This document shows, piece after piece, positions 1 to 64,000 of a stretch of 64,000 nucleotides of DNA (the first letter of the stretch is position 1; each line of letters begins with the position of its first letter). The position numbers were made by a program, and so were the translations under genes. Location: the NCBI RefSeq assembly GCF_000473265.1, contig NZ_KI421511.1, positions 5,624,360-5,688,359 of the forward strand, written 5' to 3'. This DNA is from Amycolatopsis thermoflava N1165. Lineage in GTDB: Bacteria; Actinomycetota; Actinomycetes; Mycobacteriales; Pseudonocardiaceae. A model generated the notes under the pieces. That model made no database searches and was not told the origin of the DNA. It saw only the letters and a list, made by a program, of their open reading frames with translations.

Positions 1-135
1 TTCGAACTGGGCAAGCGCGCGATGAAGACCCTGAACCGGCTGCGCAAGGAGGGGCACGCGGTGCAGGCGCAGTACAAGCGAGCCCTGCCGCAGCTCACGA
101 GCCGCGAGAACTGGAAGCGGTTGTACCGGCTCTGA
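1..135 (+). CDS. C-terminal end of an unidentified protein (5' end outside window)
   Basis: The first frame is open from base 1 to a TGA and gives a 44-residue basic tail ending in ENWKRLYRL, with ALPQLTSRE before it. An LTSRE-type tail after a helical basic stretch resembles my recollection of the C-terminus of galactofuranosyltransferase GlfT2, and glf with other arabinogalactan genes lies nearby. That is only a hint, because no catalytic part is visible. The gene is followed directly by a strong hairpin terminator, which supports this as a true gene end. Confidence 0.6.
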   Translation, partial: FELGKRAMKTLNRLRKEGHAVQAQYKRALPQLTSRENWKRLYRL

Positions 136-152
136 GGTTCTTTTCGGTTTGG

Positions 153-190
153 CCGGCCCTGCTGCTTTGCGGCAGGGCCGGTTTTGTTTT
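153..190 (+). terminator. Rho-independent type terminator
   Basis: Perfect 10-bp arms, CCGGCCCTGC (153-162) and GCAGGGCCGG (172-181), enclose a 9-base loop and are followed by TTTTGTTTTC. It sits 18 bases after the stop of the upstream partial gene. This is a classic intrinsic terminator, rare in such GC-rich DNA. Confidence 0.85.
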
Positions 191-230
191 CTTGGGGTGT
201 TCGTGGGTGGGGTTGGTGGTGGGGCGGGGT

Positions 231-650
231 TCTCGTCGGCCCGGTTTGGCTCCTCGCGGCGCGGCTGGGCTTCTCGTGGGGTGTGGTTGGGCTTCTCGTG
301 GGGTGTGGCTGGGCTTCTCGTGGCACGTGGCTGGGCTTCTCGCGGCGCGCGGCTCGGCTTCTCGCGGCGCGCGGCTGAGCTTCTCGCGGCGCGTGGCTGG
401 CCCTCTCATGGCTCGGCCTCTCGTGGCGCGGCTGGGCTTCTCGGGGGCGCGGTTGGGCCTCTCGTGGCGCGCGGCTGGGCCTCTCCTGGCGCGTGGCTAG
501 GCCTCTCCTGGCGCGCGGCTCGGCTTCTCGTGGCGCGCGGCTGGGCCTCTCATGGGCGGTCGCGGGGTAGGGCCTCGCCTGGGGCGGGTTGGGCCTCGCC
601 TGGGGCGCGGCCGGGCCTCTCGTCGAGCGCCGCGGGCCCTCTCGCAGCGC
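231..650. repeat. Degenerate 22-bp tandem repeat array
   Basis: The block TTCTCG (or CTCTCG) recurs at 271, 293, 315, 337, 359, 381 and 403, then at 418, 438, 459, 481, 503, 525 and 547. The spacing is exactly 22 bases except for a few shorter steps. The consensus unit is TTCTCGTGGCGCGCGGCTGG plus GC, in about 18 copies that decay toward the right. Because 22 is not a multiple of 3, the array cannot encode a repeated peptide in one frame. There are no unique spacers, so it is not CRISPR. Confidence 0.85.
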
Positions 651-679
651 CTTCGCTGAGCCGTTCACGCCGACGTGAC

Positions 680-1130
680 TGGCCCACTCATGCCACCGCC
701 ATCGACGGCGGGGGCGCGCCGCTGGGCCGCCGCTGGCCCGCTCACGCCGGGACGACCGGCCCCTCCTGGCGCGGCCACCACAGCCTCACTCGTGCCAGCG
801 CGAACGGCCCTCCTGAAGCACCACCAGTGGGCCACTCGTGCCGACACGACTGAACCTCTCGCGCGGCCACCGCCGGGCCCCTCGTGGGTGCACGTGGGGT
901 CCCTTCGTGGCACCGCCGCTGGCCCAACCATGCTGGCGCGAGCAGCCGCCTCGTGCGGCCGCGGCTGACGCGCTCGTGCCGCCGCCGCTAAACCCCTCGT
1001 GCCACCGCCGCTGGGCCACTCGTACCGCTGCCGCTGGCCCGCTCGTGCAGGTGCGGCTGGCACCCACGTGGCACCGCCAACTGGCCAACCATGCAGCCGC
1101 GGCTGAGCGCACCTGCCGCGGCGCGTGGGC
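680..1130. repeat. Degenerate 23-bp tandem repeat array, related to its neighbour
   Basis: CTCGTG-like cores fall at 973, 996, 1019, 1042, 1065 and 1088, a strict 23-base step, and earlier degenerate copies can be followed back to about 685. The unit resembles CTCGTGCCACCGCCGCTGGC plus CCA. It shares the GCTGG and CTCGTG blocks with the 22-bp array but has a different period. The array ends at the 3' end of the small minus-strand gene. No gene is supported between 136 and 1133, and the long open frames there are by-products of the repeats. Confidence 0.8.
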
Positions 1131-1133
1131 GGC

Positions 1134-1376
1134 TCAGCGCAGGCCGAAGACCTTGTTCTTCCGCTGCAGGTCGTCGATGTACGCGACGGCCACCCGGCTG
1201 AAGTTCACGCTCACCTTCGCTCCCTCCTTGGTCTTCACCGTCTGCACCGAGCCGTGCTCGAGCAGCAGGTGCAGCTCCTTTTCCAGCTCCTCGACGTCCT
1301 CCGGCGGCAGCGCGAACATCAGCGGCTCGCCGCCGGTGGCCAGGTGCAGGACCAGTGCGGGCTTCTCGTCACTCAT
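1134..1376 (-). CDS. Small hypothetical protein (80 aa)
   Basis: An 80-residue soluble protein begins MSDEKPALVLHLATGGEP and ends DDLQRKNKVFGLR. It looks like a small alpha/beta fold: an N-terminal strand, an acidic helix (PEDVEELEKEL), then a basic strand and a helix. I recognise no family. The ATG is preferred because it gives a compact, compositionally normal protein, whereas the frame upstream turns Arg/Gly-rich. It lies downstream of the GT-C membrane protein on the same strand, and its 3' end abuts the minisatellite. Confidence 0.65.
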   Translation of the reverse strand: MSDEKPALVLHLATGGEPLMFALPPEDVEELEKELHLLLEHGSVQTVKTKEGAKVSVNFSRVAVAYIDDLQRKNKVFGLR

Positions 1377-1585
1377 GCGTCCAGCACACCAGCCGCCGAT
1401 CTTGTCCGGCAACCAAGTTCGCGCACAGCAGAGGACCCGGGCGCGGCTCGGCCAGTCACGCGGCCGTTGCGGCACCAGAGCCGCGCACAGCAGGGCGGAG
1501 GCGGCGCCAGAGCGGCCGGAGCGCAGCAGAGGCCGGTCACGCGCCGGTGGCGGCGCCACGCGCTCTGACAGCCGGGCAGCGTGGC

Positions 1586-3718
1586 CTACTGGCTCAGCCA
1601 GTAGCCGTACGAGGTGTAGTCCGGGTACGGGTTCAGCAGCGGGCGCGGCTGCTGGATCTCGACCTCCACCGATGGCGCCGTGACGAGCTCGGCCGGCACC
1701 GTGAAGCTGTACGTCGACCACGTCCCCTGCTGGGAATCGCGCGTCCACACGCCTGCCTCCACGCCGTTGACCAGCACCCGCATGTCGAAGACCGTTCCGT
1801 GCATCGCCGTGCGGGACGTCAGCGTCAGGGGGCGGCCGGGCACCAGGTTGTGCGCCATGAACTTCTCCCCGCCGACGATGGGGCGCGCGCTGTCGATCAC
1901 GTCGCCCACCCGGCCCAGCGACGTCCACGGCTGCGTACCCACCTGGGCCAGCACCGGCTCGTACCCGTGCTCCCCCTCGCTGCGCAGGTCACCCACGTTC
2001 ACGTAGTCCCGCAACTCACCAGGCACCGCCTGCTCGTCACCGCTCCCCGCCAGCGACCAGTCGGCCTCGTACACGTTCAGCCACCGGAACGGGACGATCA
2101 TCCGCCCACCCAGATCCGGCTGCGCCTGCACCTCGAAACTCATCTCCGACGGCGTCCGCAACACCCCGACGTCCTTCAGCGGCTCCATCGACGGCCCCGG
2201 CCACGGGTCGTACACCGCGAAGTACCCCGGCCGCTCCGCCGCGGGCAGGTGCTTCAGCGCCTCGTACAACGAACCCGTGCCGTTGTTCGCCGGCGCCGCG
2301 AAACCGTTGGTGCCCAAGCCGATCAGGTCCAGCACCCGGTGCCCGCCGAAGTACGCGACCGCGCCGACGTCCTTCACCGCCACCACCGAACCCGGCGGCA
2401 GGTTCCCCCGCACCCACTGCGCCACCGACACGTCCGTGTCGCGAATGGCCGCCGTCGCCCGGCCGAACCGCACCGACCAGCTCGGCAGCGTCGCCAGCGA
2501 CAACACCAGCACCACCACCAGAGCGCCGTGCAACGAGATCCGCCGCGCCCGCTCCCGCGCCGCGATCCGGCTCAGCCCGTACACGCCGATCACCACGAAC
2601 AGGATGAACACCGGCATGAACGGCTGCACGTACCGCAGCTCGTGCACCAGCGCGGTGTTCAAAGTGGACACCGAAACCAGGATCAGCAGCAACCCGGCCG
2701 CCAGCGCGTACAGCATCGGCCGCCACGTCGGCCGCGTCAGGAACACGTAGACCATCCCCGCCGCGAACACCAGCAACGCGCCCGGGAACGCGTAGTCCTG
2801 CCCGTCGAAACCCAGGAAGATGCTCACGAACGCCCGCGCGTTCGCCATCGTGCGGTCCGCGAACTCGCTCAGCCAGAACACCGGCCGATCGTGCAGGAAC
2901 GACTTCGACTGGATGCCGTTCGCCGACGCCGTTCCCGTCGCGATCTTGTAGAACAGCAACTGGGCCACGCCGACCGCGATCGGCAGCAGTGTCCACAGTG
3001 CTCGCAGCACCGTCCGCCGCGGACGGGTCATGTGCCGGTGCGCCCACACCGTCCACAACGCCGCGAACGCGAGCGTCACCGCCAGGATCAGGCCCTCGGT
3101 CCGCACCAGCGCCAGCAGACCGCCCAGGACCGGCGTCCACCGGAACCGCGCCCACGGCTGCTCGGTCACGAACGCCAGCAGCGTCGCGACCACCAGCAGC
3201 ATGACCAGGCCGACCTCCATGCCACTGGCCGAACCCCACGCCAGCGGCCCGCTCAACGCGACCAGGACACCCGACCACACACCGACCGAACGCGACACCA
3301 GTTTCGTGCCCAGCACCGTGACCAGCCCGGTCGCCAGCGCGAAGCACAGGATGCCGAACCCCATCGCGAAGACCAGGAAGAACGTGCCGTGGAACCCCAC
3401 CAGGTACGCCGCACCCAGCACCAGGGCGTACAATAGGCTGCTCGCCCCGGCGCTGATCTCGTCACCGGTGTTGAACTGGAAGAAGTGCCCCAGTCCCAGC
3501 TGCCGCCCGTACTGCAGGTGGATGTAGACGTCGTCGAGCGGCGCGATCAGCTTGCCCTGGTTCCACGCCATGCCACTGGCCACGAACACCACGCCGACCA
3601 GTGCGGCCAGCGTCCCGGTGAGCCAGAACGCCGGATCTCCGGGCAGCGCGCGGCGCGGCCGGCGAGCGGTGCGGTCGACCTCGTCTGAAACGTCCAGAAC
3701 CTGTGTCACTTCACGCAC
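1586..3718 (-). CDS. GT-C type polytopic membrane protein, putative glycosyltransferase
   Basis: A 710-residue protein with a short cytoplasmic N-terminus, many hydrophobic helices over roughly residues 30-430, and a long soluble C-terminal half. The first exoplasmic loop carries PLDDVYIHLQYGRQ (Asp62, Asp63). That is the acidic pair typical of GT-C enzymes that use polyprenyl-phosphate sugars, and it is followed by GDEISAGASSLLY. It probably adds a sugar to an envelope glycan outside the membrane. Its place downstream of aftA suggests a role in arabinogalactan or another cell-wall polymer. Donor and acceptor cannot be assigned. The start lies 27 bases from the stop of the upstream gene, so co-transcription is likely. 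Confidence 0.75.
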   Translation of the reverse strand: MREVTQVLDVSDEVDRTARRPRRALPGDPAFWLTGTLAALVGVVFVASGMAWNQGKLIAPLDDVYIHLQYGRQLGLGHFFQFNTGDEISAGASSLLYALVLGAAYLVGFHGTFFLVFAMGFGILCFALATGLVTVLGTKLVSRSVGVWSGVLVALSGPLAWGSASGMEVGLVMLLVVATLLAFVTEQPWARFRWTPVLGGLLALVRTEGLILAVTLAFAALWTVWAHRHMTRPRRTVLRALWTLLPIAVGVAQLLFYKIATGTASANGIQSKSFLHDRPVFWLSEFADRTMANARAFVSIFLGFDGQDYAFPGALLVFAAGMVYVFLTRPTWRPMLYALAAGLLLILVSVSTLNTALVHELRYVQPFMPVFILFVVIGVYGLSRIAARERARRISLHGALVVVLVLSLATLPSWSVRFGRATAAIRDTDVSVAQWVRGNLPPGSVVAVKDVGAVAYFGGHRVLDLIGLGTNGFAAPANNGTGSLYEALKHLPAAERPGYFAVYDPWPGPSMEPLKDVGVLRTPSEMSFEVQAQPDLGGRMIVPFRWLNVYEADWSLAGSGDEQAVPGELRDYVNVGDLRSEGEHGYEPVLAQVGTQPWTSLGRVGDVIDSARPIVGGEKFMAHNLVPGRPLTLTSRTAMHGTVFDMRVLVNGVEAGVWTRDSQQGTWSTYSFTVPAELVTAPSVEVEIQQPRPLLNPYPDYTSYGYWLSQ

Positions 3719-3745
3719 ACGCCCGGGCCTGGTTCCGTGGTTGCC

Positions 3746-4525
3746 TCATCGGGCCAGGCTATCCCTCGACTCACGCCACTGGTCGAACAGCAGGTCCCGG
3801 TGGACCTCGTGGTAGCGCGCCAGATCGAAGATGTGCACCGTCTTGGACCAGCGGCCGTCCGCATCCGGACGGAACCCGTCGGCCTCGGCGCGCTCGAAAT
3901 CGCTGCCCAGGTAGTGCACCCCGACCGAACCGTCCAAAGTGATCCCCGCTACCTCGCACGACGAACCGAGGTACTCCGCGCGCGTGCTCACCTCGGCGAC
4001 CCGGCCGCCTTCGGTCTCCAGCACACCGGACCGCGGGCGGCCGCTGACCACCGCGGCCTGGCCGTTGGGCCAGCCGCCGTGCGGCGTGATGCCCTCGACC
4101 GGCCGCGCGAACCGCGCCGCCCGCCACCGCGTGAACAACAGGTCGTTCTGCCGTTCCGCGTAGTCACGCAGATCCCGCATGTCGACGGTCTTGTAGTACT
4201 CGTAGGAGTTCTCCTGGACGAAACCGTTGATGGTGGCCCACTCGTGGTCCCATTCGGCTTCCAGCACGCGTGCGGTGCCGTTGTCGTACGCCGCGTCGAC
4301 CATCACGCGGTGGTCCCGGTAGGTGGCGTAGACCTGCACCGAGAAAACGCGTTCACACATCTCCACCGGAACCGGGCCGGCGAGTTCCTGGCGCGGGAAC
4401 GGCGCCGGCCGCGCGTCCCGCACCTGCGGGAAGTGCACGTAGTTGTCGCCCACCGCATACGAAACCCGGTGCGCGACGCCGTCCACGACGGCGATCGTGC
4501 CGGTGCGGTACAGGGGGTAGGTCAC
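3746..4525 (-). CDS. Hypothetical protein with an internal duplication
   Basis: A 259-residue soluble protein with no signal peptide, a GTG start (VTYPLYRTGTIAVVDG) and no recognised family. The C-terminal parts of its two halves resemble each other. Both have an acidic/aromatic strand, a K-T-V motif, then a helix ending in DLLF-x-x-WR (KTVDMRDLRDYAERQNDLLF against KTVHIFDLARYHEVHRDLLF). This suggests an ancient tandem repeat of a domain of about 110 residues. It is rich in Tyr, Trp and His. It lies between aftA and the GT-C gene on the same strand, so a link to envelope glycan metabolism is possible but unproven. Confidence 0.7.
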   Translation of the reverse strand: MTYPLYRTGTIAVVDGVAHRVSYAVGDNYVHFPQVRDARPAPFPRQELAGPVPVEMCERVFSVQVYATYRDHRVMVDAAYDNGTARVLEAEWDHEWATINGFVQENSYEYYKTVDMRDLRDYAERQNDLLFTRWRAARFARPVEGITPHGGWPNGQAAVVSGRPRSGVLETEGGRVAEVSTRAEYLGSSCEVAGITLDGSVGVHYLGSDFERAEADGFRPDADGRWSKTVHIFDLARYHEVHRDLLFDQWRESRDSLAR

Positions 4526-4593
4526 GCCGGTGCCCCCTCTGCGTTTCCGATCAACGAGTGTTGTGCGAAGCAGTTTACGAGAAACTCACACAT

Positions 4594-6552
4594 TCAGCTA
4601 ATCGGTGGTGCCGACGAGTCCACGATCACCGTGAACGGACCGACGTCGCGCCGCTCGAACTCCGGTGCCGAGAACAGTTCCGGCGCGAATCCGACCTCGT
4701 CGACCCGGATCGGCACGGCACGCGGGAACGTGTCGGACACGACCGGCGCCAGCAGTTTCCCGTCGTCGGCGCGCCGCAGCACGAAGACGTTGGGCGCCTC
4801 GTGCGGGTTCGACCGCAGCCGCGCGAGGAGGTCGGCCGAGTCCCGGGCGGTCGCCCAGGACCGGATCTCGTCGTTGCGCTGCGTATAGCCGGCCAGCGGG
4901 TTCGCGTAGTGCGGCGTGGTCTGCTGGAAACCCCAGTACGGCTCGAACGACAACAGCCGGTCGTGCGCCGAGAACACGATGTTGCCGGTCGGCGGCCGCC
5001 CGGTCAGCTCGGCGATCGTGCTGATCAGCTGCGGTGTCCAGTATCCGTCCTGCTCCGGGTCGTGCCCGAAGCTCGCGGTCCAGCCGTCCGGGTAGTAGTC
5101 GGACTCGGCGGTGTCCACCGAATCCTTCATGGTCGTGCCCACGATCGTCTGGGACACCGACACCGCGCCGAGCACGGCCAGCGCGAACGCGACCGTCCGC
5201 ACCGGGCGGACCCGGCCGATCAGCCGCGGCAGCACCCGCACCAGCTCGACGAGCGCGAACACGCCGGCGACCGCGAGCACCACGTCGACGGTCACGATGA
5301 ACCGGAACGACAGCAGCGTGGTGCGGACCAGCAGCGCGAGGTTCGACAAGGCGAACCAGGCGTACACCAGCGCGGCCAGCACCAGCATCACCAGCGCGAC
5401 CGGGTCGCGTCGGGCGCGCAGCACCAGCCACACGAGCCCGGCCAGGCACAGCACGCCGAACGCGTTCGCCGAGGTGAACGGCATCGGGAAGTAGGCGCTG
5501 ATCTCGGGCAGGAAGTGCGCGGCGACGTTGGGCTTGCCCAGCCCGCCGGCCAGGATGAACGGGCCCCACGTGATCAGGGCCAGCACCGCGGTGACCACGC
5601 CGATGACCACCAGGCGCAACAGCAACCGCCGCACCACGGGCCACGGCTGCTGCCCGGCGCGGACGTCCAGCGCGAGCGCGACCAGCGCCAGCACCACCAC
5701 GGCGGCCACGCCGTACGCGACGTGCAGCGTGTAGGTGACCGCGGAGAAGCCCAGGTAGACGCCGATCAGCAGCAGCGTCCAGGCCGGCACCCGCTCACGC
5801 GAGCGCAGCGCGTGCCAGGCCAGCAGCATGACCGGCGGCAGCCAGGCGGTGGTCGGCCACGCGTACGGCTCCTCGGGCGCGAGGGCGACGAACCCGGCCA
5901 GCACCGTGGCGACCGAGGCCAGCAGCGCCATCCGGCGCCGCACGACCAGGCTCCACAACACGAACGCGACCACCCCGGACACCGCGGCCCAGGTGATCGA
6001 ATACGGCTTGTAGGCGGCCCAGCCCTCCAGGCCCAGCAGGTTCGCGAACCGGCCGCCCAGCCAGAACCAGCCGCCCGGGTAGTAGGCGGCCAGCCCGTGG
6101 TAGTTCACGTCGGCCAGCCCGGCCGTCTCGGTCAGGCGCTCCAGGTATTGCAGGCGGAACGTGTTGTCCACGCTGGAGCCGCCGAGGAAGAACCGGGTGC
6201 CCTGCAGCGGGATCGCCAGCAGCAGGGTGGACAGCGCGGTCAGCGCCGCCCAGCTGCCGCCGAGGCGCACCCACAGCGGCCAGCGGGCCGCGCCGCTGTA
6301 GGCCAGCGACCCGAACAACCCGACGACGATCACCGCGACGGCCAGGTTGACCAGCGCGTCCGGCACGTACGTGCCCGGGTCGACGCCCAGCTTGTTCGAG
6401 CCGAACTGCAGGACCAGGCTGAACACGACCGCCGCGACCGTGCCCAGCACGAGCTCGGCCAGCGTCCGGCCGGGTCCGAGGCGGGTCAGCGCGGGGCGCG
6501 GAGCGGGTTCGGTCGACGTGCCGCCGCCGGGCCGGGCCAAGGTGGTCGTCAC
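4594..6552 (-). CDS. aftA: Galactan 5-O-arabinofuranosyltransferase AftA
   Basis: A 652-residue GT-C membrane enzyme. AftA attaches the first arabinofuranosyl residues from decaprenyl-phosphoryl-arabinose to the galactan chain, on the outer face of the membrane. The family signature is clear around DNTFRLQYLERLTETAGL, NYHGLAAYYPGGWFWLGGR and the following YKPYSITW segment. Many membrane helices precede a soluble C-terminal domain. Length matches mycobacterial AftA (about 640). The GTG start overlaps the ubiA stop (GTGA), implying translational coupling. The frame stays open upstream into ubiA but becomes Arg-rich and is rejected. UbiA makes the precursor of its donor, so the pairing is logical. 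Confidence 0.9.
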   Translation of the reverse strand: MTTTLARPGGGTSTEPAPRPALTRLGPGRTLAELVLGTVAAVVFSLVLQFGSNKLGVDPGTYVPDALVNLAVAVIVVGLFGSLAYSGAARWPLWVRLGGSWAALTALSTLLLAIPLQGTRFFLGGSSVDNTFRLQYLERLTETAGLADVNYHGLAAYYPGGWFWLGGRFANLLGLEGWAAYKPYSITWAAVSGVVAFVLWSLVVRRRMALLASVATVLAGFVALAPEEPYAWPTTAWLPPVMLLAWHALRSRERVPAWTLLLIGVYLGFSAVTYTLHVAYGVAAVVVLALVALALDVRAGQQPWPVVRRLLLRLVVIGVVTAVLALITWGPFILAGGLGKPNVAAHFLPEISAYFPMPFTSANAFGVLCLAGLVWLVLRARRDPVALVMLVLAALVYAWFALSNLALLVRTTLLSFRFIVTVDVVLAVAGVFALVELVRVLPRLIGRVRPVRTVAFALAVLGAVSVSQTIVGTTMKDSVDTAESDYYPDGWTASFGHDPEQDGYWTPQLISTIAELTGRPPTGNIVFSAHDRLLSFEPYWGFQQTTPHYANPLAGYTQRNDEIRSWATARDSADLLARLRSNPHEAPNVFVLRRADDGKLLAPVVSDTFPRAVPIRVDEVGFAPELFSAPEFERRDVGPFTVIVDSSAPPIS

Positions 6553-7565
6553 AGGTAGAAGGTGATCCCGAGGGTGGCGACCCACAGCACGCCGAGGACC
6601 TGCAGGATCCGGTCCTTGAGCACGATCTCGTCGGGCGCGCCCGCGGTGCCGCCGTCCACGTCGACCGCGTAGCGCAGCACGGCGATCACGAACGGCACCA
6701 TCGAGATGACCGGCCACACCGACTGGTCGGCGCCCTCACGCAGCTCGAACGCCCACAGCGAGTACGACATGATCAGGATCGCCGCCGCGGTCGCCCACAC
6801 GAAGCGCAGGTAGCTGGCCGAGTACTTCTTCAGCGACGAGCGGATCTTCGCCCCGGTGCGCTCGAAGAGCATGATCTCGGCGTAGCGCTTGCCCGCCACC
6901 ATGAACAGCGAACCGAACGCCGTGACCAGCAGGAACCACTGCGACAGCGCGATGCCGGCGGCGACACCACCCGCGATCGAGCGCATCAGGAAGCCGGACC
7001 CGACGATCGCCAGGTCGATCACCGGCTGGTGCTTGAGGCCGAAGCAGTAGCCCAGCTGGACCGCCTCGTAGACCCCCAGAACGATGGCCAGTTCCGGGCT
7101 CGCCAGGAACGACAGCCCCAGGCCGACGCCGAAGAACAGCACCGCGGCCGCGTACGCGACCGGCACCGGCACGATCCCGGCCGCGATCGGCCGGTTCCGC
7201 TTGGTCGGGTGCGCCTTGTCGGCCTCCACGTCGACCGCGTCGTTGATCAGGTACACCGACGACGCGACCAGGCTGAACGCCACGAACGCGATGACCGCGT
7301 CCAGCAGCACCGAACCGTTGGTGATCTGGGCCGCGGTGAACGGCGCGACGAAGACCAGGACGTTCTTCGCCCACTGCTTCGGCCGCGCGGTCTTGGCGAC
7401 GCCGAGGACCATGCCCACCGGGCCGCGCTTGGCCGCCGGAGCCGGTTCGGTCGCCGTCTCGGCCGACTCCGCCGTCTCCGCCGACTGCGCGGTCTTCGCC
7501 TCGGCCGTTTCGCTGGTTTCGTCCACGATCTCGGCTTCCGCGGCGTTGTTCACTGATTTGGTCAC
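6549..7565 (-). CDS. ubiA: Decaprenyl-phosphate phosphoribosyltransferase (UbiA family)
   Basis: A 338-residue membrane prenyltransferase that transfers phosphoribose from PRPP to decaprenyl phosphate, the committed step to decaprenyl-phosphoryl-arabinose. Motifs are RPKQWAKNVLVF, the first Asp-rich motif NDAVDVEADKAHPTKRNRPI, a later YCFGLKHQPVIDL segment, and GKRYAEIMLFE. An unusual acidic, Ala/Thr/Glu-rich stretch fills about the first 45 residues before the catalytic part. The chosen GTG start (VTKSVNN) lies 10 bases after the PAP2 stop and is preceded by a purine-rich GGGGTAGGGA ribosome site. The stop overlaps the aftA start. Confidence 0.92.
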   Translation of the reverse strand: MTKSVNNAAEAEIVDETSETAEAKTAQSAETAESAETATEPAPAAKRGPVGMVLGVAKTARPKQWAKNVLVFVAPFTAAQITNGSVLLDAVIAFVAFSLVASSVYLINDAVDVEADKAHPTKRNRPIAAGIVPVPVAYAAAVLFFGVGLGLSFLASPELAIVLGVYEAVQLGYCFGLKHQPVIDLAIVGSGFLMRSIAGGVAAGIALSQWFLLVTAFGSLFMVAGKRYAEIMLFERTGAKIRSSLKKYSASYLRFVWATAAAILIMSYSLWAFELREGADQSVWPVISMVPFVIAVLRYAVDVDGGTAGAPDEIVLKDRILQVLGVLWVATLGITFYL

Positions 7566-7575
7566 GGGTGGTTCC

Positions 7576-9358
<1,783 letters not shown>

Positions 9359-9361
9359 TCA

Positions 9362-10246
9362 CTATTGCGCTTCGCGCAGGCCCGGGAGCACGTCGGCCAC
9401 CACTTCTTCGAGCACGGCCTCCCGGCCGGCGTACGGGCCGGACGATCGCGGCCAGTGCACGACCACGTCGGTGAAGCCGAGGTCCGCGGCGCGGCCGGCC
9501 GCGTCGGTGAACGCCTGGGCGCTGACCAGGGAAAACACCGGGGAGGAGTCGAGGCTGAGGTACCGGTGGACCTCTTCGCCCGCCCGGCCGTTCTCGGCCA
9601 GCACCTGGTCGAAGCGCCGGGACAGCTCGGCGACGCCCTGCCACCACTCGTCGAGCGATTCGGCCCGCGGTCCGGTGGTCACCCAGCCGCCACCATAAGT
9701 TGCGGCAACTTTCATCGCGCGCGGCCCGTTGGCGGCGATCAAGAACGGAATTCGCGGCCGCTGCACGCAACCGGGCAGATTGCGCGCGCCGCGGGCTGTG
9801 TAATACGTGCCCTCGTAGTCGAACCCGTCGGTGATGAGCAGCCCGTCGAGCGCCTCGACGAACTCGGCGAACCGGTCCGACCGCCGGCGCGGGGTGAGCT
9901 CCTCGCCGCCCAGCACGCCGGCGTCGTAACCGAGGCCGCCCGCGCCGACACCCAGGATGAGGCGGCCGTCGGCCACATCGTCGAGGGTGATCAGCTCGCG
10001 CGTGAACGGCACCGGGTGGCGGAAGTTGGGCGAGGCGACGAACGTGCCGAGCCGGATGGTGGTGGTCACCATGGCCGCGGCGGTCAGCGTGGGCACCGCG
10101 GCGAACCACGGGCCGTCGACCAGCGAGCGCCAGCCCAGGTGGTCGTAGGTCCAGGCGTGGTCGAAGCCGTACTCCTCGGCAGCCCGCCACTTCGGCTCGG
10201 CCGCCCACCACCTGTCCTCGGGAAGAATCACGATGCCAACGCGCAC
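9362..10246 (-). CDS. LLM-class flavin-dependent oxidoreductase (luciferase-like, F420 type possible)
   Basis: A 294-residue TIM-barrel protein of the bacterial luciferase-like family. It begins MRVGIVILPEDRW, with FDHAWTYDHL in strand 2, a MVTTTIRLGTFV segment and DGRLILGVGAGG, all typical of the family. In actinobacteria many members use coenzyme F420, but the cofactor cannot be told here. It lies upstream of glf on the same strand with a 48-base gap. A functional link to galactan synthesis is not evident. Substrate unknown. Confidence 0.85.
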   Translation of the reverse strand: MRVGIVILPEDRWWAAEPKWRAAEEYGFDHAWTYDHLGWRSLVDGPWFAAVPTLTAAAMVTTTIRLGTFVASPNFRHPVPFTRELITLDDVADGRLILGVGAGGLGYDAGVLGGEELTPRRRSDRFAEFVEALDGLLITDGFDYEGTYYTARGARNLPGCVQRPRIPFLIAANGPRAMKVAATYGGGWVTTGPRAESLDEWWQGVAELSRRFDQVLAENGRAGEEVHRYLSLDSSPVFSLVSAQAFTDAAGRAADLGFTDVVVHWPRSSGPYAGREAVLEEVVADVLPGLREAQ

Positions 10247-10309
10247 CGGCCCACGCTATCGGTCAGCACCGACAATCCGTCGGCCCGCACCCCAAGGGAC
10301 AATGGGGGT

Positions 10310-11125
10310 GTGGAGAAACCCCTGCTGATCGCGTCGGATGTGGACGGCACCCTGCTCGACCCCATGGAACGGATGTCCCCCCGCACCGCCGCCGTGCTGC
10401 GTCGGGCCACCGACGCGGGGATCCCGGTCGTGCTCGCCACCGGCCGCCCGCCGCGCTGGATCCCGTCCGTCGCGCAGGCCGGGGGCCTGACCGGTTACGC
10501 GGTGTGCGCGAACGGCGCCGTGCTGTACGACATCGGCGCGGACGAGGTGGTCGGGGTGCACGGCGCGCTGGAGCCGATGATGCTCAACGACGCCGTGCAC
10601 GAGCTGACGAAGGCGCTGCCGGGCGCCGGGTTCGCCGCCGAACGGGTCGGCCGCCGCGCGCTCGACCCCGACGTCGAGCACCTGGTGGTCGAGCACGGCT
10701 ACCACAACCCGTGGGGCGACGGCGAGGGCGTGCCGGTGTCCCGGGCCGAGATCGTCGGACGGCCCGCGGTGAAACTGCTGGTCAGCCACCCGGACATGAC
10801 GTCGGACGAGATGGCGCGGGCGGCGCGCGCGGTGCTCGACGAGTCCGTGGACATCACGTTCTCCGCGAGCGGCGGGCTGATCGAGATCGCGGCGCACGGC
10901 ATCACGAAGGCGACCGGGCTCGCCGAGGTGGCCGAGCGGTTCGGCGTGCCGGTCGAGCGAATCATCGCGTTCGGCGACATGCCCAACGACCTGGAGATGC
11001 TCAAGTGGGCCGGGCACGGCGTGGCGATGGCGAACGCGCACCCCGACGTGCTGGCGATCGCGGACGAGGTGACGAGCCCGAACAGCGAGGACGGCGTCGC
11101 GCAGGTCCTCGAGCGCTGGTTCTAG
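10310..11125 (+). CDS. HAD-superfamily phosphatase, Cof type
   Basis: A 271-residue soluble hydrolase with HAD motif I IASDVDGTLLDP (both Asp residues), motif II Thr in LATGRPPRW, the motif III lysine around RPAVKLLVS, and motif IV FGDMPNDLEML. The C2-type cap between motifs II and III marks the Cof/YidA group, which dephosphorylates sugar phosphates or cofactors. The GTG start (VEKPLLIASD) fits the family. The frame extends far upstream opposite the LLM gene and that part is rejected. It converges with the AftB-like gene, the two overlapping by 4 bases. Confidence 0.92.
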   Translation: MEKPLLIASDVDGTLLDPMERMSPRTAAVLRRATDAGIPVVLATGRPPRWIPSVAQAGGLTGYAVCANGAVLYDIGADEVVGVHGALEPMMLNDAVHELTKALPGAGFAAERVGRRALDPDVEHLVVEHGYHNPWGDGEGVPVSRAEIVGRPAVKLLVSHPDMTSDEMARAARAVLDESVDITFSASGGLIEIAAHGITKATGLAEVAERFGVPVERIIAFGDMPNDLEMLKWAGHGVAMANAHPDVLAIADEVTSPNSEDGVAQVLERWF

Positions 11126-12459
11126 GGGCAGGGCACGTACGTCAGCCGTTGGTCGGCGGAGAGCTGGGACAGCAGGCGGGACTCGCTGTCGGCGCGCAGG
11201 TACAGCGTCAGCCAGCCCAGCCCGGCGCGCTGGAAGGTGGCGACCTCGTAGCGCTGCGCGTACTTCTCCGCGATCCCGCAGTCCTGCGCCGGTGAGTACC
11301 AGGCCAGCGGCGCGGCGAGCACCGGCAGGCCGAAGAGCGCGACCGGCGCGTACTCGTCCTCGGAAGCGGGCCCGGTGACGCCCGTGATCATCATCCGCGG
11401 GCCGGCGCGGTAGGCCAGCGCGGCGTTGCCGAAGGTGTCGATGTTCGAGCCGGACGGCAGGCGGTCACGCAGCCAGTGACCGATCTCCGTGGTCTGCGCC
11501 ATCCGCTGGCGGTCGACGTGCACGACCTGCTGCGCGGCGAACGCGGCCGGCACGCTGACCGCGCACAGCACGAGCGCGACCACGGGCACGACGCGCCGCT
11601 CGGCCAGCCGCCGCCGGGGCCGCGGCGACGGGCGGTTGCTCGTTCTGCCGGACGCCACGGCCACGCCCACCGCGGCCAGTGCGCACAGCAGGAAGCCGTA
11701 CGGCAGGTGGGACGACGCGGGCCAGCCGCTCCGGGGGTGCCCGTAGTAGGTCGCCTCCCAGGCCCACCACGGCACGAGGAACACCAGCGCGCCCAGCAGG
11801 TAGCCGGCGGGACCCCACCAGCTCGACCGGCGCCGCACCGCCGCCGTCAGCAGCCAGACCTCGCCGAGCAGCGCGAACACCACGCCGTCGGAGCGGGTCA
11901 TCACGGCCAGCGCGGCGAGCACGCCGGCGACCACCGGGTGGCCGGTGACCAGGGCCAGGCACCCGGCCAGCACGAGCAGAACGAACAGCGGTGTCTCGGT
12001 GCCGGCCAGCCCGTGCGCGGCGAGCAGGCTGGCGCCCGCGGTGAGCAGCGCCGCGACGATCCCGGCGTTGTTCGTGAACCGCTTCGCCAGCAGGTACGCC
12101 ACGACGACACAGCCGAGCGCGCACGCGACGCCCAGCACGACCGCGCCGGCGACGACGTCCGCACCGAACAACGCCCGCGGCAGCGTGACCAGCACCAGCC
12201 ACAGGAAGTTCGGCAGGCCCTGGGTGCGCTCGCCGATCGTGTAGACGGCGCCGTAGCCCTCGGCCATGTTGCGGGCGTAGCGGAACGTGACGAACGCGTC
12301 GTCCGGCACCGTGGCCACGACGAGCTGCAGGACCAGGGCGAACACGAGAACGAGGAACAGGATCCAGCCCCGGCTCGCACGCTGCGTCGGGACGCGCGGC
12401 CACGCCGCGATCACCACCCCCGCCAGCGCCAGCCACGCGGCGACCAGGGCACCAGGCAC
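11122..12459 (-). CDS. AftB/ZomB-like GT-C membrane protein
   Basis: A 445-residue polytopic protein with the exoplasmic acidic motif TVPDDAFVTFRYARN (Asp53, Asp54), then GYGAVYTIGERTQGLPNFLW. This pattern is shared with mycobacterial AftB, the terminal beta-1,2-arabinofuranosyltransferase. It is shorter than AftB (about 630), mainly in the C-terminal soluble part, so orthology is uncertain. A role in capping arabinan with decaprenyl-phosphoryl-arabinose as donor is inferred from the motif and the nearby cell-wall genes. The GTG start follows a clear GGAGGGTGAGAG ribosome site. Confidence 0.75.
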   Translation of the reverse strand: MPGALVAAWLALAGVVIAAWPRVPTQRASRGWILFLVLVFALVLQLVVATVPDDAFVTFRYARNMAEGYGAVYTIGERTQGLPNFLWLVLVTLPRALFGADVVAGAVVLGVACALGCVVVAYLLAKRFTNNAGIVAALLTAGASLLAAHGLAGTETPLFVLLVLAGCLALVTGHPVVAGVLAALAVMTRSDGVVFALLGEVWLLTAAVRRRSSWWGPAGYLLGALVFLVPWWAWEATYYGHPRSGWPASSHLPYGFLLCALAAVGVAVASGRTSNRPSPRPRRRLAERRVVPVVALVLCAVSVPAAFAAQQVVHVDRQRMAQTTEIGHWLRDRLPSGSNIDTFGNAALAYRAGPRMMITGVTGPASEDEYAPVALFGLPVLAAPLAWYSPAQDCGIAEKYAQRYEVATFQRAGLGWLTLYLRADSESRLLSQLSADQRLTYVPCP

Positions 12460-12462
12460 CTC

Positions 12463-12806
12463 TCACCCTCCGTGACGCCGCTCCACCCTTGCCGTAGGTA
12501 TCGCTCCCGGGGCCGGATTGTTTCGTCGCTGAGACATTTCGGGGGGTGCTGGGTGGGGTGGGCGTGGGCGGCCGCGGTGGTGGAAGGGGGTGCGGGGCCC
12601 GCTCGCGAGGCGAGCGCCTGCTCGGCCGATGCCGTGCCGGTGCAGGGCACGGCCCGCGCACGCGGATCGGGCCAGGCCGGCCGAAGCCGCATCGGCGCAG
12701 GCCCGGGGTAGTTGAGGCAGGCGAGCCCCCGCAGCAGCGGGGCCAGGCGGCGGGAGGCGGGGCAAGCGGGCGCAGGTCGAGGGTCGGCTGCCCGCCCCGC
12801 GCCCGA
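12463..12806. other. Gene-free interval with two hairpins
   Basis: No credible gene is seen. Two stem-loops follow the minus-strand ligase gene: CGCTCGC/GCGAGCG at 12600-12616 and GCCGTGCC/GGCACGGC at 12631-12653. They have no T-run and may act as weak terminators. The promoter of the AftB-like gene should lie in the lower-coordinate part. Confidence 0.45.
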
Positions 12807-14204
12807 TCAGACCTGGTCTTCCAGCGCCTGGTAGTCGATCTTGCCGCTGGCCAGCAGCGGGATCGTGTCGATCGGGCGGACGTCGAAGCCCGATGCGTGC
12901 AGGTGCAGCCGGTCGGAGAGCGCGTGTGACGCCGCCTTGCAGGTGTCGGCCTCGGCGCCCTCCGCGAAGAGCACCACCTTGTCGTCGGCCGCGACGGCGG
13001 CCACGATGTCGATCCCCAGGCCCGTCGCGCGCGTCGCGGCCTCCAGGTCGTCCAGGCTGATCCGGTTGCCGAAGACCTTGCCGATCCGCTTGAGCCGCCC
13101 GGTGACGAACAGGAAACCCTCCTCGTCGAGGTACCCGAGGTCGCCGGTGGGCAGCACGCCGCCGCATTCGTCGCCCAGCGCCAGCTCCTCCGCGCTCGAG
13201 GCGTAGCCCATCATCACGTTCGGCCCGCGGTAGACGATCTCGCCGGTGATCTTGGGGTGCGTGGTGTCGCCGCCGTCCGGGCGGCGGATCGCGAACTGCC
13301 CGCCGGGCAGCGCGGGCCCCACCGAGCCGATCTTCTCCGCCAGCCGCTCCGACGGCATGATCGCCATCCGCGGCGCCGCCTCGGTCTGGCCGTACATCAC
13401 GAACATCCGCCCGCCCGCCGACCGCATCAACGTGTCGAACTCGGCGATCAGCTCCGGTCGCATCCGGCCGCCGGCCTGGGTGAGCGTGTGCACGCCCGGG
13501 TTCGCGGCCGGGTCGAACCGCAACCGCCGCAACATCTCGTAGTGGTAGGGCACCCCGGCGACCGACGTGCACTCGTGCGCGGCCACCGTGTCCCAGAACC
13601 CGCGGCCGAGGATGCCCTCCCGCTCGACCACCACCGTCGCGCCGCTGACCAGGTGCGAGTTGAGCACCGACAGGCCGTACGCGTAGTGCAGCGGCAGCGT
13701 GGTCGGCGCGACCTCGCGCTCGTCGATACCCAGCACGTCGGCGATCGCGTGCGCGTTGGTCAGGATCGCCTTGCGGGACAACCGCACCAGCTTCGGGTTG
13801 CCGGTCGAGCCGCTGGTCGGCAGCAACACGGCGAGGTCACCGTGCGGACGCACCCCGTCCGGGTCCAGGCGCAGCCACTTCCCCCCGGCGGCCCGGTACC
13901 CGGCCGGCGGCTCGGCGGCGGGCGCGTCGAGCACTGCCGACGGGCGGAACCGCTCGATCAGGCGGGCGAGCACCGGGACGTCGAGCGCCGGGTCGAACAG
14001 CGCCACCGCGCGCCCGGCCTGCACCGCCGCGACGTAGGTGAGCACCCCGCTCAGGTCGACGCCGGTGCGGGCGAACAGCACGCCGTCCGGCAGGGCCGCG
14101 AGCTCGTCGGCCCGCCGTTCGACCTCGGTGATCAGCGCCGGGCCGTCGAGGACGGCGCCGGTTTCGGCGTCGACGATCCGGGCGCCGGGAGCCAGCAGGG
14201 TCAC
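12807..14204 (-). CDS. AMP-forming acyl/aryl-CoA ligase-like enzyme
   Basis: A 465-residue ANL-superfamily enzyme. The phosphate-binding loop is LLPTSGSTGNPKLVRLSRKA, the A5 motif is MYGQTEAAPRMA, the A7 Asp is in LPTGDLGYLDEEGFLFVTGRLKRIGK, and the catalytic C-terminal lysine is in LLASGKIDY. It adenylates a carboxylate; the partner may be CoA or a carrier protein. The GTG start (VTLLAPGARIV) matches the family length, which is rather short. It is divergent from a DegT-type aminotransferase, so the pair may activate an amino or hydroxy acid for a small specialised product. Substrate unknown. Confidence 0.85.
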   Translation of the reverse strand: MTLLAPGARIVDAETGAVLDGPALITEVERRADELAALPDGVLFARTGVDLSGVLTYVAAVQAGRAVALFDPALDVPVLARLIERFRPSAVLDAPAAEPPAGYRAAGGKWLRLDPDGVRPHGDLAVLLPTSGSTGNPKLVRLSRKAILTNAHAIADVLGIDEREVAPTTLPLHYAYGLSVLNSHLVSGATVVVEREGILGRGFWDTVAAHECTSVAGVPYHYEMLRRLRFDPAANPGVHTLTQAGGRMRPELIAEFDTLMRSAGGRMFVMYGQTEAAPRMAIMPSERLAEKIGSVGPALPGGQFAIRRPDGGDTTHPKITGEIVYRGPNVMMGYASSAEELALGDECGGVLPTGDLGYLDEEGFLFVTGRLKRIGKVFGNRISLDDLEAATRATGLGIDIVAAVAADDKVVLFAEGAEADTCKAASHALSDRLHLHASGFDVRPIDTIPLLASGKIDYQALEDQV

Positions 14205-14328
14205 CGGAGCACGCCTTCCGGTCGGGCCGGACCTGCACCAGTCGGGTGGATGCGGTTTACCACGCGGGATCCATTCGTACAGTCTTACGGACGCCTGAGC
14301 CGAACACAGTAAAGGAAACGCCGAGCCG

Positions 14329-15390
14329 ATGATCCCCGTCACCGCGGTCGACGTCCGCGATGCCGAATCCCTCGTGGTGGAGGTGCTGCGGTCGGGAACG
14401 CTCACGCAGGGCCCGGTGGTCGCCCGCTTCGAGGACGCCTTCGCCCGCGCCGCCGGCACCGCCCACGCGGTCGCCGTGAGCAGCGGGACCGCCGCCGTCG
14501 CCGCCGCGCTGGAGGCCCTCGGGCTGGGCCCCGGCGACGAGGTGATCACGTCGCCGTTCACCTCCGCCGCGACACTCGCCGCGATCCTCCGGACCGGCGC
14601 GACCGTCCGCTTCGCCGACATCACCCGCGACGACTTCGCGGTCGACCCGGACGCGGTCGCGGCCGAAATCACGCCGGAGACCCGCGTGATCCTCCCGGTC
14701 CACCCCCACGGCCAGGCCGCCGACCTGGGCAAGCTCGCCCCGCTGGCCGAGGAACACGGGCTGCACCTGGTGGAGGACGCGGCCCAGGCGCTCGGCGCGA
14801 CCTTCGCCGGGCGGGCGGCCGGGTCGTTCGGCGTCGGCTGCTTTTCGTTGTCCGCCAACAAGATCGTGACCACCGGCGAGGGCGGGGTGGTCACCACTGA
14901 CGACGCCGCGCTGGCCGATCGCCTGCGCCTGCTGCGCGACCACCGCATGTCCGAGCTGCACGCCGCCGTCGGCGTCCCGCAGCTGGACCGGCTGGACGAG
15001 CTGCTCGCGGCGCGGCGGCGCAACGCGCGGCAGCTGTCCGTCGGCCTGGCCGGCACGCCCGGGCTCACGGTGCCCGCCGAGCTGCCCGGTCGCGAGCACG
15101 CGTGGCACCGGTACAGCGTGCTGATCGGCCCGCACGCGATGCTCGCCCGCGACGAACTGGTCGCCGAACTGGCCCAGCGCGGGGTCGAAACCGAGGTGCA
15201 CCACCCGAAGCTGGTGTTCGACCACGACCGCTTCCGCGAGCACCCGCAGATCCCGGCGGTGTCCCGGCGGGACTTCCCGGTCGCGTTGAAGGTCACCGAG
15301 GAGGTCCTGTCGCTGCCGGTGCACCCCGCGCTCTCCGAGGCGGACGTGGACACCGTCGTGCGCGAGGTGCGCGAGGCGCTCGGCGCCTGA
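14329..15390 (+). CDS. DegT/DnrJ/EryC1/StrS-family PLP aminotransferase
   Basis: A 353-residue PLP enzyme of the sugar-aminotransferase family. It has LTQGPVVARFEDAFA near the N-terminus, AVSSGTAAVAAALEALGLGP, the PLP Asp in HLVEDAAQALGA, and the Schiff-base lysine in SLSANKIVTTGEGGVVTTDD. The usual substrate is a keto-sugar nucleotide, but some members act on other ketones. It is somewhat short for the family (usually 370-400). It shares a 124-base intergenic region with the divergent AMP-ligase. No sugar-nucleotide genes are adjacent, so a complete deoxyaminosugar pathway is not supported. Confidence 0.9.
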   Translation: MIPVTAVDVRDAESLVVEVLRSGTLTQGPVVARFEDAFARAAGTAHAVAVSSGTAAVAAALEALGLGPGDEVITSPFTSAATLAAILRTGATVRFADITRDDFAVDPDAVAAEITPETRVILPVHPHGQAADLGKLAPLAEEHGLHLVEDAAQALGATFAGRAAGSFGVGCFSLSANKIVTTGEGGVVTTDDAALADRLRLLRDHRMSELHAAVGVPQLDRLDELLAARRRNARQLSVGLAGTPGLTVPAELPGREHAWHRYSVLIGPHAMLARDELVAELAQRGVETEVHHPKLVFDHDRFREHPQIPAVSRRDFPVALKVTEEVLSLPVHPALSEADVDTVVREVREALGA

Positions 15391-15500
15391 CCTCCGCTGT
15401 CCGATGTGGACGGCGACGGCACGGCGCGGGGTTTTCTCAGGCAATTCTTGGGTACCACGGATTAGCATGGGGTTTGCCCTGTAATGCGGACAGGGCCCCT

Positions 15501-15537
15501 GGGATCCAGCGGGCGGGCGGAACGCCCGCTGGATCCC
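15501..15537. terminator. Strong bidirectional hairpin between convergent genes
   Basis: A perfect 15-bp stem, GGGATCCAGCGGGCG (15501-15515) with CGCCCGCTGGATCCC (15523-15537), and a 7-base loop. It lies between the end of the aminotransferase and the minus-strand secreted protein, so it can terminate both. A second small stem, CCCTGT/ACAGGG, sits just before it at about 15477-15495. Confidence 0.75.
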
Positions 15538-15562
15538 CTTCGCCTCCCGCACCGGGAGGAGT

Positions 15563-16360
15563 CTATTCGTCCGTTCGGCGCAAAATCCAGGTCCGGCCGA
15601 GCTGGATTCCCACGAGCGCGATGAGCAGCGCGGCGAGGATCGCCGGGCTCTCCCACGGCCGCGGGTCGTCCGCGGGCGGCGCCGCGGCCGTCGTTCCCGC
15701 GCGGGATCGTCCCAGCGCCACCGTGTCGAACTGCGCCTGTGGGACGGTGCTCTGCACGTCGTAGTGCAACCCGGGCGCGGGGGCCGCGGCGGGCGGGCCG
15801 GCCGGGCCGTCGCCCTGGTACGGCGACGGCCCGGGCGGCGCCCCTCCCCCGGCCGGGCCGCCCGCGGGCAGCGAGAACTCCGGCGGGGCGAGCGTGGGCG
15901 GTGGGGGCGGTGATGGCGGTGGCGGCGCAGGCGGCGGGTCGACGCGCGGCGCTTCGGCCGGCACCGCGGTGATGCGGCAGGTTCCGGCCAGCAGGCCGTG
16001 CACCGGGCCGACGAGCGCGTCGAGCACCGGGCCGACCACCGAGATGCCGGTGAGCCGCGCGAGCACGGCGTCGGCGATGACATCCCCGGCGATCCCGGCC
16101 GGGCCGGCCGCGGGCAGCACGATCGGCGGGGTCGCGCGCCAGGCCGTCTCGAACGCGGGCACCAGGACGTTCAACGGGTCCAGCGGAGTCAGCACGGACA
16201 CCACCGGGTCGAGCACCGCGAGCGGGCTCAGCGCGAGCTCGTCGCCTTCGGTGACGGTGGCGACGCAGCTGTCCAGAACCCGCGCCTCGGCCCGCGCGGC
16301 GGGTGCGGCCAGCAGACCGAACGCCAGCGCGCCGGCCACGATCGCGGCACGGGCCCTCAC
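15563..16360 (-). CDS. Secreted Pro-rich protein with C-terminal membrane anchor (RTW paralog 1)
   Basis: A 265-residue protein of no known family. It has a signal peptide (about residues 1-25, ending AARAEA) and a small exported domain with two cysteines (Cys32, Cys128) that could form a disulfide. A Pro-rich linker covers about 136-230, and a hydrophobic helix (about 238-256) is followed by RTWILRR. The layout is that of an envelope protein projecting outward from the membrane. It has a paralog at 26812-27513 with the same two-Cys domain and the same RTW tail. The GTG start overlaps the MmpS-like stop (GTGA), so the two are coupled. Confidence 0.75.
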   Translation of the reverse strand: MRARAAIVAGALAFGLLAAPAARAEARVLDSCVATVTEGDELALSPLAVLDPVVSVLTPLDPLNVLVPAFETAWRATPPIVLPAAGPAGIAGDVIADAVLARLTGISVVGPVLDALVGPVHGLLAGTCRITAVPAEAPRVDPPPAPPPPSPPPPPTLAPPEFSLPAGGPAGGGAPPGPSPYQGDGPAGPPAAAPAPGLHYDVQSTVPQAQFDTVALGRSRAGTTAAAPPADDPRPWESPAILAALLIALVGIQLGRTWILRRTDE

Positions 16361-16785
16361 GGCCGGATCACCGAGGAACAGGAGACGGAGGTCCAGCCGT
16401 CCGGGGCGTCCGCGGTGTGCACGACGACGCCGTCCACAGAAACGGAGCAGCCGACCGGGCTGGCCGCCGTCACCTGGGCCACGCCGAGCGCGGGGCCGAC
16501 TTCGAGGTCCAGCTCCAGCCGCCACGGCAGGGGCACGTCGCGCAGCGTCTCGGTGCGGTTGACGCCGTCGGTGACGTACCGGATCTCCGGCGCGGAACCG
16601 GAACCGGTGACCTCGTAGACGACCCGGTGCGCGCTGCGCGGCAGCTCGAAGGACGTGCGGCTGAGCGGCTGACCGGTGCTCAGCGCCTGCAACGCGGTGG
16701 CCGCGCCAACGGGGACGACGGCGGCGCCGATCAGCCACGGCAGCCACCACGTCCGCCGGGCGATCCGCGTGGCCGTGTCCCTCAT
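16357..16785 (-). CDS. MmpS-like membrane-anchored protein
   Basis: A 142-residue protein with one N-terminal membrane helix (about 13-35) and an exported beta-rich domain. The pattern HRVVYEVTGSGSAPEIRYVT, then LPWRLELDL, then CSVSVDGVVVHT matches the MmpS/transport-accessory fold. In mycobacteria MmpS proteins partner MmpL exporters, but no MmpL gene is nearby. Here it is translationally coupled to a secreted Pro-rich protein instead. Two palindromic GGAAGCATTTCC-like sites lie about 110-160 bases upstream of its start. Confidence 0.7.
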   Translation of the reverse strand: MRDTATRIARRTWWLPWLIGAAVVPVGAATALQALSTGQPLSRTSFELPRSAHRVVYEVTGSGSAPEIRYVTDGVNRTETLRDVPLPWRLELDLEVGPALGVAQVTAASPVGCSVSVDGVVVHTADAPDGWTSVSCSSVIRP

Positions 16786-16895
16786 CGTGCTCGCTTTCTT
16801 GGACGCTTCTCAGGTTCGATCCGGACGGATGTGGAAACCTGGGGAGCGTCATCCTGGCACGCGCGTCGGCAGGCTGACCAGCCTCGCCGATCGGC

Positions 16896-16912
16896 CCGGG
16901 AAGCATTTCCGG
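16896..16912. promoter_or_regulatory. Palindromic site 1 (CCGGGAAGCATTTCCGG)
   Basis: An imperfect 17-base palindrome with arms CCGG-AA and TT-CCGG. It starts exactly 33 bases before site 2, about three helical turns, as expected for cooperative binding on one DNA face. An operator role is inferred. Confidence 0.55.
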
Positions 16913-16928
16913 AAATACGCGTTCACGT

Positions 16929-16944
16929 CCGGGAAACATTTCCG
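16929..16944. promoter_or_regulatory. Palindromic site 2 (CCGGGAAACATTTCCG)
   Basis: The second copy of the site, with core GGAAACATTTCC. It is followed by GCCGG, so the CCGG arm is displaced by two bases. It lies between the divergent MmpS-like and HTH genes. Confidence 0.55.
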
Positions 16945-17140
16945 CCGGACGCATTCGCGCAGGCTGCGGGCCCGTTCCCCACGGCGGGGACCGAACGGGC
17001 ACACGGACCCGAACCGGGCCGGCCCGCCGCACCTCCGGCCCTGGTGAGGCAAATACCTACCAGTCCACTCGCGACCGCCGCTGGGCGCGGGACGACCGGG
17101 TGGCACCCATATGCCTCACCCGCGCAAGGCCATCACTTTC

Positions 17141-17156
17141 CCGGAAAAATTTCCGG
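17141..17156. promoter_or_regulatory. Palindromic site 3 (CCGGAAAAATTTCCGG)
   Basis: The best copy: perfect 7-base arms CCGGAAA and TTTCCGG around AA. It is the copy nearest the HTH gene, about 120 bases before the leader frame, so autoregulation by the HTH protein is a natural hypothesis. Confidence 0.6.
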
Positions 17157-17276
17157 CACCTCTTGTGATCGGCACTTAACGATGAGGCCATCCGGCCGAC
17201 ACACCCGGCGTCGTAATGTCCGTTGTGCCCGTGATCCTTCCGCCATCCCGGGCATCGAATTGCAGAAAGGGAGACG

Positions 17277-17348
17277 ATGCGCGCACCGCATTTGCCGCGC
17301 ACGTGGTGCCCGTGGCCACCCGCAGGGGCACACCATGACGACACGTGA
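17277..17348 (+). CDS. Possible 23-residue leader peptide overlapping the HTH start
   Basis: An ATG with a strong upstream AAAGGGAG ribosome site opens a 23-codon frame beginning MRAPHLPRTWCPW. It stops 14 bases inside the HTH gene in another frame. Its first codons are nearly identical to the start of the downstream YcnI gene (18 identical bases, TGCGCGCACCGCATTTGC). It may be a leader for translational coupling, or the remnant of a ycnI start copied with the module. No protein evidence; speculative. Confidence 0.3.
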   Translation: MRAPHLPRTWCPWPPAGAHHDDT

Positions 17349-18165
17349 CGCCCGCAGCCTGTCCCCCGACGCGCTGGAGGCCCTGCGCCGCCGTGCGGTG
17401 GCCGCCGTCGAGGCCGGGGTGTCCCGGTCGGAGGTGGCGCGCCTGTTCGGCGTGTCCCGCAAGACCGTCGGCGCCTGGGTGCTCGCCTACCGGCGCGAGG
17501 GCGAGGACGCCTTCCGCCCCAAGACCCGCGGCCGCCGCCCCGGTGAGCAGCTCGCGCTCTCGCCGGCGCAACAGGCGTGGACCATCAAGACGATCATCAG
17601 CGGGACGCCCGACCAGTACGGTCTCCGGCACCGGCTGTGGAGCCGCCCCGCCGTGGTGGAACTCGTCAACCGCGAGTTCCGGATCCTGCTGAGCCCGGCG
17701 ACCGTCGGGCACTACCTGGTGCGGTGGGGCCTGATCGACGAGCCGTACCTGCAGGAGATGATGCGCAGCCGCGTCACCGCGACGGTGCCCAGGCCGCGCG
17801 GCGTCCCGGCGACCGCCGAGGAGTGGATCCCGGAGGCGGAGGTGCTGTGGGTGGCGTGGACGCGGCCGCACGCGCCCGCCGACCGCCGCGCGGTGTCGCG
17901 GCAGAACCTGATGTCCGGGTTCCGCAACTACTTCGGCGACGTCAACGTGCTGATCGCGATGTCCAACCGGGGGGTGGTGCACTTCCGGGCCGGGCTTGGC
18001 CCGTTCGACACCCCGCACGCGGAGGACTTCCTGCACCGGCTGATGCGCCAGCTCGGGCGGCCGCTGAACGTCGTGGTGTGCCGGTGGCCGCTGCAGCACT
18101 ACGAGATGCTGCAGGCCTGGCCGCGGCGGCACTCCGGGCGCATCTCCGTGCGCTTCAGCCTCTGA
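17335..18165 (+). CDS. HTH protein derived from an IS630-type transposase, catalytic residues lost (copy 1)
   Basis: A 276-residue protein with an N-terminal HTH (about 16-55, VSRSEVARLFGVSRKTVGAW) and a second winged-helix part (about 75-135) of the IS630 transposase type. A C-terminal remnant of the DDE domain spans about 165-260. Where IS630 enzymes have Asp in VDE and LVLD, this protein reads VLWVAW and NVVVCRW, so both catalytic acids appear missing. There are no flanking inverted repeats. It is therefore probably a DNA-binding regulator rather than a transposase. A paralog at 27856-28536 is coupled to a copper operon. The 3' end overlaps the convergent MFS gene by 11 bases. Confidence 0.75.
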   Translation: MTTRDARSLSPDALEALRRRAVAAVEAGVSRSEVARLFGVSRKTVGAWVLAYRREGEDAFRPKTRGRRPGEQLALSPAQQAWTIKTIISGTPDQYGLRHRLWSRPAVVELVNREFRILLSPATVGHYLVRWGLIDEPYLQEMMRSRVTATVPRPRGVPATAEEWIPEAEVLWVAWTRPHAPADRRAVSRQNLMSGFRNYFGDVNVLIAMSNRGVVHFRAGLGPFDTPHAEDFLHRLMRQLGRPLNVVVCRWPLQHYEMLQAWPRRHSGRISVRFSL

Positions 18166-19273
18166 CCGGCTCGTCCACTGTGGACAGCAGGAGCAGGCCG
18201 AGCGCGGGCAGCGCGATCAGCGGCGCGAGCGCGGTCCGCAGCGAGGTGGCGTCCGCCAGCGCGCCGAGGACCGGGCTCGCGAGCCCGCCGATGCTGACCG
18301 TCAGCCCGAGCGTGATGCCGCTCGCGGTGCCCACCCGGCTCGGCAGGTAGTCCTGGCCGAGCGTGACGTGCAGCGAGAACGGCACGTACAGGCCGGCGGA
18401 CGTGCCCGCGACGAACAGGTAGAGCAGCGGGCCGGGCACGAACACCACCCCGGCCACGGACAGCGTGGTGAGCGCGTAGGACCACCGCACGACGGGGATC
18501 CGGCCGAACCGGGCGGCCAGCTGCCCGCCCGCCACCGTGCCCACCGCGCCGCCGACGTAGAGCACGAACAACGCGACTATGCCCGCGAGGCTCCCGCCGC
18601 CGGTGCGCTGCTGCGCGTACAGCGAGACGAACGTGCTCAGTCCGATGAAGACGATTGAGCGGCAGACGATCGCGCCGGACAGCTTCGCGAAGGAGGCCCA
18701 GTCGTTCCGGCCGGCGCCCTCCCGCGTGGGCGCGGCGGTGCCGGAGATCCGGCGGAGCGCCATCGCGCACAGCAGCGCGCCCACGGCGGCGGGCAGCGCC
18801 AGCAACGGCGAGAACGCGAGCCCGCCGGTCGCGACGACGGCCGCGACGAGCAGTGGCGCGGTCGCGAAACCGACGTTGCCGCCGAGCGAGAACCAGCCCA
18901 TCGCGGTGTGGCTGCCACGGCTCGCGAGCCGGGCCACGCGGGCGGCTTCGGGGTGGTAGGCGGCGACGCCGATCCCGGAGACCGCGACGGCCGCCACGGT
19001 CAGCGCGTACGAGCCGACGCCGGCGAACGCGACGCCGAGCCCGCTGGTGAGCGCGCTGACCGGGAGCAGCCACGGCATGGACCACCGATCGGCGAGTGCG
19101 CCGAACAGCGGTTGCACCACCGAGGACAACAGGGACGCGGCCAGCACGACGCCGGACACGGCGGCGTAGGTGTAGGCCCGCTCGGCGACGAAGAACGGCA
19201 CGAGCGCGGCCACCGCGCCCTGGTAGACGTCGACGCACGCGTGTCCGACCGCGAGCAGGGGGATCGTTCGCAC
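18155..19273 (-). CDS. MFS efflux transporter, fosmidomycin-resistance (Fsr) like
   Basis: A 372-residue 12-helix major facilitator protein. It begins IPLLAVGHACVDVYQGAVAALVPFF, and the MFS loop 2-3 signature is GALADRWSMPWLLP. The early GHACVD and overall layout resemble Fsr-type drug exporters. It should export a small toxic compound by proton antiport. The gene is divergent from an AraC-family regulator with only 51 bases between, so that regulator most likely controls it. Substrate unknown. Confidence 0.85.
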   Translation of the reverse strand: MRTIPLLAVGHACVDVYQGAVAALVPFFVAERAYTYAAVSGVVLAASLLSSVVQPLFGALADRWSMPWLLPVSALTSGLGVAFAGVGSYALTVAAVAVSGIGVAAYHPEAARVARLASRGSHTAMGWFSLGGNVGFATAPLLVAAVVATGGLAFSPLLALPAAVGALLCAMALRRISGTAAPTREGAGRNDWASFAKLSGAIVCRSIVFIGLSTFVSLYAQQRTGGGSLAGIVALFVLYVGGAVGTVAGGQLAARFGRIPVVRWSYALTTLSVAGVVFVPGPLLYLFVAGTSAGLYVPFSLHVTLGQDYLPSRVGTASGITLGLTVSIGGLASPVLGALADATSLRTALAPLIALPALGLLLLSTVDEPVRG

Positions 19274-19324
19274 CGGCCCATCGTCGCCGTGGCGGACGCT
19301 GGCACGCTTCCGTTAATCTGCCAG

Positions 19325-20077
19325 ATGATGTCGAAAACCCGCCACCTGCCGCACGCGCCGACCAGGACCCAGGTCCTGGCCGCGGGCGAGCGCATCGACG
19401 CGCACCGCCACGACGAGCACCAGGTGGTCTACGCCGGTTCCGGTGTCCTCGCGGTCACCACGGACGCGGGGACCTGGTTCGCACCCGGCACCAGGGCGAT
19501 TTGGGTGCCCGCCGGCTGCGTGCACGCCCACCTCGCGCACGGCCGGACCGACCTGCACCTGCTCGGCCTGCCCGCGGCTCCGAACCCGCTCGGGCTGGAG
19601 GAGCCGGCCGTCCTCGCCGTGAGCCCGCTGCTGCGTGAGCTGATCCTGGCCGCGACCGCCGCCCCCGGCGGGAGTTCGCCGGAGCAGCGCCGGTTGCGGG
19701 CGGTGCTGGTGGACCAGCTGCGGGCGGCGCCGCGGGAGCCGGTGCAGCTGCCGGCGCCGTCGGACCCGCGGCTGGTGGCGGTGTGCGAACTGCTGCAGGC
19801 CGACTGCGCCGACCCGCGCACGCTGGCGCAGCTGGGCGCCGCGACCGGGGCGAGCGAACGTACCCTGAGCCGCCTGTTCGCCGCCGAGCTGGGGATGTCC
19901 TTCACCGCGTGGCGGACGCAGCTGCGGCTCTACCACGCGCTCCGGCTGCTGGCCGAGGACGTCCCGGTGACGACGGTGGCCCACCGCTGCGGCTGGTCCT
20001 CGGCGAGCGCGTTCATCGACGTCTTCCGCCGCGAGTACGGTCACACGCCCGGGACGCACCACCGCCGCGGCGGCTAG
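19325..20077 (+). CDS. AraC-family transcriptional regulator
   Basis: A 250-residue regulator with an N-terminal cupin sensing domain (ERIDAHRHDEHQVVYAGSG, then WFAPGTRAIWVPAGCVH) and two C-terminal HTH motifs. These are TLAQLGAATGASERTLSRLF and VPVTTVAHRCGWSSASAF, followed by FRREYGHTPG. The small cupin-AraC arrangement is common in regulators of adjacent efflux genes. Two in-frame ATGs (19325 and 19328) are equally possible starts. It is divergent from the MFS gene over 51 bases, where its operator is expected. Confidence 0.9.
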   Translation: MMSKTRHLPHAPTRTQVLAAGERIDAHRHDEHQVVYAGSGVLAVTTDAGTWFAPGTRAIWVPAGCVHAHLAHGRTDLHLLGLPAAPNPLGLEEPAVLAVSPLLRELILAATAAPGGSSPEQRRLRAVLVDQLRAAPREPVQLPAPSDPRLVAVCELLQADCADPRTLAQLGAATGASERTLSRLFAAELGMSFTAWRTQLRLYHALRLLAEDVPVTTVAHRCGWSSASAFIDVFRREYGHTPGTHHRRGG

Positions 20078-20166
20078 TTCTGTTTTCCAAGCGGCGGAGC
20101 CGCCTCACCACCCGAGCAACCGGCTCCGTTACCCGCACCGCCGCGCAAGCCGCGCCCGAGAATGTC

Positions 20167-20601
20167 CTAGTCCAGGCAGAATTCGTTGCCTTCGATGTCT
20201 TGCATGACGATGCAGGACTCGTTGAACTCGTCCGCCTCCAGCACCTGCACGCACGTCGCCCCGAGGGCTTCCAGCCGTGCGCGCTCGGCCTGGAGCGTGG
20301 CGAGCCGCTCTGCGCCGGCGAGACCGGTGCCGGCCCGGACGTCGAGGTGCACCCGGTTCTTGACGACCTTGCCTTCCGGCACCCGCTGGAAGAACAGCCG
20401 CGGCCCGGCGCCCGTCGGGTCGACGCAGGCGAACGCCGCTCCCCGCTGCTCCGGCGGCAGCGAGCGGTCGTAGTCCGCCCACGAGCCGAACCCCTCCGGC
20501 GGCGGTGGCACGACGTACCCGAGCACCTCGCACCAGAACCGGGCGACGCGCTCGGGTTCCGCACAGTCGAAGGTGATCTGAACCTGCCTGACCGAACTCA
20601 T
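20167..20601 (-). CDS. VOC-family (glyoxalase/bleomycin-resistance fold) protein
   Basis: A 144-residue protein with the paired beta-alpha-beta-beta-beta modules of the vicinal-oxygen-chelate superfamily: VQITFDCAEPERVARFWCEVLGY near the N-terminus, KNRVHLDVRA at the start of the second half, and IVMQDIEGNEFCLD at the end. It resembles the actinobacterial glyoxalase-like DUF (PF18029 type). Function unknown; it may be an enzyme or a binding protein. It is followed after 16 bases by the last gene of copper-type operon I, on the same strand. Confidence 0.8.
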   Translation of the reverse strand: MSSVRQVQITFDCAEPERVARFWCEVLGYVVPPPPEGFGSWADYDRSLPPEQRGAAFACVDPTGAGPRLFFQRVPEGKVVKNRVHLDVRAGTGLAGAERLATLQAERARLEALGATCVQVLEADEFNESCIVMQDIEGNEFCLD

Positions 20602-20617
20602 CGGACCACCATAGCCG

Positions 20618-21994
20618 CTACGTGGCCCGCGGCACCGGCTTCTTCCGGCGCTGCAGCGCGGAAATCCCCGCGTCCACCGCCAGGAACACCAGCAGGCTCG
20701 CCCCGAACACCGGGAGCACCCAGGTGAGCGCGACGATCGTGAGGAACCCCAGCGCCGCCATCGGCAGCGACAGCTGCTTCCAGGCCGCCGTCGGCAGGGC
20801 CTTCCACTTCCCCCGGTACGGGCTGCGCACCCACCACATCCGGTAGCCGAGTCCGATGAGGACCAGCAGGCCGGTCACCAGCACCGTCAGCACGATCTGG
20901 TTGGCCAGCCCGAACAGCGTCCCGGTGTGGAACTCCGCCGCGACCGACGTCAGCTTCGCCAGGAACGAGTAGTCGTCCCAGCCGATGTGCTCGGTCACCT
21001 CGCCGGTGAACGGGTCGATGCTGATGTTGTCGCGCTGCAGGGGGATCCCGGCCGCGCGCTCCATCACGGTGTAGACCGCACCCGCCCGCGCCGGCGCCGT
21101 CACCAGCAGCTCCCCGTGCAGCCCCTGGGACTTGGCGATCTCCAGCACCCGGTCGACGCCGATCGGTTCGACGCCCTCCGGCACGACCACCGGCGCGGCC
21201 GCCAGCGTGGGCGCGCGCAGGCGCATCGGGTCGTTCTCCTGGCTGTCGCGGCCGCCGGTGAACTGCGAGATGAGCAGTCCGCTGACCGCGATCACCACCA
21301 GGCCCGCCGACAGCCACAACCCGAGCGGACCGTGCAGCCCGCGCAGCCGCAGCCAGCCGCCCTTCGCCTTGCGGGGCGGGACGAACAGGTCACGGGTGCG
21401 CCTGCGCCGCCGCGACTGCGCGAGCCACAGCACCAGTCCACCGAGGACGATCACCGGCAGCCAGCTCGCGCACAGTTCCGCGTACCACCGCCCCGGCTCC
21501 CCGAGGTGCAGGTTGCTGTGCAGGTCCCGCAACCACGTGTTGGCCGGCATCCGGTTGCCTGCCGTCGTCAGCTCCCCGTTGATGTAACCGGTGTACGGGT
21601 CGACGAACACGGTGCGCGCCTGCCCGTCGTCGCCGCCGGGCAGCCCGGGCACGGACAGCACCACCCGCGTGGTGCGGTCCGGCGCCGGTGACGTGATCAC
21701 CTGCCGCAGCGCGGCTTCCGGGTGCGCGGTCATCGCCGCGCGGACCTGTTCCGACACCGGTTTCGGCGTCGCGCCGACCTCGTTGACGTACAGCTGCGAG
21801 TGGTACAGGTTGTCGTGGATCTGCGGGCTGAACACGTACACCAGCCCGGTCAGGCTCAGCACCACGAGGAACGGCGAGACGACGATGCCCGCCATGAAGT
21901 GGATCCGGCGGGCGATCACCCGCAGGCCGGTCATCCCGCGCGCGGGCTGCTTCTTCCGCTTGCCCGGCGGGCGGGTCTCGGTCGTCGTGCTCAT
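20618..21994 (-). CDS. PepSY-domain membrane protein (PepSY_TM family)
   Basis: A 458-residue inner-membrane protein. An N-terminal helix (HFMAGIVVSPFLVVLSLTGL) is followed by an exported PepSY-like domain, the DLHSNLHLGEPGRWY segment, further helices, a second exported PepSY segment (ISIDPFTGEVTEHIGWDDYS) and C-terminal helices. Relatives are associated with iron or copper uptake and transmembrane electron transfer. The His residues in LHSNLHLG and HTGTLFG could bind heme or metal. It is the last gene of operon I, and its ATG overlaps the stop of the CopC/CopD-like gene (ATGA). Confidence 0.85.
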   Translation of the reverse strand: MSTTTETRPPGKRKKQPARGMTGLRVIARRIHFMAGIVVSPFLVVLSLTGLVYVFSPQIHDNLYHSQLYVNEVGATPKPVSEQVRAAMTAHPEAALRQVITSPAPDRTTRVVLSVPGLPGGDDGQARTVFVDPYTGYINGELTTAGNRMPANTWLRDLHSNLHLGEPGRWYAELCASWLPVIVLGGLVLWLAQSRRRRRTRDLFVPPRKAKGGWLRLRGLHGPLGLWLSAGLVVIAVSGLLISQFTGGRDSQENDPMRLRAPTLAAAPVVVPEGVEPIGVDRVLEIAKSQGLHGELLVTAPARAGAVYTVMERAAGIPLQRDNISIDPFTGEVTEHIGWDDYSFLAKLTSVAAEFHTGTLFGLANQIVLTVLVTGLLVLIGLGYRMWWVRSPYRGKWKALPTAAWKQLSLPMAALGFLTIVALTWVLPVFGASLLVFLAVDAGISALQRRKKPVPRAT

Positions 21995-23529
21995 CGGACC
22001 TCGATGACGCCGTAGATGACTTCCTGCTGCCCGTCCGGCGTCCGCGCGGTGAGGGCCAGCTCCCACGGCCCGGCCGACGGCACGGCCACCGAACCGACCA
22101 GGTGCCCCGTCTCGGCGGCCGCGAACGGCACCGGGACCGGCGCGCCGGACGGCGGGGCGAGTTCGGCGGTGATCGCCGTGCCCGGCTTCGCGTCGAGGAC
22201 CGTGACGTGGACCTGGTTGTCCCCCACCCGCGCCGGGACGACCGCGAGGTCGAGCGCGCCGGTGGACAACGCGAGCCGCACCAGCGGGGCCTGCGGCGCG
22301 GGCGCGGGACCGGCCGGCACCACGGACAACGCCGTGCTCACGCCGACGAGCGTGACCGCGAGCCCGGTCTGCACCAGCGACAGCCGTCCGGCCAGTGCGA
22401 GCAGGCCCAGCAGCAGCACGAGCACCGCGAACCCGGCCCACAGCCAGCCCGCGAGGCTCCCGAGGTGCTGCCACACCTGCGCGCCCGCGGTCACCGCGAG
22501 CAGCCCGGCGCACACCACGACCAGCGCCTTCGGCCGCCCCGCCGCACCGGGGAACCGGCGCAGCACCACCAGCACCCCGGCGAGCACGGCCAGCGCGGTG
22601 AGGTGCACGACGCCGGCCACGACCGAGCCGGGCCCGGTGAAGCTCCACGTCGCCACGACCGCGGCGGTGCAGGCGAGCACCGTGCCGCCACGCAGCCGCC
22701 GCTCTCGCGCCGACTCCGCCGGCGCCATGGTCAGGAACTGCGCGATCCCGATGCCGGCCACCGCGACGACGAGCAGCCGCGCGAGGTAGACGTGACCGGT
22801 CGCGGACTCCAGCACCCCGGAGACGAGGCGGCCGTCGAGGATGCCGGTCAGCGGCAGCTTCGCCGCGTACGGCCCGAAAGTCAGCAGCGACAGGACGGTC
22901 CCGCCGAGCACTCCACCCCACGCCCAGGCCGCCATGCGACGGACCACAGTGGACTCGGCACCCGCGGGCCACAGCACGGCAACGAACAACACCAACCCCG
23001 CGAGCAAGGCGAGCGCGGCGAACGCGAGGAACTGCGCGACTACATACGCGACCGTCACCACCACACCGGGCCGGGCGTCCAGCGCGGGCGGGGCCTGCAC
23101 GGGGCTGCGTGAGGCGAGGTCGAAGGTGAACGTCCCGGTGGCCGCGTCCTGCCCGGTCACCGGCACGCTCCAGGCGATCGTGTACGTGCCCGCGTACTTC
23201 TGCTTCGGCACCGGCACGGAGAGCGTGTTGTCCCGGCCGTCGGCGTGCACCGGACGACCCGGGTCGACCGGACGCTTGTACGGGTCGGTCATCCGGATCG
23301 TCGAGAGGCCGGCGGGCACCGGCCGGTCGAAGGTCAGGACGATGTCGTCGGGCCGGGTGACCTGGCCGTTGCCGGGCGCCGACGACACCAGCACGGGCGG
23401 CTCCGGCGACACCGGCGAGGACAACGTCAGCAACGAGGTCCAGCAGGCGGCGATGAGCAGCAGGAACGGGAGCAGCCGTGCCGCGCGGCGGTTCCGGGTG
23501 ACGGCAGGCGGTCTCTCCAGCGTCGTCAT
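21991..23529 (-). CDS. CopC-CopD-like fusion lacking the CopC copper ligands
   Basis: A 512-residue protein with a signal/anchor helix (about 18-38), a CopC-like beta domain (about 42-140), a block of membrane helices of CopD type (about 155-430), and a C-terminal exported beta domain. In CopC the mature protein starts with a copper-binding His and has a second His in a D-x-H motif. Here the equivalents read PPVLVSSAP and QDAATGTF, so both His are absent (about Pro44/45 and Ala130). The paralog at 28536-30308 keeps them. It is coupled by ATGA overlaps to the YcnI-like gene before and the PepSY gene after. Role likely envelope metal or redox related. Confidence 0.8.
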   Translation of the reverse strand: MTTLERPPAVTRNRRAARLLPFLLLIAACWTSLLTLSSPVSPEPPVLVSSAPGNGQVTRPDDIVLTFDRPVPAGLSTIRMTDPYKRPVDPGRPVHADGRDNTLSVPVPKQKYAGTYTIAWSVPVTGQDAATGTFTFDLASRSPVQAPPALDARPGVVVTVAYVVAQFLAFAALALLAGLVLFVAVLWPAGAESTVVRRMAAWAWGGVLGGTVLSLLTFGPYAAKLPLTGILDGRLVSGVLESATGHVYLARLLVVAVAGIGIAQFLTMAPAESARERRLRGGTVLACTAAVVATWSFTGPGSVVAGVVHLTALAVLAGVLVVLRRFPGAAGRPKALVVVCAGLLAVTAGAQVWQHLGSLAGWLWAGFAVLVLLLGLLALAGRLSLVQTGLAVTLVGVSTALSVVPAGPAPAPQAPLVRLALSTGALDLAVVPARVGDNQVHVTVLDAKPGTAITAELAPPSGAPVPVPFAAAETGHLVGSVAVPSAGPWELALTARTPDGQQEVIYGVIEVR

Positions 23530-24287
23530 CCGTTGCTCACCTTCTCCGGCTCGGGCGTCGGCTCGGGATCCGGCGCGCGGCGGTGCAGCAGGTGGGTTCG
23601 GAGCCCGACCAGGGCCACCACCAGGAACGCGAGCCCGAGCACGCCCCACAGAAAGGCGAACGGGGTGATGCCGCCGCTGTTCGCCTGCTCTTCGGCCTGC
23701 TGCTCGGCGGCCGCGACGGCCTGGTCGGCCCGGTTCGCTTCGATCACCGCGGGCGGCGGGGCGCCCTGGGCGGCGTTGGGGCTGACGACGATCACCGGCG
23801 CGTTTCCGGCCGCGGCGGAGAACCGGTCGGTGGCGCCGCTGGTGTAGCCCTGGACGGTGTCGAGCACCAGGTCGCCCTGCTCGGGCAGCGGGCCGAGGGT
23901 GACGAGGAACTGCTCGAACTGGCCGGGGCCGACCTCGCCGCCCTCCAGCACGATCGAGCCGACGACCTGGCTGATCAGGCGGTCGCCGGACTGCTGCGGC
24001 GGGTCGAGCGGGCGCGGGTTGATCTTGGCGGTCCAGCCGCGGGCGGGCTTGACCTCGGCGAAGGCGATCGGGGGACTCTGCGGGAACACGATTTCGAGCC
24101 GGTTGCTCTGGGTGTCGGTGCGCTGGTTGGCGAGGCGGAAGGCGAAGGTCTCGGTGCTGCCGCCCTTGACGGAGCCGGGCACGATCGACACCTGCGCGGC
24201 GGCCGGGGCGGCCAGGCCGAGCAGCGCGCACGAGGCGAGGAGCAGCGCGGCCGCGGCACGCGCGAAGGACCTGGGGGATGCGGGCAT
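23526..24287 (-). CDS. YcnI-like (DUF1775) protein lacking the copper brace residues
   Basis: A 253-residue protein with signal peptide (about 1-31), DUF1775 domain, Ala/Gln-rich linker and C-terminal membrane helix (about 208-230). In YcnI the N-terminal His of the mature protein and a conserved Trp form the copper site. This copy has Gln32 at the start (AQVSIVPGSV) and Phe156 (TSGATDRFS) at the Trp position. The paralog at 30319-30996 has His and Trp. It probably no longer binds copper in the YcnI way. A stable hairpin lies just before its start. Confidence 0.82.
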   Translation of the reverse strand: MPASPRSFARAAAALLLASCALLGLAAPAAAQVSIVPGSVKGGSTETFAFRLANQRTDTQSNRLEIVFPQSPPIAFAEVKPARGWTAKINPRPLDPPQQSGDRLISQVVGSIVLEGGEVGPGQFEQFLVTLGPLPEQGDLVLDTVQGYTSGATDRFSAAAGNAPVIVVSPNAAQGAPPPAVIEANRADQAVAAAEQQAEEQANSGGITPFAFLWGVLGLAFLVVALVGLRTHLLHRRAPDPEPTPEPEKVSNG

Positions 24288-24304
24288 GGCGGTCTCCTGA
24301 ACGG

Positions 24305-24341
24305 CCGTGGTCCGGAGCGGGCGGGCCGCTCCGGACCACGG
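24305..24341. terminator. Intra-operon hairpin before the YcnI-like gene
   Basis: A perfect 15-bp stem, CCGTGGTCCGGAGCG (24305-24319) with CGCTCCGGACCACGG (24327-24341), and a 7-base loop. It lies between the propeller gene and the YcnI-like start, with no T-run on the minus strand. It could terminate partially, or stabilise the upstream mRNA so that the secreted protein is made in excess. Confidence 0.65.
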
Positions 24342-24393
24342 TTTCCCTCACGGGGTGGGTGGATCGATCAGGCTGAGCTGCTGCGGAACCAGC

Positions 24394-26748
24394 TCAGCCG
24401 ATCGGGTTCAGCTGCTCGGGGGTCAGCTTCTCCCGCCAGCCTGCGGGAACCTGCTGCGACCAGCCGTTGTAGACCAGCGGGATGGGCAGCACGCCCTGAC
24501 CACCCATGCCGGGCTGTCCGGTCAGCGTGCCGTCCGACTTGGTGTCCGCGGTCGGGGCCAGCACCAGCTGACCGACGACGGCGGCGTCGGCGATGTTCCC
24601 GTCCATGTTCGGGTCGATGTCGATGACCTGAGCGGCGTTCGAGAACTTGTTCGACACGTAGGCGTAGTACCCGCCACCCTTCTTGGCACCGAAGTTGATG
24701 CCGTGGCAGCCCGCGTTGCAGGGCAGCTCCTTGACCACCTTGTCGGTCTTCGGGTCGATGACCGAGACGGTGGCGCTGAAGGTGTTGGCGGCCAGCATGC
24801 CCTTGTCGTCCGGGCTCACCGGGAGCTGGATGGTGAGACCACCCCACGGCTTGGTGCCGTTCCGCCCGGTGACCGGGTTGTAGTTGTCCCACAGGTCGAT
24901 GCTCGCGTTGTGGACCTTCTTGCCGTCCTTGACGCAGGCGTCTTCGGCGAGGGAGACGCACGAGATGCTCCCGCCGAGGAAGTCGGCCATGTAGAACTTC
25001 GACTGGTCGGACATCATGCTGGAGGCGATCGGCAGTTCGCCGGTCGGCTCCTTCCGCCACGTGCCCGTCTCGTTGTCCACAACGGACGCGTCGTACGGGT
25101 TCACGTTCGGCGTGACCGTGGTCTTGCCGTCCGAGCTGAGCCAGAACGCGTGCGGGTGCTGCGGGAAGTCACCCGGTGGACCCACGGGGATGCGGCGTTC
25201 GATCTTCTCCGCACCCGGCGAGAGCTCGACGACGTCCGTGCCACCGTTGATGGCGACCTGGACCTGGTCGGTGTCGGTGCGGGTCATGACGTGTGACGGG
25301 TCCGGACCGACTTCGATCGTGCGGACGTGCTGACCCGTGGACCGGTCGAAGACGGAGAGCTCGTCGTCGAACCACTCGGTCTGGTACAGGTACTTGTAGT
25401 TCTTGTCCGTCCACATGTTGTGCGGGTTGTTCATGTTGATGCTCGAACCGGAGATCTTGCGGTCGACCGTCCAGTTCTCCACGTTCACCTTCGTGGCGGC
25501 GCCGACGTAGTCCTTGCCCGCGTACTCCTCCATCTGGGTGTCGATCCAGACCTCACCCACGCCAGGGGTCTGCGGCGGGGTCAGCTTGTCCAGGGTCTTG
25601 GGGTACCCGAACTTCTTGTCGTAGTAGGCGTCCAGGATCGGCACGAGCACCGGGTTGCCCTGGGCGTCGTACTGCAGGATCGGCGCGGGCGGGAACACCG
25701 GGTTCCACTGCGACGACTCGGTGGTGCTGTAGGTCTGCCAGTTGTCCGGCACCGTCGCGGTGAAGAAGATGCGCACCAGCTGCTGGATGACGTCCGCGTT
25801 GGACGGAACCGTCAGGTCACGCGAGTTGACCTTCAGCTTCTTGCCGAAGTCCAGGCCGATCGTGAGCGGGTCGTCGACCACGGTCGCACCCAGCATGTAC
25901 GGGTGGATCGTGCAGGTCCACGCGTACAGACCGGGCTCGGTCAGCTGCGTGGAGTCCGAGCCGGCGAACGCGCCCATCTGCTCGAAGAAGGGCGCCCCCT
26001 CCGGCCAGATCAGCGACGTGATGTCGTGCAGCGACTGGTTCTTCGGGCTGCCGATGGTGAAGTTGGCCGTGATGGCCGGGCCCTTCACCGCGAACGTCGC
26101 CAGGTCGTCCAGTGCCTTCTGCAGGTCGAGGCCGACCGGGAGGCTGTCCAGGCTGATCGGCTGGTCCGCGGGCAGGCTCGCGACCTCGGCCTGGAACTGG
26201 CTGAGCAGGCCCTCGGCCTTCGCCGCCGACGTCGCCGCGCGCGGCTCGGTGGCGGCGATGTTCTTCACCGCGGACAGCGTGCTGTCCAGGTTCAGCAGGT
26301 CGGTCAGGCCGCCGAGCTGCCCGAGGGACGGCATCGCCTTCGCCGGGTCGCTGGAGGCCAGGCCGGTCAGCGAATCGACCAGGTCCAGGTTCAGCAGCCC
26401 GTTGGACTGGGCCGTGTCGAGCTGGCCCAGCGGCAGGTTCGGCAGGCCGAGCGTGCCGTCCGGCAGGCTCGGGATGATGTTGCCGTCCAGCGCGGAGGTG
26501 CCGAGGCGCGGCAGCTCCGCCACAGCCAGCGACTTGCCGCCGAACAGCTCCAGGCCCGAGTCGAACCAGTTGCCGTTGCTGTCGTTCAACGTGAAGGTGA
26601 TCGGCACGGGGCCGACACCCACTGGCAGCGCGGCGGCCGGCACCGCGGCCACCGTCGTCGCGCCCAGCGCGACTGCCGCCAACGGGATCACCGTTTTGAG
26701 GCGGCGGGACCGCCTCTTCCCGGCTCCCGGGGGAGCGTTTTCGGGCAT
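24394..26748 (-). CDS. Exported amicyanin-like cupredoxin joined to a propeller-like domain
   Basis: A 784-residue secreted protein. The N-terminus has a Tat-like SRRLK motif and a hydrophobic stretch ending near AAALP (about 41). A helical spacer follows, then a cupredoxin segment (about 226-298) with His241 and YAWTCTIHPYM, giving Cys279, His282 and Met285 in the C-x2-H-x2-M spacing of amicyanin. The C-terminal 450 residues show beta-propeller-like repeats with conserved His near NPHNMW (443), DPSHVM (486), QHPHAF (531, 533) and CNAGCHGINFG (682). It should be an electron-transfer protein or copper oxidoreductase of the envelope. NosZ has the opposite domain order. It is the second gene of operon I. 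Confidence 0.75.
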   Translation of the reverse strand: MPENAPPGAGKRRSRRLKTVIPLAAVALGATTVAAVPAAALPVGVGPVPITFTLNDSNGNWFDSGLELFGGKSLAVAELPRLGTSALDGNIIPSLPDGTLGLPNLPLGQLDTAQSNGLLNLDLVDSLTGLASSDPAKAMPSLGQLGGLTDLLNLDSTLSAVKNIAATEPRAATSAAKAEGLLSQFQAEVASLPADQPISLDSLPVGLDLQKALDDLATFAVKGPAITANFTIGSPKNQSLHDITSLIWPEGAPFFEQMGAFAGSDSTQLTEPGLYAWTCTIHPYMLGATVVDDPLTIGLDFGKKLKVNSRDLTVPSNADVIQQLVRIFFTATVPDNWQTYSTTESSQWNPVFPPAPILQYDAQGNPVLVPILDAYYDKKFGYPKTLDKLTPPQTPGVGEVWIDTQMEEYAGKDYVGAATKVNVENWTVDRKISGSSINMNNPHNMWTDKNYKYLYQTEWFDDELSVFDRSTGQHVRTIEVGPDPSHVMTRTDTDQVQVAINGGTDVVELSPGAEKIERRIPVGPPGDFPQHPHAFWLSSDGKTTVTPNVNPYDASVVDNETGTWRKEPTGELPIASSMMSDQSKFYMADFLGGSISCVSLAEDACVKDGKKVHNASIDLWDNYNPVTGRNGTKPWGGLTIQLPVSPDDKGMLAANTFSATVSVIDPKTDKVVKELPCNAGCHGINFGAKKGGGYYAYVSNKFSNAAQVIDIDPNMDGNIADAAVVGQLVLAPTADTKSDGTLTGQPGMGGQGVLPIPLVYNGWSQQVPAGWREKLTPEQLNPIG

Positions 26749-26769
26749 GTGCTTCCTTTCTCTCCACAG

Positions 26770-26791
26770 CCGTCCGAACCCGTTCGGACGG
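26770..26791. promoter_or_regulatory. Inverted repeat in the leader of the cupredoxin gene
   Basis: Perfect 10-base arms CCGTCCGAAC (26770-26779) and GTTCGGACGG (26782-26791) separated by CC. It lies in the 63-base gap between the RTW paralog 2 stop and the cupredoxin start, ahead of an AGAAAGGAAG ribosome site. It could be an operator or an mRNA hairpin. The 2-base loop favours a DNA operator. Confidence 0.5.
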
Positions 26792-26811
26792 AAAACCAGA
26801 GCAGGCGTGGT

Positions 26812-27513
26812 TCAGGTATTTGCCGGGCCGGTTGCCACGTTGAATACTTCCCCGCGCATCCGCCGAACCCAGGTGCGTACCAATTGCGCGCTCACCAGCG
26901 TGAGGGCGAGAGTCGCCAGCAGAACCGGCTGGGACAATTCGTCCCGGGTCACCGGCAACGCTTCCGCCGTGCCCGTCGGCCGCTGCGTGCTCACCACATC
27001 GGTTTTCCCGGCGGCCACGGCCTGCGGTGGCGCGCCCGGTGCGCCGAAGTTGAGCGCGGGCCCGAACGGCAGGGGGTCGGCGAACCCGAAGCGCGCGGTG
27101 GCACCGCCACCGCTGCTCTCCTGGGCCGTCAGGCGACCGCCGGACGGCGTCCCGGCACTGTTCGCGCTCGGCGAGGAGGACGGCGGCGTGGTGGACGGCG
27201 AGGCGGGTGGCTGCTGCTCCCCCGGGACCGGCGCTTCCGGCTGGACCGGCGGCACGAGGAGGCCGCACGCCGAATCCACCACCGTGGTCACGGTCTCGGT
27301 GACCGGCTGCAGGACCGGCCCGAGGAGCGGGATGGACCCGAGCCCGTCGGTGATGTCGTCGCCGGGGATCAGAACGGGGGCGTCCGGCGCCAGCGCCGTG
27401 CAGCCGGGGGCGGCGACCGGTTCCTCGGCACCCGCCTCGGCGGCGCCCACGGTCATGCCACCGAGGCAGCCCACCGTCAGCGCGCCTGCCGCGAGATGAC
27501 GTCGGAATCGCAT
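26812..27513 (-). CDS. Secreted Ser/Pro-rich protein with C-terminal membrane anchor (RTW paralog 2)
   Basis: A 233-residue protein with signal peptide (about 1-29), a small domain with Cys38 and Cys83, and a Ser/Thr/Pro-rich linker (about 90-190). A hydrophobic helix (about 196-212) is followed by RTWVRRM. It shares its layout with the protein at 15563-16360, including P-[IV]-[LV]-[IL]-P near the first half, GPVL motifs, and a QL-x-RTW anchor end. No family is recognised. It is the first gene of operon I, so it may be a surface partner of the exported cupredoxin. The ATG follows a GAGAGAAGG ribosome site. Confidence 0.75.
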   Translation of the reverse strand: MRFRRHLAAGALTVGCLGGMTVGAAEAGAEEPVAAPGCTALAPDAPVLIPGDDITDGLGSIPLLGPVLQPVTETVTTVVDSACGLLVPPVQPEAPVPGEQQPPASPSTTPPSSSPSANSAGTPSGGRLTAQESSGGGATARFGFADPLPFGPALNFGAPGAPPQAVAAGKTDVVSTQRPTGTAEALPVTRDELSQPVLLATLALTLVSAQLVRTWVRRMRGEVFNVATGPANT

Positions 27514-27631
27514 TCTTGGCCTTCTCTCAGGAATTTCGCCGTCCAATGTGGAAACCTTGATCGCGGGACCATCGTGGCATGGCGGAACCGGTCCTGACCA
27601 GCAGCCCGAAAACGCCCGCGCGCGCCCTTTT

Positions 27632-27646
27632 CGCAAATGTTTCCGG
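27632..27646 (-). promoter_or_regulatory. Site related to the 17-kb palindromes (CCGGAAACATTTGCG on minus strand)
   Basis: It matches the GGAAACATTT core of site 2 at 16929, with one arm degraded. It lies about 120 bases upstream of the first gene of operon I, a distance similar to that of site 1 from the MmpS-like start. Operator role inferred. Confidence 0.45.
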
Positions 27647-27809
27647 ATCCACAGCGCGACGCTGAACAGCCGTTTTCCCTCGCCTCCCGGAACGATTTTG
27701 CCCCGGCCATCACCCGGTCGAGCGGCCGAATCCACGGAAATCACCTCGAAGATTTTTCGCGCACCGGACATGTTCACCGTTCCGAAACAAGGAATCGCGG
27801 GCACACGAA

Positions 27810-27843
27810 CGAGCCCCCGCGGCGCGAGTGCCACGGGGGCTCG
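27810..27843 (-). terminator. Hairpin terminator after HTH copy 2
   Basis: CGAGCCCCCG (27810-27819) pairs with CGGGGGCTCG (27834-27843), and the stem can extend through CGAAC/GTTCG with one bulge. It lies 13 bases past the HTH stop on the minus strand. It separates operon II from operon I. Confidence 0.65.
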
Positions 27844-27855
27844 GGTTCGAGCGGT

Positions 27856-28536
27856 TCAGCCGATGGACAGCCCGGCGATCACGTTCCGGTCCGCCGAGCA
27901 CCACCTCTCGAGCAGGTGTTGTTGCGCCGCAGGCCATTCCGTGACCACCGCGGTGACTTCACGGGCGAGCTGCATCCGCAGCCGGTTGCGGAAATCCACC
28001 AGTTGCGCCACGTCGAACGGCAGCCGCCCGGCGCGGAAGAACACCAGCCCGCGGTGCGTCACCGCGACCAGCGCGTGCAGCCCACGCGGCGCGGTCCAGC
28101 GCACCACCAGGCCGTCGCCCACGTACTCCCGCGGTCCGGTCAGCCCCCAGCGGGTCAGGTAGCGGTCCGCCGTCGCCGGGCTGATCCGGATGCCGAACTC
28201 GCGCTCGACCAGTTCGGTCACCGCACGGCGCGTCCACAGCAGGTGCGGCAGGCCGGCCGCGTCGGGCAGACCGGCGGCGACCACCGCGACGATCCGGTCC
28301 TGCTGCTCGCCGGACAGGGCAAGGCACTCGCCCACCCGGCGGCCCCGGCGCTGCGGCGGGAACGCCTGCTCGCCGGTCGCCTGGTATGCCCGGACCCAGA
28401 CGCCCACCGTCTTGCGGCTGACCCCGAGCATCGTCGCGACCCGGCCCTGCGACAGGCCGGCCGTCACGGCGGCCACCGCGCGGCGGCGCAGCCGTTCCAG
28501 TTCCGGTGCCGACAACCTCCGCGCGTCCGTGGTCAT
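27856..28536 (-). CDS. HTH protein derived from an IS630-type transposase, catalytic residues lost (copy 2)
   Basis: A 226-residue paralog of the protein at 17335-18165. The shared start is LRRRAVAAV-x-AG, then LGVSRKTVG-x-WV, and the second helical part holds EREFGIRISPATADRYLTRWGL. The DDE remnant is even shorter: the second catalytic Asp position reads TAVVTEWPAAQQH and the first Asp region is deleted. It is probably a regulator. Its ATG shares a base with the CopC-CopD stop (TGATG), so it is made together with the copper proteins. This makes it a good candidate for metal- or redox-dependent control of operons I and II. Confidence 0.78.
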   Translation of the reverse strand: MTTDARRLSAPELERLRRRAVAAVTAGLSQGRVATMLGVSRKTVGVWVRAYQATGEQAFPPQRRGRRVGECLALSGEQQDRIVAVVAAGLPDAAGLPHLLWTRRAVTELVEREFGIRISPATADRYLTRWGLTGPREYVGDGLVVRWTAPRGLHALVAVTHRGLVFFRAGRLPFDVAQLVDFRNRLRMQLAREVTAVVTEWPAAQQHLLERWCSADRNVIAGLSIG

Positions 28537-30308
28537 CAGCGCGCCCCCACCGGGATCCGCACGACAGCCTGGTCCACTTCGGACGTTCGCACGGTGACGG
28601 CCAGCTCCCACATCCCGGGCATGGTGACCGGCACGTTCACCGCGATGGCGTGGTCGCCGCCGATGAACTGCAACGCGACCGGCAGCGGGCCGACCGACTT
28701 CGACGGCAGGCTGAGCGACGCGGTCAGCTCGGCCACCTGCTTCGGCCGGCGCTGCGCGTCCAGCACCGCGAGGTGGATCTCGTTGCGCCCCACCGCTCCC
28801 GGGGTCACCAGCGCCGCCAGCTGCCCGGCGCCCGCCGGTCCACCGCCGGCGTCGAAGGGCAGGACGACGTTCACCGGTCCGGTCCGCGCCGGGATCTCCG
28901 CCTCCGCCCGCTCCCGGGCCAGCTCGGCGGTGGCCGGTTCGGCGCTCACCAGGAACGCCGTCACCCCGAGCACCACGGCGGCCAGCACCGCCTCGGTCGC
29001 GATCATCCGCCGGAACCGGCTGACCTCGCGCTCCTCCGGACCGCGGTAGGCCTTGCGTTTCTTGGACACCACCGGCGCGTGGGTGTAGTGCCTGCGGACC
29101 CACTGCCGGGCCAGCGCACCCAGGAGCACGAGCACCACCACGAGCCCGACCTTCGCCAGCAGCACCGCGCCGTAGCTGGTGGCGAACAGCGCCGTCAGGC
29201 TGCCCACCTCGCGCCACGCCTGGTAGGTGCCGGTCACCACCAGCACGGCGACGCAGACCAGCGCGGTGCGGGAGAACCGCGGGATCGCGATCCGCATGCC
29301 GAACACGTCACCCGAGCGCAGCAGCACACCGAGCAGGACGGGCAGGCCGCCGAGCCACACCGCCATCGCCACCAGGTGGATCGCGTCGACCGGCAGCGAC
29401 AGCGCGACCTGAGCGCCGGTGACGCTGTGGTTGGTCAGGCTCCAGGTGATCGCGAGTGCGCCACCGGCGGTCAGCACCAGCGCGGCCCGCCGCCGGTGGT
29501 CGCGGGCCTGGTACTCGGCGAACGACGTCCGCCGGAACACGTGGACGAGCACCACGGCGATCAGTCCCAGCAACGCGGCGCGCACGACCAGCAGCAGCCC
29601 CATGCGGCTGCCCAGTGTCGCGCCCAGGTCCTGCGGATCGAGCAGATCGGCGGCCGTCCCGGCGGCCGAGTACGGCCCGTAGGACACGAACGCCAGCACC
29701 GTCGCGCCCAGCAGCGTGCCCCACCCGGTCCACAGCATCCGCCGCACCGCGGGCATCGCCTCGCCGCCCGGCCAGCACGCGGCGACGAAGAACGCGGTGC
29801 CCAGCAACAGGGCCACCCCGGCGTAGCCGAGCCACCGCGCCACCGCGTACAGCGCCGACACCACGCCGTCCGCGGTCTGCTCGCCCGCGTTCGCCGCCAC
29901 GCCGCCGGTGACCGAGCCGATGCTGAACGCGAAGGCGCCCGGCACCGGGTGGGCGTCGGCGGACACCACCCGGTAGCTGACCGTGTAGGTGCCCTCGGCC
30001 AGGCCGGACGGCAGCGTCACGGCCACGACGTCCGCCTTCCCCGGCGGGTGCGCCGGCGCGGACACCCCGCCCACGGCCCCGCCACCCGGGCCGATCACGG
30101 TCACCTCGGCCGCCTCGACCGGCTCGTTGAACTGCAACGTCACTTCCCGTGGCGCGGACTCCAGCACCTCGAAACCGCCCGGCGTGGTGCCGATCAGCAC
30201 CGCGTGCGCGGACGCCTGGCCCGCCCCGCCGAGCGCCGCGGCCACGAGCGCGCCGAGCACGACGACCAGGCGCGCCGCCCACCGGGGCGTGCTCCCGTCC
30301 CTGCTCAT
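28536..30308 (-). CDS. CopC-CopD fusion copper-resistance/import protein
   Basis: A 590-residue protein with signal peptide (about 1-34), a CopC domain beginning with His35 (AHAVLIGTTPGG) and ending with D-x-H in SADAHPVPGAF (Asp118, His120), then a CopD-type block of membrane helices, and a C-terminal exported beta domain (about 475-590). The His and Asp residues match known Cu(II)-binding CopC sites. It should bind copper outside the membrane and move it inward, or otherwise handle copper. The ATG (MSRDGSTP) lies 10 bases after the YcnI stop. The stop overlaps the HTH start. Confidence 0.88.
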   Translation of the reverse strand: MSRDGSTPRWAARLVVVLGALVAAALGGAGQASAHAVLIGTTPGGFEVLESAPREVTLQFNEPVEAAEVTVIGPGGGAVGGVSAPAHPPGKADVVAVTLPSGLAEGTYTVSYRVVSADAHPVPGAFAFSIGSVTGGVAANAGEQTADGVVSALYAVARWLGYAGVALLLGTAFFVAACWPGGEAMPAVRRMLWTGWGTLLGATVLAFVSYGPYSAAGTAADLLDPQDLGATLGSRMGLLLVVRAALLGLIAVVLVHVFRRTSFAEYQARDHRRRAALVLTAGGALAITWSLTNHSVTGAQVALSLPVDAIHLVAMAVWLGGLPVLLGVLLRSGDVFGMRIAIPRFSRTALVCVAVLVVTGTYQAWREVGSLTALFATSYGAVLLAKVGLVVVLVLLGALARQWVRRHYTHAPVVSKKRKAYRGPEEREVSRFRRMIATEAVLAAVVLGVTAFLVSAEPATAELARERAEAEIPARTGPVNVVLPFDAGGGPAGAGQLAALVTPGAVGRNEIHLAVLDAQRRPKQVAELTASLSLPSKSVGPLPVALQFIGGDHAIAVNVPVTMPGMWELAVTVRTSEVDQAVVRIPVGAR

Positions 30309-30318
30309 GCCGCGGCCC

Positions 30319-30996
30319 CTACAGCCGGGCCTTTTCACGCTCACCGACCGCGGGGACCGGCGCGGGCTTGCGGCGCACGGCGGCCCAGCCGAGCGCGACC
30401 AGTCCGGCGGCCAGGCCCGCCCCGCCGAGCACCCGCGCGGTGGTGTCCGAAGTGGACTCCGGCGCGGGCGGTGGCGCCACGGACAGCGCCGGCGCCGGGT
30501 GCTCCGGCTCCGCCTGCCCAGCCTGCGGCACGTCGATCCACCGCACGACCTGCCCGTCGGAGTAGGTCTGCAGGGTCTTCATGACCAGCGTTCCCGCGGG
30601 CGGCGAGGCGATGCTGACCGGGAAGTCCTGGTAGGTGCCGACGGGGATCTGCCCGCCCTCCCAGACGATCGCGGTGACCGCTTCGCTGATGGTGCCGTGC
30701 TCGGTCGCGACCGGTTGCGGTAGTTCGGTCGTGGTGACGGACACGCTCCAGCCCGGCACGGTCTGCGGGGTGACCGAGGCCAGGGGCTTGTCCTCGGGGA
30801 AGCGGACCTCGAGACGGACGGTGGTGGCGTCGTCGCGTTCGTTGGGCACGCGGAAGGCGACGGTGGCCCGCTCGCCGGGTTCGGCGGTGTCCGGCGAGAC
30901 CGAGACGTGCGCCCACGCGGCCGGTGACAGCAGGAACATCGCCGCGATGCCGACCGCGGTGGCAGTGACAGTGCGACGCAAATGCGGTGCGCGCAA
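30319..30996 (-). CDS. YcnI-like (DUF1775) copper-binding protein
   Basis: A 225-residue membrane-anchored protein with signal peptide (1-29), then mature His30 (AHVSVSPDTAEPG) and Trp153 (GQVVRWIDVP). These residues form the monohistidine copper brace described for YcnI. The C-terminal helix is at about 187-207. It should act as an outer-face copper chaperone feeding the CopC-CopD protein encoded 10 bases downstream. The start appears to be a TTG preceded by AAAGGA; no better ATG or GTG keeps the signal peptide intact. Confidence 0.88.
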   Translation of the reverse strand: MRAPHLRRTVTATAVGIAAMFLLSPAAWAHVSVSPDTAEPGERATVAFRVPNERDDATTVRLEVRFPEDKPLASVTPQTVPGWSVSVTTTELPQPVATEHGTISEAVTAIVWEGGQIPVGTYQDFPVSIASPPAGTLVMKTLQTYSDGQVVRWIDVPQAGQAEPEHPAPALSVAPPPAPESTSDTTARVLGGAGLAAGLVALGWAAVRRKPAPVPAVGEREKARL

Positions 30997-31394
30997 TGCG
31001 GATCCTTTCGGTTGTCACCGCGACGGCGAAAGTCGCGGCGTGGCCCAATACTGCCGCCGCTCGTGTCGCGCATGTGGCACCACTGTTAACGGCACGTCAC
31101 AAACCGCTCCAACCGGATGTCGAATGCTACCCGAAAGGCAAATTCCGGCCACTTCACTTGCCGGGTTTCCGCAGGTCACAGCCGGTTTCGGTCGGAACCT
31201 CTTTTTCCGTACCCGATTGCCGGGAGTCGGCTGAGGCAATATCATCCCAACTCGCCGGCCACTCCTCCGTCGAAGAAATCTTCCGCACAGCAGGCCTCGC
31301 GCGAACCGGGCTCGGAACTAACATTTCCGAAATACCCGGCTGTTAGCGTTCTGCGGGCAACACGCCGCCGGAGAGGAGAGGTGGGAGCAGCGTC
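30997..31394. other. Divergent control region between operon II and the ferredoxin gene
   Basis: About 400 bases with no credible gene and lower GC than average. It includes CATTTCCGAAATACCCGG at 31322-31339, close to the CATTTCCGGAAATAC of site 1. The copy lies about 70 bases before the ferredoxin start. A GGAGAGGAGGTGGGAG ribosome site precedes the ferredoxin ATG. Confidence 0.5.
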
Positions 31395-31715
31395 ATGCCC
31401 AAGATCACTTATGTTCAGCAGGACGGCTCGGCCGAGTCGTTCGACGTGCCGGCAGGCATGTCGGTCATGGAGGCCGCGATCGAAGCGGGGGTCGGCGGGA
31501 TCGTCGCCGAGTGCGGCGGGAACGCCATCTGCGCGACCTGCCACGTGTACGTCGACCCCGGTCAGATCGAGAAGCTGCCGCTGCCGCAGGCGGACGAGGA
31601 CGCGATGCTCGACAACACCGCGTGCCCCCGCGCCGAGAACAGCAGGCTGTCCTGCCAGATCGAGGTCACCGAGGAACTCGACAGCCTGACCGTGACCGTG
31701 CCGGAGGAACAGTGA
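31395..31715 (+). CDS. [2Fe-2S] ferredoxin, adrenodoxin type
   Basis: A 106-residue electron carrier. The cluster ligands are in AECGGNAICATCHV (C-x5-C-x2-C) and the fourth Cys in RLSCQIEV, as in rhodocoxin, terpredoxin and adrenodoxin. It normally shuttles electrons from an NAD(P)H reductase to a cytochrome P450. The reductase follows with a GTGA overlap, but no P450 is present in the window. It is divergent from copper operon II and carries a shared upstream site, so it could feed electrons to the envelope redox system. That is only inferred. Confidence 0.93.
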   Translation: MPKITYVQQDGSAESFDVPAGMSVMEAAIEAGVGGIVAECGGNAICATCHVYVDPGQIEKLPLPQADEDAMLDNTACPRAENSRLSCQIEVTEELDSLTVTVPEEQ

Positions 31716-32932
31716 CCGACGTCGTGATCGTGGGCGCGGGGCAGGCGGGTTTCCAGGTCGCCGCGTCGCTCCGCGAGAAGGGGCACCCGGGCCGGGTGGT
31801 GCTCGTCGGGGACGAGCCGGGCGTGCCCTACCAGCGCCCGCCGTTGTCGAAGGCCTACCTCTCGGGCGCCCTGCCGGGCGAGCGTCTCGCGCTGCGACCG
31901 CAGGCGTTCTACGACAAGCACGGCATCGAGCTGGTGTGCGGGCGGGCGGTCGGGATCGACCGGGACCGCCGCCGCGTCGCACTCGCCGACGAGCGTGAAC
32001 TGGAGTACGGGCACCTCGTGCTCGCCACCGGGACCCGCAACCGCGAACTGCCGGTGCCGGGCGCGAAACTCGACGGCGTGCTGGGCCTGCGCACCCGCGC
32101 GGACGCCGACGCGCTGCGCGAGCGGATCGGCGGGGCGCGGAACGTGGTGGTGATCGGGGGCGGGTTCATCGGCCTCGAGTTCGCCGCGTCGGTGGCCGAG
32201 CTCGGGCTGTCGGTCACCGTGCTGGAGGCGTCGGACCGGCTGATGCGCCGGGCCGTGTCGCCCGCGGTGTCGGCGCACTACCGGGAGCTGCACGAGCGGC
32301 GGGGCACGCGGGTGCTGTTCGGTGCGTCGGTGGTCGCCCTGCACGGCGGCCACGAGGTGACCGGGGTCGAGCTGGCGGACGGCTCGGTGCTGCCCGCCGA
32401 CCTGGTGGTCGTCGGCATCGGCGTGGTACCCAACACGGAGCTGGCCGCCGACGCCGGACTGGCGGTGGACAACGGCATCGTGGTCGACGAGCAGATGTCC
32501 ACATCGGACCCGCGCGTCTCCGCGGTCGGCGACTGCGCGGTCTACCCGAGCCGGCACGCGGGCGGCCCGCTGCGGCTGGAGTCGGTGCAGAACGCGGTGG
32601 ACCACGCCCGCTGCCTGGCCGCGCGGCTGACCGGCGCCGCGGAGCCGTACGCGTCGGTGCCGTGGTTCTGGAGCAACCAGTTCGACGCGCGACTGCAGAT
32701 CGCGGGACTCGGCACGGACCACGACGAGGCGGTCGTGCACGGCGACCCGGAAGCGGGCTCGTTCTCGGTGTTCTGCTTCCGCGCGGGGCGGCTCGTGTGC
32801 GTCGAGTCGGTGAACCGGACACCCGACCACATGGCGGCGCGCAAGCTTTTCACCGCGGGCGGGTCGCTGGACCGCGAGGTGCTGACCACCCCGGGCTTCG
32901 ACTTCCGGCAGCACCTGGCCGCCATGGCCTGA
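31712..32932 (+). CDS. NAD(P)H-dependent ferredoxin reductase (FAD)
   Basis: A 406-residue two-dinucleotide-fold flavoprotein. It has FAD-binding DVVIVGAGQAGFQVAASLR at the start, YQRPPLSKAYLSG, LVLATGTRNR, the NAD-binding NVVVIGGGFIGLEFAAS, and the second FAD motif VSAVGDCAVYPS. The C-terminal part (from about residue 320) is of the ferredoxin-reductase type (PF14759-like). It reduces the ferredoxin encoded just upstream, with translational coupling through GTGA. Both are typical class I P450 partners, yet no P450 is nearby. Confidence 0.93.
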   Translation: MTDVVIVGAGQAGFQVAASLREKGHPGRVVLVGDEPGVPYQRPPLSKAYLSGALPGERLALRPQAFYDKHGIELVCGRAVGIDRDRRRVALADERELEYGHLVLATGTRNRELPVPGAKLDGVLGLRTRADADALRERIGGARNVVVIGGGFIGLEFAASVAELGLSVTVLEASDRLMRRAVSPAVSAHYRELHERRGTRVLFGASVVALHGGHEVTGVELADGSVLPADLVVVGIGVVPNTELAADAGLAVDNGIVVDEQMSTSDPRVSAVGDCAVYPSRHAGGPLRLESVQNAVDHARCLAARLTGAAEPYASVPWFWSNQFDARLQIAGLGTDHDEAVVHGDPEAGSFSVFCFRAGRLVCVESVNRTPDHMAARKLFTAGGSLDREVLTTPGFDFRQHLAAMA

Positions 32933-32986
32933 CTCCCGTCACCCGAGTGGCCCAGCACCCCGGTCGCCGGCGTATACGCTGTCGGC

Positions 32987-34171
32987 GTGGTGAACCGGGT
33001 TGTCGTCATCGGTGGCGGAATCATCGGGCTCGCGACCGCGTGGGAGCTGACCCGGCGCGGGTCGGCGGTGACCGTGCTGGAGAAGGAGGACCGGTGGGCG
33101 GCGCACCAGACCGGCCACAACTCCAACGTCGTGCACGCCGGGCTGTACTACAAGCCGGGATCGGCGAAGGCGCGGATGTCCGTCGCGGGCAACCGGTCCA
33201 TTGTGGACTTCGCACGCGAGCACGGGGTGCCCGTCGAGGTGTGCGGCAAGCTCGTCGTCGCGACCAGCGAGGCCGAACTGCCCGCGCTGGGTGTGCTCGC
33301 GCAGCGGGCCGAGGCGAACGGCGTCCCGGCGAAGCTGATCAGCGCCGCGGAGGCCCGCGAGTACGAGCCCGAGGTGTCGTGCGTGCGGGCGCTGCGGGTC
33401 GAGTCGACGGGCGTCATCGACTTCCCCCGCGTCTGCACCGCGCTGGTCCGGCTGCTCACCGAGCACGGCGCCGACCTGCGGCTGAGCACCGCGGCGCGCG
33501 GCATCCGGCCAGGTCGGTCGGGCGGCGTGGAGATCGCCACCGGCGACGAGGTGCTGCGGGCCGACGCGCTGGTCAACTGCGCCGGCCTGCAGTCCGACCG
33601 GATCGCCGAGCTCGCCGGGCTGCGGCCGAGCGCGCGGATCGTCCCGTTCCGCGGCGAGTACTACGAGCTCCGGCCGGAGCGGCGGCACCTGGTGCGCGGG
33701 CTCATCTACCCGGTGCCCGACCCCGCGCTGCCGTTCCTCGGCGTGCACCTGACCCGGATGCTCGACGGCAGCGTCCACGCCGGGCCGAACGCGGTGCTCG
33801 CGCTGCGGCGGGAGGGCTACCGCTGGCGCGACGTGTCGCCCGCGGACCTCGCCGACGTCGCCCGCTTCCCCGGCTCGTGGCGGCTCGCGCGGAAGTGGGC
33901 CTACCCGACCGGGCTGGAGGAGGTGCGGCGGTCGCTGTCGAAGCGCCGGTTCGCGGCCAGCCTGGCGCGGCTGGTGCCCGCGGTCGGCCCGGACGACATC
34001 GTCCGCCACGGCTCCGGCGTGCGGGCCCAGGCGCTGCGCCCGGACGGCTCGCTGGTGGACGACTTCCTCATCGAGACCGCGCCGCACCAGGTGCACGTGC
34101 TGAACGCCCCCTCCCCCGCGGCGACGAGCGCGCTGGAGATCGCCAAGCACGTGGCCGACCAGGTCGGCTGA
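32987..34171 (+). CDS. lhgO: L-2-hydroxyglutarate oxidase-like FAD protein
   Basis: A 394-residue DAO-fold flavoprotein. It starts with RVVVIGGGIIGLATAWELTRRG and continues with AAHQTGHNSNVVHAGLYYKPGS, the LhgO/L2HGDH family signature. Later segments are FRGEYYELRPE, GLIYPVPDPALPFLGVHLTRM and HGSGVRAQAL. It oxidises L-2-hydroxyglutarate to 2-oxoglutarate, a metabolite-repair step, passing electrons to oxygen or quinone. Two adjacent GTG codons are possible starts. It seems to be a single-gene unit. Confidence 0.88.
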   Translation: MVNRVVVIGGGIIGLATAWELTRRGSAVTVLEKEDRWAAHQTGHNSNVVHAGLYYKPGSAKARMSVAGNRSIVDFAREHGVPVEVCGKLVVATSEAELPALGVLAQRAEANGVPAKLISAAEAREYEPEVSCVRALRVESTGVIDFPRVCTALVRLLTEHGADLRLSTAARGIRPGRSGGVEIATGDEVLRADALVNCAGLQSDRIAELAGLRPSARIVPFRGEYYELRPERRHLVRGLIYPVPDPALPFLGVHLTRMLDGSVHAGPNAVLALRREGYRWRDVSPADLADVARFPGSWRLARKWAYPTGLEEVRRSLSKRRFAASLARLVPAVGPDDIVRHGSGVRAQALRPDGSLVDDFLIETAPHQVHVLNAPSPAATSALEIAKHVADQVG

Positions 34172-34194
34172 CGCCGGGCTGCCAGGATGATCAG

Positions 34195-34677
34195 GTGACC
34201 GACAGACCCGTCGCCGCGGCCGTACCGCGGCGGACCAGAAGCATCCCCGTGTGGGTGTTCGTCCTCTCGCTCGTGCTCGTCGTCGGCGCCGGCCTCGGGG
34301 GCGGCGCGCTCCTGTGGGCGGGCGACTCGCCCGCGGACCGGCAGGCCGCGGAAGCGCGCGACAAGTGCGAACACCAGATCACCGTCTACTTCAACGGCGC
34401 CGACCCGGACCCGGCGATGTCCGCGGCGGCGGACCGGCTGCGCGGTGACGCCCGGTTCGCGAGCGTCCACACCCAGACCCGGCTGGAGGCCTGGGCGGAG
34501 TTCAAGCGGCTCTTCGCCGACCAGCCGGACCTGCTGAACAGGTCCCGGCCGGAGGCCCTGCCCGCGGCCGTGGTCCTGATGACCCGGCCGGACACCGCGC
34601 CCGAGCAGGTGGCACCCGATCTGGAGCAGCTGTTCCCCGGCGCCGAGGTCCAGACCCTCGACCCCTGCTCGCCCTAA
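34195..34677 (+). CDS. Membrane-anchored stand-alone FtsX-type extracellular domain
   Basis: A 160-residue protein with a basic N-terminus, one membrane helix (about 20-42) and an exported domain. That domain closely follows the pattern of the FtsX ectodomain: ITVYFNGADPDPAM, FASVHTQTRLEAWAEFKRLF, DQPDLLNRSRPEALPAAVVL. In FtsX it sits between membrane helices and activates a peptidoglycan hydrolase such as RipC. Here the rest of FtsX is absent. It could compete for, or independently activate, a cell-wall hydrolase. GTG start chosen. It converges with the lipoprotein gene (4-base overlap). Confidence 0.8.
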   Translation: MTDRPVAAAVPRRTRSIPVWVFVLSLVLVVGAGLGGGALLWAGDSPADRQAAEARDKCEHQITVYFNGADPDPAMSAAADRLRGDARFASVHTQTRLEAWAEFKRLFADQPDLLNRSRPEALPAAVVLMTRPDTAPEQVAPDLEQLFPGAEVQTLDPCSP

Positions 34678-35198
34678 CGCTGCGGCAGGTGCGCGGCCAC
34701 GATCGGCGCCGCGCGTTCGGCCACCACGCACGACTTGCTCGGGTCCAGCAGGTTCTGCCCGCTGAGCACCACGAACTCCATCTCACCGAGCTTGACGGCC
34801 AGGTTGCACAGCCAGTCGCCCATGATCGAGCTGTAGTGCTGCCACGTGATGCCGCCGATCTGCTTCTCCCCGAGCGGCTGCGCGGCGAAGTACTCCTCCA
34901 TCGTCTGGTCGGTGCCGTAGTAGGCCTGCAGCGAGTCGTCGAGGCTGGCGTCCGGGTCGAGTGAGCGCCATTCGCAGCCCGGCGGCACCCGGTAGGAGGG
35001 CTGGGCCGGCTTCGGCGTCCCCGGGCCGAGCCCCAGCTCGGCGGCCTCGTCGGTGGTGAGCAGCGTGCACGGGTCGGTCGAGCTGACCGGCGCCACCGTG
35101 ATCCGCCCCGGCGCGGGCTGCGGTGTCCCGCTGACCGTGGTCGTGCACGCGCTGACCAGGCCGGCCGCTGCCACCACCACGGCGATCCGCCACCTCAC
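34674..35198 (-). CDS. DUF3558 lipoprotein
   Basis: A 174-residue lipoprotein with a signal sequence ending in the lipobox LVSACTTT. The mature part has the DUF3558 pattern DPCTLLTTDEAAELGL, PPGCEWRS and a Cys near the C-terminus (SKSCVVAE). Such proteins are abundant in Pseudonocardiaceae and mycobacteria and face the cell envelope; function unknown. Start is GTG. Confidence 0.85.
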   Translation of the reverse strand: MRWRIAVVVAAAGLVSACTTTVSGTPQPAPGRITVAPVSSTDPCTLLTTDEAAELGLGPGTPKPAQPSYRVPPGCEWRSLDPDASLDDSLQAYYGTDQTMEEYFAAQPLGEKQIGGITWQHYSSIMGDWLCNLAVKLGEMEFVVLSGQNLLDPSKSCVVAERAAPIVAAHLPQR

Positions 35199-35306
35199 TG
35201 AATGCCTCCCCGGACCAGGTTTAACCGCTCGGTAACTCGCGGCGTGATCGGTTGTCCCACGCCGAACCTAGCCTGGCTGGCGCTGCCGGGAGAGGGAGAC
35301 GCCGCG

Positions 35307-36062
35307 ATGACAGCTGATCCGTTCGAGATCACCCTGCCGGTCCAGACCGGGATCGGTGTGGTCGCGCCGTTCGACTTCGCCCTCGACCGGGAGCTGTGGC
35401 GCTGGGTGCCGGACCACGCGTGCCTGCACACGACGCGCCTGCCCTACCTGCCCGAGCCGGTCACCGTGCAGCTCGCCGAGGCGCTGGCCGACCCGCACGG
35501 CGTCCGCCGCGCCACCCGCGACCTGCTCGTCCCCGAACCCGAGGTGGTCGCCTACTCGTGCACGTCCGGCAGCTTCATCGGCGGCGCGGCGGGCGAGGCC
35601 GCCCTGGTCGCGGCGATGCTCGATGCCGGGGCGCCACGCGCGGTCACCACCTCCGGCGCGATGGTCAGCGCGCTGGAGTCGCTCGGCGTGCGCCGGGTCG
35701 CGGTGGTCACGCCGTATGTGGACGCGGTCACCGACCGGCTGGTGTCGTTCCTCGCCGAGTACGGCATCACCACGACCGCGAGCGTCGGGCTCGGCATGCT
35801 CGGCGACATCTGGAAGATGACCTACGCGCACGTGCTGGCCGCGGTCGCCGAGCTGGACACCACCGGCGCCGACGCGTTGTTCGTGAGCTGCACGAACGTC
35901 CCCACCTACGACGTGATCGAGCCGCTGCGGCGGCGCCTGGGCATCCCGGTGCTCACCGCCAACCAGGTGACCATGTGGTCGGCCCTGCGCGCCGCCGGCG
36001 TGCCACTCGACTGGGACCTGGGCGCGCCCGCGCGGCGGGAGTTCGGGCTGGCGACCGGGTAG
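35307..36062 (+). CDS. Maleate isomerase / arylmalonate decarboxylase-like (Asp/Glu racemase superfamily)
   Basis: A 251-residue protein with two Cys at the expected catalytic places, [14 protein letters not shown] and [15 protein letters not shown]. This is the arrangement of maleate cis-trans isomerase and relatives, where one Cys attacks the double bond and the other gives a proton. [20 protein letters not shown] lies between. The substrate is probably a small unsaturated or substituted dicarboxylate. The ATG start follows an AGAGGGAG ribosome site. It lies upstream of serS on the same strand, without an obvious link. Confidence 0.85.
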
Positions 36063-36129
36063 CGCGAAACCCGCTGGTCGGGCTCGTTACGCTGGAGCGC
36101 ATCCGTACCGGCTCGCACCAGGAGTACTG

Positions 36130-37419
36130 ATGCACGACCCCCGCCAGCTGCTCGACCCCGAGGTGGACGCGGCCGCCAAGCTGCGCCGTCGCGGGTACGT
36201 GCTCGACACCGACCACCTGAGCAAGCTGGTGAGCAGGCGGTCCTCCGTCATCAGCGAGGGCGACCAGGCGCGGGCCGAGTCGAAGAAGGCCGCGGCCGAG
36301 GTCGGCGCCGCCGCCAAGCGCGGTGAGGACGTCACCGAGCTGCGCGAGCGGGCCCGCGAGCTGAAGAACCGGATCACCCGGCTCGAGGAGGAGCAGCGGG
36401 AGGTCGAGGCGGAGCTGCACGAGTTCCTGCTCGGCATCCCGAACATCCCGCTCGACGAGATCCCGGACGGCGCCACCGAAGAGTTCGCCGAGGAGGTGCG
36501 CCGCGTCGGCACGCCGCCGGAGTTCGACTTCGCGCCGCTCGACCACGTCGACCTCGGCGAGCGCGCCGGGATCCTCGACCTGGGCCGCGCGACCAAGCTG
36601 TCCGGCCCGCGGTTCGCGGTGTTCAAGGGCGCCGGGTCGCGGCTGCAGCGCGCGCTGGCGCAGTTCTTCCTCGACGTGCACACGGGCGAGCACGGCTACA
36701 CCGAGTTCAGCCTGCCCGCGCTGGTCACCCGGCAGACCATGACCGGCACCGGCCAGCTGCCGAAGTTCGAGGAGGACCTGTTCCGCACCGGGGTGGCGGA
36801 CCGGGAGCTGTTCCTCATCCCGACCGCCGAGGTGCCGCTGGTCAACCTGCACGCGGGCGAGATCCTGCAGCTGGAGGACCTGCCACTGCGCTACACCGCG
36901 CACACACCGTGCTTCCGCTCGGAAGCCGGCTCGTACGGCAAGGACACCCGCGGCCTGATCCGGCAGCACGAGTTCTCCAAGGTCGAGCTGGTGCAGTTCG
37001 TCGAGGAGGAGCGCTCGCGCGAGGCGCTGGACGAGATCCTGTCGCACGCCGAGGCGCCGCTGCGCAAGCTCGGGCTGCCGTACCGGGTCATCAAGCTCGC
37101 GGCGGGCGACACCGGGTTCTCCGCGCAGATCACCTTCGACGTCGAGGTGTGGCTGCCCAGCCAGGGCACCTACCGGGAGATCTCCAGCGCGTCGGACACC
37201 GGCACGTTCCAGGCGCGCCGGGCGAACATCCGCGGCAAGGGCAAGGACGGCAAGCGGGCGCAGATCGCCACGCTGAACGCGTCCGGCCTGCCGATCGGGC
37301 GGACGCTGGTGGCGGTGCTGGAGAACAACCAGCAGGCCGATGGCTCGATCCGGATCCCCGAGGCGCTGGTGCCCTACACCGGGTTCGCGGTCATCAACCC
37401 CGACGGGACGACCTCCTAA
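36130..37419 (+). CDS. serS: Seryl-tRNA synthetase
   Basis: A 429-residue class II aminoacyl-tRNA synthetase that charges tRNA-Ser. The N-terminal antiparallel coiled coil (about 30-105) that grips the tRNA long arm is rich in Arg, Lys and Glu. Catalytic motifs are [14 protein letters not shown], motif 2 with [14 protein letters not shown] and RQHEFSKVE, and motif 3 [16 protein letters not shown]. Length is normal. An AGGAGTACTG ribosome site precedes the ATG. Followed by a 15-base palindrome. Confidence 0.97.
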
Positions 37420-37428
37420 CCGGTCGCC

Positions 37429-37443
37429 TGTCCAACTTGGACA
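37429..37443. promoter_or_regulatory. 15-base palindrome TGTCCAACTTGGACA
   Basis: A perfect palindrome around a single central C, 10 bases after serS and about 115 bases before the PRC-barrel gene. It could be an operator of the downstream stress-type gene or part of a weak serS terminator. No regulator can be named. Confidence 0.4.
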
Positions 37444-37557
37444 ACCTTCCCCGCGGCTGGGGGACGCTCACGTGAGTGATCCCCGATGGTGTCAGTTTCG
37501 CACCCCCACCGATCCGTCTACACCCATGGCGGAACGGAAACGGGGAAGGAGTGAGCA

Positions 37558-38304
37558 ATGACTGGCACCATGCGTCCCGAGGAGCTCATGGAGAACGCGG
37601 TGGTGGACACCCACGGCCGCAAGATCGGGAAGGTCGGCACGGTCTACGTCGCCGACGACACGCAGCAGCCGGAGTGGGTCACGGTCCGCACCGGCATGTT
37701 CGGGCACAAGGAGAGTTTCGTGCCGCTCAAGGGCGCCACGATGGACCGTGACGGCCTGCACGTGCAGGTGACCAAGGAGAAGGTGTCCGAGGCGCCGCAG
37801 ACCGACGGCGACCGGCACCTGTCCGAACAGGAATCCGCCGAGCTGTACCGGTTCTACGACATGCCGGCGCCGCGGGCCAGCCAGGAGAACCGGGGCGGCC
37901 GCACCACGCCGCAGCCCGGCAAGCGCGGCACCACCGGCGAGTCGATGACCCGCTCGGAGGAACGGCTGAACGTCGGCACCGAGCGCGTCGAGACCGGCCG
38001 GGTGAAGCTGCGCAAGTACACCGTCACCGAGGAGCAGCAGGTCAAGGTGCCGGTGACGCACGAAGAGGTGCGGCTGGAGCGCGAGCCGATCACCGACGGC
38101 GAGCGGGGCAACGCGCGGATCTCCGACGAGGAGCAGGAAATCACCCTGCACGAGGAGCGCCCGAAGGTCGAGAAGGAGACCGTGCCGGTCGAAAAGGTGC
38201 GGCTGGCGAAGGAAACCGTGCGCGACGAGGAGACCGTGTCCGGCCAGGTGCGCAAGGAGCGCGTCGAGATGGAGGACGACACCAAGCAGCGCCGCAACCG
38301 CTGA
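37558..38304 (+). CDS. PRC-barrel and DUF2382 protein
   Basis: A 248-residue protein. The N-terminal PRC-barrel (about 8-75) has NAVVDTHGRKIGKVGTVYVAD and a linker rich in Gly, Arg and Gln. The C-terminal DUF2382 domain (about 130-245) holds LRKYTVTEEQQVKVPVTHEE and repeated E-x-V-P-V-x-K-E blocks. Such proteins are often induced by desiccation or oxidative stress in actinobacteria and Deinococcus, with unknown molecular role. An AAGGAG ribosome site lies before the ATG. A strong terminator follows. Confidence 0.88.
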   Translation: MTGTMRPEELMENAVVDTHGRKIGKVGTVYVADDTQQPEWVTVRTGMFGHKESFVPLKGATMDRDGLHVQVTKEKVSEAPQTDGDRHLSEQESAELYRFYDMPAPRASQENRGGRTTPQPGKRGTTGESMTRSEERLNVGTERVETGRVKLRKYTVTEEQQVKVPVTHEEVRLEREPITDGERGNARISDEEQEITLHEERPKVEKETVPVEKVRLAKETVRDEETVSGQVRKERVEMEDDTKQRRNR

Positions 38305-38309
38305 CGCGG

Positions 38310-38342
38310 GGACGCCACGGTGGTGGCGCCACCGTGGCGTCC
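38310..38342. terminator. Bidirectional hairpin terminator
   Basis: GGACGCCACGGTGG (38310-38323) pairs perfectly with CCACCGTGGCGTCC (38329-38342) across a 5-base loop. It lies between the convergent DUF2382 and dehalogenase genes and can serve both. Confidence 0.75.
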
Positions 38343-38349
38343 GCGGCTG

Positions 38350-39255
38350 TCAGCCGGTGACGAACCGGGCGATGATGCGGCCCAGCTCCTCGCCCTGGTC
38401 CTCCTGCAGGAAGTGGCCCGCGTTCTCCAGGGTCCGGTGGTCCTGGCCTGCCGCGCCCTTCATGGCGCGCTGCAGGACGGGGGCCGCCGGGCCGGTGATC
38501 GGGTCGCTGTCGCCGAAGGCGCAGAGGAACGGGATGTCCAGTTCGGACAGCACGGCCCAGGCGCGGCGGTTCGCCTCGCTCGCCGGATCGTCCGGAGTGG
38601 TCGGGACCAGCCCGGGCATGGCGCGCGGGCCTGCCTTGTACATCTCGTTGGGGAACGGGGCGTCGTAGGCGGCGCGCTCTTCTTCGGTGAGCTTGGTGCG
38701 ACAGCCGGACTGCACGAACCGTCCGATGTCGAGCACCGGCGCCTTCTGCACGGCGGCGCGGAACGCGAGCCACTCGTCCGGCATGGACTGGTCACCGGTC
38801 GGCAGGACGGTGTTGGCCGCCACCACGCGCGCGAACCGGTCCGGGTTCTCGGCGACGACGCGCAGCCCGATCAGGCCGCCCCAGTCCTGCCCGACCAGCG
38901 TGACGTCACGCAGGTCGAGCGCGTCGAACGCGAACGAGCGGATCCACTCGACGTGCCGCGCGTAGGTGTGGTCGGCGACGTCGACGGGCTTGTCGGAGCG
39001 GCCGAAGCCGATCAGGTCGGGCGCGATCGCTCTGATCCCGGCGTCGGCCAGGACCGGCAGCACCTTGCGGTAGAGGAAGGACCAGCTCGGCTCGCCGTGC
39101 AGGAGCAGCACGACGGGACCGTCGAACGGGCCTGCCTCCACGTAGGAGATCCGGACGATGCCGTCGTGCTCGCTCTCCAGGTCGCAGTAGAGCGGCGGGT
39201 AGTCGAAGTCGGGGAGGTCGGTGAACCGGTCTTCGGGAGTCCTCAGCAGGCGCAC
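38350..39255 (-). CDS. Haloalkane dehalogenase
   Basis: A 301-residue alpha/beta hydrolase with oxyanion-hole motif LLHGEPSWSFLYRKV, nucleophile Asp in LVGQDWGGLIGL, the halide-binding Trp next to it, and the catalytic His in LENAGHFLQED. The N-terminal RTPEDRFTDLPDFDYPPLY matches subfamily I (DhlA/DhmA type). It cleaves carbon-halogen bonds of small haloalkanes by water. The physiological substrate in actinomycetes is usually not known. Single gene, convergent with the DUF2382 gene. Confidence 0.9.
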   Translation of the reverse strand: MRLLRTPEDRFTDLPDFDYPPLYCDLESEHDGIVRISYVEAGPFDGPVVLLLHGEPSWSFLYRKVLPVLADAGIRAIAPDLIGFGRSDKPVDVADHTYARHVEWIRSFAFDALDLRDVTLVGQDWGGLIGLRVVAENPDRFARVVAANTVLPTGDQSMPDEWLAFRAAVQKAPVLDIGRFVQSGCRTKLTEEERAAYDAPFPNEMYKAGPRAMPGLVPTTPDDPASEANRRAWAVLSELDIPFLCAFGDSDPITGPAAPVLQRAMKGAAGQDHRTLENAGHFLQEDQGEELGRIIARFVTG

Positions 39256-39278
39256 ACACCCACCCTAGGGGCTTCGCG

Positions 39279-39731
39279 TCAGCTGATCGAGACCGCGACG
39301 ACGAGACCCAGCGCCAGGTGCGCGGCCGCGACCACGATGCTCGCGGGTGCGAACACCTCGCTCTGGATGGTGCCCTTCACGTCGATCCGGGTCGACCACT
39401 CCAGCAGGCGCACCGCCAGCACCTGCACGATGATCCCGAGCAGGCCGTAGACCAGCGAGGTGATCAGGCCCTCGGTGAGGTCGCTGGCCGAGTTGAAGAT
39501 CGCGACGACCACGATGAACGCCATCGACAGCATCCCAGAGGCCGTGACGATCACCGCGTTCGGCAGGCCGCGGCGCACCAGGTCGGACAGCTTGCCGGGG
39601 GTGGTCCAGTCGATCGCGTAGAACCCGACCAACATCAGCAGCAGACCGATGACGCCGTACAGCAGGATCGCACCGATCCCGCGCACGAGGTCGGAACCGA
39701 ACGTCTCGGCCAGCGCGAGGGTGTAGGTCAC
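39279..39731 (-). CDS. DUF350 membrane protein (YjfL-like)
   Basis: A 150-residue integral membrane protein with about four hydrophobic helices and no other domain, fitting DUF350: GLLLMLVGFYAIDWTTPGKL, then ITSLVYGLLGIIVQVLAVRLL. In gamma-proteobacteria, YjfL (DUF350) is encoded with YjfC, an ATP-grasp ligase, and YjfM. Here it directly follows a YjfC-like ligase gene (43-base gap) and a YjfM-like gene, so the same functional set is present. Molecular role unknown; a membrane partner of the ligase is inferred. Confidence 0.85.
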   Translation of the reverse strand: MTYTLALAETFGSDLVRGIGAILLYGVIGLLLMLVGFYAIDWTTPGKLSDLVRRGLPNAVIVTASGMLSMAFIVVVAIFNSASDLTEGLITSLVYGLLGIIVQVLAVRLLEWSTRIDVKGTIQSEVFAPASIVVAAAHLALGLVVAVSIS

Positions 39732-39774
39732 GGATTCTCCCAGTTAGGTGGTGTGGATGATCGCGGGTGGTTTA

Positions 39775-40941
39775 TCACGATTGCGGGATGCGGTGTGGGA
39801 CGAACGCGGCGCCGTCGTCGGTGACGAGGCCCGCCGTCTCCCGGATGCCCAGGCCGGCTGACGAGTCGCCGACGATCCACGCGCCCAGCGCCGGGCGGAA
39901 CCCGTCGAACTCGGGCAGCGGGTCGAACGCCTGGTAGACGTACCCCTCGGCGCCGTAGACGCCGCCGGTCTCGGTCTCGTAGCCGGGCGCGACGATCTGC
40001 ACGTTGGCGCCCTCGCGGCCCAGTTTCGGCTTGCGCACGTACTCGGTGAGGACGCCGGGCTGGTCGACGAACGCGGGCAGCAGGTTCGGGTGGCCCGGGT
40101 AGTTCTCCCACAGGATCGCCAGCAGCGTCTTGTTGGAGAGCAGCATCTTCCACAGCGGCTCGATCCACAGGGTGCGCGGCAGCGATTCGGCGGCGTAGCG
40201 GCCGAACTCCTCCTCGACCACCCACTCCCACGGGTACAGCTTGACCACGGTGTTCATCGGCGCCTCTTCGAGGTCGACGAACCGCTTGAGCACCGGGTCC
40301 CAGCCGATCTCCTCGATCGCCAGCCCGACGGTGTCCAGGCCGGCCTCGGCCGCGGTCTCCTGCAGGTAGGAGGTGGTGATGTGGTCCTCGCCCGTCGGGT
40401 CGGCGCTGGACCAGGTGAAGTACAGCTCGTTGCTGGGCAGCTGGCCGCGGATCTCCTGCCAGCGCTCGACGAGCCGTTCGTGCACCGAGTTCCACTGGTC
40501 GTCGTCCGGGAAGACCTCGGTCTTCCAGTGCCACTGCAGCACCGACGCCTCCAGCAGCGACGTCGGCGTGTCGGCGTTGTACTCCAGCAGCTTCGCCGGG
40601 CCGTTGCCGTCGTAGCGCAGGTCGAAGCGGCCGTAGACGTGCGGGTCGCGGCGCTTCCACGACTCGGCGATGTGCGGCCACACCCACTCCGGGATGCCGA
40701 ACTCGCGGTAACGCTCGGTCAGCACGACGTTGTCGACGGCCTCCAGGCACATCGAATGCAGCAGCTCGACGTCGGCTTCGAGGCTGAGCACCTCGTCCAT
40801 CTCCAGGACGTAGTGCACCGACTCGTCCCAGTACGGCCGCTCCTGACCCGATCCGTAGCGGGCGGGCGTGCCGAACACGAGGCCCTGCTCTTCGACGATG
40901 CGCTGCCAGTCCCGCCGCGGCTGGGCGGTCCCCCTCCGCAC
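39775..40941 (-). CDS. Glutathionylspermidine synthase-like ATP-grasp amide ligase (YjfC-like)
   Basis: A 388-residue ligase with the GSP-synthetase C-terminal domain. Landmarks are GRFDLRYDGNGPAKLLEYNADTP, TSLLEASVLQWHW, the ATP-grasp lysine and acidic region around LYPWEWVVEEEFGRY, and LLAILWENYPGHPNLLPA followed by YVRKPKLGREGANV. The amidase half found in E. coli GspA is absent. Actinobacteria lack glutathione, so the true product is unlikely to be glutathionylspermidine. A peptide or protein amide bond is more likely. GTG start one base after the stop of the upstream gene. Confidence 0.88.
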   Translation of the reverse strand: MRRGTAQPRRDWQRIVEEQGLVFGTPARYGSGQERPYWDESVHYVLEMDEVLSLEADVELLHSMCLEAVDNVVLTERYREFGIPEWVWPHIAESWKRRDPHVYGRFDLRYDGNGPAKLLEYNADTPTSLLEASVLQWHWKTEVFPDDDQWNSVHERLVERWQEIRGQLPSNELYFTWSSADPTGEDHITTSYLQETAAEAGLDTVGLAIEEIGWDPVLKRFVDLEEAPMNTVVKLYPWEWVVEEEFGRYAAESLPRTLWIEPLWKMLLSNKTLLAILWENYPGHPNLLPAFVDQPGVLTEYVRKPKLGREGANVQIVAPGYETETGGVYGAEGYVYQAFDPLPEFDGFRPALGAWIVGDSSAGLGIRETAGLVTDDGAAFVPHRIPQS

Positions 40942-40942
40942 C

Positions 40943-41560
40943 CTAGGATCCCCCGCTCTTCCCGTCGCCGCCGCTGGACTTGCCGCTGATGCCGAAGCCG
41001 CCGCGCTGCACGGTCTTGCCCGACTGGGTCTTGACCGTGGTGTTGCCGGACGGCTTGGTGTAGGTGCCGCCGGACACGGGCTGGCCGACCGTGCCGGTGC
41101 CGCCGTAGTTGTAGCGGTACTGGCTGTACTGGCCGCCACCGATGGGGATGAACCAGAACCCGGTGGCCGAGTTGTAGTACCCGCCGTGGCTGGTGGCGTA
41201 GTTGTCGTCGCAGTACTCGTCCGGCTGGACGGTGCCGTTGCCGTCGGTGCAGACCGCGTTGACCGTCTCCCCGGTGCCCGCGAGGTACCAGGTCGCCACG
41301 ACGGCGACGAGGCCGACCGTGACCCCGCTGCCGATCAGCACCTTCCGCCGGGTGGCGGCCTTCTGCTCCGCCTGGGCGCGTGCCTGCTCCGCGGCGGCCT
41401 CCTGGCGGGCCTGGTCTTCCAGCGCCTGCCGCCGAGCGCGCTGCTCGGCCAGCGTGGGCTCCCGTCGTTTGGCCGTCGACGGGTCCTGGAACCGCATCGA
41501 GCCGCGCGGGGGCTGTTCTCCCGGGGGCTGCTGGCCGCCCGGCGCACCGTCGTCTGTCAT
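40943..41560 (-). CDS. Membrane-anchored YgiB/YjfM-like (DUF1190-type) protein
   Basis: A 205-residue protein with a charged, probably helical cytoplasmic stretch (about 25-75, rich in Ala, Arg, Gln, Glu), one membrane helix (about 78-98), and an exported tail. The tail has VCTDGNGTVQPDEYCDDNY, then GFWFIPIGGGQYSQYRYNYGG, and a Gly/Ser/Thr-rich end. The aromatic W-F-x-P-x-GGG-x-Y pattern resembles YgiB/YjfM. With the ligase and DUF350 genes just downstream it completes a YjfM-YjfC-YjfL-like set. The exported tail could be the target or partner of the ligase, though topology makes this uncertain. GTG at 41569 is an alternative start. Confidence 0.7.
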   Translation of the reverse strand: MTDDGAPGGQQPPGEQPPRGSMRFQDPSTAKRREPTLAEQRARRQALEDQARQEAAAEQARAQAEQKAATRRKVLIGSGVTVGLVAVVATWYLAGTGETVNAVCTDGNGTVQPDEYCDDNYATSHGGYYNSATGFWFIPIGGGQYSQYRYNYGGTGTVGQPVSGGTYTKPSGNTTVKTQSGKTVQRGGFGISGKSSGGDGKSGGS

Positions 41561-41622
41561 CGCGCTCACCCTAACCACCCGCGGGGTGTCCCGTCCCGCT
41601 GACGCAGGCATTATGGGACGCG

Positions 41623-42555
41623 ATGCTCGGAGATGGAGTGGAGAAGACCACGCTGCGTACTCGCCTGGTGATGGCGGGTGTGTTTTTGGGCGCCATCCTG
41701 GCGTTGTCGCTGAGCGTCACGTTCTCGTGGGGAGGCGCCGTCAGCGGCGGCGGCAAGGTGGAGGAGTCCCCCGAGGCGAAGGCCGCGTTCACCGCGCCGC
41801 CCGGCAGTTGTGTCACCTGGACCATGCCGGACGTGTCGGACATCCACGTCGTGCCGTGCACCCAGCCGCACCTGTACGAGGTGACCGGCGTGGTCAACAT
41901 CGGCGACAAGTACCCGCCGAACGCGCCCGCGCCGACGGTCGACCAGTGGCGGGACATCGCGTTGGAACGCTGCACGGCCGGGGTGGAGACGTACCTGAAC
42001 GAGCAGCTCGACCCGTTCGGCCGGTTCACGGTGAGCGCGCTGCGCCCCGGAAACGACGAGTGGGCCGACGGCGACCGCGACATGCGGTGCGTGCTGCAGT
42101 GGGCCGCGCCCGGCGGCAAGCTGGAGCCGATCATCGGCAACGCGGCGGGCCAGTCGCAGTCGGCGGTGTGGGAGCCGGGCACGTGCCTGGCGCTGGCCGA
42201 CAAGACGGTCGGCAACCCGATCGACTGCGCGCAGCCGCACTCCTACGAGATCGTCGCCACGCTGGACCTGAAGACGAAGTTCCCGGACGGCTACCCGTCG
42301 CAGAACGACCAGAAGATCTGGCTGGACACCGAGTGCAACCGGGCGGTCCAGGACTACGCGGGCGAGGTCGACCTGGCGGCGCAGAAGCTGATCCTGACGT
42401 GGGACATCCGGGAGCAGGAAAGCTGGGACGCCGGTTCGACGCTGGTGAACTGCAAGGTCGGCGCCAAGCTGCCGGACAACAGCGGCCTCGCCCCGGTGAC
42501 GGGCAGCATCCGCAAGGCCGGGACGCCGGCTCCGCCCACGACCCCGGGCAGGTAG
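41623..42555 (+). CDS. Septum-formation family membrane protein
   Basis: A 310-residue protein with one N-terminal membrane helix (about 14-38) and two exported copies of the septum-formation domain. The first is CVTWTMPDVSDIHVVPCTQPHLYEVTGVV (quoted from its parts CVTWTMPD and VPCTQPHLYEV) and the second CLALADKTVG with DCAQPHSYEIVATL. The paired C-x-QPH-x-YEV motifs and extra Cys suggest disulfide-stabilised folds. The C-terminus is Pro/Thr-rich. Family members are linked to cell division or envelope upkeep in actinobacteria. Exact role unknown. It sits 6 bases before a metallopeptidase gene. Confidence 0.85.
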   Translation: MLGDGVEKTTLRTRLVMAGVFLGAILALSLSVTFSWGGAVSGGGKVEESPEAKAAFTAPPGSCVTWTMPDVSDIHVVPCTQPHLYEVTGVVNIGDKYPPNAPAPTVDQWRDIALERCTAGVETYLNEQLDPFGRFTVSALRPGNDEWADGDRDMRCVLQWAAPGGKLEPIIGNAAGQSQSAVWEPGTCLALADKTVGNPIDCAQPHSYEIVATLDLKTKFPDGYPSQNDQKIWLDTECNRAVQDYAGEVDLAAQKLILTWDIREQESWDAGSTLVNCKVGAKLPDNSGLAPVTGSIRKAGTPAPPTTPGR

Positions 42556-42561
42556 TGGCCG

Positions 42562-42912
42562 GTGCCCGTGGAGATGTCGAAGGCCCGGTTCGAGGAACTG
42601 GTGGCCGACGCGCTGGACGAGGTGCCGGAGGAACTGGCCGGCGCGATGGACAACGTGGTCGTGCTGGTGGAGGACCACAACGACGAGGCGCCGGACATCC
42701 TCGGCCTCTACCACGGCGTCGCGCTGACCGAACGAACGAGCGACTACGGCGGCGTGCTGCCCGACCGGATCTCGATCTACCGCACCCCGATCCTGGCCAT
42801 GTGCGATTCGGAGGAGCAGGTGGTGGAGGAGGTGCTGATCACGGTGGTGCACGAAATCGCACACCACTTCGGCATCGACGACAGCCGCCTGCACGAACTC
42901 GGCTGGGGCTGA
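42562..42912 (+). CDS. Minimal zincin-like metallopeptidase (DUF1025 family)
   Basis: A 116-residue protein whose C-terminal half carries TVVHEIAHHFGIDDSRLHELGW, i.e. HExxHxxGxxD with the zinc ligands and the catalytic Glu (cited here as HEIAHHFGIDD). The family is a very small zincin with an N-terminal helix (FEELVADALDEVPEEL) and a central beta-sheet. Substrate and proteolytic activity are not established for the family. The GTG start lies 6 bases after the septum-formation gene, so they are co-transcribed. Confidence 0.85.
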   Translation: MPVEMSKARFEELVADALDEVPEELAGAMDNVVVLVEDHNDEAPDILGLYHGVALTERTSDYGGVLPDRISIYRTPILAMCDSEEQVVEEVLITVVHEIAHHFGIDDSRLHELGWG

Positions 42913-43247
42913 CCCTTCTTTAGAGGTGACCCACCAGGGTGGGCCTCGCTCGCGTCCTCCCCGTCGCCTGGCTGCCAACGAGCTTCCCTGCTGCCTGGCC
43001 ACGGGGCGGACGCGAGCCCAGGCCCACCCGCACCCAACGCAACGGCACTACAAACGCAACCACCCCCACGACCCGGCCCCCTCCTCCCCAGAGCTTGCCC
43101 GCCGGCGAGGCACTTCTTTTTCTTTGAACCCAAACCCAAAACCAACCCCCATTTCGGGTTCATCAACTCGCTTCCCGAACCCCTCACATGGCAGCATTCA
43201 AAGCACTGGGGAACCAGCACGCTACCGAGGGTGATCATGAAGGACGC
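42913..43247. other. C-rich intergenic interval with a long imperfect inverted repeat
   Basis: No credible gene. The left part holds an inverted repeat: GGTGGGCCT, GCTCGCGTCC and CCCCGT (42938-42964) against ACGGGGCGGACGCGAGC and AGGCCCACC (43001-43028). The two arms differ by small bulges. It lies 25 bases after the metallopeptidase stop and may be its terminator. From 43030 to 43190 the plus strand is strikingly rich in A and C, with runs such as CCCAAACCCAAAACCAACCC. The MFS promoter should lie near the right end. Confidence 0.55.
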
Positions 43248-44459
43248 ATGCCGGACCGGCGGCTGAGCTGGCTGCTGGCGGCCAACGGGGTGGGCAACCT
43301 CGCCGACGGGATCGGCAAGGTCGCCTTTCCGCTGCTGGCCACGACCCTCACCCGGGACCCGGTGCAGATCGGCGCCCTGTCCGCGACCCAGTTCCTGCCG
43401 TGGCTGCTGCTCGGCGTGTTCGCGGGGACGCTGGCGGACCGGGTGGACCGCAAGCGCGCCGTGCTGCTGGCCAACGCGATGCGGGCAGTGGTCGTCGGCC
43501 TGACCGCCCTGCTCGTGTACACCGGCACGTTGTCGATCTGGCTCGTCTACGTCGCCGCGCTGCTGCTGGGCGCGGCCGAGACGGTGGCGGAGAGCGCGGG
43601 CAACGCGATGATCCCCGCGCTGGCCAGGCCGGATCAGCTGGAGAGCGCGAACAGCAAGTTCCAGGCCGCCGAGATCCTCGGCCAGACCTTCCTGGGCGGG
43701 CCGGTCGGCAGCCTCACGTTCGCGTTGTTCGCCGCGTTCCCGTTCCTGCTGAACTCGGCCGGGTTCGCCGTCGCCGCCGCGTTGCTCCTCGGGCTGACGG
43801 GCAGTTTCCGGCCGAAAACCCGAGCCGGGCCGACCCGGTTGCGCACCGATCTGGTCGACGGGCTGAAGTGGCTGGTCCACCACCCGCTGCTGTGCCGCCT
43901 GGTGGTGATCGCCGGGCTGATCAGCTTCGCCAGCGAGATGGCCCAGGCCCAGCTGGTGCTGTACGCGCTGGAGGACCTCGGGCTGAGCGAGGCCGCGTTC
44001 GGGCTGTTCACGTTCGTCGGCGGCATCGGCGGGCTGGCCGGCGCCGCGGTCGCGCCGCGGCTGGTGCGGCTCGCCGGGCGGCGGCCGGTGCTGGTGGCCG
44101 GGATCTTCGCCGGTGGCGTCGGGTTCGGCGCGATGGGCTTCGTCCACCAGCCGGTCGCCTCCGCCGCCCTGTTCGGCCTGTTCGCGGCGGCCGTCGTCGC
44201 GGTGAACGTGGTGCTGGCGACCGCCCGCCACGCCCTGGTGCCGAGCGAGCTGCTCGGCCGCGTGCTCGGGGTGTGGCGGACGGTCGTGTGGGGCGCGATC
44301 CCGCTCGGCGCGCTGGTCGGCGGCGCGCTGACGGAGGTGCTCGGCAGCGCGAGCGCCACCTTCGCGGTGTCCGGCGGCGCCCAGATCGCGCTGGCCGCGC
44401 TCGCCGCGCTGCTGCTGTGGCGGTTCTCGATGGACCGCGAGCCGGTCAGCTCTTCCTGA
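43248..44459 (+). CDS. MFS transporter (MFS_3/EntS-like exporter)
   Basis: A 403-residue 12-helix transporter. It starts at MPDRRLSWLLAANGVGNLADG, has loop 2-3 GTLADRVDRKRAVLLAN, and NAMIPALARPDQLESANS, a segment typical of MFS_3 exporters such as those for enterobactin or macrolides. A proton-driven exporter of a small molecule is likely. An ATG 60 bases upstream is open but gives a non-membrane extension; GAAGGACGC before the chosen ATG supports it. The 3' end overlaps the convergent acyl-CoA synthetase by 14 bases. Confidence 0.87.
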   Translation: MPDRRLSWLLAANGVGNLADGIGKVAFPLLATTLTRDPVQIGALSATQFLPWLLLGVFAGTLADRVDRKRAVLLANAMRAVVVGLTALLVYTGTLSIWLVYVAALLLGAAETVAESAGNAMIPALARPDQLESANSKFQAAEILGQTFLGGPVGSLTFALFAAFPFLLNSAGFAVAAALLLGLTGSFRPKTRAGPTRLRTDLVDGLKWLVHHPLLCRLVVIAGLISFASEMAQAQLVLYALEDLGLSEAAFGLFTFVGGIGGLAGAAVAPRLVRLAGRRPVLVAGIFAGGVGFGAMGFVHQPVASAALFGLFAAAVVAVNVVLATARHALVPSELLGRVLGVWRTVVWGAIPLGALVGGALTEVLGSASATFAVSGGAQIALAALAALLLWRFSMDREPVSSS

Positions 44460-46008
44460 GCAGGAACCGCTGCAACTTGCCGCTCGGGGTCTTTGGCAGC
44501 TCGGACACGAAGTGCACCTGGCGCGGGTAGGCGTGCGCCGCGAACTTCGTCTTCACCAGCTGCTGCAGCTCCGCCACCAGCTCCTCGCCCGGCTCGGCGC
44601 CCTGGCGGAGCACGACGAACGCGGCCAGCACCTCGCCACGCAGCTCGTCCGGCAGGCCGACCACGGCCGCCTCCGCGACGGCGTCGTGCTGCAGCAGCAC
44701 GCTTTCCACCTCGAACGGGCCGATCCGGTACCCGGCCATCAGGATGACGTCGTCGTCGCGCGAGGCGAACGTGAAGTAGCCGTCCGCGGACTTCGTGGCC
44801 ACGTCACCGGTCAGGTACCAGCGGCCGTCGGCGGAGAACCGCTCCGCCGTGCGATCCGGCGCGTCGCGGTAGCCGGTGAACCACATCAGCGGACTGTGCT
44901 CCAGGTCGACGGCCACCCGGCCCTGCTCACCGGGCGGCGCGACCTCGTCGGCGTCGGGGCGCAGCACCTCGGCGCGCCAGCCGGGCAGCGCGCGTCCCAT
45001 CGACCCCGGCCGCAGCTCGCCGCGGACGTCCGGGTGCCAGCCGTTCGCGATCACCATGCCCAGCTCGGTCTGCCCGTAGTGGTCCAGGATCGGCACGCCG
45101 AACGCCTTCTCCGCCCACTCGATGACGTCCGGGTTCAGCGGCTCGCCCGCGGACGAGCAGTGCCGCAGCCGCAACCCGTCCGGCACGGGCACATCGGCGT
45201 TGCGCAGCGCGCGGTAGACCGTCGGCCCCGCCGTGAAGTTGGTGACGCCGAACCGGTCCAGCACCGAGTAGGTCAGCTCCGGGGAGAACCCGGCGTGCAG
45301 CAGCAGGCTGCGCTGCCCGAGCGCGAGCGGGCCGATCACGGCGTAGTACAGGCCGTAGGCCCAGCCCGGGTCGGCGGCGTTCCAGAACACGTCGTCGGGC
45401 CGGTGGTCCAGGCCGAACTCCTGGTACATCCGGAACGCGGCGATCGCCCGCGCCGGGATCGGCACGCCCTTCGGCGCGCCGGTCGTGCCGGACGTGAACA
45501 GCTCGACGATCGTGCCGTCACCGCCGACGGCGACCGGCTCCGGCTGCGGTTCCGCGCGCAGCAGGTCGGCGAACGCGATGTCGTCCCCGCTCGCCGCACC
45601 GGTGACGATCACGCGCCGCTCGCCGGGGACCTCGTCGAGTTTGGCGCGCTGCGACGGGTCCGCGACGACCACCTTGACGCCGCCGACCCGGGTTTCGATC
45701 GCGGGCGGCGCGAAGGCGGTGAACAGCGGCACCTGCACCGCGCCGAGCCGCCAGATCCCCAGTACGGCGACGACGAACTCGGCCGACTTCGTCATCAGCG
45801 TCGCGACCCGGTCGCCGCGTCCGACCCCCAGTTCCGCCAGTGCGGTGGCGAAGCGCGCTGAGGCGTCCCGCAGCTCGCCGAAGGTCAGGTCACGGCTGGT
45901 CAGGTCCGGTTCGACGACGGTGAAGGCCACGTCGCCGTCCGGGTGGTCGTCGCACAGCAGCCGGGCGACGCAGGCGTCCGGCCGGTCGTAGGGGGACGTC
46001 GGTGTCAT
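44446..46008 (-). CDS. Acyl-CoA synthetase (acetyl/medium-chain type, AMP-forming)
   Basis: A 520-residue ANL enzyme. It has the phosphate loop LFTSGTTGAPKGVPIPARA, A5 motif ILDHYGQTELGM, A7 YLTGDVATKSADGYFTFASRDDD, A8 AGYRIGPFEVES, and catalytic lysine in LPKTPSGKLQRFLLRKS. The NAADPGWAYGLYY segment is typical of acetyl-CoA/medium-chain acyl-CoA synthetases (ACSM-like). It activates a short or medium acid to its CoA thioester. Single gene unit with ATG start. Confidence 0.9.
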   Translation of the reverse strand: MTPTSPYDRPDACVARLLCDDHPDGDVAFTVVEPDLTSRDLTFGELRDASARFATALAELGVGRGDRVATLMTKSAEFVVAVLGIWRLGAVQVPLFTAFAPPAIETRVGGVKVVVADPSQRAKLDEVPGERRVIVTGAASGDDIAFADLLRAEPQPEPVAVGGDGTIVELFTSGTTGAPKGVPIPARAIAAFRMYQEFGLDHRPDDVFWNAADPGWAYGLYYAVIGPLALGQRSLLLHAGFSPELTYSVLDRFGVTNFTAGPTVYRALRNADVPVPDGLRLRHCSSAGEPLNPDVIEWAEKAFGVPILDHYGQTELGMVIANGWHPDVRGELRPGSMGRALPGWRAEVLRPDADEVAPPGEQGRVAVDLEHSPLMWFTGYRDAPDRTAERFSADGRWYLTGDVATKSADGYFTFASRDDDVILMAGYRIGPFEVESVLLQHDAVAEAAVVGLPDELRGEVLAAFVVLRQGAEPGEELVAELQQLVKTKFAAHAYPRQVHFVSELPKTPSGKLQRFLLRKS

Positions 46009-46104
46009 GGACCCGATGGTCGTCGCCGGGGCCCGCGCGTGCCACCCCCGGATGGGGGCCGATCAGCGTATGGTGCGGGCGTCCGGTCGGTGCTGGAATG
46101 TCCT

Positions 46105-46509
46105 ATGCGGATCAGTGAGTCCGAGGAGCCGGTGGCGGCGCGGCGCCGGCTGGTGCTGGCGGGTGTCGCCGGCTTCGCGGTGGGTGCGGGGATGATCGGC
46201 GTGCTGTGGGCGTCGACCACCGCGGTGAGCGGCCCGACCGCGGACGCGAAGGCCGCGTGCGCCGCGCTGGCCAGGGCCGAGCCGTTGCCCGAGGGCCGCG
46301 TCGGCCGCGGCACGCTCGAACCCGGCGTGCTGCAGCACATCATGGCGGCGGACGCGCTCGCGGCGGCGGCCGCCGAGGTCAGTTCGACCTACGACGACCT
46401 GGCCGACCACATCGACGGCGTGCGGCGGATGGCGCTGAGCCTCAACTTCGCCGATCCCAACGGTCGGCGGCACCTCGCCCAGGCGCGCGAAATCTGCGGC
46501 ACCGTCTAG
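46105..46509 (+). CDS. Hypothetical membrane-anchored protein
   Basis: A 134-residue protein with a basic N-terminus (EEPVAARRRLVLAG), a membrane helix (about 16-38) and a mainly helical exported part with two Cys (about 52 and 131) and a conserved-looking LQHIMAADALAAAAAE. No family recognised. It is divergent from the acyl-CoA synthetase and ends against the convergent DUF4232 gene. Confidence 0.65.
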   Translation: MRISESEEPVAARRRLVLAGVAGFAVGAGMIGVLWASTTAVSGPTADAKAACAALARAEPLPEGRVGRGTLEPGVLQHIMAADALAAAAAEVSSTYDDLADHIDGVRRMALSLNFADPNGRRHLAQAREICGTV

Positions 46510-47148
46510 CTACTCGCCGTTGCCCTTTTCGATCGTCTTGACGGTGAGCTGGTCACCGGGGATCTTCTCGCTCGCGCAGCCCGTCGTGGGCAGCTCGACG
46601 AACATCGACGCCGTCTCCTGCGGCGGGTAGACCCGCAGGCCGCGCACCGGCTGCGGCTGGCAGGTCACGGTGTCGTAGTTCTGCACGTTGACGAACCCGA
46701 CCTCGGCGTAGGCGGTGTCGCCGTTGTTCAGCGTGAACGCGCCGCCCTTCTCGCCCTGCCGGACCGCCGCCGGGCCCACCTGGTGGCCGTCCTCCCCGGC
46801 GACGTACGAGACGCCCGGGAAGCCCTGGATCACACACGGACGGTCACTCACGTTGGTGAAGATCAGCGGCCGGTAGACGGTGCCCGCACCGGCGTCGCCG
46901 CGGCCGAGGGTCAGCTTGAGGTCGCCGGACTTGCACAGCGTCTCGCCGGCCTTCGTGCTGGTCGCCGCGTCCGGTTCGGTTGTCGACTGGGACGTGGACG
47001 GGCTGCTGGAGGTGGCCCCTGGCGTCGTCGGCGCCCCCGACTGCGGCTGGGCGTTCTCCGTGCCCGCGGTCCCGCAACCGGCCAGGACGGCCGCCACTGC
47101 CGCCGTCGCCACACCCAGCCCGATGCGCGGGAAATGTCCTCGAACCAC
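46510..47148 (-). CDS. DUF4232 lipoprotein
   Basis: A 212-residue lipoprotein. The signal sequence ends in the lipobox VLAGCGTA, then comes a Ser/Thr/Pro linker, then the DUF4232 domain with LTLGRGDAGAGTVYRPLIFTN and PCVIQGFPGVSYV. Two to three Cys pairs in the domain (GETLCKS, TVTCQPQ, TGCASE) could form disulfides. The GTG start (VVRGHFPRIG) with AGGGGAAAG before it is preferred over longer frames. Function unknown; exposed at the cell surface. The first bases after its stop abut the convergent gene. Confidence 0.85.
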   Translation of the reverse strand: MVRGHFPRIGLGVATAAVAAVLAGCGTAGTENAQPQSGAPTTPGATSSSPSTSQSTTEPDAATSTKAGETLCKSGDLKLTLGRGDAGAGTVYRPLIFTNVSDRPCVIQGFPGVSYVAGEDGHQVGPAAVRQGEKGGAFTLNNGDTAYAEVGFVNVQNYDTVTCQPQPVRGLRVYPPQETASMFVELPTTGCASEKIPGDQLTVKTIEKGNGE

Positions 47149-47301
47149 GATCTTTCCCCTCCCTGTGCCGATCGGAGCACTACCCGGGAGACGTGCGGTC
47201 CACACGCCGGGTTGCGTGGTGTCACGCGATTTTCCGACGACCCATCGCGACATGCGGTGAAACTACAACAAGACACGCTGTGTCACCGCCCGACAAGTCG
47301 C

Positions 47302-47919
47302 CTACATGGGCAAACCGGCCCAGTTCAGGCACTGCCAGCCACCATCCGCGGCGATCTCCAGCTCGACGATGCCGGTGTTCGGGATCAGGCCCTGATCGGC
47401 CAGCTCGGGCCGCACATTCGGGGCCAGCCACTCCGCGCCGATGCGGATCAGCCCGCCGTGCGAGACCAGCACAACGACACCGTCCGATCGGGTGAGGTCG
47501 TGGCGCTCGGCGAGACCGGCGATCGCACCGGTGAACCGCGCCCTGGCCTGCTCGCCGGTCTCCCCGCCGGGCATCGCGACGTGCAGCTCGCCGCGCGTCC
47601 AGTGGCTGAGCACCGTCAGGTAGTGCTCGATCGCCTCCCGGTCGTGGCGGCCCTCCAGGTCCCCGACGACGATCTCGTGCACACCCTCGACCCGCTCCAC
47701 CGTCATGCCCAGCGCCTGGGCGAGCGGGGCGGCCGTCTGCTGCGCACGGGTCGCGTGCGAGGCGTAGACCGCCTCCACCGGCTCGGTCGCGAGCTTCTCG
47801 GCCAGCTGCCGCGCCTGCTCGTGGCCCAGCTCGGTGAGCGGCGGCCCGGGCAGCGCGGTGTCCAGCTTCTTCGCGACGTTCGCCGCGGTCTGCCCGTGCC
47901 GGACCAGGTACAGCTTCAC
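47302..47919 (-). CDS. Histidine-phosphatase family protein (phosphoglycerate-mutase-like)
   Basis: A 205-residue enzyme with the catalytic RHG motif at the start (LYLVRHGQTAANVAKKLD), a downstream YASHATRAQQTA with the second basic residue, catalytic Glu near GVHEIVVGDLEGRHD, and LVSHGGLIRI with the second catalytic His. It removes phosphate from a small metabolite. The GTG start overlaps the pheA stop (GTGA), so the two are translationally coupled, as in many actinobacteria. The substrate cannot be read from the sequence. Confidence 0.9.
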   Translation of the reverse strand: MKLYLVRHGQTAANVAKKLDTALPGPPLTELGHEQARQLAEKLATEPVEAVYASHATRAQQTAAPLAQALGMTVERVEGVHEIVVGDLEGRHDREAIEHYLTVLSHWTRGELHVAMPGGETGEQARARFTGAIAGLAERHDLTRSDGVVVLVSHGGLIRIGAEWLAPNVRPELADQGLIPNTGIVELEIAADGGWQCLNWAGLPM

Positions 47920-48830
47920 GCCTGCTCCCCTCTCTGCACCGCGGCGACCCAGTCCGCGGCGTCGGTGAAGTCTTCGTTGCGGGCGGCCGGTTCGATGGTC
48001 GCCGTCACCCCGTCGGCCCTGGCGAACGAACCGAGGAACCGGACATCCCGGCAGCGGCGGCGCAGCGCGGCGAGCGCGTCGGCGATGCGCGGCTCGGCGA
48101 CGTGTCCCTCGAAGTCGATGAAGAACCGGTACTCGCCGAAGTTCTGCTTGTTCGGGCGGGCGTCCAGGCGGGTCAGGTTGATGCCACGGGTCGCGAGCTC
48201 GGTGAGCAGTTCGGCGAGCGCGCCGGTGCGGTTGGCGGCCGCGGCGACGATGGAGGTGCGGTCCGCGCCGGTCGGCTCCGGCAACGCCACCGGGGGCCGC
48301 CGCATCAGCAGGAACCGGGTGCGGGCGTCGCGGACGTCGGCGACCTCCGTCGCCAGCACCTTGAGCGGGTAGTGCTCGACGGCGACCGGCGCGGTCACGG
48401 CGGCGTCGAACTCCCCTGCCTGCACGGCGACCGCGGCCGCCGCGGTCGAGCCGGCTGCCACCGCGCGGGCGCCGGGCAGGTTGTCCTCCAGCCACTTCCG
48501 GACCTGCGCGAGCGCGTGCGGATGGCTCGCCACAGTACGGATTTCGCCGACGTCGTCTCGCGTGAGAACGCTGAAGTGCACTGGTAGCAAGGCTTCCGCA
48601 ACACCGATCAACGGCTCGCCGACGGCGAGGCTGTCCAGCGTCGCGGGAACCGCGCCCTCGACGGAGTTTTCGACCGGCACGCATGCCGCGTCCGCTTCGC
48701 CGCGCCGAACGGCGTCCAGCGCCTTGGGAATCGTCTCGGCGGCGACGAGTTCGTCCCCCGCCGCCGTGAAGGTGCGCGCCGCCTGCTCGGTGAACGTCCC
48801 GACCGGCCCGAAATATGCGATCCGTGACAC
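47916..48830 (-). CDS. pheA: Prephenate dehydratase
   Basis: A 304-residue enzyme that converts prephenate to phenylpyruvate in phenylalanine synthesis. The catalytic part (about 1-185) has IAYFGPVGTFTEQAA, VPVENSVEGAVPATLDSL, SHPHALAQVRKWL and the conserved TRFLLM. A C-terminal ACT domain (about 200-275) has NRTGALAELLTELATRGINL and LDARPNK, which bind phenylalanine for feedback control. No chorismate mutase domain is present, typical for actinobacteria. Followed by the coupled phosphatase gene. Confidence 0.96.
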   Translation of the reverse strand: MSRIAYFGPVGTFTEQAARTFTAAGDELVAAETIPKALDAVRRGEADAACVPVENSVEGAVPATLDSLAVGEPLIGVAEALLPVHFSVLTRDDVGEIRTVASHPHALAQVRKWLEDNLPGARAVAAGSTAAAAVAVQAGEFDAAVTAPVAVEHYPLKVLATEVADVRDARTRFLLMRRPPVALPEPTGADRTSIVAAAANRTGALAELLTELATRGINLTRLDARPNKQNFGEYRFFIDFEGHVAEPRIADALAALRRRCRDVRFLGSFARADGVTATIEPAARNEDFTDAADWVAAVQRGEQA

Positions 48831-48927
48831 GCGGACAGGCTACGCACCGCGCCGCGTCCTGGTTTGTTCAGGCATTCGAGTGCGCCGCGTGGTTACGCGG
48901 GATCGTGTTTTTTGGCATGGTGTAGGG

Positions 48928-49542
48928 GTGACTGCCGAATCGGGCACCCAACCCACCGGCAACCGAACGGAGGACCAGGTCGCACCCTCGACTCCCGTCC
49001 TGGTGCTGTGTGCCGTCGACGAACCACTCGCCAGCGCGTGGCGCTCCGTTGTGGACACGATGACCGGATCGGTGCTCGTGCACCGGGGTTCGGTGCTGGA
49101 CGTGGTCGCCGACGCCGTGGTGAGCCCGGCGAACTCGTTCGGCTGGATGCGCGGCGGGATCGACGCCGTGTACGCGCGCGCCTTCCCGAACGTCGAGCAG
49201 AACGTCCGCAGCACGATCCTCGCCTACCACGGCGGCGAGCTGCCGGTGGGCAGCGCGGTCGTGGTCCCGACCGGCGAGCCCGCCCCCGCGTGGCTGATCA
49301 GCGCGCCGACGATGCGTGAACCCGGCGAGCGCCTGCCCGCCGACACGGTCCACCCGTACCTGGCGGCGCGGGCGGTGTTCCTGCAGTGGCGCGACGGCGT
49401 GCTGGAGCAGGGCGTGGCGGTGCGCGCGGTCGTCGGCACCATCGCGATGCCCGGTCTCGGCACCGGTGTCGGCGGGGTCAGCCCGGAGACCTGCGCGCGC
49501 CAGGTGGCGGCGGCCTGGGACGAGGTCTTCCGGCGCAGCTAG
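48928..49542 (+). CDS. Macrodomain protein
   Basis: A 204-residue soluble protein with a macrodomain: VVSPANSFGWMRGGIDAVYARAFP (key parts SPANSFGWM and GGIDAVY) and the second loop GTIAMPGLGTGVGGVSPETCARQ, which form the ADP-ribose pocket. It may hydrolyse ADP-ribose adducts or bind ADP-ribose/ NAD derivatives. The Asn in SPANS that activates water in MacroD-type hydrolases is present. The GTG at this position follows a hydrophilic N-terminal tail of about 20 residues. Divergent from pheA. Confidence 0.85.
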   Translation: MTAESGTQPTGNRTEDQVAPSTPVLVLCAVDEPLASAWRSVVDTMTGSVLVHRGSVLDVVADAVVSPANSFGWMRGGIDAVYARAFPNVEQNVRSTILAYHGGELPVGSAVVVPTGEPAPAWLISAPTMREPGERLPADTVHPYLAARAVFLQWRDGVLEQGVAVRAVVGTIAMPGLGTGVGGVSPETCARQVAAAWDEVFRRS

Positions 49543-49685
49543 CACTCCCGCGCTGGTCAGCGACGGTTTCCGGGGTGCGTGTAGAAGGTCACAGCGCATT
49601 TACGCGCCGTAAGACCTACCGTTGAACCTGCGTTACCGGAGATGTCGACGCCAGCCCAGCCCACCGACGGGCAAGGAGTGTGGGA

Positions 49686-50618
49686 ATGCCACGGGTACGT
49701 GAGCTCAGCCCGTACGTCGAGCTCCACCGGGAGCAGTGGCGGGAGCTGCGTCGCAGCACCCCGTTGCCGCTGACTGCCGAGGAGCTGCGCGGTCTGCGGG
49801 GGCTCGGGGAGCAGATCGATCTGACCGAGGTCGCCGAGGTCTACCTGCCGCTGTCGCGGATGATCAACCTGCAGGTCGCGGCGCGTCAACGCCTCTACGA
49901 AGCCACCACGACCTTCCTCGGCGAGGACTGCCGCGGCACGAAGGTGCCGTTCGTGATCGGCATCGCGGGCAGCGTCGCGGTCGGCAAGTCGACCACCGCG
50001 CGGATCCTGCGCACCCTGCTCGCCCGCTGGCCCGACCACCCGCGCGTCGACCTGGTGACCACCGACGGCTTCCTCTACCCGAAGGCCGAGCTGGTCCGCC
50101 GCGGCATCATGCACCGCAAGGGCTTCCCGGAGAGCTACGACCGCCGCGCGCTGCTGCGGTTCGTCTCCGACGTCAAGTCCGGCGCCGAGTCGGTCAGCGC
50201 GCCGGTGTACTCGCACCTCGCCTACGACATCCTGCCCGGCGAGGAGCAGGTCGTGAACCGGCCGGACATCCTCATCATCGAGGGCCTGAACGTACTGCAG
50301 CCCGGCCCGAGCCTGACGGTGTCGGACCTGTTCGACTTCTCCATCTACGTGGACGCGCACATCGAGGACATCGAGCGCTGGTACGTGGAGCGGTTCCTGA
50401 AGCTGCGCAGCACGGCGTTCGCGGACCCGGCCTCGCACTTCCACCACTTCGCGACGCTGGACGACGTGGAGGCCCGCGCCGAGGCGCGGCACCTGTGGCG
50501 CACGATCAACGAGCCGAACCTGGTGGAGAACATCCTGCCGACCCGCCCGCGCGCGACGCTGGTGCTCCGGAAGGACCCGGACCACAGCATCAACCGCGTC
50601 CGCCTGCGCAAACTGTAG
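49686..50618 (+). CDS. coaA: Pantothenate kinase, type I
   Basis: A 310-residue enzyme that phosphorylates pantothenate, the first step of coenzyme A synthesis. It has an N-terminal [16 protein letters not shown]-loop [28 protein letters not shown] with the catalytic Asp, [14 protein letters not shown], and [12 protein letters not shown]. The C-terminal region ends [11 protein letters not shown]. All are hallmarks of bacterial CoaA. The ATG after AAGGAG with 7-base spacing is chosen over a GTG two codons earlier. Confidence 0.97.
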
Positions 50619-50745
50619 GCGCGGCCTCGGCCGAATGGCTGACCCCGGTGACCGAGCGGTAACCGGTTGGCCGATACCGCCGGCACTTCGCAAAGCTCAC
50701 CCTGGAGTGCAGGAAATGCGCCCTGACCAGGGAGGAGGCACGCCG

Positions 50746-50913
50746 ATGTTCGCGATCATCATCACGTGGATCGGCGCCGTGCTCGGTATCACGGTGCTGC
50801 TGGTGATGGCCTTCGGTGCGTTCGTCCTCGATTTCGAAGACGCTCTCGCCGACCGCCGCCGCAAGCGCCCGCTCGACCCCGTGGCCGTGGAGAGCCCGAC
50901 CGCGGTCCCCTAG
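50746..50913 (+). CDS. Small single-pass membrane protein (55 aa)
   Basis: A 55-residue protein: MFAIIITWIGAVLGITVLLV forms one membrane helix, followed by LDFEDALADRRRKRP and a short tail. A good GGGAGGAGG ribosome site 8 bases before the ATG supports translation. No family recognised. It lies downstream of coaA and converges with the SDR gene with a 4-base overlap. Confidence 0.65.
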   Translation: MFAIIITWIGAVLGITVLLVMAFGAFVLDFEDALADRRRKRPLDPVAVESPTAVP

Positions 50914-51746
50914 CCGGTGAGGTGCGCGCCCGCGAGAGCGAGGCTGCGGGCGCGCAGCGTCGCCCTCGCCGCTGCGTCGTAGGCCTGGTCGTTCGCCCGG
51001 GCCGGCCGGACCCGGTCGAAGAACTGGCCAGTCACGCCCTCGACCTCCGGACCGACCGCGAGCCTGCGGGTGGCCGCCACCCCGGTGTCCAGGGTGTCGG
51101 AGCTGAAGCCGATCTCGGACAGGACGATCTTGGTCGGCATGTAGGTGCCCGGGTGCAGGCAGGTCGCGGTCAGGTCGGCAGGCGCGAACCGCCCGGCGAG
51201 GTCGAGGCAGTGCATGATCTGCGCGAGCTTGCTCTGCCCGTACGCCCGCGTACCCGAATAGTCCCGCTCGAGCATGAGATCGTCGAAGTCGAGCGGGTGC
51301 TGGCCCAGTGACGCGACGTGGACGACGCGGGCGGCGTGGTCCGCGGTCGCCGAGGCTCGCAGGAGCGGGATCAGGTTCTCGGTGAGCACGAAGGTCGCCA
51401 GGTAGTTCACCGCGAAGCGCAGCTCGTGGCCGTCCCGGCTGGTGCGGCGCTCGCGGCCGTCCGGCTCGCCGGACCCGATGCCGGCGTTGTTGACGAGCAC
51501 GTCGAGCCGGCCGGCTTCGTCCGCGATCGTGCCGGCCAGCCTTGCCACCTGGGCGAGTTCGGACAGGTCGGCGGTCACCGTGACCGGCGCGGCGGCCCCG
51601 GCGGCGCGCACATCCGCGGCGATCCGGTCGAGCTTGCCGGGATCACGACCGTGCAGGACGAGACGGACGTCTTCGGCGGCGAGTCGCACCGCGAGTGCCC
51701 GGCCGAGGCCGTCGGTGGCGCCGGTGATCGCGACGGTCCGGGTCAC
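50910..51746 (-). CDS. Short-chain dehydrogenase/reductase
   Basis: A 278-residue Rossmann-fold oxidoreductase. The cofactor motif is ITGATDGLGRALAVRLA (TGxxxGxG), HGRD follows at strand 2 (favouring NADPH), then LVNNAGIGSGE, VVHVASLGQ and the catalytic YGQSK. It resembles light-dependent-protochlorophyllide-reductase/retinol-dehydrogenase-like SDRs. Substrate unknown. It is 10 bases after the A gene of the duplicated block, on the same strand. Confidence 0.92.
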   Translation of the reverse strand: MTRTVAITGATDGLGRALAVRLAAEDVRLVLHGRDPGKLDRIAADVRAAGAAAPVTVTADLSELAQVARLAGTIADEAGRLDVLVNNAGIGSGEPDGRERRTSRDGHELRFAVNYLATFVLTENLIPLLRASATADHAARVVHVASLGQHPLDFDDLMLERDYSGTRAYGQSKLAQIMHCLDLAGRFAPADLTATCLHPGTYMPTKIVLSEIGFSSDTLDTGVAATRRLAVGPEVEGVTGQFFDRVRPARANDQAYDAAARATLRARSLALAGAHLTG

Positions 51747-51756
51747 CGCGGCTGCC

Positions 51757-53229
51757 TCACTCGTCCTCCGCGCCCGGGTCCAGCTGGTCGAGGGCGGCGA
51801 CGTAGTCGTCGAGGTCGAACTCCAGCTCGCCGTCCTCGTCCTGGGTGAGGTGCTCCTCCAGGACCGCCGTCAGCTCGGCCAGCACCTCGTCGCGCTCCAG
51901 GCCGGACTCGCTGAGGCGCTGGGCGGCGATCCAGGTCTCGGCGGGCTCGCCGTCCCACAGCTGGTCGACCACCGTCGTCAGCGCCACCGCCCGCAGCTCC
52001 GACTCGTCGTCGTCCTCGAACTCGGCCGCGAACTCGCTCAGCACCAGCATCCGGCGCTGCTCGGGGTCGGACGGGTCGAGCTCGACCTCGTCGTCCTCGG
52101 TCTCGACCGTCAGCGACGGCAGCGCGAACTGGCGGCGTTCCAGCAGGTCCTGCACGTCCTCCGGGGTCAGGTCCTCCGAGCCTGCCAGGTAGGCGTCCAA
52201 TGCGGACTCCTCCTCCGGCTCGCGGTCGTCCAGCCGGTCCTCGACCGCCTCGACCAGCGCGGTCAGCGCGTCCTCCGGCAGGCCCTGGCGCTCGCCGAAC
52301 ACGCGCGCCCACACCGGCAGCAGCGCGGCCATCGCCGCGTCCTGCTCCTCGGTCAGCTCGATCTGCCCGTCGTCCACAAAGTCCACAAAGGACTCCAGCT
52401 TGGCTGGGCCGACCCGCAGCGGGCGCCGTGCGTCGTGCTCCAGGCCGAACTCGATCAGCCGCAGCGCGACCACGCGGGCGTCCTCGGTGTCGCCGACCTC
52501 GTTCCCGGCCGCGGCGAAGAACGAGTCGATGACCTCGGCCTGCTCCTCGACCGACAGCGGCTCCGGCTCCGCGACCTCCGCCGGCTCCGGCAACGTGCGC
52601 AGCCGGGCGAGCGCGAGCGCGCGGAACCGGACGAAGTCCTCGCCCACCTCGGGCTCGGCCTGCCACTCGGTGCCCGCGAACGCGTCCGCGATCACCTCGT
52701 GGGCCTGCTCCGGGCTGATCTCCGCGGACTCGCCGACCGTCCGCAGCTCGGCCAGCACGTCCTGCGGCGACTCGACGATCGCGGCGTCGGTGACCCACCC
52801 GCCGAAGCTGCCGTAGTTGATCGACACGACCAGCCCGTGGTCGCCGAACGACACCAGCACCGAGCTCTCGTCGCCGTAGACGTCGGTGGCGCGCCAGCAG
52901 GCGCCGGGCGTGACCTGGTTCAGCTTCGCGGCCCAGGCCGGCTCGGGCAGCCCGAACTTCTCCAGCGCCAGGCCCGCGGCCTCGCGCTGGTCCTCGTCCG
53001 TGGCCAGCACCCGCAGCGCGGCGAGCGGCGCCACCAGGCGCTCCGGCTCGGCGGCGCTCGCGGCGAGGTCGATCAGGCCTGCCGCGAGGTCGTCGTCGGC
53101 CTCCCACCACTCGCCGAGGATCTCCGAGGTGACCAGCTCGACGCGGGTCGGATCGGCGTCGTTCCCCAGTTCGGCGAAGGCGTTCAGAACCTCGTCGAAG
53201 GCGGTCTCCGGCTGCGGCACCTCGGTCAT
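51757..53229 (-). CDS. Acidic protein of unknown function (tandem-duplicated gene A)
   Basis: A 490-residue, highly acidic soluble protein, mostly helical, with no signal or membrane helix. It is paralogous over its first two thirds to the protein at 54313-55476. Shared blocks are ILGEWW, GACWRATDVYGDESSVLVSF with YGSFGGWV, and RPLRVGPAKLESFVDFV. The C-terminal 170 residues repeat elements of the N-terminus and end in an Asp/Glu-rich tail. Family and function are not recognised. It follows the B gene (53281-54306) after 51 bases. Confidence 0.75.
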   Translation of the reverse strand: MTEVPQPETAFDEVLNAFAELGNDADPTRVELVTSEILGEWWEADDDLAAGLIDLAASAAEPERLVAPLAALRVLATDEDQREAAGLALEKFGLPEPAWAAKLNQVTPGACWRATDVYGDESSVLVSFGDHGLVVSINYGSFGGWVTDAAIVESPQDVLAELRTVGESAEISPEQAHEVIADAFAGTEWQAEPEVGEDFVRFRALALARLRTLPEPAEVAEPEPLSVEEQAEVIDSFFAAAGNEVGDTEDARVVALRLIEFGLEHDARRPLRVGPAKLESFVDFVDDGQIELTEEQDAAMAALLPVWARVFGERQGLPEDALTALVEAVEDRLDDREPEEESALDAYLAGSEDLTPEDVQDLLERRQFALPSLTVETEDDEVELDPSDPEQRRMLVLSEFAAEFEDDDESELRAVALTTVVDQLWDGEPAETWIAAQRLSESGLERDEVLAELTAVLEEHLTQDEDGELEFDLDDYVAALDQLDPGAEDE

Positions 53230-53280
53230 GCGCTCATGTTCGCACCAGCCGCGGCCGGGCCGACGCGCGGGATCGGCGTT

Positions 53281-54306
53281 TCACTCCTTGGGCAGCGCGA
53301 TCCGGGCGTTCCGGATCTCGGTGATCAACCGGGCCTTCCGCTTGTGCCTGCCGACCAGTTCGGCCAGGTAGGGCGCGAAGTCCGCCGGGCGGCCGACCGT
53401 GCGGTACAGCGTGCGCAGCCGGCGCAGGGCGCGGGCGGCCTCGCGGTACTGCTCGACGGTCCGGCCGCCGATCAGCTCCTCCACGTGGCGCCGGTGGACC
53501 TCCAGCAGCTCCGCCGCCTCGTCCTCGCGGCCTGCCCCGACCAGTGCCTCGATCAGCGCGTCCGCGTTGGCGACGGTCGGCTCGCGGTCGAACTCCGCGC
53601 GCCGCAGGCCCAGCACGTCGTCGGCGAGTTCGGTGGCTGCGGGGTCCTGCTTGAGCGCCCGCGCCGCGTAGGTGATCGCCTCGCTCGTGCGGCCGGCGGC
53701 GCGCAGCACCCGCACGATCCGCAGGCTCGCCTCCATGCTCGGCAGCTGCCTGGACAGGATCGCGACCAGGCCGTCCACGTCGCCGGAGATCTCCACCAGC
53801 TGCTCGTGCAGCCGCTCGGCGACCGGCCGTTTCGCCCGGTCGCGGCCTGCCCGGTCGACGTGGGACCGCAGCTGGGCCAGCCCGGTCTCGCCGAGCGGGA
53901 CGGCGAACTGGGCCAGGTCGATCTCGGTCCGCCCGTCGAAAGCGATGCCGGCGAGCCAGTCCGCCAGCTCGACGGGGTCCGGCGGCCGGGCCGCGCAGGC
54001 CCGCGCGTAGAGGCCGAGGGCGCGCCGCAGTTCGGCGCCGTCGCCCTCGTCGCGGCAGATGCGCTCGACGGTGCGCCGGGCCAGCGGGGCGACGTCGGCG
54101 CGGGTGCCGGAGTCGAGCAGCCGCTGCACGGTGTCCAGCACCGGGCCGATCTTCGCGACCTCCGCCTGCGGCTCGGTCGCCGCGGCCCGCAGTTCGAGCG
54201 ACCGCCGCAGGTCCGGATCGCGTTCGGCCTGTTCGTGGAGCAGTCCGGCCAGCGTCTCGGAGTCGAGGGAGGACAGGTAGGCGCGGAGATCCGTCACCCC
54301 GCACAT
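53281..54306 (-). CDS. Helical-repeat protein of unknown function (tandem-duplicated gene B)
   Basis: A 341-residue all-helical protein, TPR-like in places. It begins TDLRAYLSSLDSETLAGLLHEQAERDPDLRR and ends with a basic KRKARLITEIRNARIALP segment. It is paralogous along its whole length to the protein at 55473-56516. The N-terminal segment resembles one seen next to SWIM zinc-finger proteins in actinobacteria, but no zinc finger is present here. A GTG three codons in (VTDLRAYL) is also a plausible start. It lies 6 bases after gene A'. Confidence 0.75.
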   Translation of the reverse strand: MCGVTDLRAYLSSLDSETLAGLLHEQAERDPDLRRSLELRAAATEPQAEVAKIGPVLDTVQRLLDSGTRADVAPLARRTVERICRDEGDGAELRRALGLYARACAARPPDPVELADWLAGIAFDGRTEIDLAQFAVPLGETGLAQLRSHVDRAGRDRAKRPVAERLHEQLVEISGDVDGLVAILSRQLPSMEASLRIVRVLRAAGRTSEAITYAARALKQDPAATELADDVLGLRRAEFDREPTVANADALIEALVGAGREDEAAELLEVHRRHVEELIGGRTVEQYREAARALRRLRTLYRTVGRPADFAPYLAELVGRHKRKARLITEIRNARIALPKE

Positions 54307-54312
54307 CCTGGC

Positions 54313-55476
54313 CTACTCGCGTCGCAGCGCGATCGGCGCGGCACCGCCTGTTTCATGATCGAAATCCGCGTCTTCCTCGGCGAGCAGGTCGCGGAACTCC
54401 TCGGTGATCTCGTCCAGCTCCTCCAGCAGCCGGTCGATCGCGGCCGGCCGCAGCCCGGAGCGCTCGCCCGCCCAGCGGCCCCACGGCGGCAGGACCTCTG
54501 GCAGGGTCGCCAGGAACTCCTCGGGGAATCCCTCGGCGTTGAGGACGTCCTCGAGGAGGAGGTCGAACTTGCCGGGGCCCACCCGCAGCGGGCGGCCGAA
54601 GTCGTCGTCGCAGCCGTAGTCCACGACGAACCGGACGCAGTCGGTGAACCAGCGGTCGTCGCGGACGCCGTCGGCCTCGGCGAGGAAGGCGCGCACCAGC
54701 TCCTCCCGCTCCTCCTCGGTGAACGTCGGCGGCTCCGCGGGCGGCTCGGCGGGCGGCATGGCGCGCAGCCGGGCAGCGACCAGCCCGCGCAGCGGGGTGA
54801 GCGGGTCCTCGGCGATCACGTCCGGCAGCAGGGCCGCGGCGCTGTCGTTGACCGCGACCGCGTCCTCCAGGATGCGGCGCGCCCTCGCCAGGGGGATCTG
54901 CTCGGTCACCAGGACCTCGCTGGCCTCCTCGCCCGCGCGCATGCTGTCCACCAGGTCGTCCACGTGGTCGGTGAGGTAGACGTCGCCGAGGCCGCCGCCG
55001 CTGAGCTCGACCTCGGCGACGAGCCCGTGCGCGTGGCCGGCCCGGTCGGCGCACAGCAGCAGGGTGGCCCCGTCGCCGTACACGTCGGCCTGCTGCCAGC
55101 ACCCGGTGACGGTGAGGTCGCCCAGGTCCCAGGGCGGTTCGGGCATCGCGGAGAACGCGTCCGCCGCCGCTTCGGCCCTGCCGCGCTGCTCCTCGGTGAG
55201 GGCCAGGTGCTGCAGCATCCGCAGCAGCGCGCGGGCGGCCGGGCTCGGACGGCGGGCGGCGTCGTCGATCAGCGGCAACACGACGTCGCGGCCTTCGTCG
55301 GAGGGGTGCCAGAGGTCGCCGAGGATCGTCGAGGCCATCAGCTCGACCTCGACCGGGTCGCGCTCGGCCAGCGCGTCCTCCGCGTCGGCGAGCACGGTCT
55401 TGAGCAGCTGCCGTCGCTCGTCGGAGACGCCGGACTTCTTCTTCGCGGGCTTTCGCTTCCGGCTGACCGGGCTCAT
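54313..55476 (-). CDS. Acidic protein of unknown function (tandem-duplicated gene A')
   Basis: A 387-residue paralog of the protein at 51757-53229. Shared blocks are ILGDLWHPSD, TGCWQQADVYGDGATLLLC, GLGDVYLTD and RPLRVGPGKFDLLLEDV. It starts with a basic tail (SRKRKPAKKKSG) that gene A lacks, and lacks the extra acidic C-terminus of gene A. Its ATG overlaps the stop of gene B' (ATGA). Soluble; function unknown. Confidence 0.75.
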   Translation of the reverse strand: MSPVSRKRKPAKKKSGVSDERRQLLKTVLADAEDALAERDPVEVELMASTILGDLWHPSDEGRDVVLPLIDDAARRPSPAARALLRMLQHLALTEEQRGRAEAAADAFSAMPEPPWDLGDLTVTGCWQQADVYGDGATLLLCADRAGHAHGLVAEVELSGGGLGDVYLTDHVDDLVDSMRAGEEASEVLVTEQIPLARARRILEDAVAVNDSAAALLPDVIAEDPLTPLRGLVAARLRAMPPAEPPAEPPTFTEEEREELVRAFLAEADGVRDDRWFTDCVRFVVDYGCDDDFGRPLRVGPGKFDLLLEDVLNAEGFPEEFLATLPEVLPPWGRWAGERSGLRPAAIDRLLEELDEITEEFRDLLAEEDADFDHETGGAAPIALRRE

Positions 55477-56516
55477 GCGCCCATGGTGGCAGCTCCGCGG
55501 CCGGGGACCACTCTGGGCAGGGCGATGCGCGCGTTGCGGACCTCGACGAGCAGGCGGGTCTTGCGCTTGTGCGTCTCGACCAGGCCGGCCAGGTACTCGC
55601 CGAACTCCGGCACCCGGTCCGCGCGTTTGTGCAGGGCCCGCAGCTCACGCAGCCGCTGGGCCGCCTCGCGGTAGCCGCCGGGGTCCTTGAGCTGGATCAG
55701 CTCGTCGACGTGCAGGCGGTAGACGGGGATCGCCTGAGCCGGGTCGTGTTCGGCGAGGCGGGCGAGCGCCTGCTCGCGTTCCTCGGGCCAGCGGCCGAGC
55801 TCCTCGGCGGCGGCGCGCAGCGCGCGGTAGGTGTCCGGCGAGGGGTGGCGGCGGAACTCCGCGCGACGCAGGGCGAGCACACCCTCGCGCGGGTGCACCA
55901 CGGTGCGGGCGGCGTGGGCGATGGCCTCGCCGTGGCGGCCTGCGGAGCGCAGCAGGCGGACGATGCGCAGGGTGGTCGCCGGGGTGGGCGGCTTGGCGGA
56001 CAGGATCGCGAGGAGGGTGTCGACGTCGCCGGTGACCTCGGCGAGCTGCTCGGTCAGGCGGCGGGTGGCGTCGTTCTCCGGGGCCTCGCCGAGCGCGGCC
56101 TTCAGGTGCGCGAGCCCTTCGTCGCCGAGCGCGGCGGCGAAGTCGGCGAGGTTGATCTCTGGCCAGCCGGGCCGGTCGAGCTGTGTTTCCAGGATCCAGT
56201 CGGCGAGCTCGCGCGGGTTGGGTGGGTGGACGGCGCAGGCGCGGGCGTAGAGGCCGATCGCGCGGCGCAGCTCGGCGCCGGTGGCCTCGGTGTCGGCCAT
56301 GCGGCGGGCCAGCGGGGTCAGGTCGGCCTGGGTGCCGGCGTCGAGGAGTCGTTGCAGAGTGTCGAGAACCGGACCGACGGTGCCGTGCGCGACGGCGCGC
56401 AACTCCAGCTCGTGTCGTAACCGCGGGTCACGGTCCGCCTGTTCGAGGAGGAGTTCGGCCAGCGTCTCCGCGTCGAGAGTGCGCAGGTAGGCACGCAGAT
56501 CCGGGGCCGAGGTCAT
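55473..56516 (-). CDS. Helical-repeat protein of unknown function (tandem-duplicated gene B')
   Basis: A 347-residue paralog of the protein at 53281-54306. Shared blocks are DLRAYLRTLDAETLAELLLEQ, IGLYARACAVHPPNPRELADW and THKRKTRLLVEVRNARIALP. It is soluble and mostly helical, with no catalytic motif seen. It is the first gene of the A-B-A'-B' block, which is all on the minus strand with tight spacing, so one operon is likely. Likely partners are the B' and A' products. Confidence 0.75.
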   Translation of the reverse strand: MTSAPDLRAYLRTLDAETLAELLLEQADRDPRLRHELELRAVAHGTVGPVLDTLQRLLDAGTQADLTPLARRMADTEATGAELRRAIGLYARACAVHPPNPRELADWILETQLDRPGWPEINLADFAAALGDEGLAHLKAALGEAPENDATRRLTEQLAEVTGDVDTLLAILSAKPPTPATTLRIVRLLRSAGRHGEAIAHAARTVVHPREGVLALRRAEFRRHPSPDTYRALRAAAEELGRWPEEREQALARLAEHDPAQAIPVYRLHVDELIQLKDPGGYREAAQRLRELRALHKRADRVPEFGEYLAGLVETHKRKTRLLVEVRNARIALPRVVPGRGAATMGA

Positions 56517-56591
56517 GCGGACAATCCTGCCGCACCCGATGGAAGGAGACCGTCACCCAACAGCGTCGTCTTCTCTGACGCTGCGTGAGCG

Positions 56592-56939
56592 TCAGCAGGG
56601 GCTGAGCCACTGGAAGAAGTAGCCGGTCTCCGCGCCACGATCGAGGTCGTCCAGGAGGGGGACGGGCGAGATCTCCGGGACACTGCGCGGGTACGGGCGC
56701 CAGCGTCCCGCGTCGGCGAGGTAGTAGAGCGACCACATCTCGTCCAGGCCGTAGCGGAGCTGCGCGAACGGCCGTTCGGCGGCACCGCCGCTGGCCCATT
56801 CGGCGCGCCGCTCGACGAGGGTCACGATGCGCCCGCGCCAGCGGGACATCACGCTGTACTCGCCGCGCTGACCAGCCGGAACCCGCCGCTCACACCAGCG
56901 ATCGATCTGGCGTTGCTGGAGCTCGGGGATCGGCGACAT
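56592..56939 (-). CDS. DUF3024 protein
   Basis: A 115-residue soluble protein with the DUF3024 pattern: QRQIDRWCERRVP near the N-terminus, RIVTLVERRAEW, AQLRYGLDEMWSLYYLADAGRWRPYP. Function unknown for the family. The frame extends upstream, but this ATG gives the family length. It is divergent from the MazG-like gene (55 bases). Confidence 0.78.
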   Translation of the reverse strand: MSPIPELQQRQIDRWCERRVPAGQRGEYSVMSRWRGRIVTLVERRAEWASGGAAERPFAQLRYGLDEMWSLYYLADAGRWRPYPRSVPEISPVPLLDDLDRGAETGYFFQWLSPC

Positions 56940-56994
56940 ACCCACAGTGATACCGCAACCCGATCGGGTCGTGCGGCACCGGATACTGCGCCCT

Positions 56995-57318
56995 GTGACG
57001 CTCGACGATCTGCAACGGCGGCTGGCCGAGTTCGCCGCCGCCCGGGAATGGCAACGGTTCCATACGCCGAAGAACCTGGTGATGGCCCTGTCCGGGGAGG
57101 TGGGCGAGCTGACGGCGCTGTTCCAGTGGCTGACGCCCGCGGAGTCCGCCTCGGTGCTCGACGACCCGGCCACGCGCGCCGCGGTGCTCGACGAACTGGC
57201 CGACGTGACCATCTACCTCGCCCGGCTGGCCGACGTGCTCGGCGTGGACCTCCTGGAAGCCGCCGAAGCAAAGGTGAACCACAACGAGTCGCGCTTCCCG
57301 GTTGATCGTTTCGACTAA
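56995..57318 (+). CDS. MazG-like nucleotide pyrophosphohydrolase
   Basis: A 107-residue protein with the MazG core: LVMALSGEVGELTALFQW (ExxE), and DELADVTIYLARLADVLGVDL (ExxD), the metal-binding acidic residues. It resembles the dCTPase/RS21-C6 group that hydrolyses unusual or non-canonical dNTPs. A GTG start (VTLDDLQRRL) is favoured; an upstream ATG at 56947 would add 16 residues. It precedes the nuclease-helicase gene by 94 bases that hold a long inverted repeat. Confidence 0.85.
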   Translation: MTLDDLQRRLAEFAAAREWQRFHTPKNLVMALSGEVGELTALFQWLTPAESASVLDDPATRAAVLDELADVTIYLARLADVLGVDLLEAAEAKVNHNESRFPVDRFD

Positions 57319-57350
57319 CCTGGCACCCGCGGCCCGACGGGCACCGAAGT

Positions 57351-57418
57351 AGCCACTTCGTCGCTGCCCCCACCCGCACGTGGATCACGCGTGCCCAGTG
57401 GGGGAAGACGAAGTGGCT
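57351..57418 (+). promoter_or_regulatory. Long inverted repeat over the ribosome site and start of the nuclease-helicase gene
   Basis: AGCCACTTCGTC (57351-57362) and CCCCCAC (57367-57373) pair perfectly with GTGGGGG (57398-57404) and GACGAAGTGGCT (57407-57418). Inside the loop GCACG and CGTGC can pair further. The right arm contains both the GGGGGAA ribosome site and the GTG start at 57413. As mRNA it would hide translation initiation. As DNA it could be an operator. It might also terminate mazG transcription. Confidence 0.7.
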
Positions 57419-59290
57419 CTTGTTCGGCACAGCGCCGATCACCTTCTCGCGGAGGCGAAAGCCGGTCAGTTGTCCGGAACGTTGACGGAGCAGGCCAGAC
57501 ACCAGTGGGGGCACCGTCCCGGCCAGAGCGAGATCGACTCCTGGGCGCGCAGCCTCGGACCGTTCCTGGCCGATCTCGTCGACGCCGGGCTCGGTGCGGT
57601 CGAGGTGCTGCTGGAGCACAAGCTGCCGCACAGCCCGAAGCGCGTCGACGCGCTGCTCTGCGGCGTGCACCCGCGCACCGGCGAGGCCAGCTACGTCCTG
57701 GTCGAGCTGAAGCAATGGTCGAAGGCCGAACTCCTGGCGGCCGACCTGGTGCGGATCGCCTCGCGCCGCGATCCGGTGCTGCACCCGGTCGAGCAGGTCC
57801 GGCGGTACTGCGAATACCTGGTCGACTCGACCCCGGCGCTGGCCGACCGGCCGAACGCCGTGCACGGCATCGCGTACCTGCACAACGCGGACGCAGCGGG
57901 CGTTTCCACCCTGCGCCAGTACCAGCCCAGCCAGTTCGGCGCGCTGTTCACCATGGACGACAAGGCGAAGCTCGCCGATCGCCTGCGGTCGCTGCTCGAC
58001 CCCGCCGCCGACCGGGACGCGGCACGGCGCTCGGCCGACGAGTTCCTCGGCTTCGAGCACGCGCCGACCAAGCCGCTGCTGGACCTCGCCGCGCGGGAGA
58101 TCCAGGAGCGGGAGCAGTTCGTGCTCCTCGACGAGCAGCAGGTCGCGGTCGAGGTGGTGATGCAGGCGGTCGAGCGCGCCAAGGCGGCGGCGACGCGGAC
58201 GGTCGTGGTCGTGCTCGGCGGTCCCGGCTCGGGCAAGAGCGTGATCGCGCTGAGCCTGCTCGGCGAACTCGCCCGCCGCGGCCGCCGGGTGCACCACGCG
58301 ACGGGGTCCAGCGCGTTCACCAACACGATGCGCAGGATCGCGGGACGGCGGAACCGGCGCGTGCAGACCCTGTTCAAGTACTTCAACGACTACATGGAGT
58401 CCGAAGCGCGCGAGCTGGATGTGCTGATCTGCGACGAGGCGCACCGCGTCCGCGAGACCAGCGTGAAGCGCTACACGCCGCGGCGCCTGCGGGAGAGGGC
58501 CGGGCGGCAGATCGACGAGCTGATCAACGTGGCGTCGGTGCCGGTGTTCCTGCTCGACGAGAACCAGACCGTGCGGCCGGGCGAGATGGGATCGCTCGCG
58601 GAGATCACCGCCGCGGCCGAGTCGCGGGGCTGCCGCCTGGAGGTGGTGCGCCTGTCCGGCCAGTTCCGGTGCGGCGGGTCCGACGCGTTCGACATGTGGG
58701 TGGCCCGGCTGCTCGGCCTCGACCGGTTGCCGCCCGTGCCGTGGAGCAGGCTGGGCGACGACTTCGTGGTGGCCAGCGCCGCCACGCCCGCCGGACTGGA
58801 CGCCTGGTTGCGGCAGCGGATGGACAGCCACGGCGGCACCGGCCGGCTGTCGGCGGGCTACTGCTGGCGGTGGAGCGACCCGGAGTCCACGCCGGATGGC
58901 AGGCGGCTCGTGGAGGACGTCGTGATCGGGGGGTGGCGCCGCCCGTGGAACGCCAAACCCGGCCAGCGGGTCCCGGACGCCCCCGAGTCGTACTACTGGG
59001 CCTCCGACGAGCGCGGCTTCGGGCAGGTCGGCTGCATCTACACCGCGCAGGGCTTCGAGTACGACTGGTCCGGCGTGATCTTCGGCCCGGACCTCGTCCG
59101 CCGCGACGGACGATGGATCGCCCGCCGCGAGCACTCCCACGACCCGGCCGCGAAGAAGGCCGACGACCTGGAGTTCGGGCGGCTCGTGCGGAACACGTAC
59201 AAGGTGCTGCTGACCCGCGGAATGCGGGGGACCTGCGTGTACTCGACGGATCCGGAGACTCAGGCCTTCCTCGAGGAGATGGCCGGGTAA
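57413..59290 (+). CDS. PD-(D/E)xK-like nuclease fused to a DUF2075 helicase/ATPase
   Basis: A 625-residue cytoplasmic protein. The N-terminal domain (about 40-160) holds RVDALL (Asp79) and YVLVELKQW (Glu98-x-Lys100), the pattern of a PD-(D/E)xK nuclease. The DUF2075 ATPase core (from about 255) has Walker A LGGPGSGKS, Walker B VLICDEAHR, RLSGQFRCGGSDAF, YTAQGFEYDWSGVIFGPD and the arginine-rich motif LTRGMRGTCVYS. Such proteins resemble helicase-nucleases of DNA repair or phage defence. GTG at 57413 is chosen for its ribosome site; starts at 57398 and 57380 remain possible. The 3' end overlaps the convergent exonuclease gene by 31 bases. Confidence 0.85.
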   Translation: MALVRHSADHLLAEAKAGQLSGTLTEQARHQWGHRPGQSEIDSWARSLGPFLADLVDAGLGAVEVLLEHKLPHSPKRVDALLCGVHPRTGEASYVLVELKQWSKAELLAADLVRIASRRDPVLHPVEQVRRYCEYLVDSTPALADRPNAVHGIAYLHNADAAGVSTLRQYQPSQFGALFTMDDKAKLADRLRSLLDPAADRDAARRSADEFLGFEHAPTKPLLDLAAREIQEREQFVLLDEQQVAVEVVMQAVERAKAAATRTVVVVLGGPGSGKSVIALSLLGELARRGRRVHHATGSSAFTNTMRRIAGRRNRRVQTLFKYFNDYMESEARELDVLICDEAHRVRETSVKRYTPRRLRERAGRQIDELINVASVPVFLLDENQTVRPGEMGSLAEITAAAESRGCRLEVVRLSGQFRCGGSDAFDMWVARLLGLDRLPPVPWSRLGDDFVVASAATPAGLDAWLRQRMDSHGGTGRLSAGYCWRWSDPESTPDGRRLVEDVVIGGWRRPWNAKPGQRVPDAPESYYWASDERGFGQVGCIYTAQGFEYDWSGVIFGPDLVRRDGRWIARREHSHDPAAKKADDLEFGRLVRNTYKVLLTRGMRGTCVYSTDPETQAFLEEMAG

Positions 59291-60834
59291 CGGCTCTTGG
59301 GGTCGCCCACGGTCCAGCCACCGAGCAGGAGACCGACGCCGATCGCGCCGAGTGGGACGCCCGCGGCCAGGCCGGCGCCGGCGAACAGGGCGATCACCGC
59401 CAGGAACATCAGGACGAGGCCCGTGCCCATCGTGATCCAGGCGATCCACTGCCGGTCCCGCGGAACCGGCGGGAGCGTGGCGGCCGGTCGTGGCGGAGCG
59501 GGCACGCGCGCCGGAGGCAGCACCGTCGTCGGCTGCGGCGGAACGGTGACGGTCGGCTGCGGCGAAACGGTGACGGTGGGCTGCGGCGGAACAGCGACCG
59601 GCGGCGGGGGCGCGACGGCGGGCGGTGCCGGCGCCATCCGCGGCTGCGGCGGGACCAGGCCCAGCGACTGCCACGCGGCCGGGACGTCGAGCACGGCGGC
59701 GCCGAGTTCCCGCGCCCGCGCCAGCCGCGGCTCGGCGGCGGGCACGTCGTCCGCGACAGCGAGGTGCGTCACCGACGCGGTGAGGTTCTTGGCGAGCGGG
59801 ATCCGAGCCGCCAGCACTGCGGCGCGTAGCGCGTCCGCGGCAGCGGTGCTCCCGAGGACGAGCACCCGCGTCCGGTCCGCGGACGACGCCCGGCGGAGGT
59901 CCCGCAGCGCCTCCGGCACGCCCAGCGCCTCAGCCACGTGCCGCAGCTCGCGTTCCTCGTCGTCGGTGACGATGCCGTCGGACTCGGCCACCGCCCGCAT
60001 CGCGGCGACGAAGTCCAGATGCGCCCGGCGCACGTCCGACGAGGACATGCCGGCCGTCGTGGCCAGCGCGGCCAGGTCGGCGGCTTCGGCGTCGGACAGG
60101 TAGTGGTCGGCGAGCGCGTCGGCGAGCAGGCCCGCGTACGGCGTGTCCACCGCCTCGATCCGGTCGACCAGGCCGGAGAGCCACGTCCCGGCGGTCGCGC
60201 GAGCGGGCTCGGGACGGCTCACCACGCGTCCGCTGATCGACAGGCGCGGCAACCTCGGCAGGTCGAACCGGCGCTCGAAGGCCAGTCCGTGCGTGCTCAC
60301 CAGTGCCGCGAGGACCTGCGCACAGGCCCGCGCGTCGGGAGCCGCCTGGTGCGCGGCGAACCCGCCGAGGCCGAGCGCTTCCGCCACGGTGGCCAGCCGG
60401 TAGTTCGGCAACCGGAGGGCGGTGCGCGCGGCGGCCAGCGTGCACACCCCGGGCATCGTGGGCAGTCGCAGCCCGATCCGCTCCAGCTCCGCCGTCAGGA
60501 AACCCTGCTCGAACGCCAGGTTGTGGCCGACGAGCACGCTGCCCTGGCACAGGTCGAGCAAGTGCCCCGCGATCTGGCCGAGCGCGGGGGCGGAATCCAG
60601 CTCCGCCCGCGTGATGCCGTGGACCCGCGCAGGCCCCGGGTCGACTCCCGGCCCGGGATCGACCAGGGTCGAGAACTCGCCGAGCACCGTGCCGTCGGCG
60701 CGCACGCGCACGGCCGCGACCTCGATGATCCGGCCAGGCTGCAGGCCGGTGGTCTCGAAGTCGATCGCGGTGAACTCGGTGCCGACGGCCGGAAAACGGC
60801 CGGAACCGGACATGGGGACGATGTCGATGAGCAT
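59260..60834 (-). CDS. Membrane-anchored DnaQ-type exonuclease with TerB-like and BRCT-like domains
   Basis: A 524-residue protein. The N-terminal DEDDh exonuclease domain (about 17-180) has FTAIDFETTG (Asp25, Glu27), VGHNLAFEQ and AHQAAPDARA (His162, Asp167). Position 109 is Glu where Asp is usual. A TerB-like helical domain follows (about 265-310, AMRAVAESDGIVTDDEERE), then a BRCT-like segment (about 320-395), a Pro-rich linker with repeated QPTVTV, and two membrane helices (about 462-508). Exonuclease tethering to the membrane is unusual. It should trim single-stranded DNA or RNA 3' ends. The start MLIDIVPMSG is chosen; an upstream frame exists. Confidence 0.85.
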   Translation of the reverse strand: MLIDIVPMSGSGRFPAVGTEFTAIDFETTGLQPGRIIEVAAVRVRADGTVLGEFSTLVDPGPGVDPGPARVHGITRAELDSAPALGQIAGHLLDLCQGSVLVGHNLAFEQGFLTAELERIGLRLPTMPGVCTLAAARTALRLPNYRLATVAEALGLGGFAAHQAAPDARACAQVLAALVSTHGLAFERRFDLPRLPRLSISGRVVSRPEPARATAGTWLSGLVDRIEAVDTPYAGLLADALADHYLSDAEAADLAALATTAGMSSSDVRRAHLDFVAAMRAVAESDGIVTDDEERELRHVAEALGVPEALRDLRRASSADRTRVLVLGSTAAADALRAAVLAARIPLAKNLTASVTHLAVADDVPAAEPRLARARELGAAVLDVPAAWQSLGLVPPQPRMAPAPPAVAPPPPVAVPPQPTVTVSPQPTVTVPPQPTTVLPPARVPAPPRPAATLPPVPRDRQWIAWITMGTGLVLMFLAVIALFAGAGLAAGVPLGAIGVGLLLGGWTVGDPKSRYPAISSRKA

Positions 60835-60962
60835 TCCGGCTTCCCTGGTCGAGGATTGACGCGTAGTCCATCGCGCCGGGCGCGAAAACGTTCCTGGCGA
60901 AACACAATCGTGATCATCTGCGGTTCTGTAACGCATTCGGGACGCGCAGCGAGAAAAGAGCC

Positions 60963-61760
60963 GTGCCCGATGTTCCCGCCACGCCGAAACGGCGAGTGCC
61001 CACCTGGATCAAGATCGTCCTCGCCGTGTTCGCGGTGCTCTTCGTGCTCGGCGCGGTGTTCGGCAAGCCCACGGAGAAACCGGTCGCGCAGCCCGCGCCG
61101 ACCACCACGACGGCTGCCACCACCAGCAGCAGCCCGCCCGTGGACCCCGTTCTCCGTGTCACCCGGGTTACCGGATCGAGCATCGTGGTAAGCGATACCG
61201 CGGGCATCTCGAAAACCGTTTACGTCCCCGGAATCCAGCCGGCCGCGGATTGTTACGGAACGGAGACCGCGAGCTGGGCCACCGCATTTCTGGTCGGCAA
61301 GGAAGTGAGTCTGCAATCGGTCACCGAGGAGACCGGGAGGACGCTGGCACACGTCCTGCTCGCCGATGGCACGGACTACGCGGTCGCCGCCCTGCAGGGT
61401 GGTTACGCGCGTTTCGTCGCGGACGCGGTCACCGACTCCTACGCGAACGTCCTGCGGTCCGCGGAAAGCGCGGCCAGCGCCGCGAAGGCGGGACTGTGGG
61501 GACCGCCCTGCAACGGCAGCCCCACCATGCCGCCGGTCGCGCCGCCGCCGGTCACCGTTCCGCCCGCTCCCGCGAGCACGCCGAAACCCGCGGCGCCGAA
61601 GCCCAGCACGCAGAAGCCAACCGAGGAACCGGACACGTCGAGCGTCTACTACGCGAACTGCGACGCCGCTCGTGCGGCGGGTGCCGCGCCCATCTACGTC
61701 GGGGAGCCGGGCTACCGCGCGGCCCTCGACCGGAACAAGGACGGCGTCGCTTGCGAGTGA
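60963..61760 (+). CDS. Membrane-anchored SNase-like protein with an excalibur calcium-binding domain
   Basis: A 265-residue protein with a basic start, a membrane helix (about 16-35), a Thr/Pro linker and a truncated staphylococcal-nuclease-like domain (about 63-180). That domain holds GRTLAHVLLADGTDYAVAALQGGYARFV and SAAKAGLWGPPC. A Pro/Lys-rich linker leads to a C-terminal excalibur motif, YYANCDAARAAGAAP with DRNKDGVACE, that binds calcium (D-x-N-x-D-G-x-x-C-E). Loss of the N-terminal SNase strands raises doubt about catalysis. GTG start (VPDVPAT) is close to the divergent exonuclease gene. Confidence 0.8.
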   Translation: MPDVPATPKRRVPTWIKIVLAVFAVLFVLGAVFGKPTEKPVAQPAPTTTTAATTSSSPPVDPVLRVTRVTGSSIVVSDTAGISKTVYVPGIQPAADCYGTETASWATAFLVGKEVSLQSVTEETGRTLAHVLLADGTDYAVAALQGGYARFVADAVTDSYANVLRSAESAASAAKAGLWGPPCNGSPTMPPVAPPPVTVPPAPASTPKPAAPKPSTQKPTEEPDTSSVYYANCDAARAAGAAPIYVGEPGYRAALDRNKDGVACE

Positions 61761-61792
61761 CTTGATCGCAGAACGTGTGATATCCACGACCG

Positions 61793-63193
61793 GTGGATCC
61801 CATCGTGCAGACGCGTTCCGGTGCCGTTCGTGGCGTGGCTGACGGGGTGGTCAGCTCCTTCAAGGGCATTCCGTTCGCCGGGCCGTTGACCGGTGCCGCG
61901 AGGTTTCAGGCGCCTACGGAGCCGGAGTCGTGGGACGGGACGCGTGATGCGGTCCGCTTTTCGGCCTCGCCGCCGCAGGGGTCGCTCTTTCCCGGCATGC
62001 CCTCGGCTTGGCGGCCGGACGAAGGGGACGACTCCCTGAGCGTCAACGTGTGGACCCCGGACGCCGGCGGCAGCGGTCTGCCCGTCATGGTCTGGATCTA
62101 CGGCGGCGCCTACCTGGTCGGCACCGCGCGGCAGCCCGAGTACGACGGCGCCAACCTGGCCCGCGCCGGGGTCGTCGTCGTGACCTTCAACTACCGCGTC
62201 GGGCTGGAGGGGTTCGGCTGGCTGCCCGGGGCGCCCGCCAACCGGGCCTTCCTGGACCAGCTCGCGGCCCTGCGCTGGGTGCAGGAGAACATCGCCGGCT
62301 TCGGTGGCGACCCGGACAACGTGACGATCTTCGGCGAATCCGCCGGTGGCACGTCGGTCGCGGCGCTGACCGCCTCCGACGCCGGGCGCGGCCTGTTCCG
62401 CCGCGCCATCGGGCAGAGCATCGCGCACGGGTTCCTCTCCGAGAACCGCGTGCGGCGCACCACCGAGCGCATCGCGGCGGCCCTCGGCGTCCCGGCCACG
62501 CTCGACGGCTTCGCGCAGGTGCCGTCCGAGGCCGTCCACGCCGTGCAGATGGCGCCCGGCGAGATCACGCCGTTCGGGCCGGTCGTCGACGGCGACCTGC
62601 TCACCGGCCTGCCCTGGCACAACCTGCGCGCCGAGGTCGACCTGGTCGCCGGCTTCAACCACGACGAGTTCACCCTCTTCGTCGCGGGCCAGGACCTCTC
62701 CGGCGCCGACCCGGCCGCGACCGCCGACGCCGTCGGCCTGCCCGCGGGCGCCGTCGCCGAGTACCGGGCCGCCCACCCCGGCATCACCGACGCCGACCTG
62801 CACGTCCTCATCCTGTCCGACCGCACCTTCCGCCTGCCGTCGCTGTGGTCCGCGCAGAACCACCCCGGCCGCAGCTGGTGCTACGAGCTGACCTGGCGCT
62901 CACCCGCGTTCGGCGGGATCCTGCGGTCCTGCCACGCGCTCGACGTGCCGCTCACCTTCGGCAACTACACCGGCCCGCTGGCGGAGATGCTGCTGGGCAA
63001 CCCGGCCCCACCCGAGGCCGAAACGCTGTCCAAGGAGATCCGCAAGGCGTGGATCTCCTTCGCCACGACCGGCGACCCGGGCTGGCCGGAGTACGACAAG
63101 GACCACCGGATCACCCGAATCTGGGACGTGCCGGTCTCGGTGACCAGCGACCCGATAGCCGCGTCCCGGCGGATCTGGGAGGCGGCGGCGTGA
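61793..63193 (+). CDS. Type-B carboxylesterase
   Basis: A 466-residue alpha/beta hydrolase. It has the oxyanion-hole motif MVWIYGGAYLVG, nucleophile Ser in VTIFGESAGGTSVAAL, catalytic acid region GFNHDEFTLF and the His in SCHALDVPLTFGNY. The N-terminal VQTRSGAVRGVADGVVSSFKGIPFA is the type-B hallmark. It hydrolyses carboxylic esters, substrate unknown, probably cytoplasmic as no signal peptide is visible. GTG start. The stop overlaps the next gene (GTGA). Confidence 0.92.
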   Translation: MDPIVQTRSGAVRGVADGVVSSFKGIPFAGPLTGAARFQAPTEPESWDGTRDAVRFSASPPQGSLFPGMPSAWRPDEGDDSLSVNVWTPDAGGSGLPVMVWIYGGAYLVGTARQPEYDGANLARAGVVVVTFNYRVGLEGFGWLPGAPANRAFLDQLAALRWVQENIAGFGGDPDNVTIFGESAGGTSVAALTASDAGRGLFRRAIGQSIAHGFLSENRVRRTTERIAAALGVPATLDGFAQVPSEAVHAVQMAPGEITPFGPVVDGDLLTGLPWHNLRAEVDLVAGFNHDEFTLFVAGQDLSGADPAATADAVGLPAGAVAEYRAAHPGITDADLHVLILSDRTFRLPSLWSAQNHPGRSWCYELTWRSPAFGGILRSCHALDVPLTFGNYTGPLAEMLLGNPAPPEAETLSKEIRKAWISFATTGDPGWPEYDKDHRITRIWDVPVSVTSDPIAASRRIWEAAA

Positions 63194-63624
63194 AGTTCCG
63201 CGCGACGCTCGAGCAGAGCAAGAAGACCGCGACCGGGATCGAGGTCCCGCCCGACGTGCTGGACGGCCTGGACGCGGGCAGACGGCCGAAGGTCCGGGCC
63301 CGGCTCAACGGCTACGAGTACCGGACCAGCGTCGGCACCATGGAGGGCCGCGCGATGCTGCCGGTCAGCGCCGAGGTCCGGGCGGGCGCGGGACTGACCG
63401 CGGGCGACGAGGTCGAGGTCGAGCTCGTCGTGGACACCGAACCCCGCGTCGCGGAGGTGCCCGCGGACCTGGCCGAGGCGCTCGAAGCCGCCGGGGTGCG
63501 GGCGGCCTTCGACAAGCTCTCCTACAGCCAGCAGCGCCGGTACACGCTCTCGGTCGCCGACGCGAAGACCGACGCCACCCGGCAGCGGCGCATCACGAAG
63601 GCGGTCGAAGAACTCTCCCGCTGA
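63190..63624 (+). CDS. DUF1905/YdeI-like protein
   Basis: A 144-residue protein with an N-terminal DUF1905 beta-barrel (KFRATLEQSKKTATGIEVP, then GYEYRTSVGTMEGRAMLPVS and GDEVEVELVVDTEPR) and a C-terminal YdeI/OmpD-associated helical part (FDKLSYSQQRRYTLSVADAK and RQRRITKAVEEL). The two modules occur together often in actinobacteria, with unknown function. It is coupled to the carboxylesterase by a GTGA overlap. Confidence 0.88.
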   Translation: MKFRATLEQSKKTATGIEVPPDVLDGLDAGRRPKVRARLNGYEYRTSVGTMEGRAMLPVSAEVRAGAGLTAGDEVEVELVVDTEPRVAEVPADLAEALEAAGVRAAFDKLSYSQQRRYTLSVADAKTDATRQRRITKAVEELSR

Positions 63625-63638
63625 CTAGGCTCGGTGTC

Positions 63639-64000
63639 ATGGCCATCGAGGTGCTGCTCGTCGACGATCACGAGGTCGTGCGGCGCGGCCTGCGCGAAAT
63701 GCTGAGCGACGAGCCGGACATCGAGGTGGTCGCCGAGGCGGGGAGCGCGGACGAGGCCCTCGCCGTCGCGATGCACGTCGAGCCGGACGTCGCCGTCGTC
63801 GACGTGCGGCTCGGGGACGGCGACGGCGTCGCGCTGTGCCGGGAGCTGCGGGCGCGGCCGAACCCGCCGTACTGCCTTGTCCTCACCGCGTTCGACGACG
63901 AGGAGGCGATGGTCGGCGCGATCATGGCGGGCGCCTCCGGCTACCTGCTGAAACAGGTCCGCGGGCAGGACGTCGTCAACGCGGTGCGCGAGGTCGCCGC
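63639..64000 (+). CDS. NarL/FixJ-type response regulator (3' end outside window)
   Basis: The first 120 residues of a two-component receiver: VLLVDDHEVVRRGL with the acidic pocket, VAVVDVRLGDGDGV with the phosphorylated Asp, LTAFDDEEAMVGAIMAGASGYLLKQV with the conserved Thr and Lys. The DevR/NarL-like receiver should be followed by a LuxR-type HTH. That part and any histidine kinase lie beyond the end of the window. ATG start 14 bases after the YdeI-like gene. Confidence 0.9.
   Translation, partial: MAIEVLLVDDHEVVRRGLREMLSDEPDIEVVAEAGSADEALAVAMHVEPDVAVVDVRLGDGDGVALCRELRARPNPPYCLVLTAFDDEEAMVGAIMAGASGYLLKQVRGQDVVNAVREVA

Follow-up and report, generated by a model that had tools for sequence, protein, structure and literature searches.

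The locus raises the question of why the gene for an exported protein that joins a cupredoxin to a seven-bladed propeller lies among two sets of YcnI and CopC proteins, a PepSY membrane protein and two HTH proteins resembling transposases. The reading favored here, to which we would give about even chances and which is drawn from sequence comparison, is that this protein carries out metal-based redox chemistry outside the cell, and that a heme conduit has taken the place of its MCO partner. The analysis covered a 64-kb stretch of DNA, referred to below as the window. Every part that the original prediction had named between 15563 and 32932 was found there (Table 1), both Pro-rich anchored proteins included, and its description of a new system can stand for the combination though not for the components, which belong to known protein families except for the Pro-rich proteins. 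Direct comparison of pro1 with pro2 gives no match; single proteins in four other loci (L036, L038, L050 and L057) each match both of them. The MFS, AraC and glyoxalase genes (18155-20601) were rejected as members of the set, as they are limited to the window and the two loci most closely related to it; they are three unrelated genes inserted within the region. The lone exception to this restriction is one glyoxalase match in L217.

Table 1 Features of the locus, with coordinates in the window
Feature	Coordinates	Strand	Description
pro1	15563..16360	-	secreted, Pro-rich, C-terminally anchored
candidate operator GTGATCGGCACTTAAC	17165..17180	+	upstream of hth1; exact GTGA-N7-TTMAC match
hth1	17335..18165	+	domesticated IS630-type; paired-type HTH and degenerate RNase-H-like fold
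PepSY_TM protein	20618..21994	-	PF03929; predicted heme-binding transmembrane conduit
copC1	21991..23529	-	PF04234; CopC-like with TM region, copper His lost
ycnI1	23526..24287	-	PF07987; DUF1775, QQL replaces HEW
cupredoxin and seven-bladed propeller	24394..26748	-	exported, 784 aa
perfect 22-bp palindrome	26770..26791	.	separates pro2 from propeller gene
pro2	26812..27513	-	second Pro-rich anchored protein
hth2	27856..28536	-	second domesticated IS630-type protein
copCD	28536..30308	-	PF04234 and PF05425; CopC-CopD fusion, copper His intact
ycnI2	30319..30996	-	PF07987, 163.5 bits; DUF1775, His/Glu/Trp intact
candidate operator GTGACGTGCCGTTAAC	31085..31100	-	upstream of ycnI2; exact GTGA-N7-TTMAC match
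2Fe-2S ferredoxin	31395..31715	+	possible electron donor
ferredoxin-NAD(+) reductase	31712..32932	+	locus linkage loose

The description of an exported, amicyanin-like propeller protein holds. A profile search of the cupredoxin part gives matches to pseudoazurin and amicyanin, the predicted structure has seven blades (pLDDT 89), and in the window the type-1 copper ligands form the complete His, Cys, His and Met set (H241, C279, H282 and M285). Four propeller His (H443, H486, H533 and H682) are invariant in 72/72 aligned sequences; in the model three of them lie within strands and one in a broken strand, and together they probably form a putative His4 metal site at the mouth of the propeller. 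The likeness to NosZ consists of the seven-bladed fold, which is common to many unrelated propellers, and since seven-bladed propellers of varied functions fit the model at least as well as NosZ, the fold alone says little. The N-terminal cupredoxin, type-1 ligands in place of the CuA of NosZ, and four His where NosZ has seven all differ. An identity as NosZ or L-NosZ was ruled out by the L-NosZ model NF052460 (40.3 bits against a cut-off of 700), and no other NosZ model appears among the families matched at E 0.001. Sequence searches for solved relatives returned nothing beyond generic propellers and cupredoxins. No description of the family was found in titles and abstracts of the open literature, a scope that mostly leaves out subscription journals, and the word "propeller" was not found in PMC12448741 or PMC7785015.

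Relatives of the propeller protein are present in 36/390 genomes of the family and also in nitrifier and methane-oxidizer records. The surroundings of its gene were compared over 49 distinct actinobacterial loci, a set that includes the window and contains close relatives (L052 and L164 are one record, counted once; absences in L203 and L205 mean little because both are short contig ends). A two-domain MCO adjoins the propeller gene in 24/49 loci, and PepSY_TM is found in none of these 24. The remaining 25 loci have no MCO (0/25) and PepSY_TM in 24 cases, the only one without it being a 5.9-kb contig. Homologues of the Pro-rich proteins lie near the propeller gene in 15/25 loci of the PepSY type and 6/24 of the MCO type. 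The modules thus co-occur across other actinobacterial genomes, and the gene set moves as a unit. In a tree that covers 14 of the 25 PepSY-type rows, these PepSY rows (type A, n = 14) form one clade containing the window. Judging from this tree, the exchange of MCO for PepSY_TM and the loss of the cupredoxin site would be about one event each, so the locus counts are not independent. Since YcnI, CopC, CopD and MCO all belong to the common copper proteins, they could make up an ordinary copper homeostasis locus, where the propeller would be a surface protein that has no part in redox chemistry and would owe its neighbors to chance or hitch-hiking; PMC8424229 places YcnI near CopCD and near HTH genes in a Bacillus cluster. 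We think such a locus improbable, given that the gene order repeats and the partner types exclude each other over the 49 loci, that the four propeller His are invariant and that MCO fusions exist.

The cupredoxin copper ligands are intact in 31/49 loci, among them the window and all 24 loci of the MCO type, and lost in 18/49. These losses fall in the PepSY type (18/25), and the four propeller His persist there, so that the propeller and not the cupredoxin is the conserved core of the protein. This corrects the original prediction, in which the exported cupredoxin served for electron transfer at the cell surface. Since the losses imply that the conserved function can do without type-1 copper, the four His might instead be structural or bind a non-redox ligand, for instance a small molecule or zinc; the propeller would then serve for binding, and the cupredoxin would be a relic of evolution. 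The fit of so many functionally varied propellers to the model would suit that explanation, which we nonetheless regard as very improbable, because the cupredoxin site is intact in the window and throughout the MCO type and because the propeller gene comes with redox partners in both actinobacterial types.

The two YcnI/CopC sets were both found, but they are not equivalent. In YcnI2, the N-terminal His, Glu and Trp of BsYcnI are kept in 15/15 aligned sequences, that of the window included, and the CopCD of the window has the CopC His pair and the CopD His (H35, H120, H294 and H311). Each of these four is kept in 32/33 rows, the 33rd being a mislabelled CopC1. YcnI1 of the window, by contrast, has QQL in place of these three ligands. 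Its His is found in 0/11 sequences of a first alignment and in 0/22 of a larger set with one unread, whereas the Glu is kept in 15/22 and the Trp in 5/22, so the ligand loss is not total everywhere; ycnI1 gave no match in 3 of the 18 loci where the type-1 ligands are lost. In CopC1, the first CopC His is present in 1/21 sequences, this one from a broken gene, and the second in 0/21; the two CopD His are present in 2/21 and 5/21, and copC1 has no match to Pfam CopD. L221 (also L056) has broken genes, which leave a single His column and a single YcnI column unread. The loss of the copper His from the YcnI/CopC pair that adjoins the propeller gene, as against an intact second YcnI/CopCD set where one is present, makes the idea of two copper sets wrong in function. 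The copper handling that the original prediction gave to its second operon fares better, as YcnI2 and CopCD keep known Cu(II) ligands, and the cupredoxin site goes together with an intact CopCD: the latter is found in 30/31 loci with cupredoxin ligands and in 1/18 without (47/49 concordant). In their ligand set YcnI2 and CopCD resemble the YcnI-YcnJ copper uptake pair of B. subtilis, from which YcnI1 and CopC1 differ in being without the His. According to PMC13344008, the YcnJ substitutions H24A and H295A, in the CopC and CopD His, lead to loss of function, and CopC1 should therefore not work as an importer. YcnI2 and CopCD would supply copper to the cupredoxin site, and YcnI1 and CopC1 may persist, without metal, as a scaffold or as partners in assembly.

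The predicted PepSY membrane protein is confirmed by PF03929 (205.6 and 207 bits against a gathering score of 28.8), and its His 32, 60, 91, 159, 221 and 356 are invariant in 12/12 sequences. A profile search matched only FoxB (7abw), weakly (E 0.0034), and a single-sequence search of the PDB found nothing. PF03929 and invariant His in or near predicted TM segments are shared with the PepSY_TM reductases FoxB and CrpH; those belong to a siderophore or TonB system, whereas here PepSY_TM is tied to an extracellular propeller protein. PMC13038864 reports that CrpH supports heme-copper oxidases and that its heme-binding motifs are required. PepSY_TM is predicted, from its sequence, to be a putative heme-binding transmembrane conduit, which would pass electrons through the membrane, either towards the propeller protein or away from it; the propeller protein would act in extracellular redox chemistry through its type-1 copper and putative His4 site. 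The ferredoxin and reductase were also found as a pair and may feed PepSY_TM. They are present in 9/25 PepSY-type loci against 0/24 of the MCO type. The best or only ferredoxin match is the locus copy in 4/4 other genomes tested, and the best reductase match in 3/4 (G748 is the exception). Each genome has 5 to 10 relatives of the reductase, and a paralogue outside the locus in the window's own genome (53%) is as similar as the Pseudonocardia locus copies; the pair is a loosely linked member of the set.

A copper-handling platform, as opposed to an enzyme acting on some other substrate, would account for the ligand loss that tracks the exchange of MCO for PepSY_TM. The propeller would bind copper outside the cell, the MCO form oxidizing Cu(I) to Cu(II) for YcnI and CopC and the PepSY form reducing Cu(II) to Cu(I), which would make the Cu(II) sites of YcnI1 and CopC1 dispensable. 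The best NCBIfam match of the MCO is the copper-resistance MCO, at 174 bits where the cut-off is 479, and known PepSY_TM proteins reduce metal complexes, CrpH being speculated to be a copper reductase (PMC13038864). Such a platform nevertheless seems rather unlikely to us: CopC1, mostly without the two CopD His, should not import copper, and tblastn at E 1e-5 gave no match to the YcnI, CopC, CopCD or PepSY of the window in 54 non-actinobacterial loci (0/54), some of which have short flanks.

Among the nitrifier neighbors, the commonest gene cluster occurs in 19/54 loci. Pfam MCO domains lie within 6/6 long ORFs of nitrifiers. In lineages other than that of the window, a two-domain or CopA-type MCO either adjoins the propeller or is fused to it; loci of the window type differ in that no such MCO was found there. 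PF02461, a link to copper monooxygenases, has no match in the 36 propeller-bearing genomes, a search in which the positive control was also silent. Returning to the redox reading, the propeller protein could tentatively be seen as the founder of a new class of two-center copper/other-metal oxidoreductases of nitrifiers, methane oxidizers and soil actinobacteria, with an exchangeable redox partner (a fused MCO, a neighboring MCO or a heme-bearing PepSY_TM) and a YcnI/CopC pair that becomes metal-free after the exchange. The family, marked by its four invariant His and by redox partners close at hand, is present in ammonia and methane oxidizers, and the actinobacterial loci offer a natural experiment in which a heme partner appears to have replaced a copper partner, with copper sites lost alongside.

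The two HTH proteins are related to IS630, as predicted, and are 44% identical over 262 residues; their IS630 NCBIfam scores (73.0 and 69.7 bits) lie below the cut-off of 100. The structure model has a paired-type HTH and an RNase-H-like fold that ends after the fifth strand. At what we take to be the positions of the IS630 Asp/Asp/Glu motif, both catalytic Asp are present in 0/54 HTH rows read by eye, two of them unread at the second stretch. Both proteins look IS630-derived, catalytically dead and, from dN/dS, under purifying selection. IS630 transposases and PAX paired domains are their known counterparts, from which they differ by the lost catalytic residues and the tie to one locus type. 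Relatives are found at only 2 loci in the same genome and in 32/36 propeller-bearing genomes of the family (the four without them are one genus), which bears out their proposed link to the set. They also occur in 12/12 propeller-bearing genomes among 200 examined, at a threshold (E 1e-30) set after the gap to true transposases had been seen; G063 and G100 have a close HTH protein and no propeller. Bound to the locus and derived from dead transposases, these proteins make a clean candidate case of a bacterial transposase that has been domesticated.

HTH1 and HTH2 may regulate the operons through sites like GTGA-N7-TTMAC, a motif chosen by eye before counting. Similar palindromic sites had been thought to recur upstream of the modules. 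The exact motif is indeed found upstream of hth1 and ycnI2, its only two matches in the window (0.35 expected; two or more in 6/100 shuffles). Once a single mismatch is allowed, however, there are no more sites than chance would give (9 against 8.7 expected), and the 22-bp palindrome is limited to the window and L034 among 25 named loci compared. A general operator role is ruled out by the near-absence of the motif before MCO-type hth genes (0/20), hth2 (0/13), propeller genes (1/57) and ycnI1 (1/22); none was found before the PepSY, pro, copCD or MCO starts examined. Within the closest type, a site of the motif form precedes 3/7 ycnI2 genes, which all come from near kin, and a slightly wider motif lies within 160 bp of 12/20 hth1 starts in PepSY-type loci, against a background of 0.4% per 160 bp.

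The genome that hosts this locus is actinobacterial and 8.69 Mb long; among named organisms, Amycolatopsis tucumanensis is closest to it (97% identity in the propeller protein). Domains of the window proteins were assigned with Pfam and NCBIfam. The minus-strand order is ycnI2, copCD (a CopC-CopD fusion), hth2 (an IS630-type HTH protein), pro2 (a secreted Pro-rich anchored protein), propeller, ycnI1, copC1, PepSY_TM, glyoxalase, AraC (opposite strand), MFS, hth1 (opposite strand) and pro1; ferredoxin and its reductase are divergent from ycnI2. The gene combination noticed in the original prediction was confirmed and is conserved across loci. As far as the open literature searched shows, it is undescribed, its parts coming mostly from known families.

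Features in the window and in two compared loci (L146, L147)
Feature	Position	Strand	Remark
Propeller	24394-26748	-	784 aa, exported; N-terminal cupredoxin
Perfect 22-bp palindrome CCGTCCGAACGGGTTCGGACGG	26770-26791		among named loci compared, only in the window and L034
L-2-hydroxyglutarate oxidase	32987-34171		NF008726, 527 bits (above cut-off); adjoins reductase
Two tandem ORF pairs	51757-56516		
ORFs with common start pattern	53281-54306, 55473-56516		LRAYL..LD.ETLA.LL.EQA.RDP
HTH1-like, HTH2-like and PepSY_TM genes, genome G063	L146:7734-14610		adjoin copper amine oxidase and Rrf2 regulator
Lone HTH homolog, genome G100	L147:8377-9180		adjoins lipoprotein without Pfam family

The locus table held 50 rows (the window, 36 regions of Pseudonocardiaceae genomes and 13 from outside), two of them the same record, leaving 49 distinct loci of two types. 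The 24 type B loci combine the propeller with a two-domain multicopper oxidase (MCO; 24/24, PepSY_TM 0/24), usually also with ycnI2, copCD and hth. In the 25 type A loci, including the window, the propeller is usually followed by ycnI1 (22/25), copC1 and then PepSY_TM (24/25, the last being a 5.9-kb contig), and MCO is found in none. Since the 14 type A rows form a single, fully supported clade (100/100) in the tree of 37 propellers, the partner difference looks like one switch, later inherited, and not 25 events. One Amycolatopsis genome, G693, has two type A loci (L191, L213), with the cupredoxin ligands intact in only one; a further contig of this genome holds an additional HTH copy interrupted by a single in-frame stop.

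The cupredoxin ligands and copCD are mostly kept or lost together. Within type A, copCD is intact in all 7 loci with intact ligands and present in 1 of the 18 that lost them (L040, where it is distant and on the opposite strand); in type B, the ligands are intact in 24 loci and copCD is present in 23. Because of this parallel, we read YcnI2 and CopCD as supplying copper to the cupredoxin site, a reading that rests on roughly one loss event in the tree. The original prediction, in which one operon senses or handles copper and another uses the exported cupredoxin for electron transfer at the cell surface, was borne out in part. BsYcnI coordinates copper by means of its N-terminal His together with a Glu, close to which lies a Trp; this His occurs in 10,393 of 10,647 family members (excerpts of PMC8424229). 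YcnI2 kept His, Glu and Trp in 15/15 aligned sequences; in YcnI1 the His is found in 0/11 and, in a larger set, in 0/22 (one unread), with Glu in 15/22 and Trp in 5/22. Likewise, of 21 CopC1 sequences one, from a broken gene, retains the first CopC His and none the second, and the two CopD His persist in 2 and 5; among rows labelled CopCD each of the four is kept in 32/33, and the remaining row, L196, is a CopC1 under the wrong label. B. subtilis YcnJ needs H24 and H295 for function (excerpts of PMC13344008), residues that we infer to match these positions.

Six His are invariant in 12 aligned PepSY_TM sequences, including 32, 159, 221 and 356, and the profile matched a single PDB entry, FoxB (7abw, E 0.0034). 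According to the study of CrpH, support of heme-copper oxidases requires the PepSY_TM heme-binding motifs; its authors also speculate on copper reduction (excerpts of PMC13038864). The ferredoxin/reductase pair occurs in 9/25 type A versus 0/24 type B loci (Fisher p 0.0016, uncorrected for kinship), in three different arrangements. Close kin and L035 also have an L-2-hydroxyglutarate oxidase match in the neighbourhood of the locus.

A candidate operator, GTGA-N7-TTMAC, first picked by eye, has two exact matches in the 64-kb window; only these are informative, since one mismatch gives 9 matches against 8.7 expected. Across loci, whose sequences are related, a slightly relaxed form (TTHAC) is present no more than 160 bp from 12/20 type A hth1 starts, 0/20 type B hth starts and 3/7 ycnI2 starts, these last all in near kin (background 0.4% per 160 bp). 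The window's own site starts 170 bp before hth1, just outside this limit. A second short palindrome, GTGATTCAC, recurs within about 80 bp upstream of the propeller gene in L036, L039, L041 and L057, which are type A loci whose cupredoxin site has been lost; it shares a half-site with the hth1 motif, with different spacing.

Propeller relatives (E 1e-60 or better) were found in 36/390 Pseudonocardiaceae genomes and 8/394 genomes drawn from across the Actinomycetes. A record survey (159 confirmed stretches, 79 loci kept) found relatives with 41 to 48% identity, the record titles naming Nitrosomonas, Nitrosovibrio, Nitrospira, Nitrososphaera, Nitrosocosmicus, Methylomirabilota, Methanoperedens, Chloroflexi and others. 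Outside actinobacteria, the propeller ORF exceeds 900 aa in 6/54 loci, all six with Pfam multicopper oxidase domains N-terminal to the propeller; three ORFs of about 600 aa lacked these domains in a Pfam scan, and four further loci gave no single ORF. In nitrifier loci L100, L104, L106, L107, L111 and L112, an MCO match lies inside the propeller ORF or adjoins it.

HTH genes also occur away from the propeller: no propeller match was found in 18 kb around those of G063, nor any match to other window genes in 17 kb of the G100 locus. Elsewhere in the window, the two tandem ORF pairs look like a duplicated operon.
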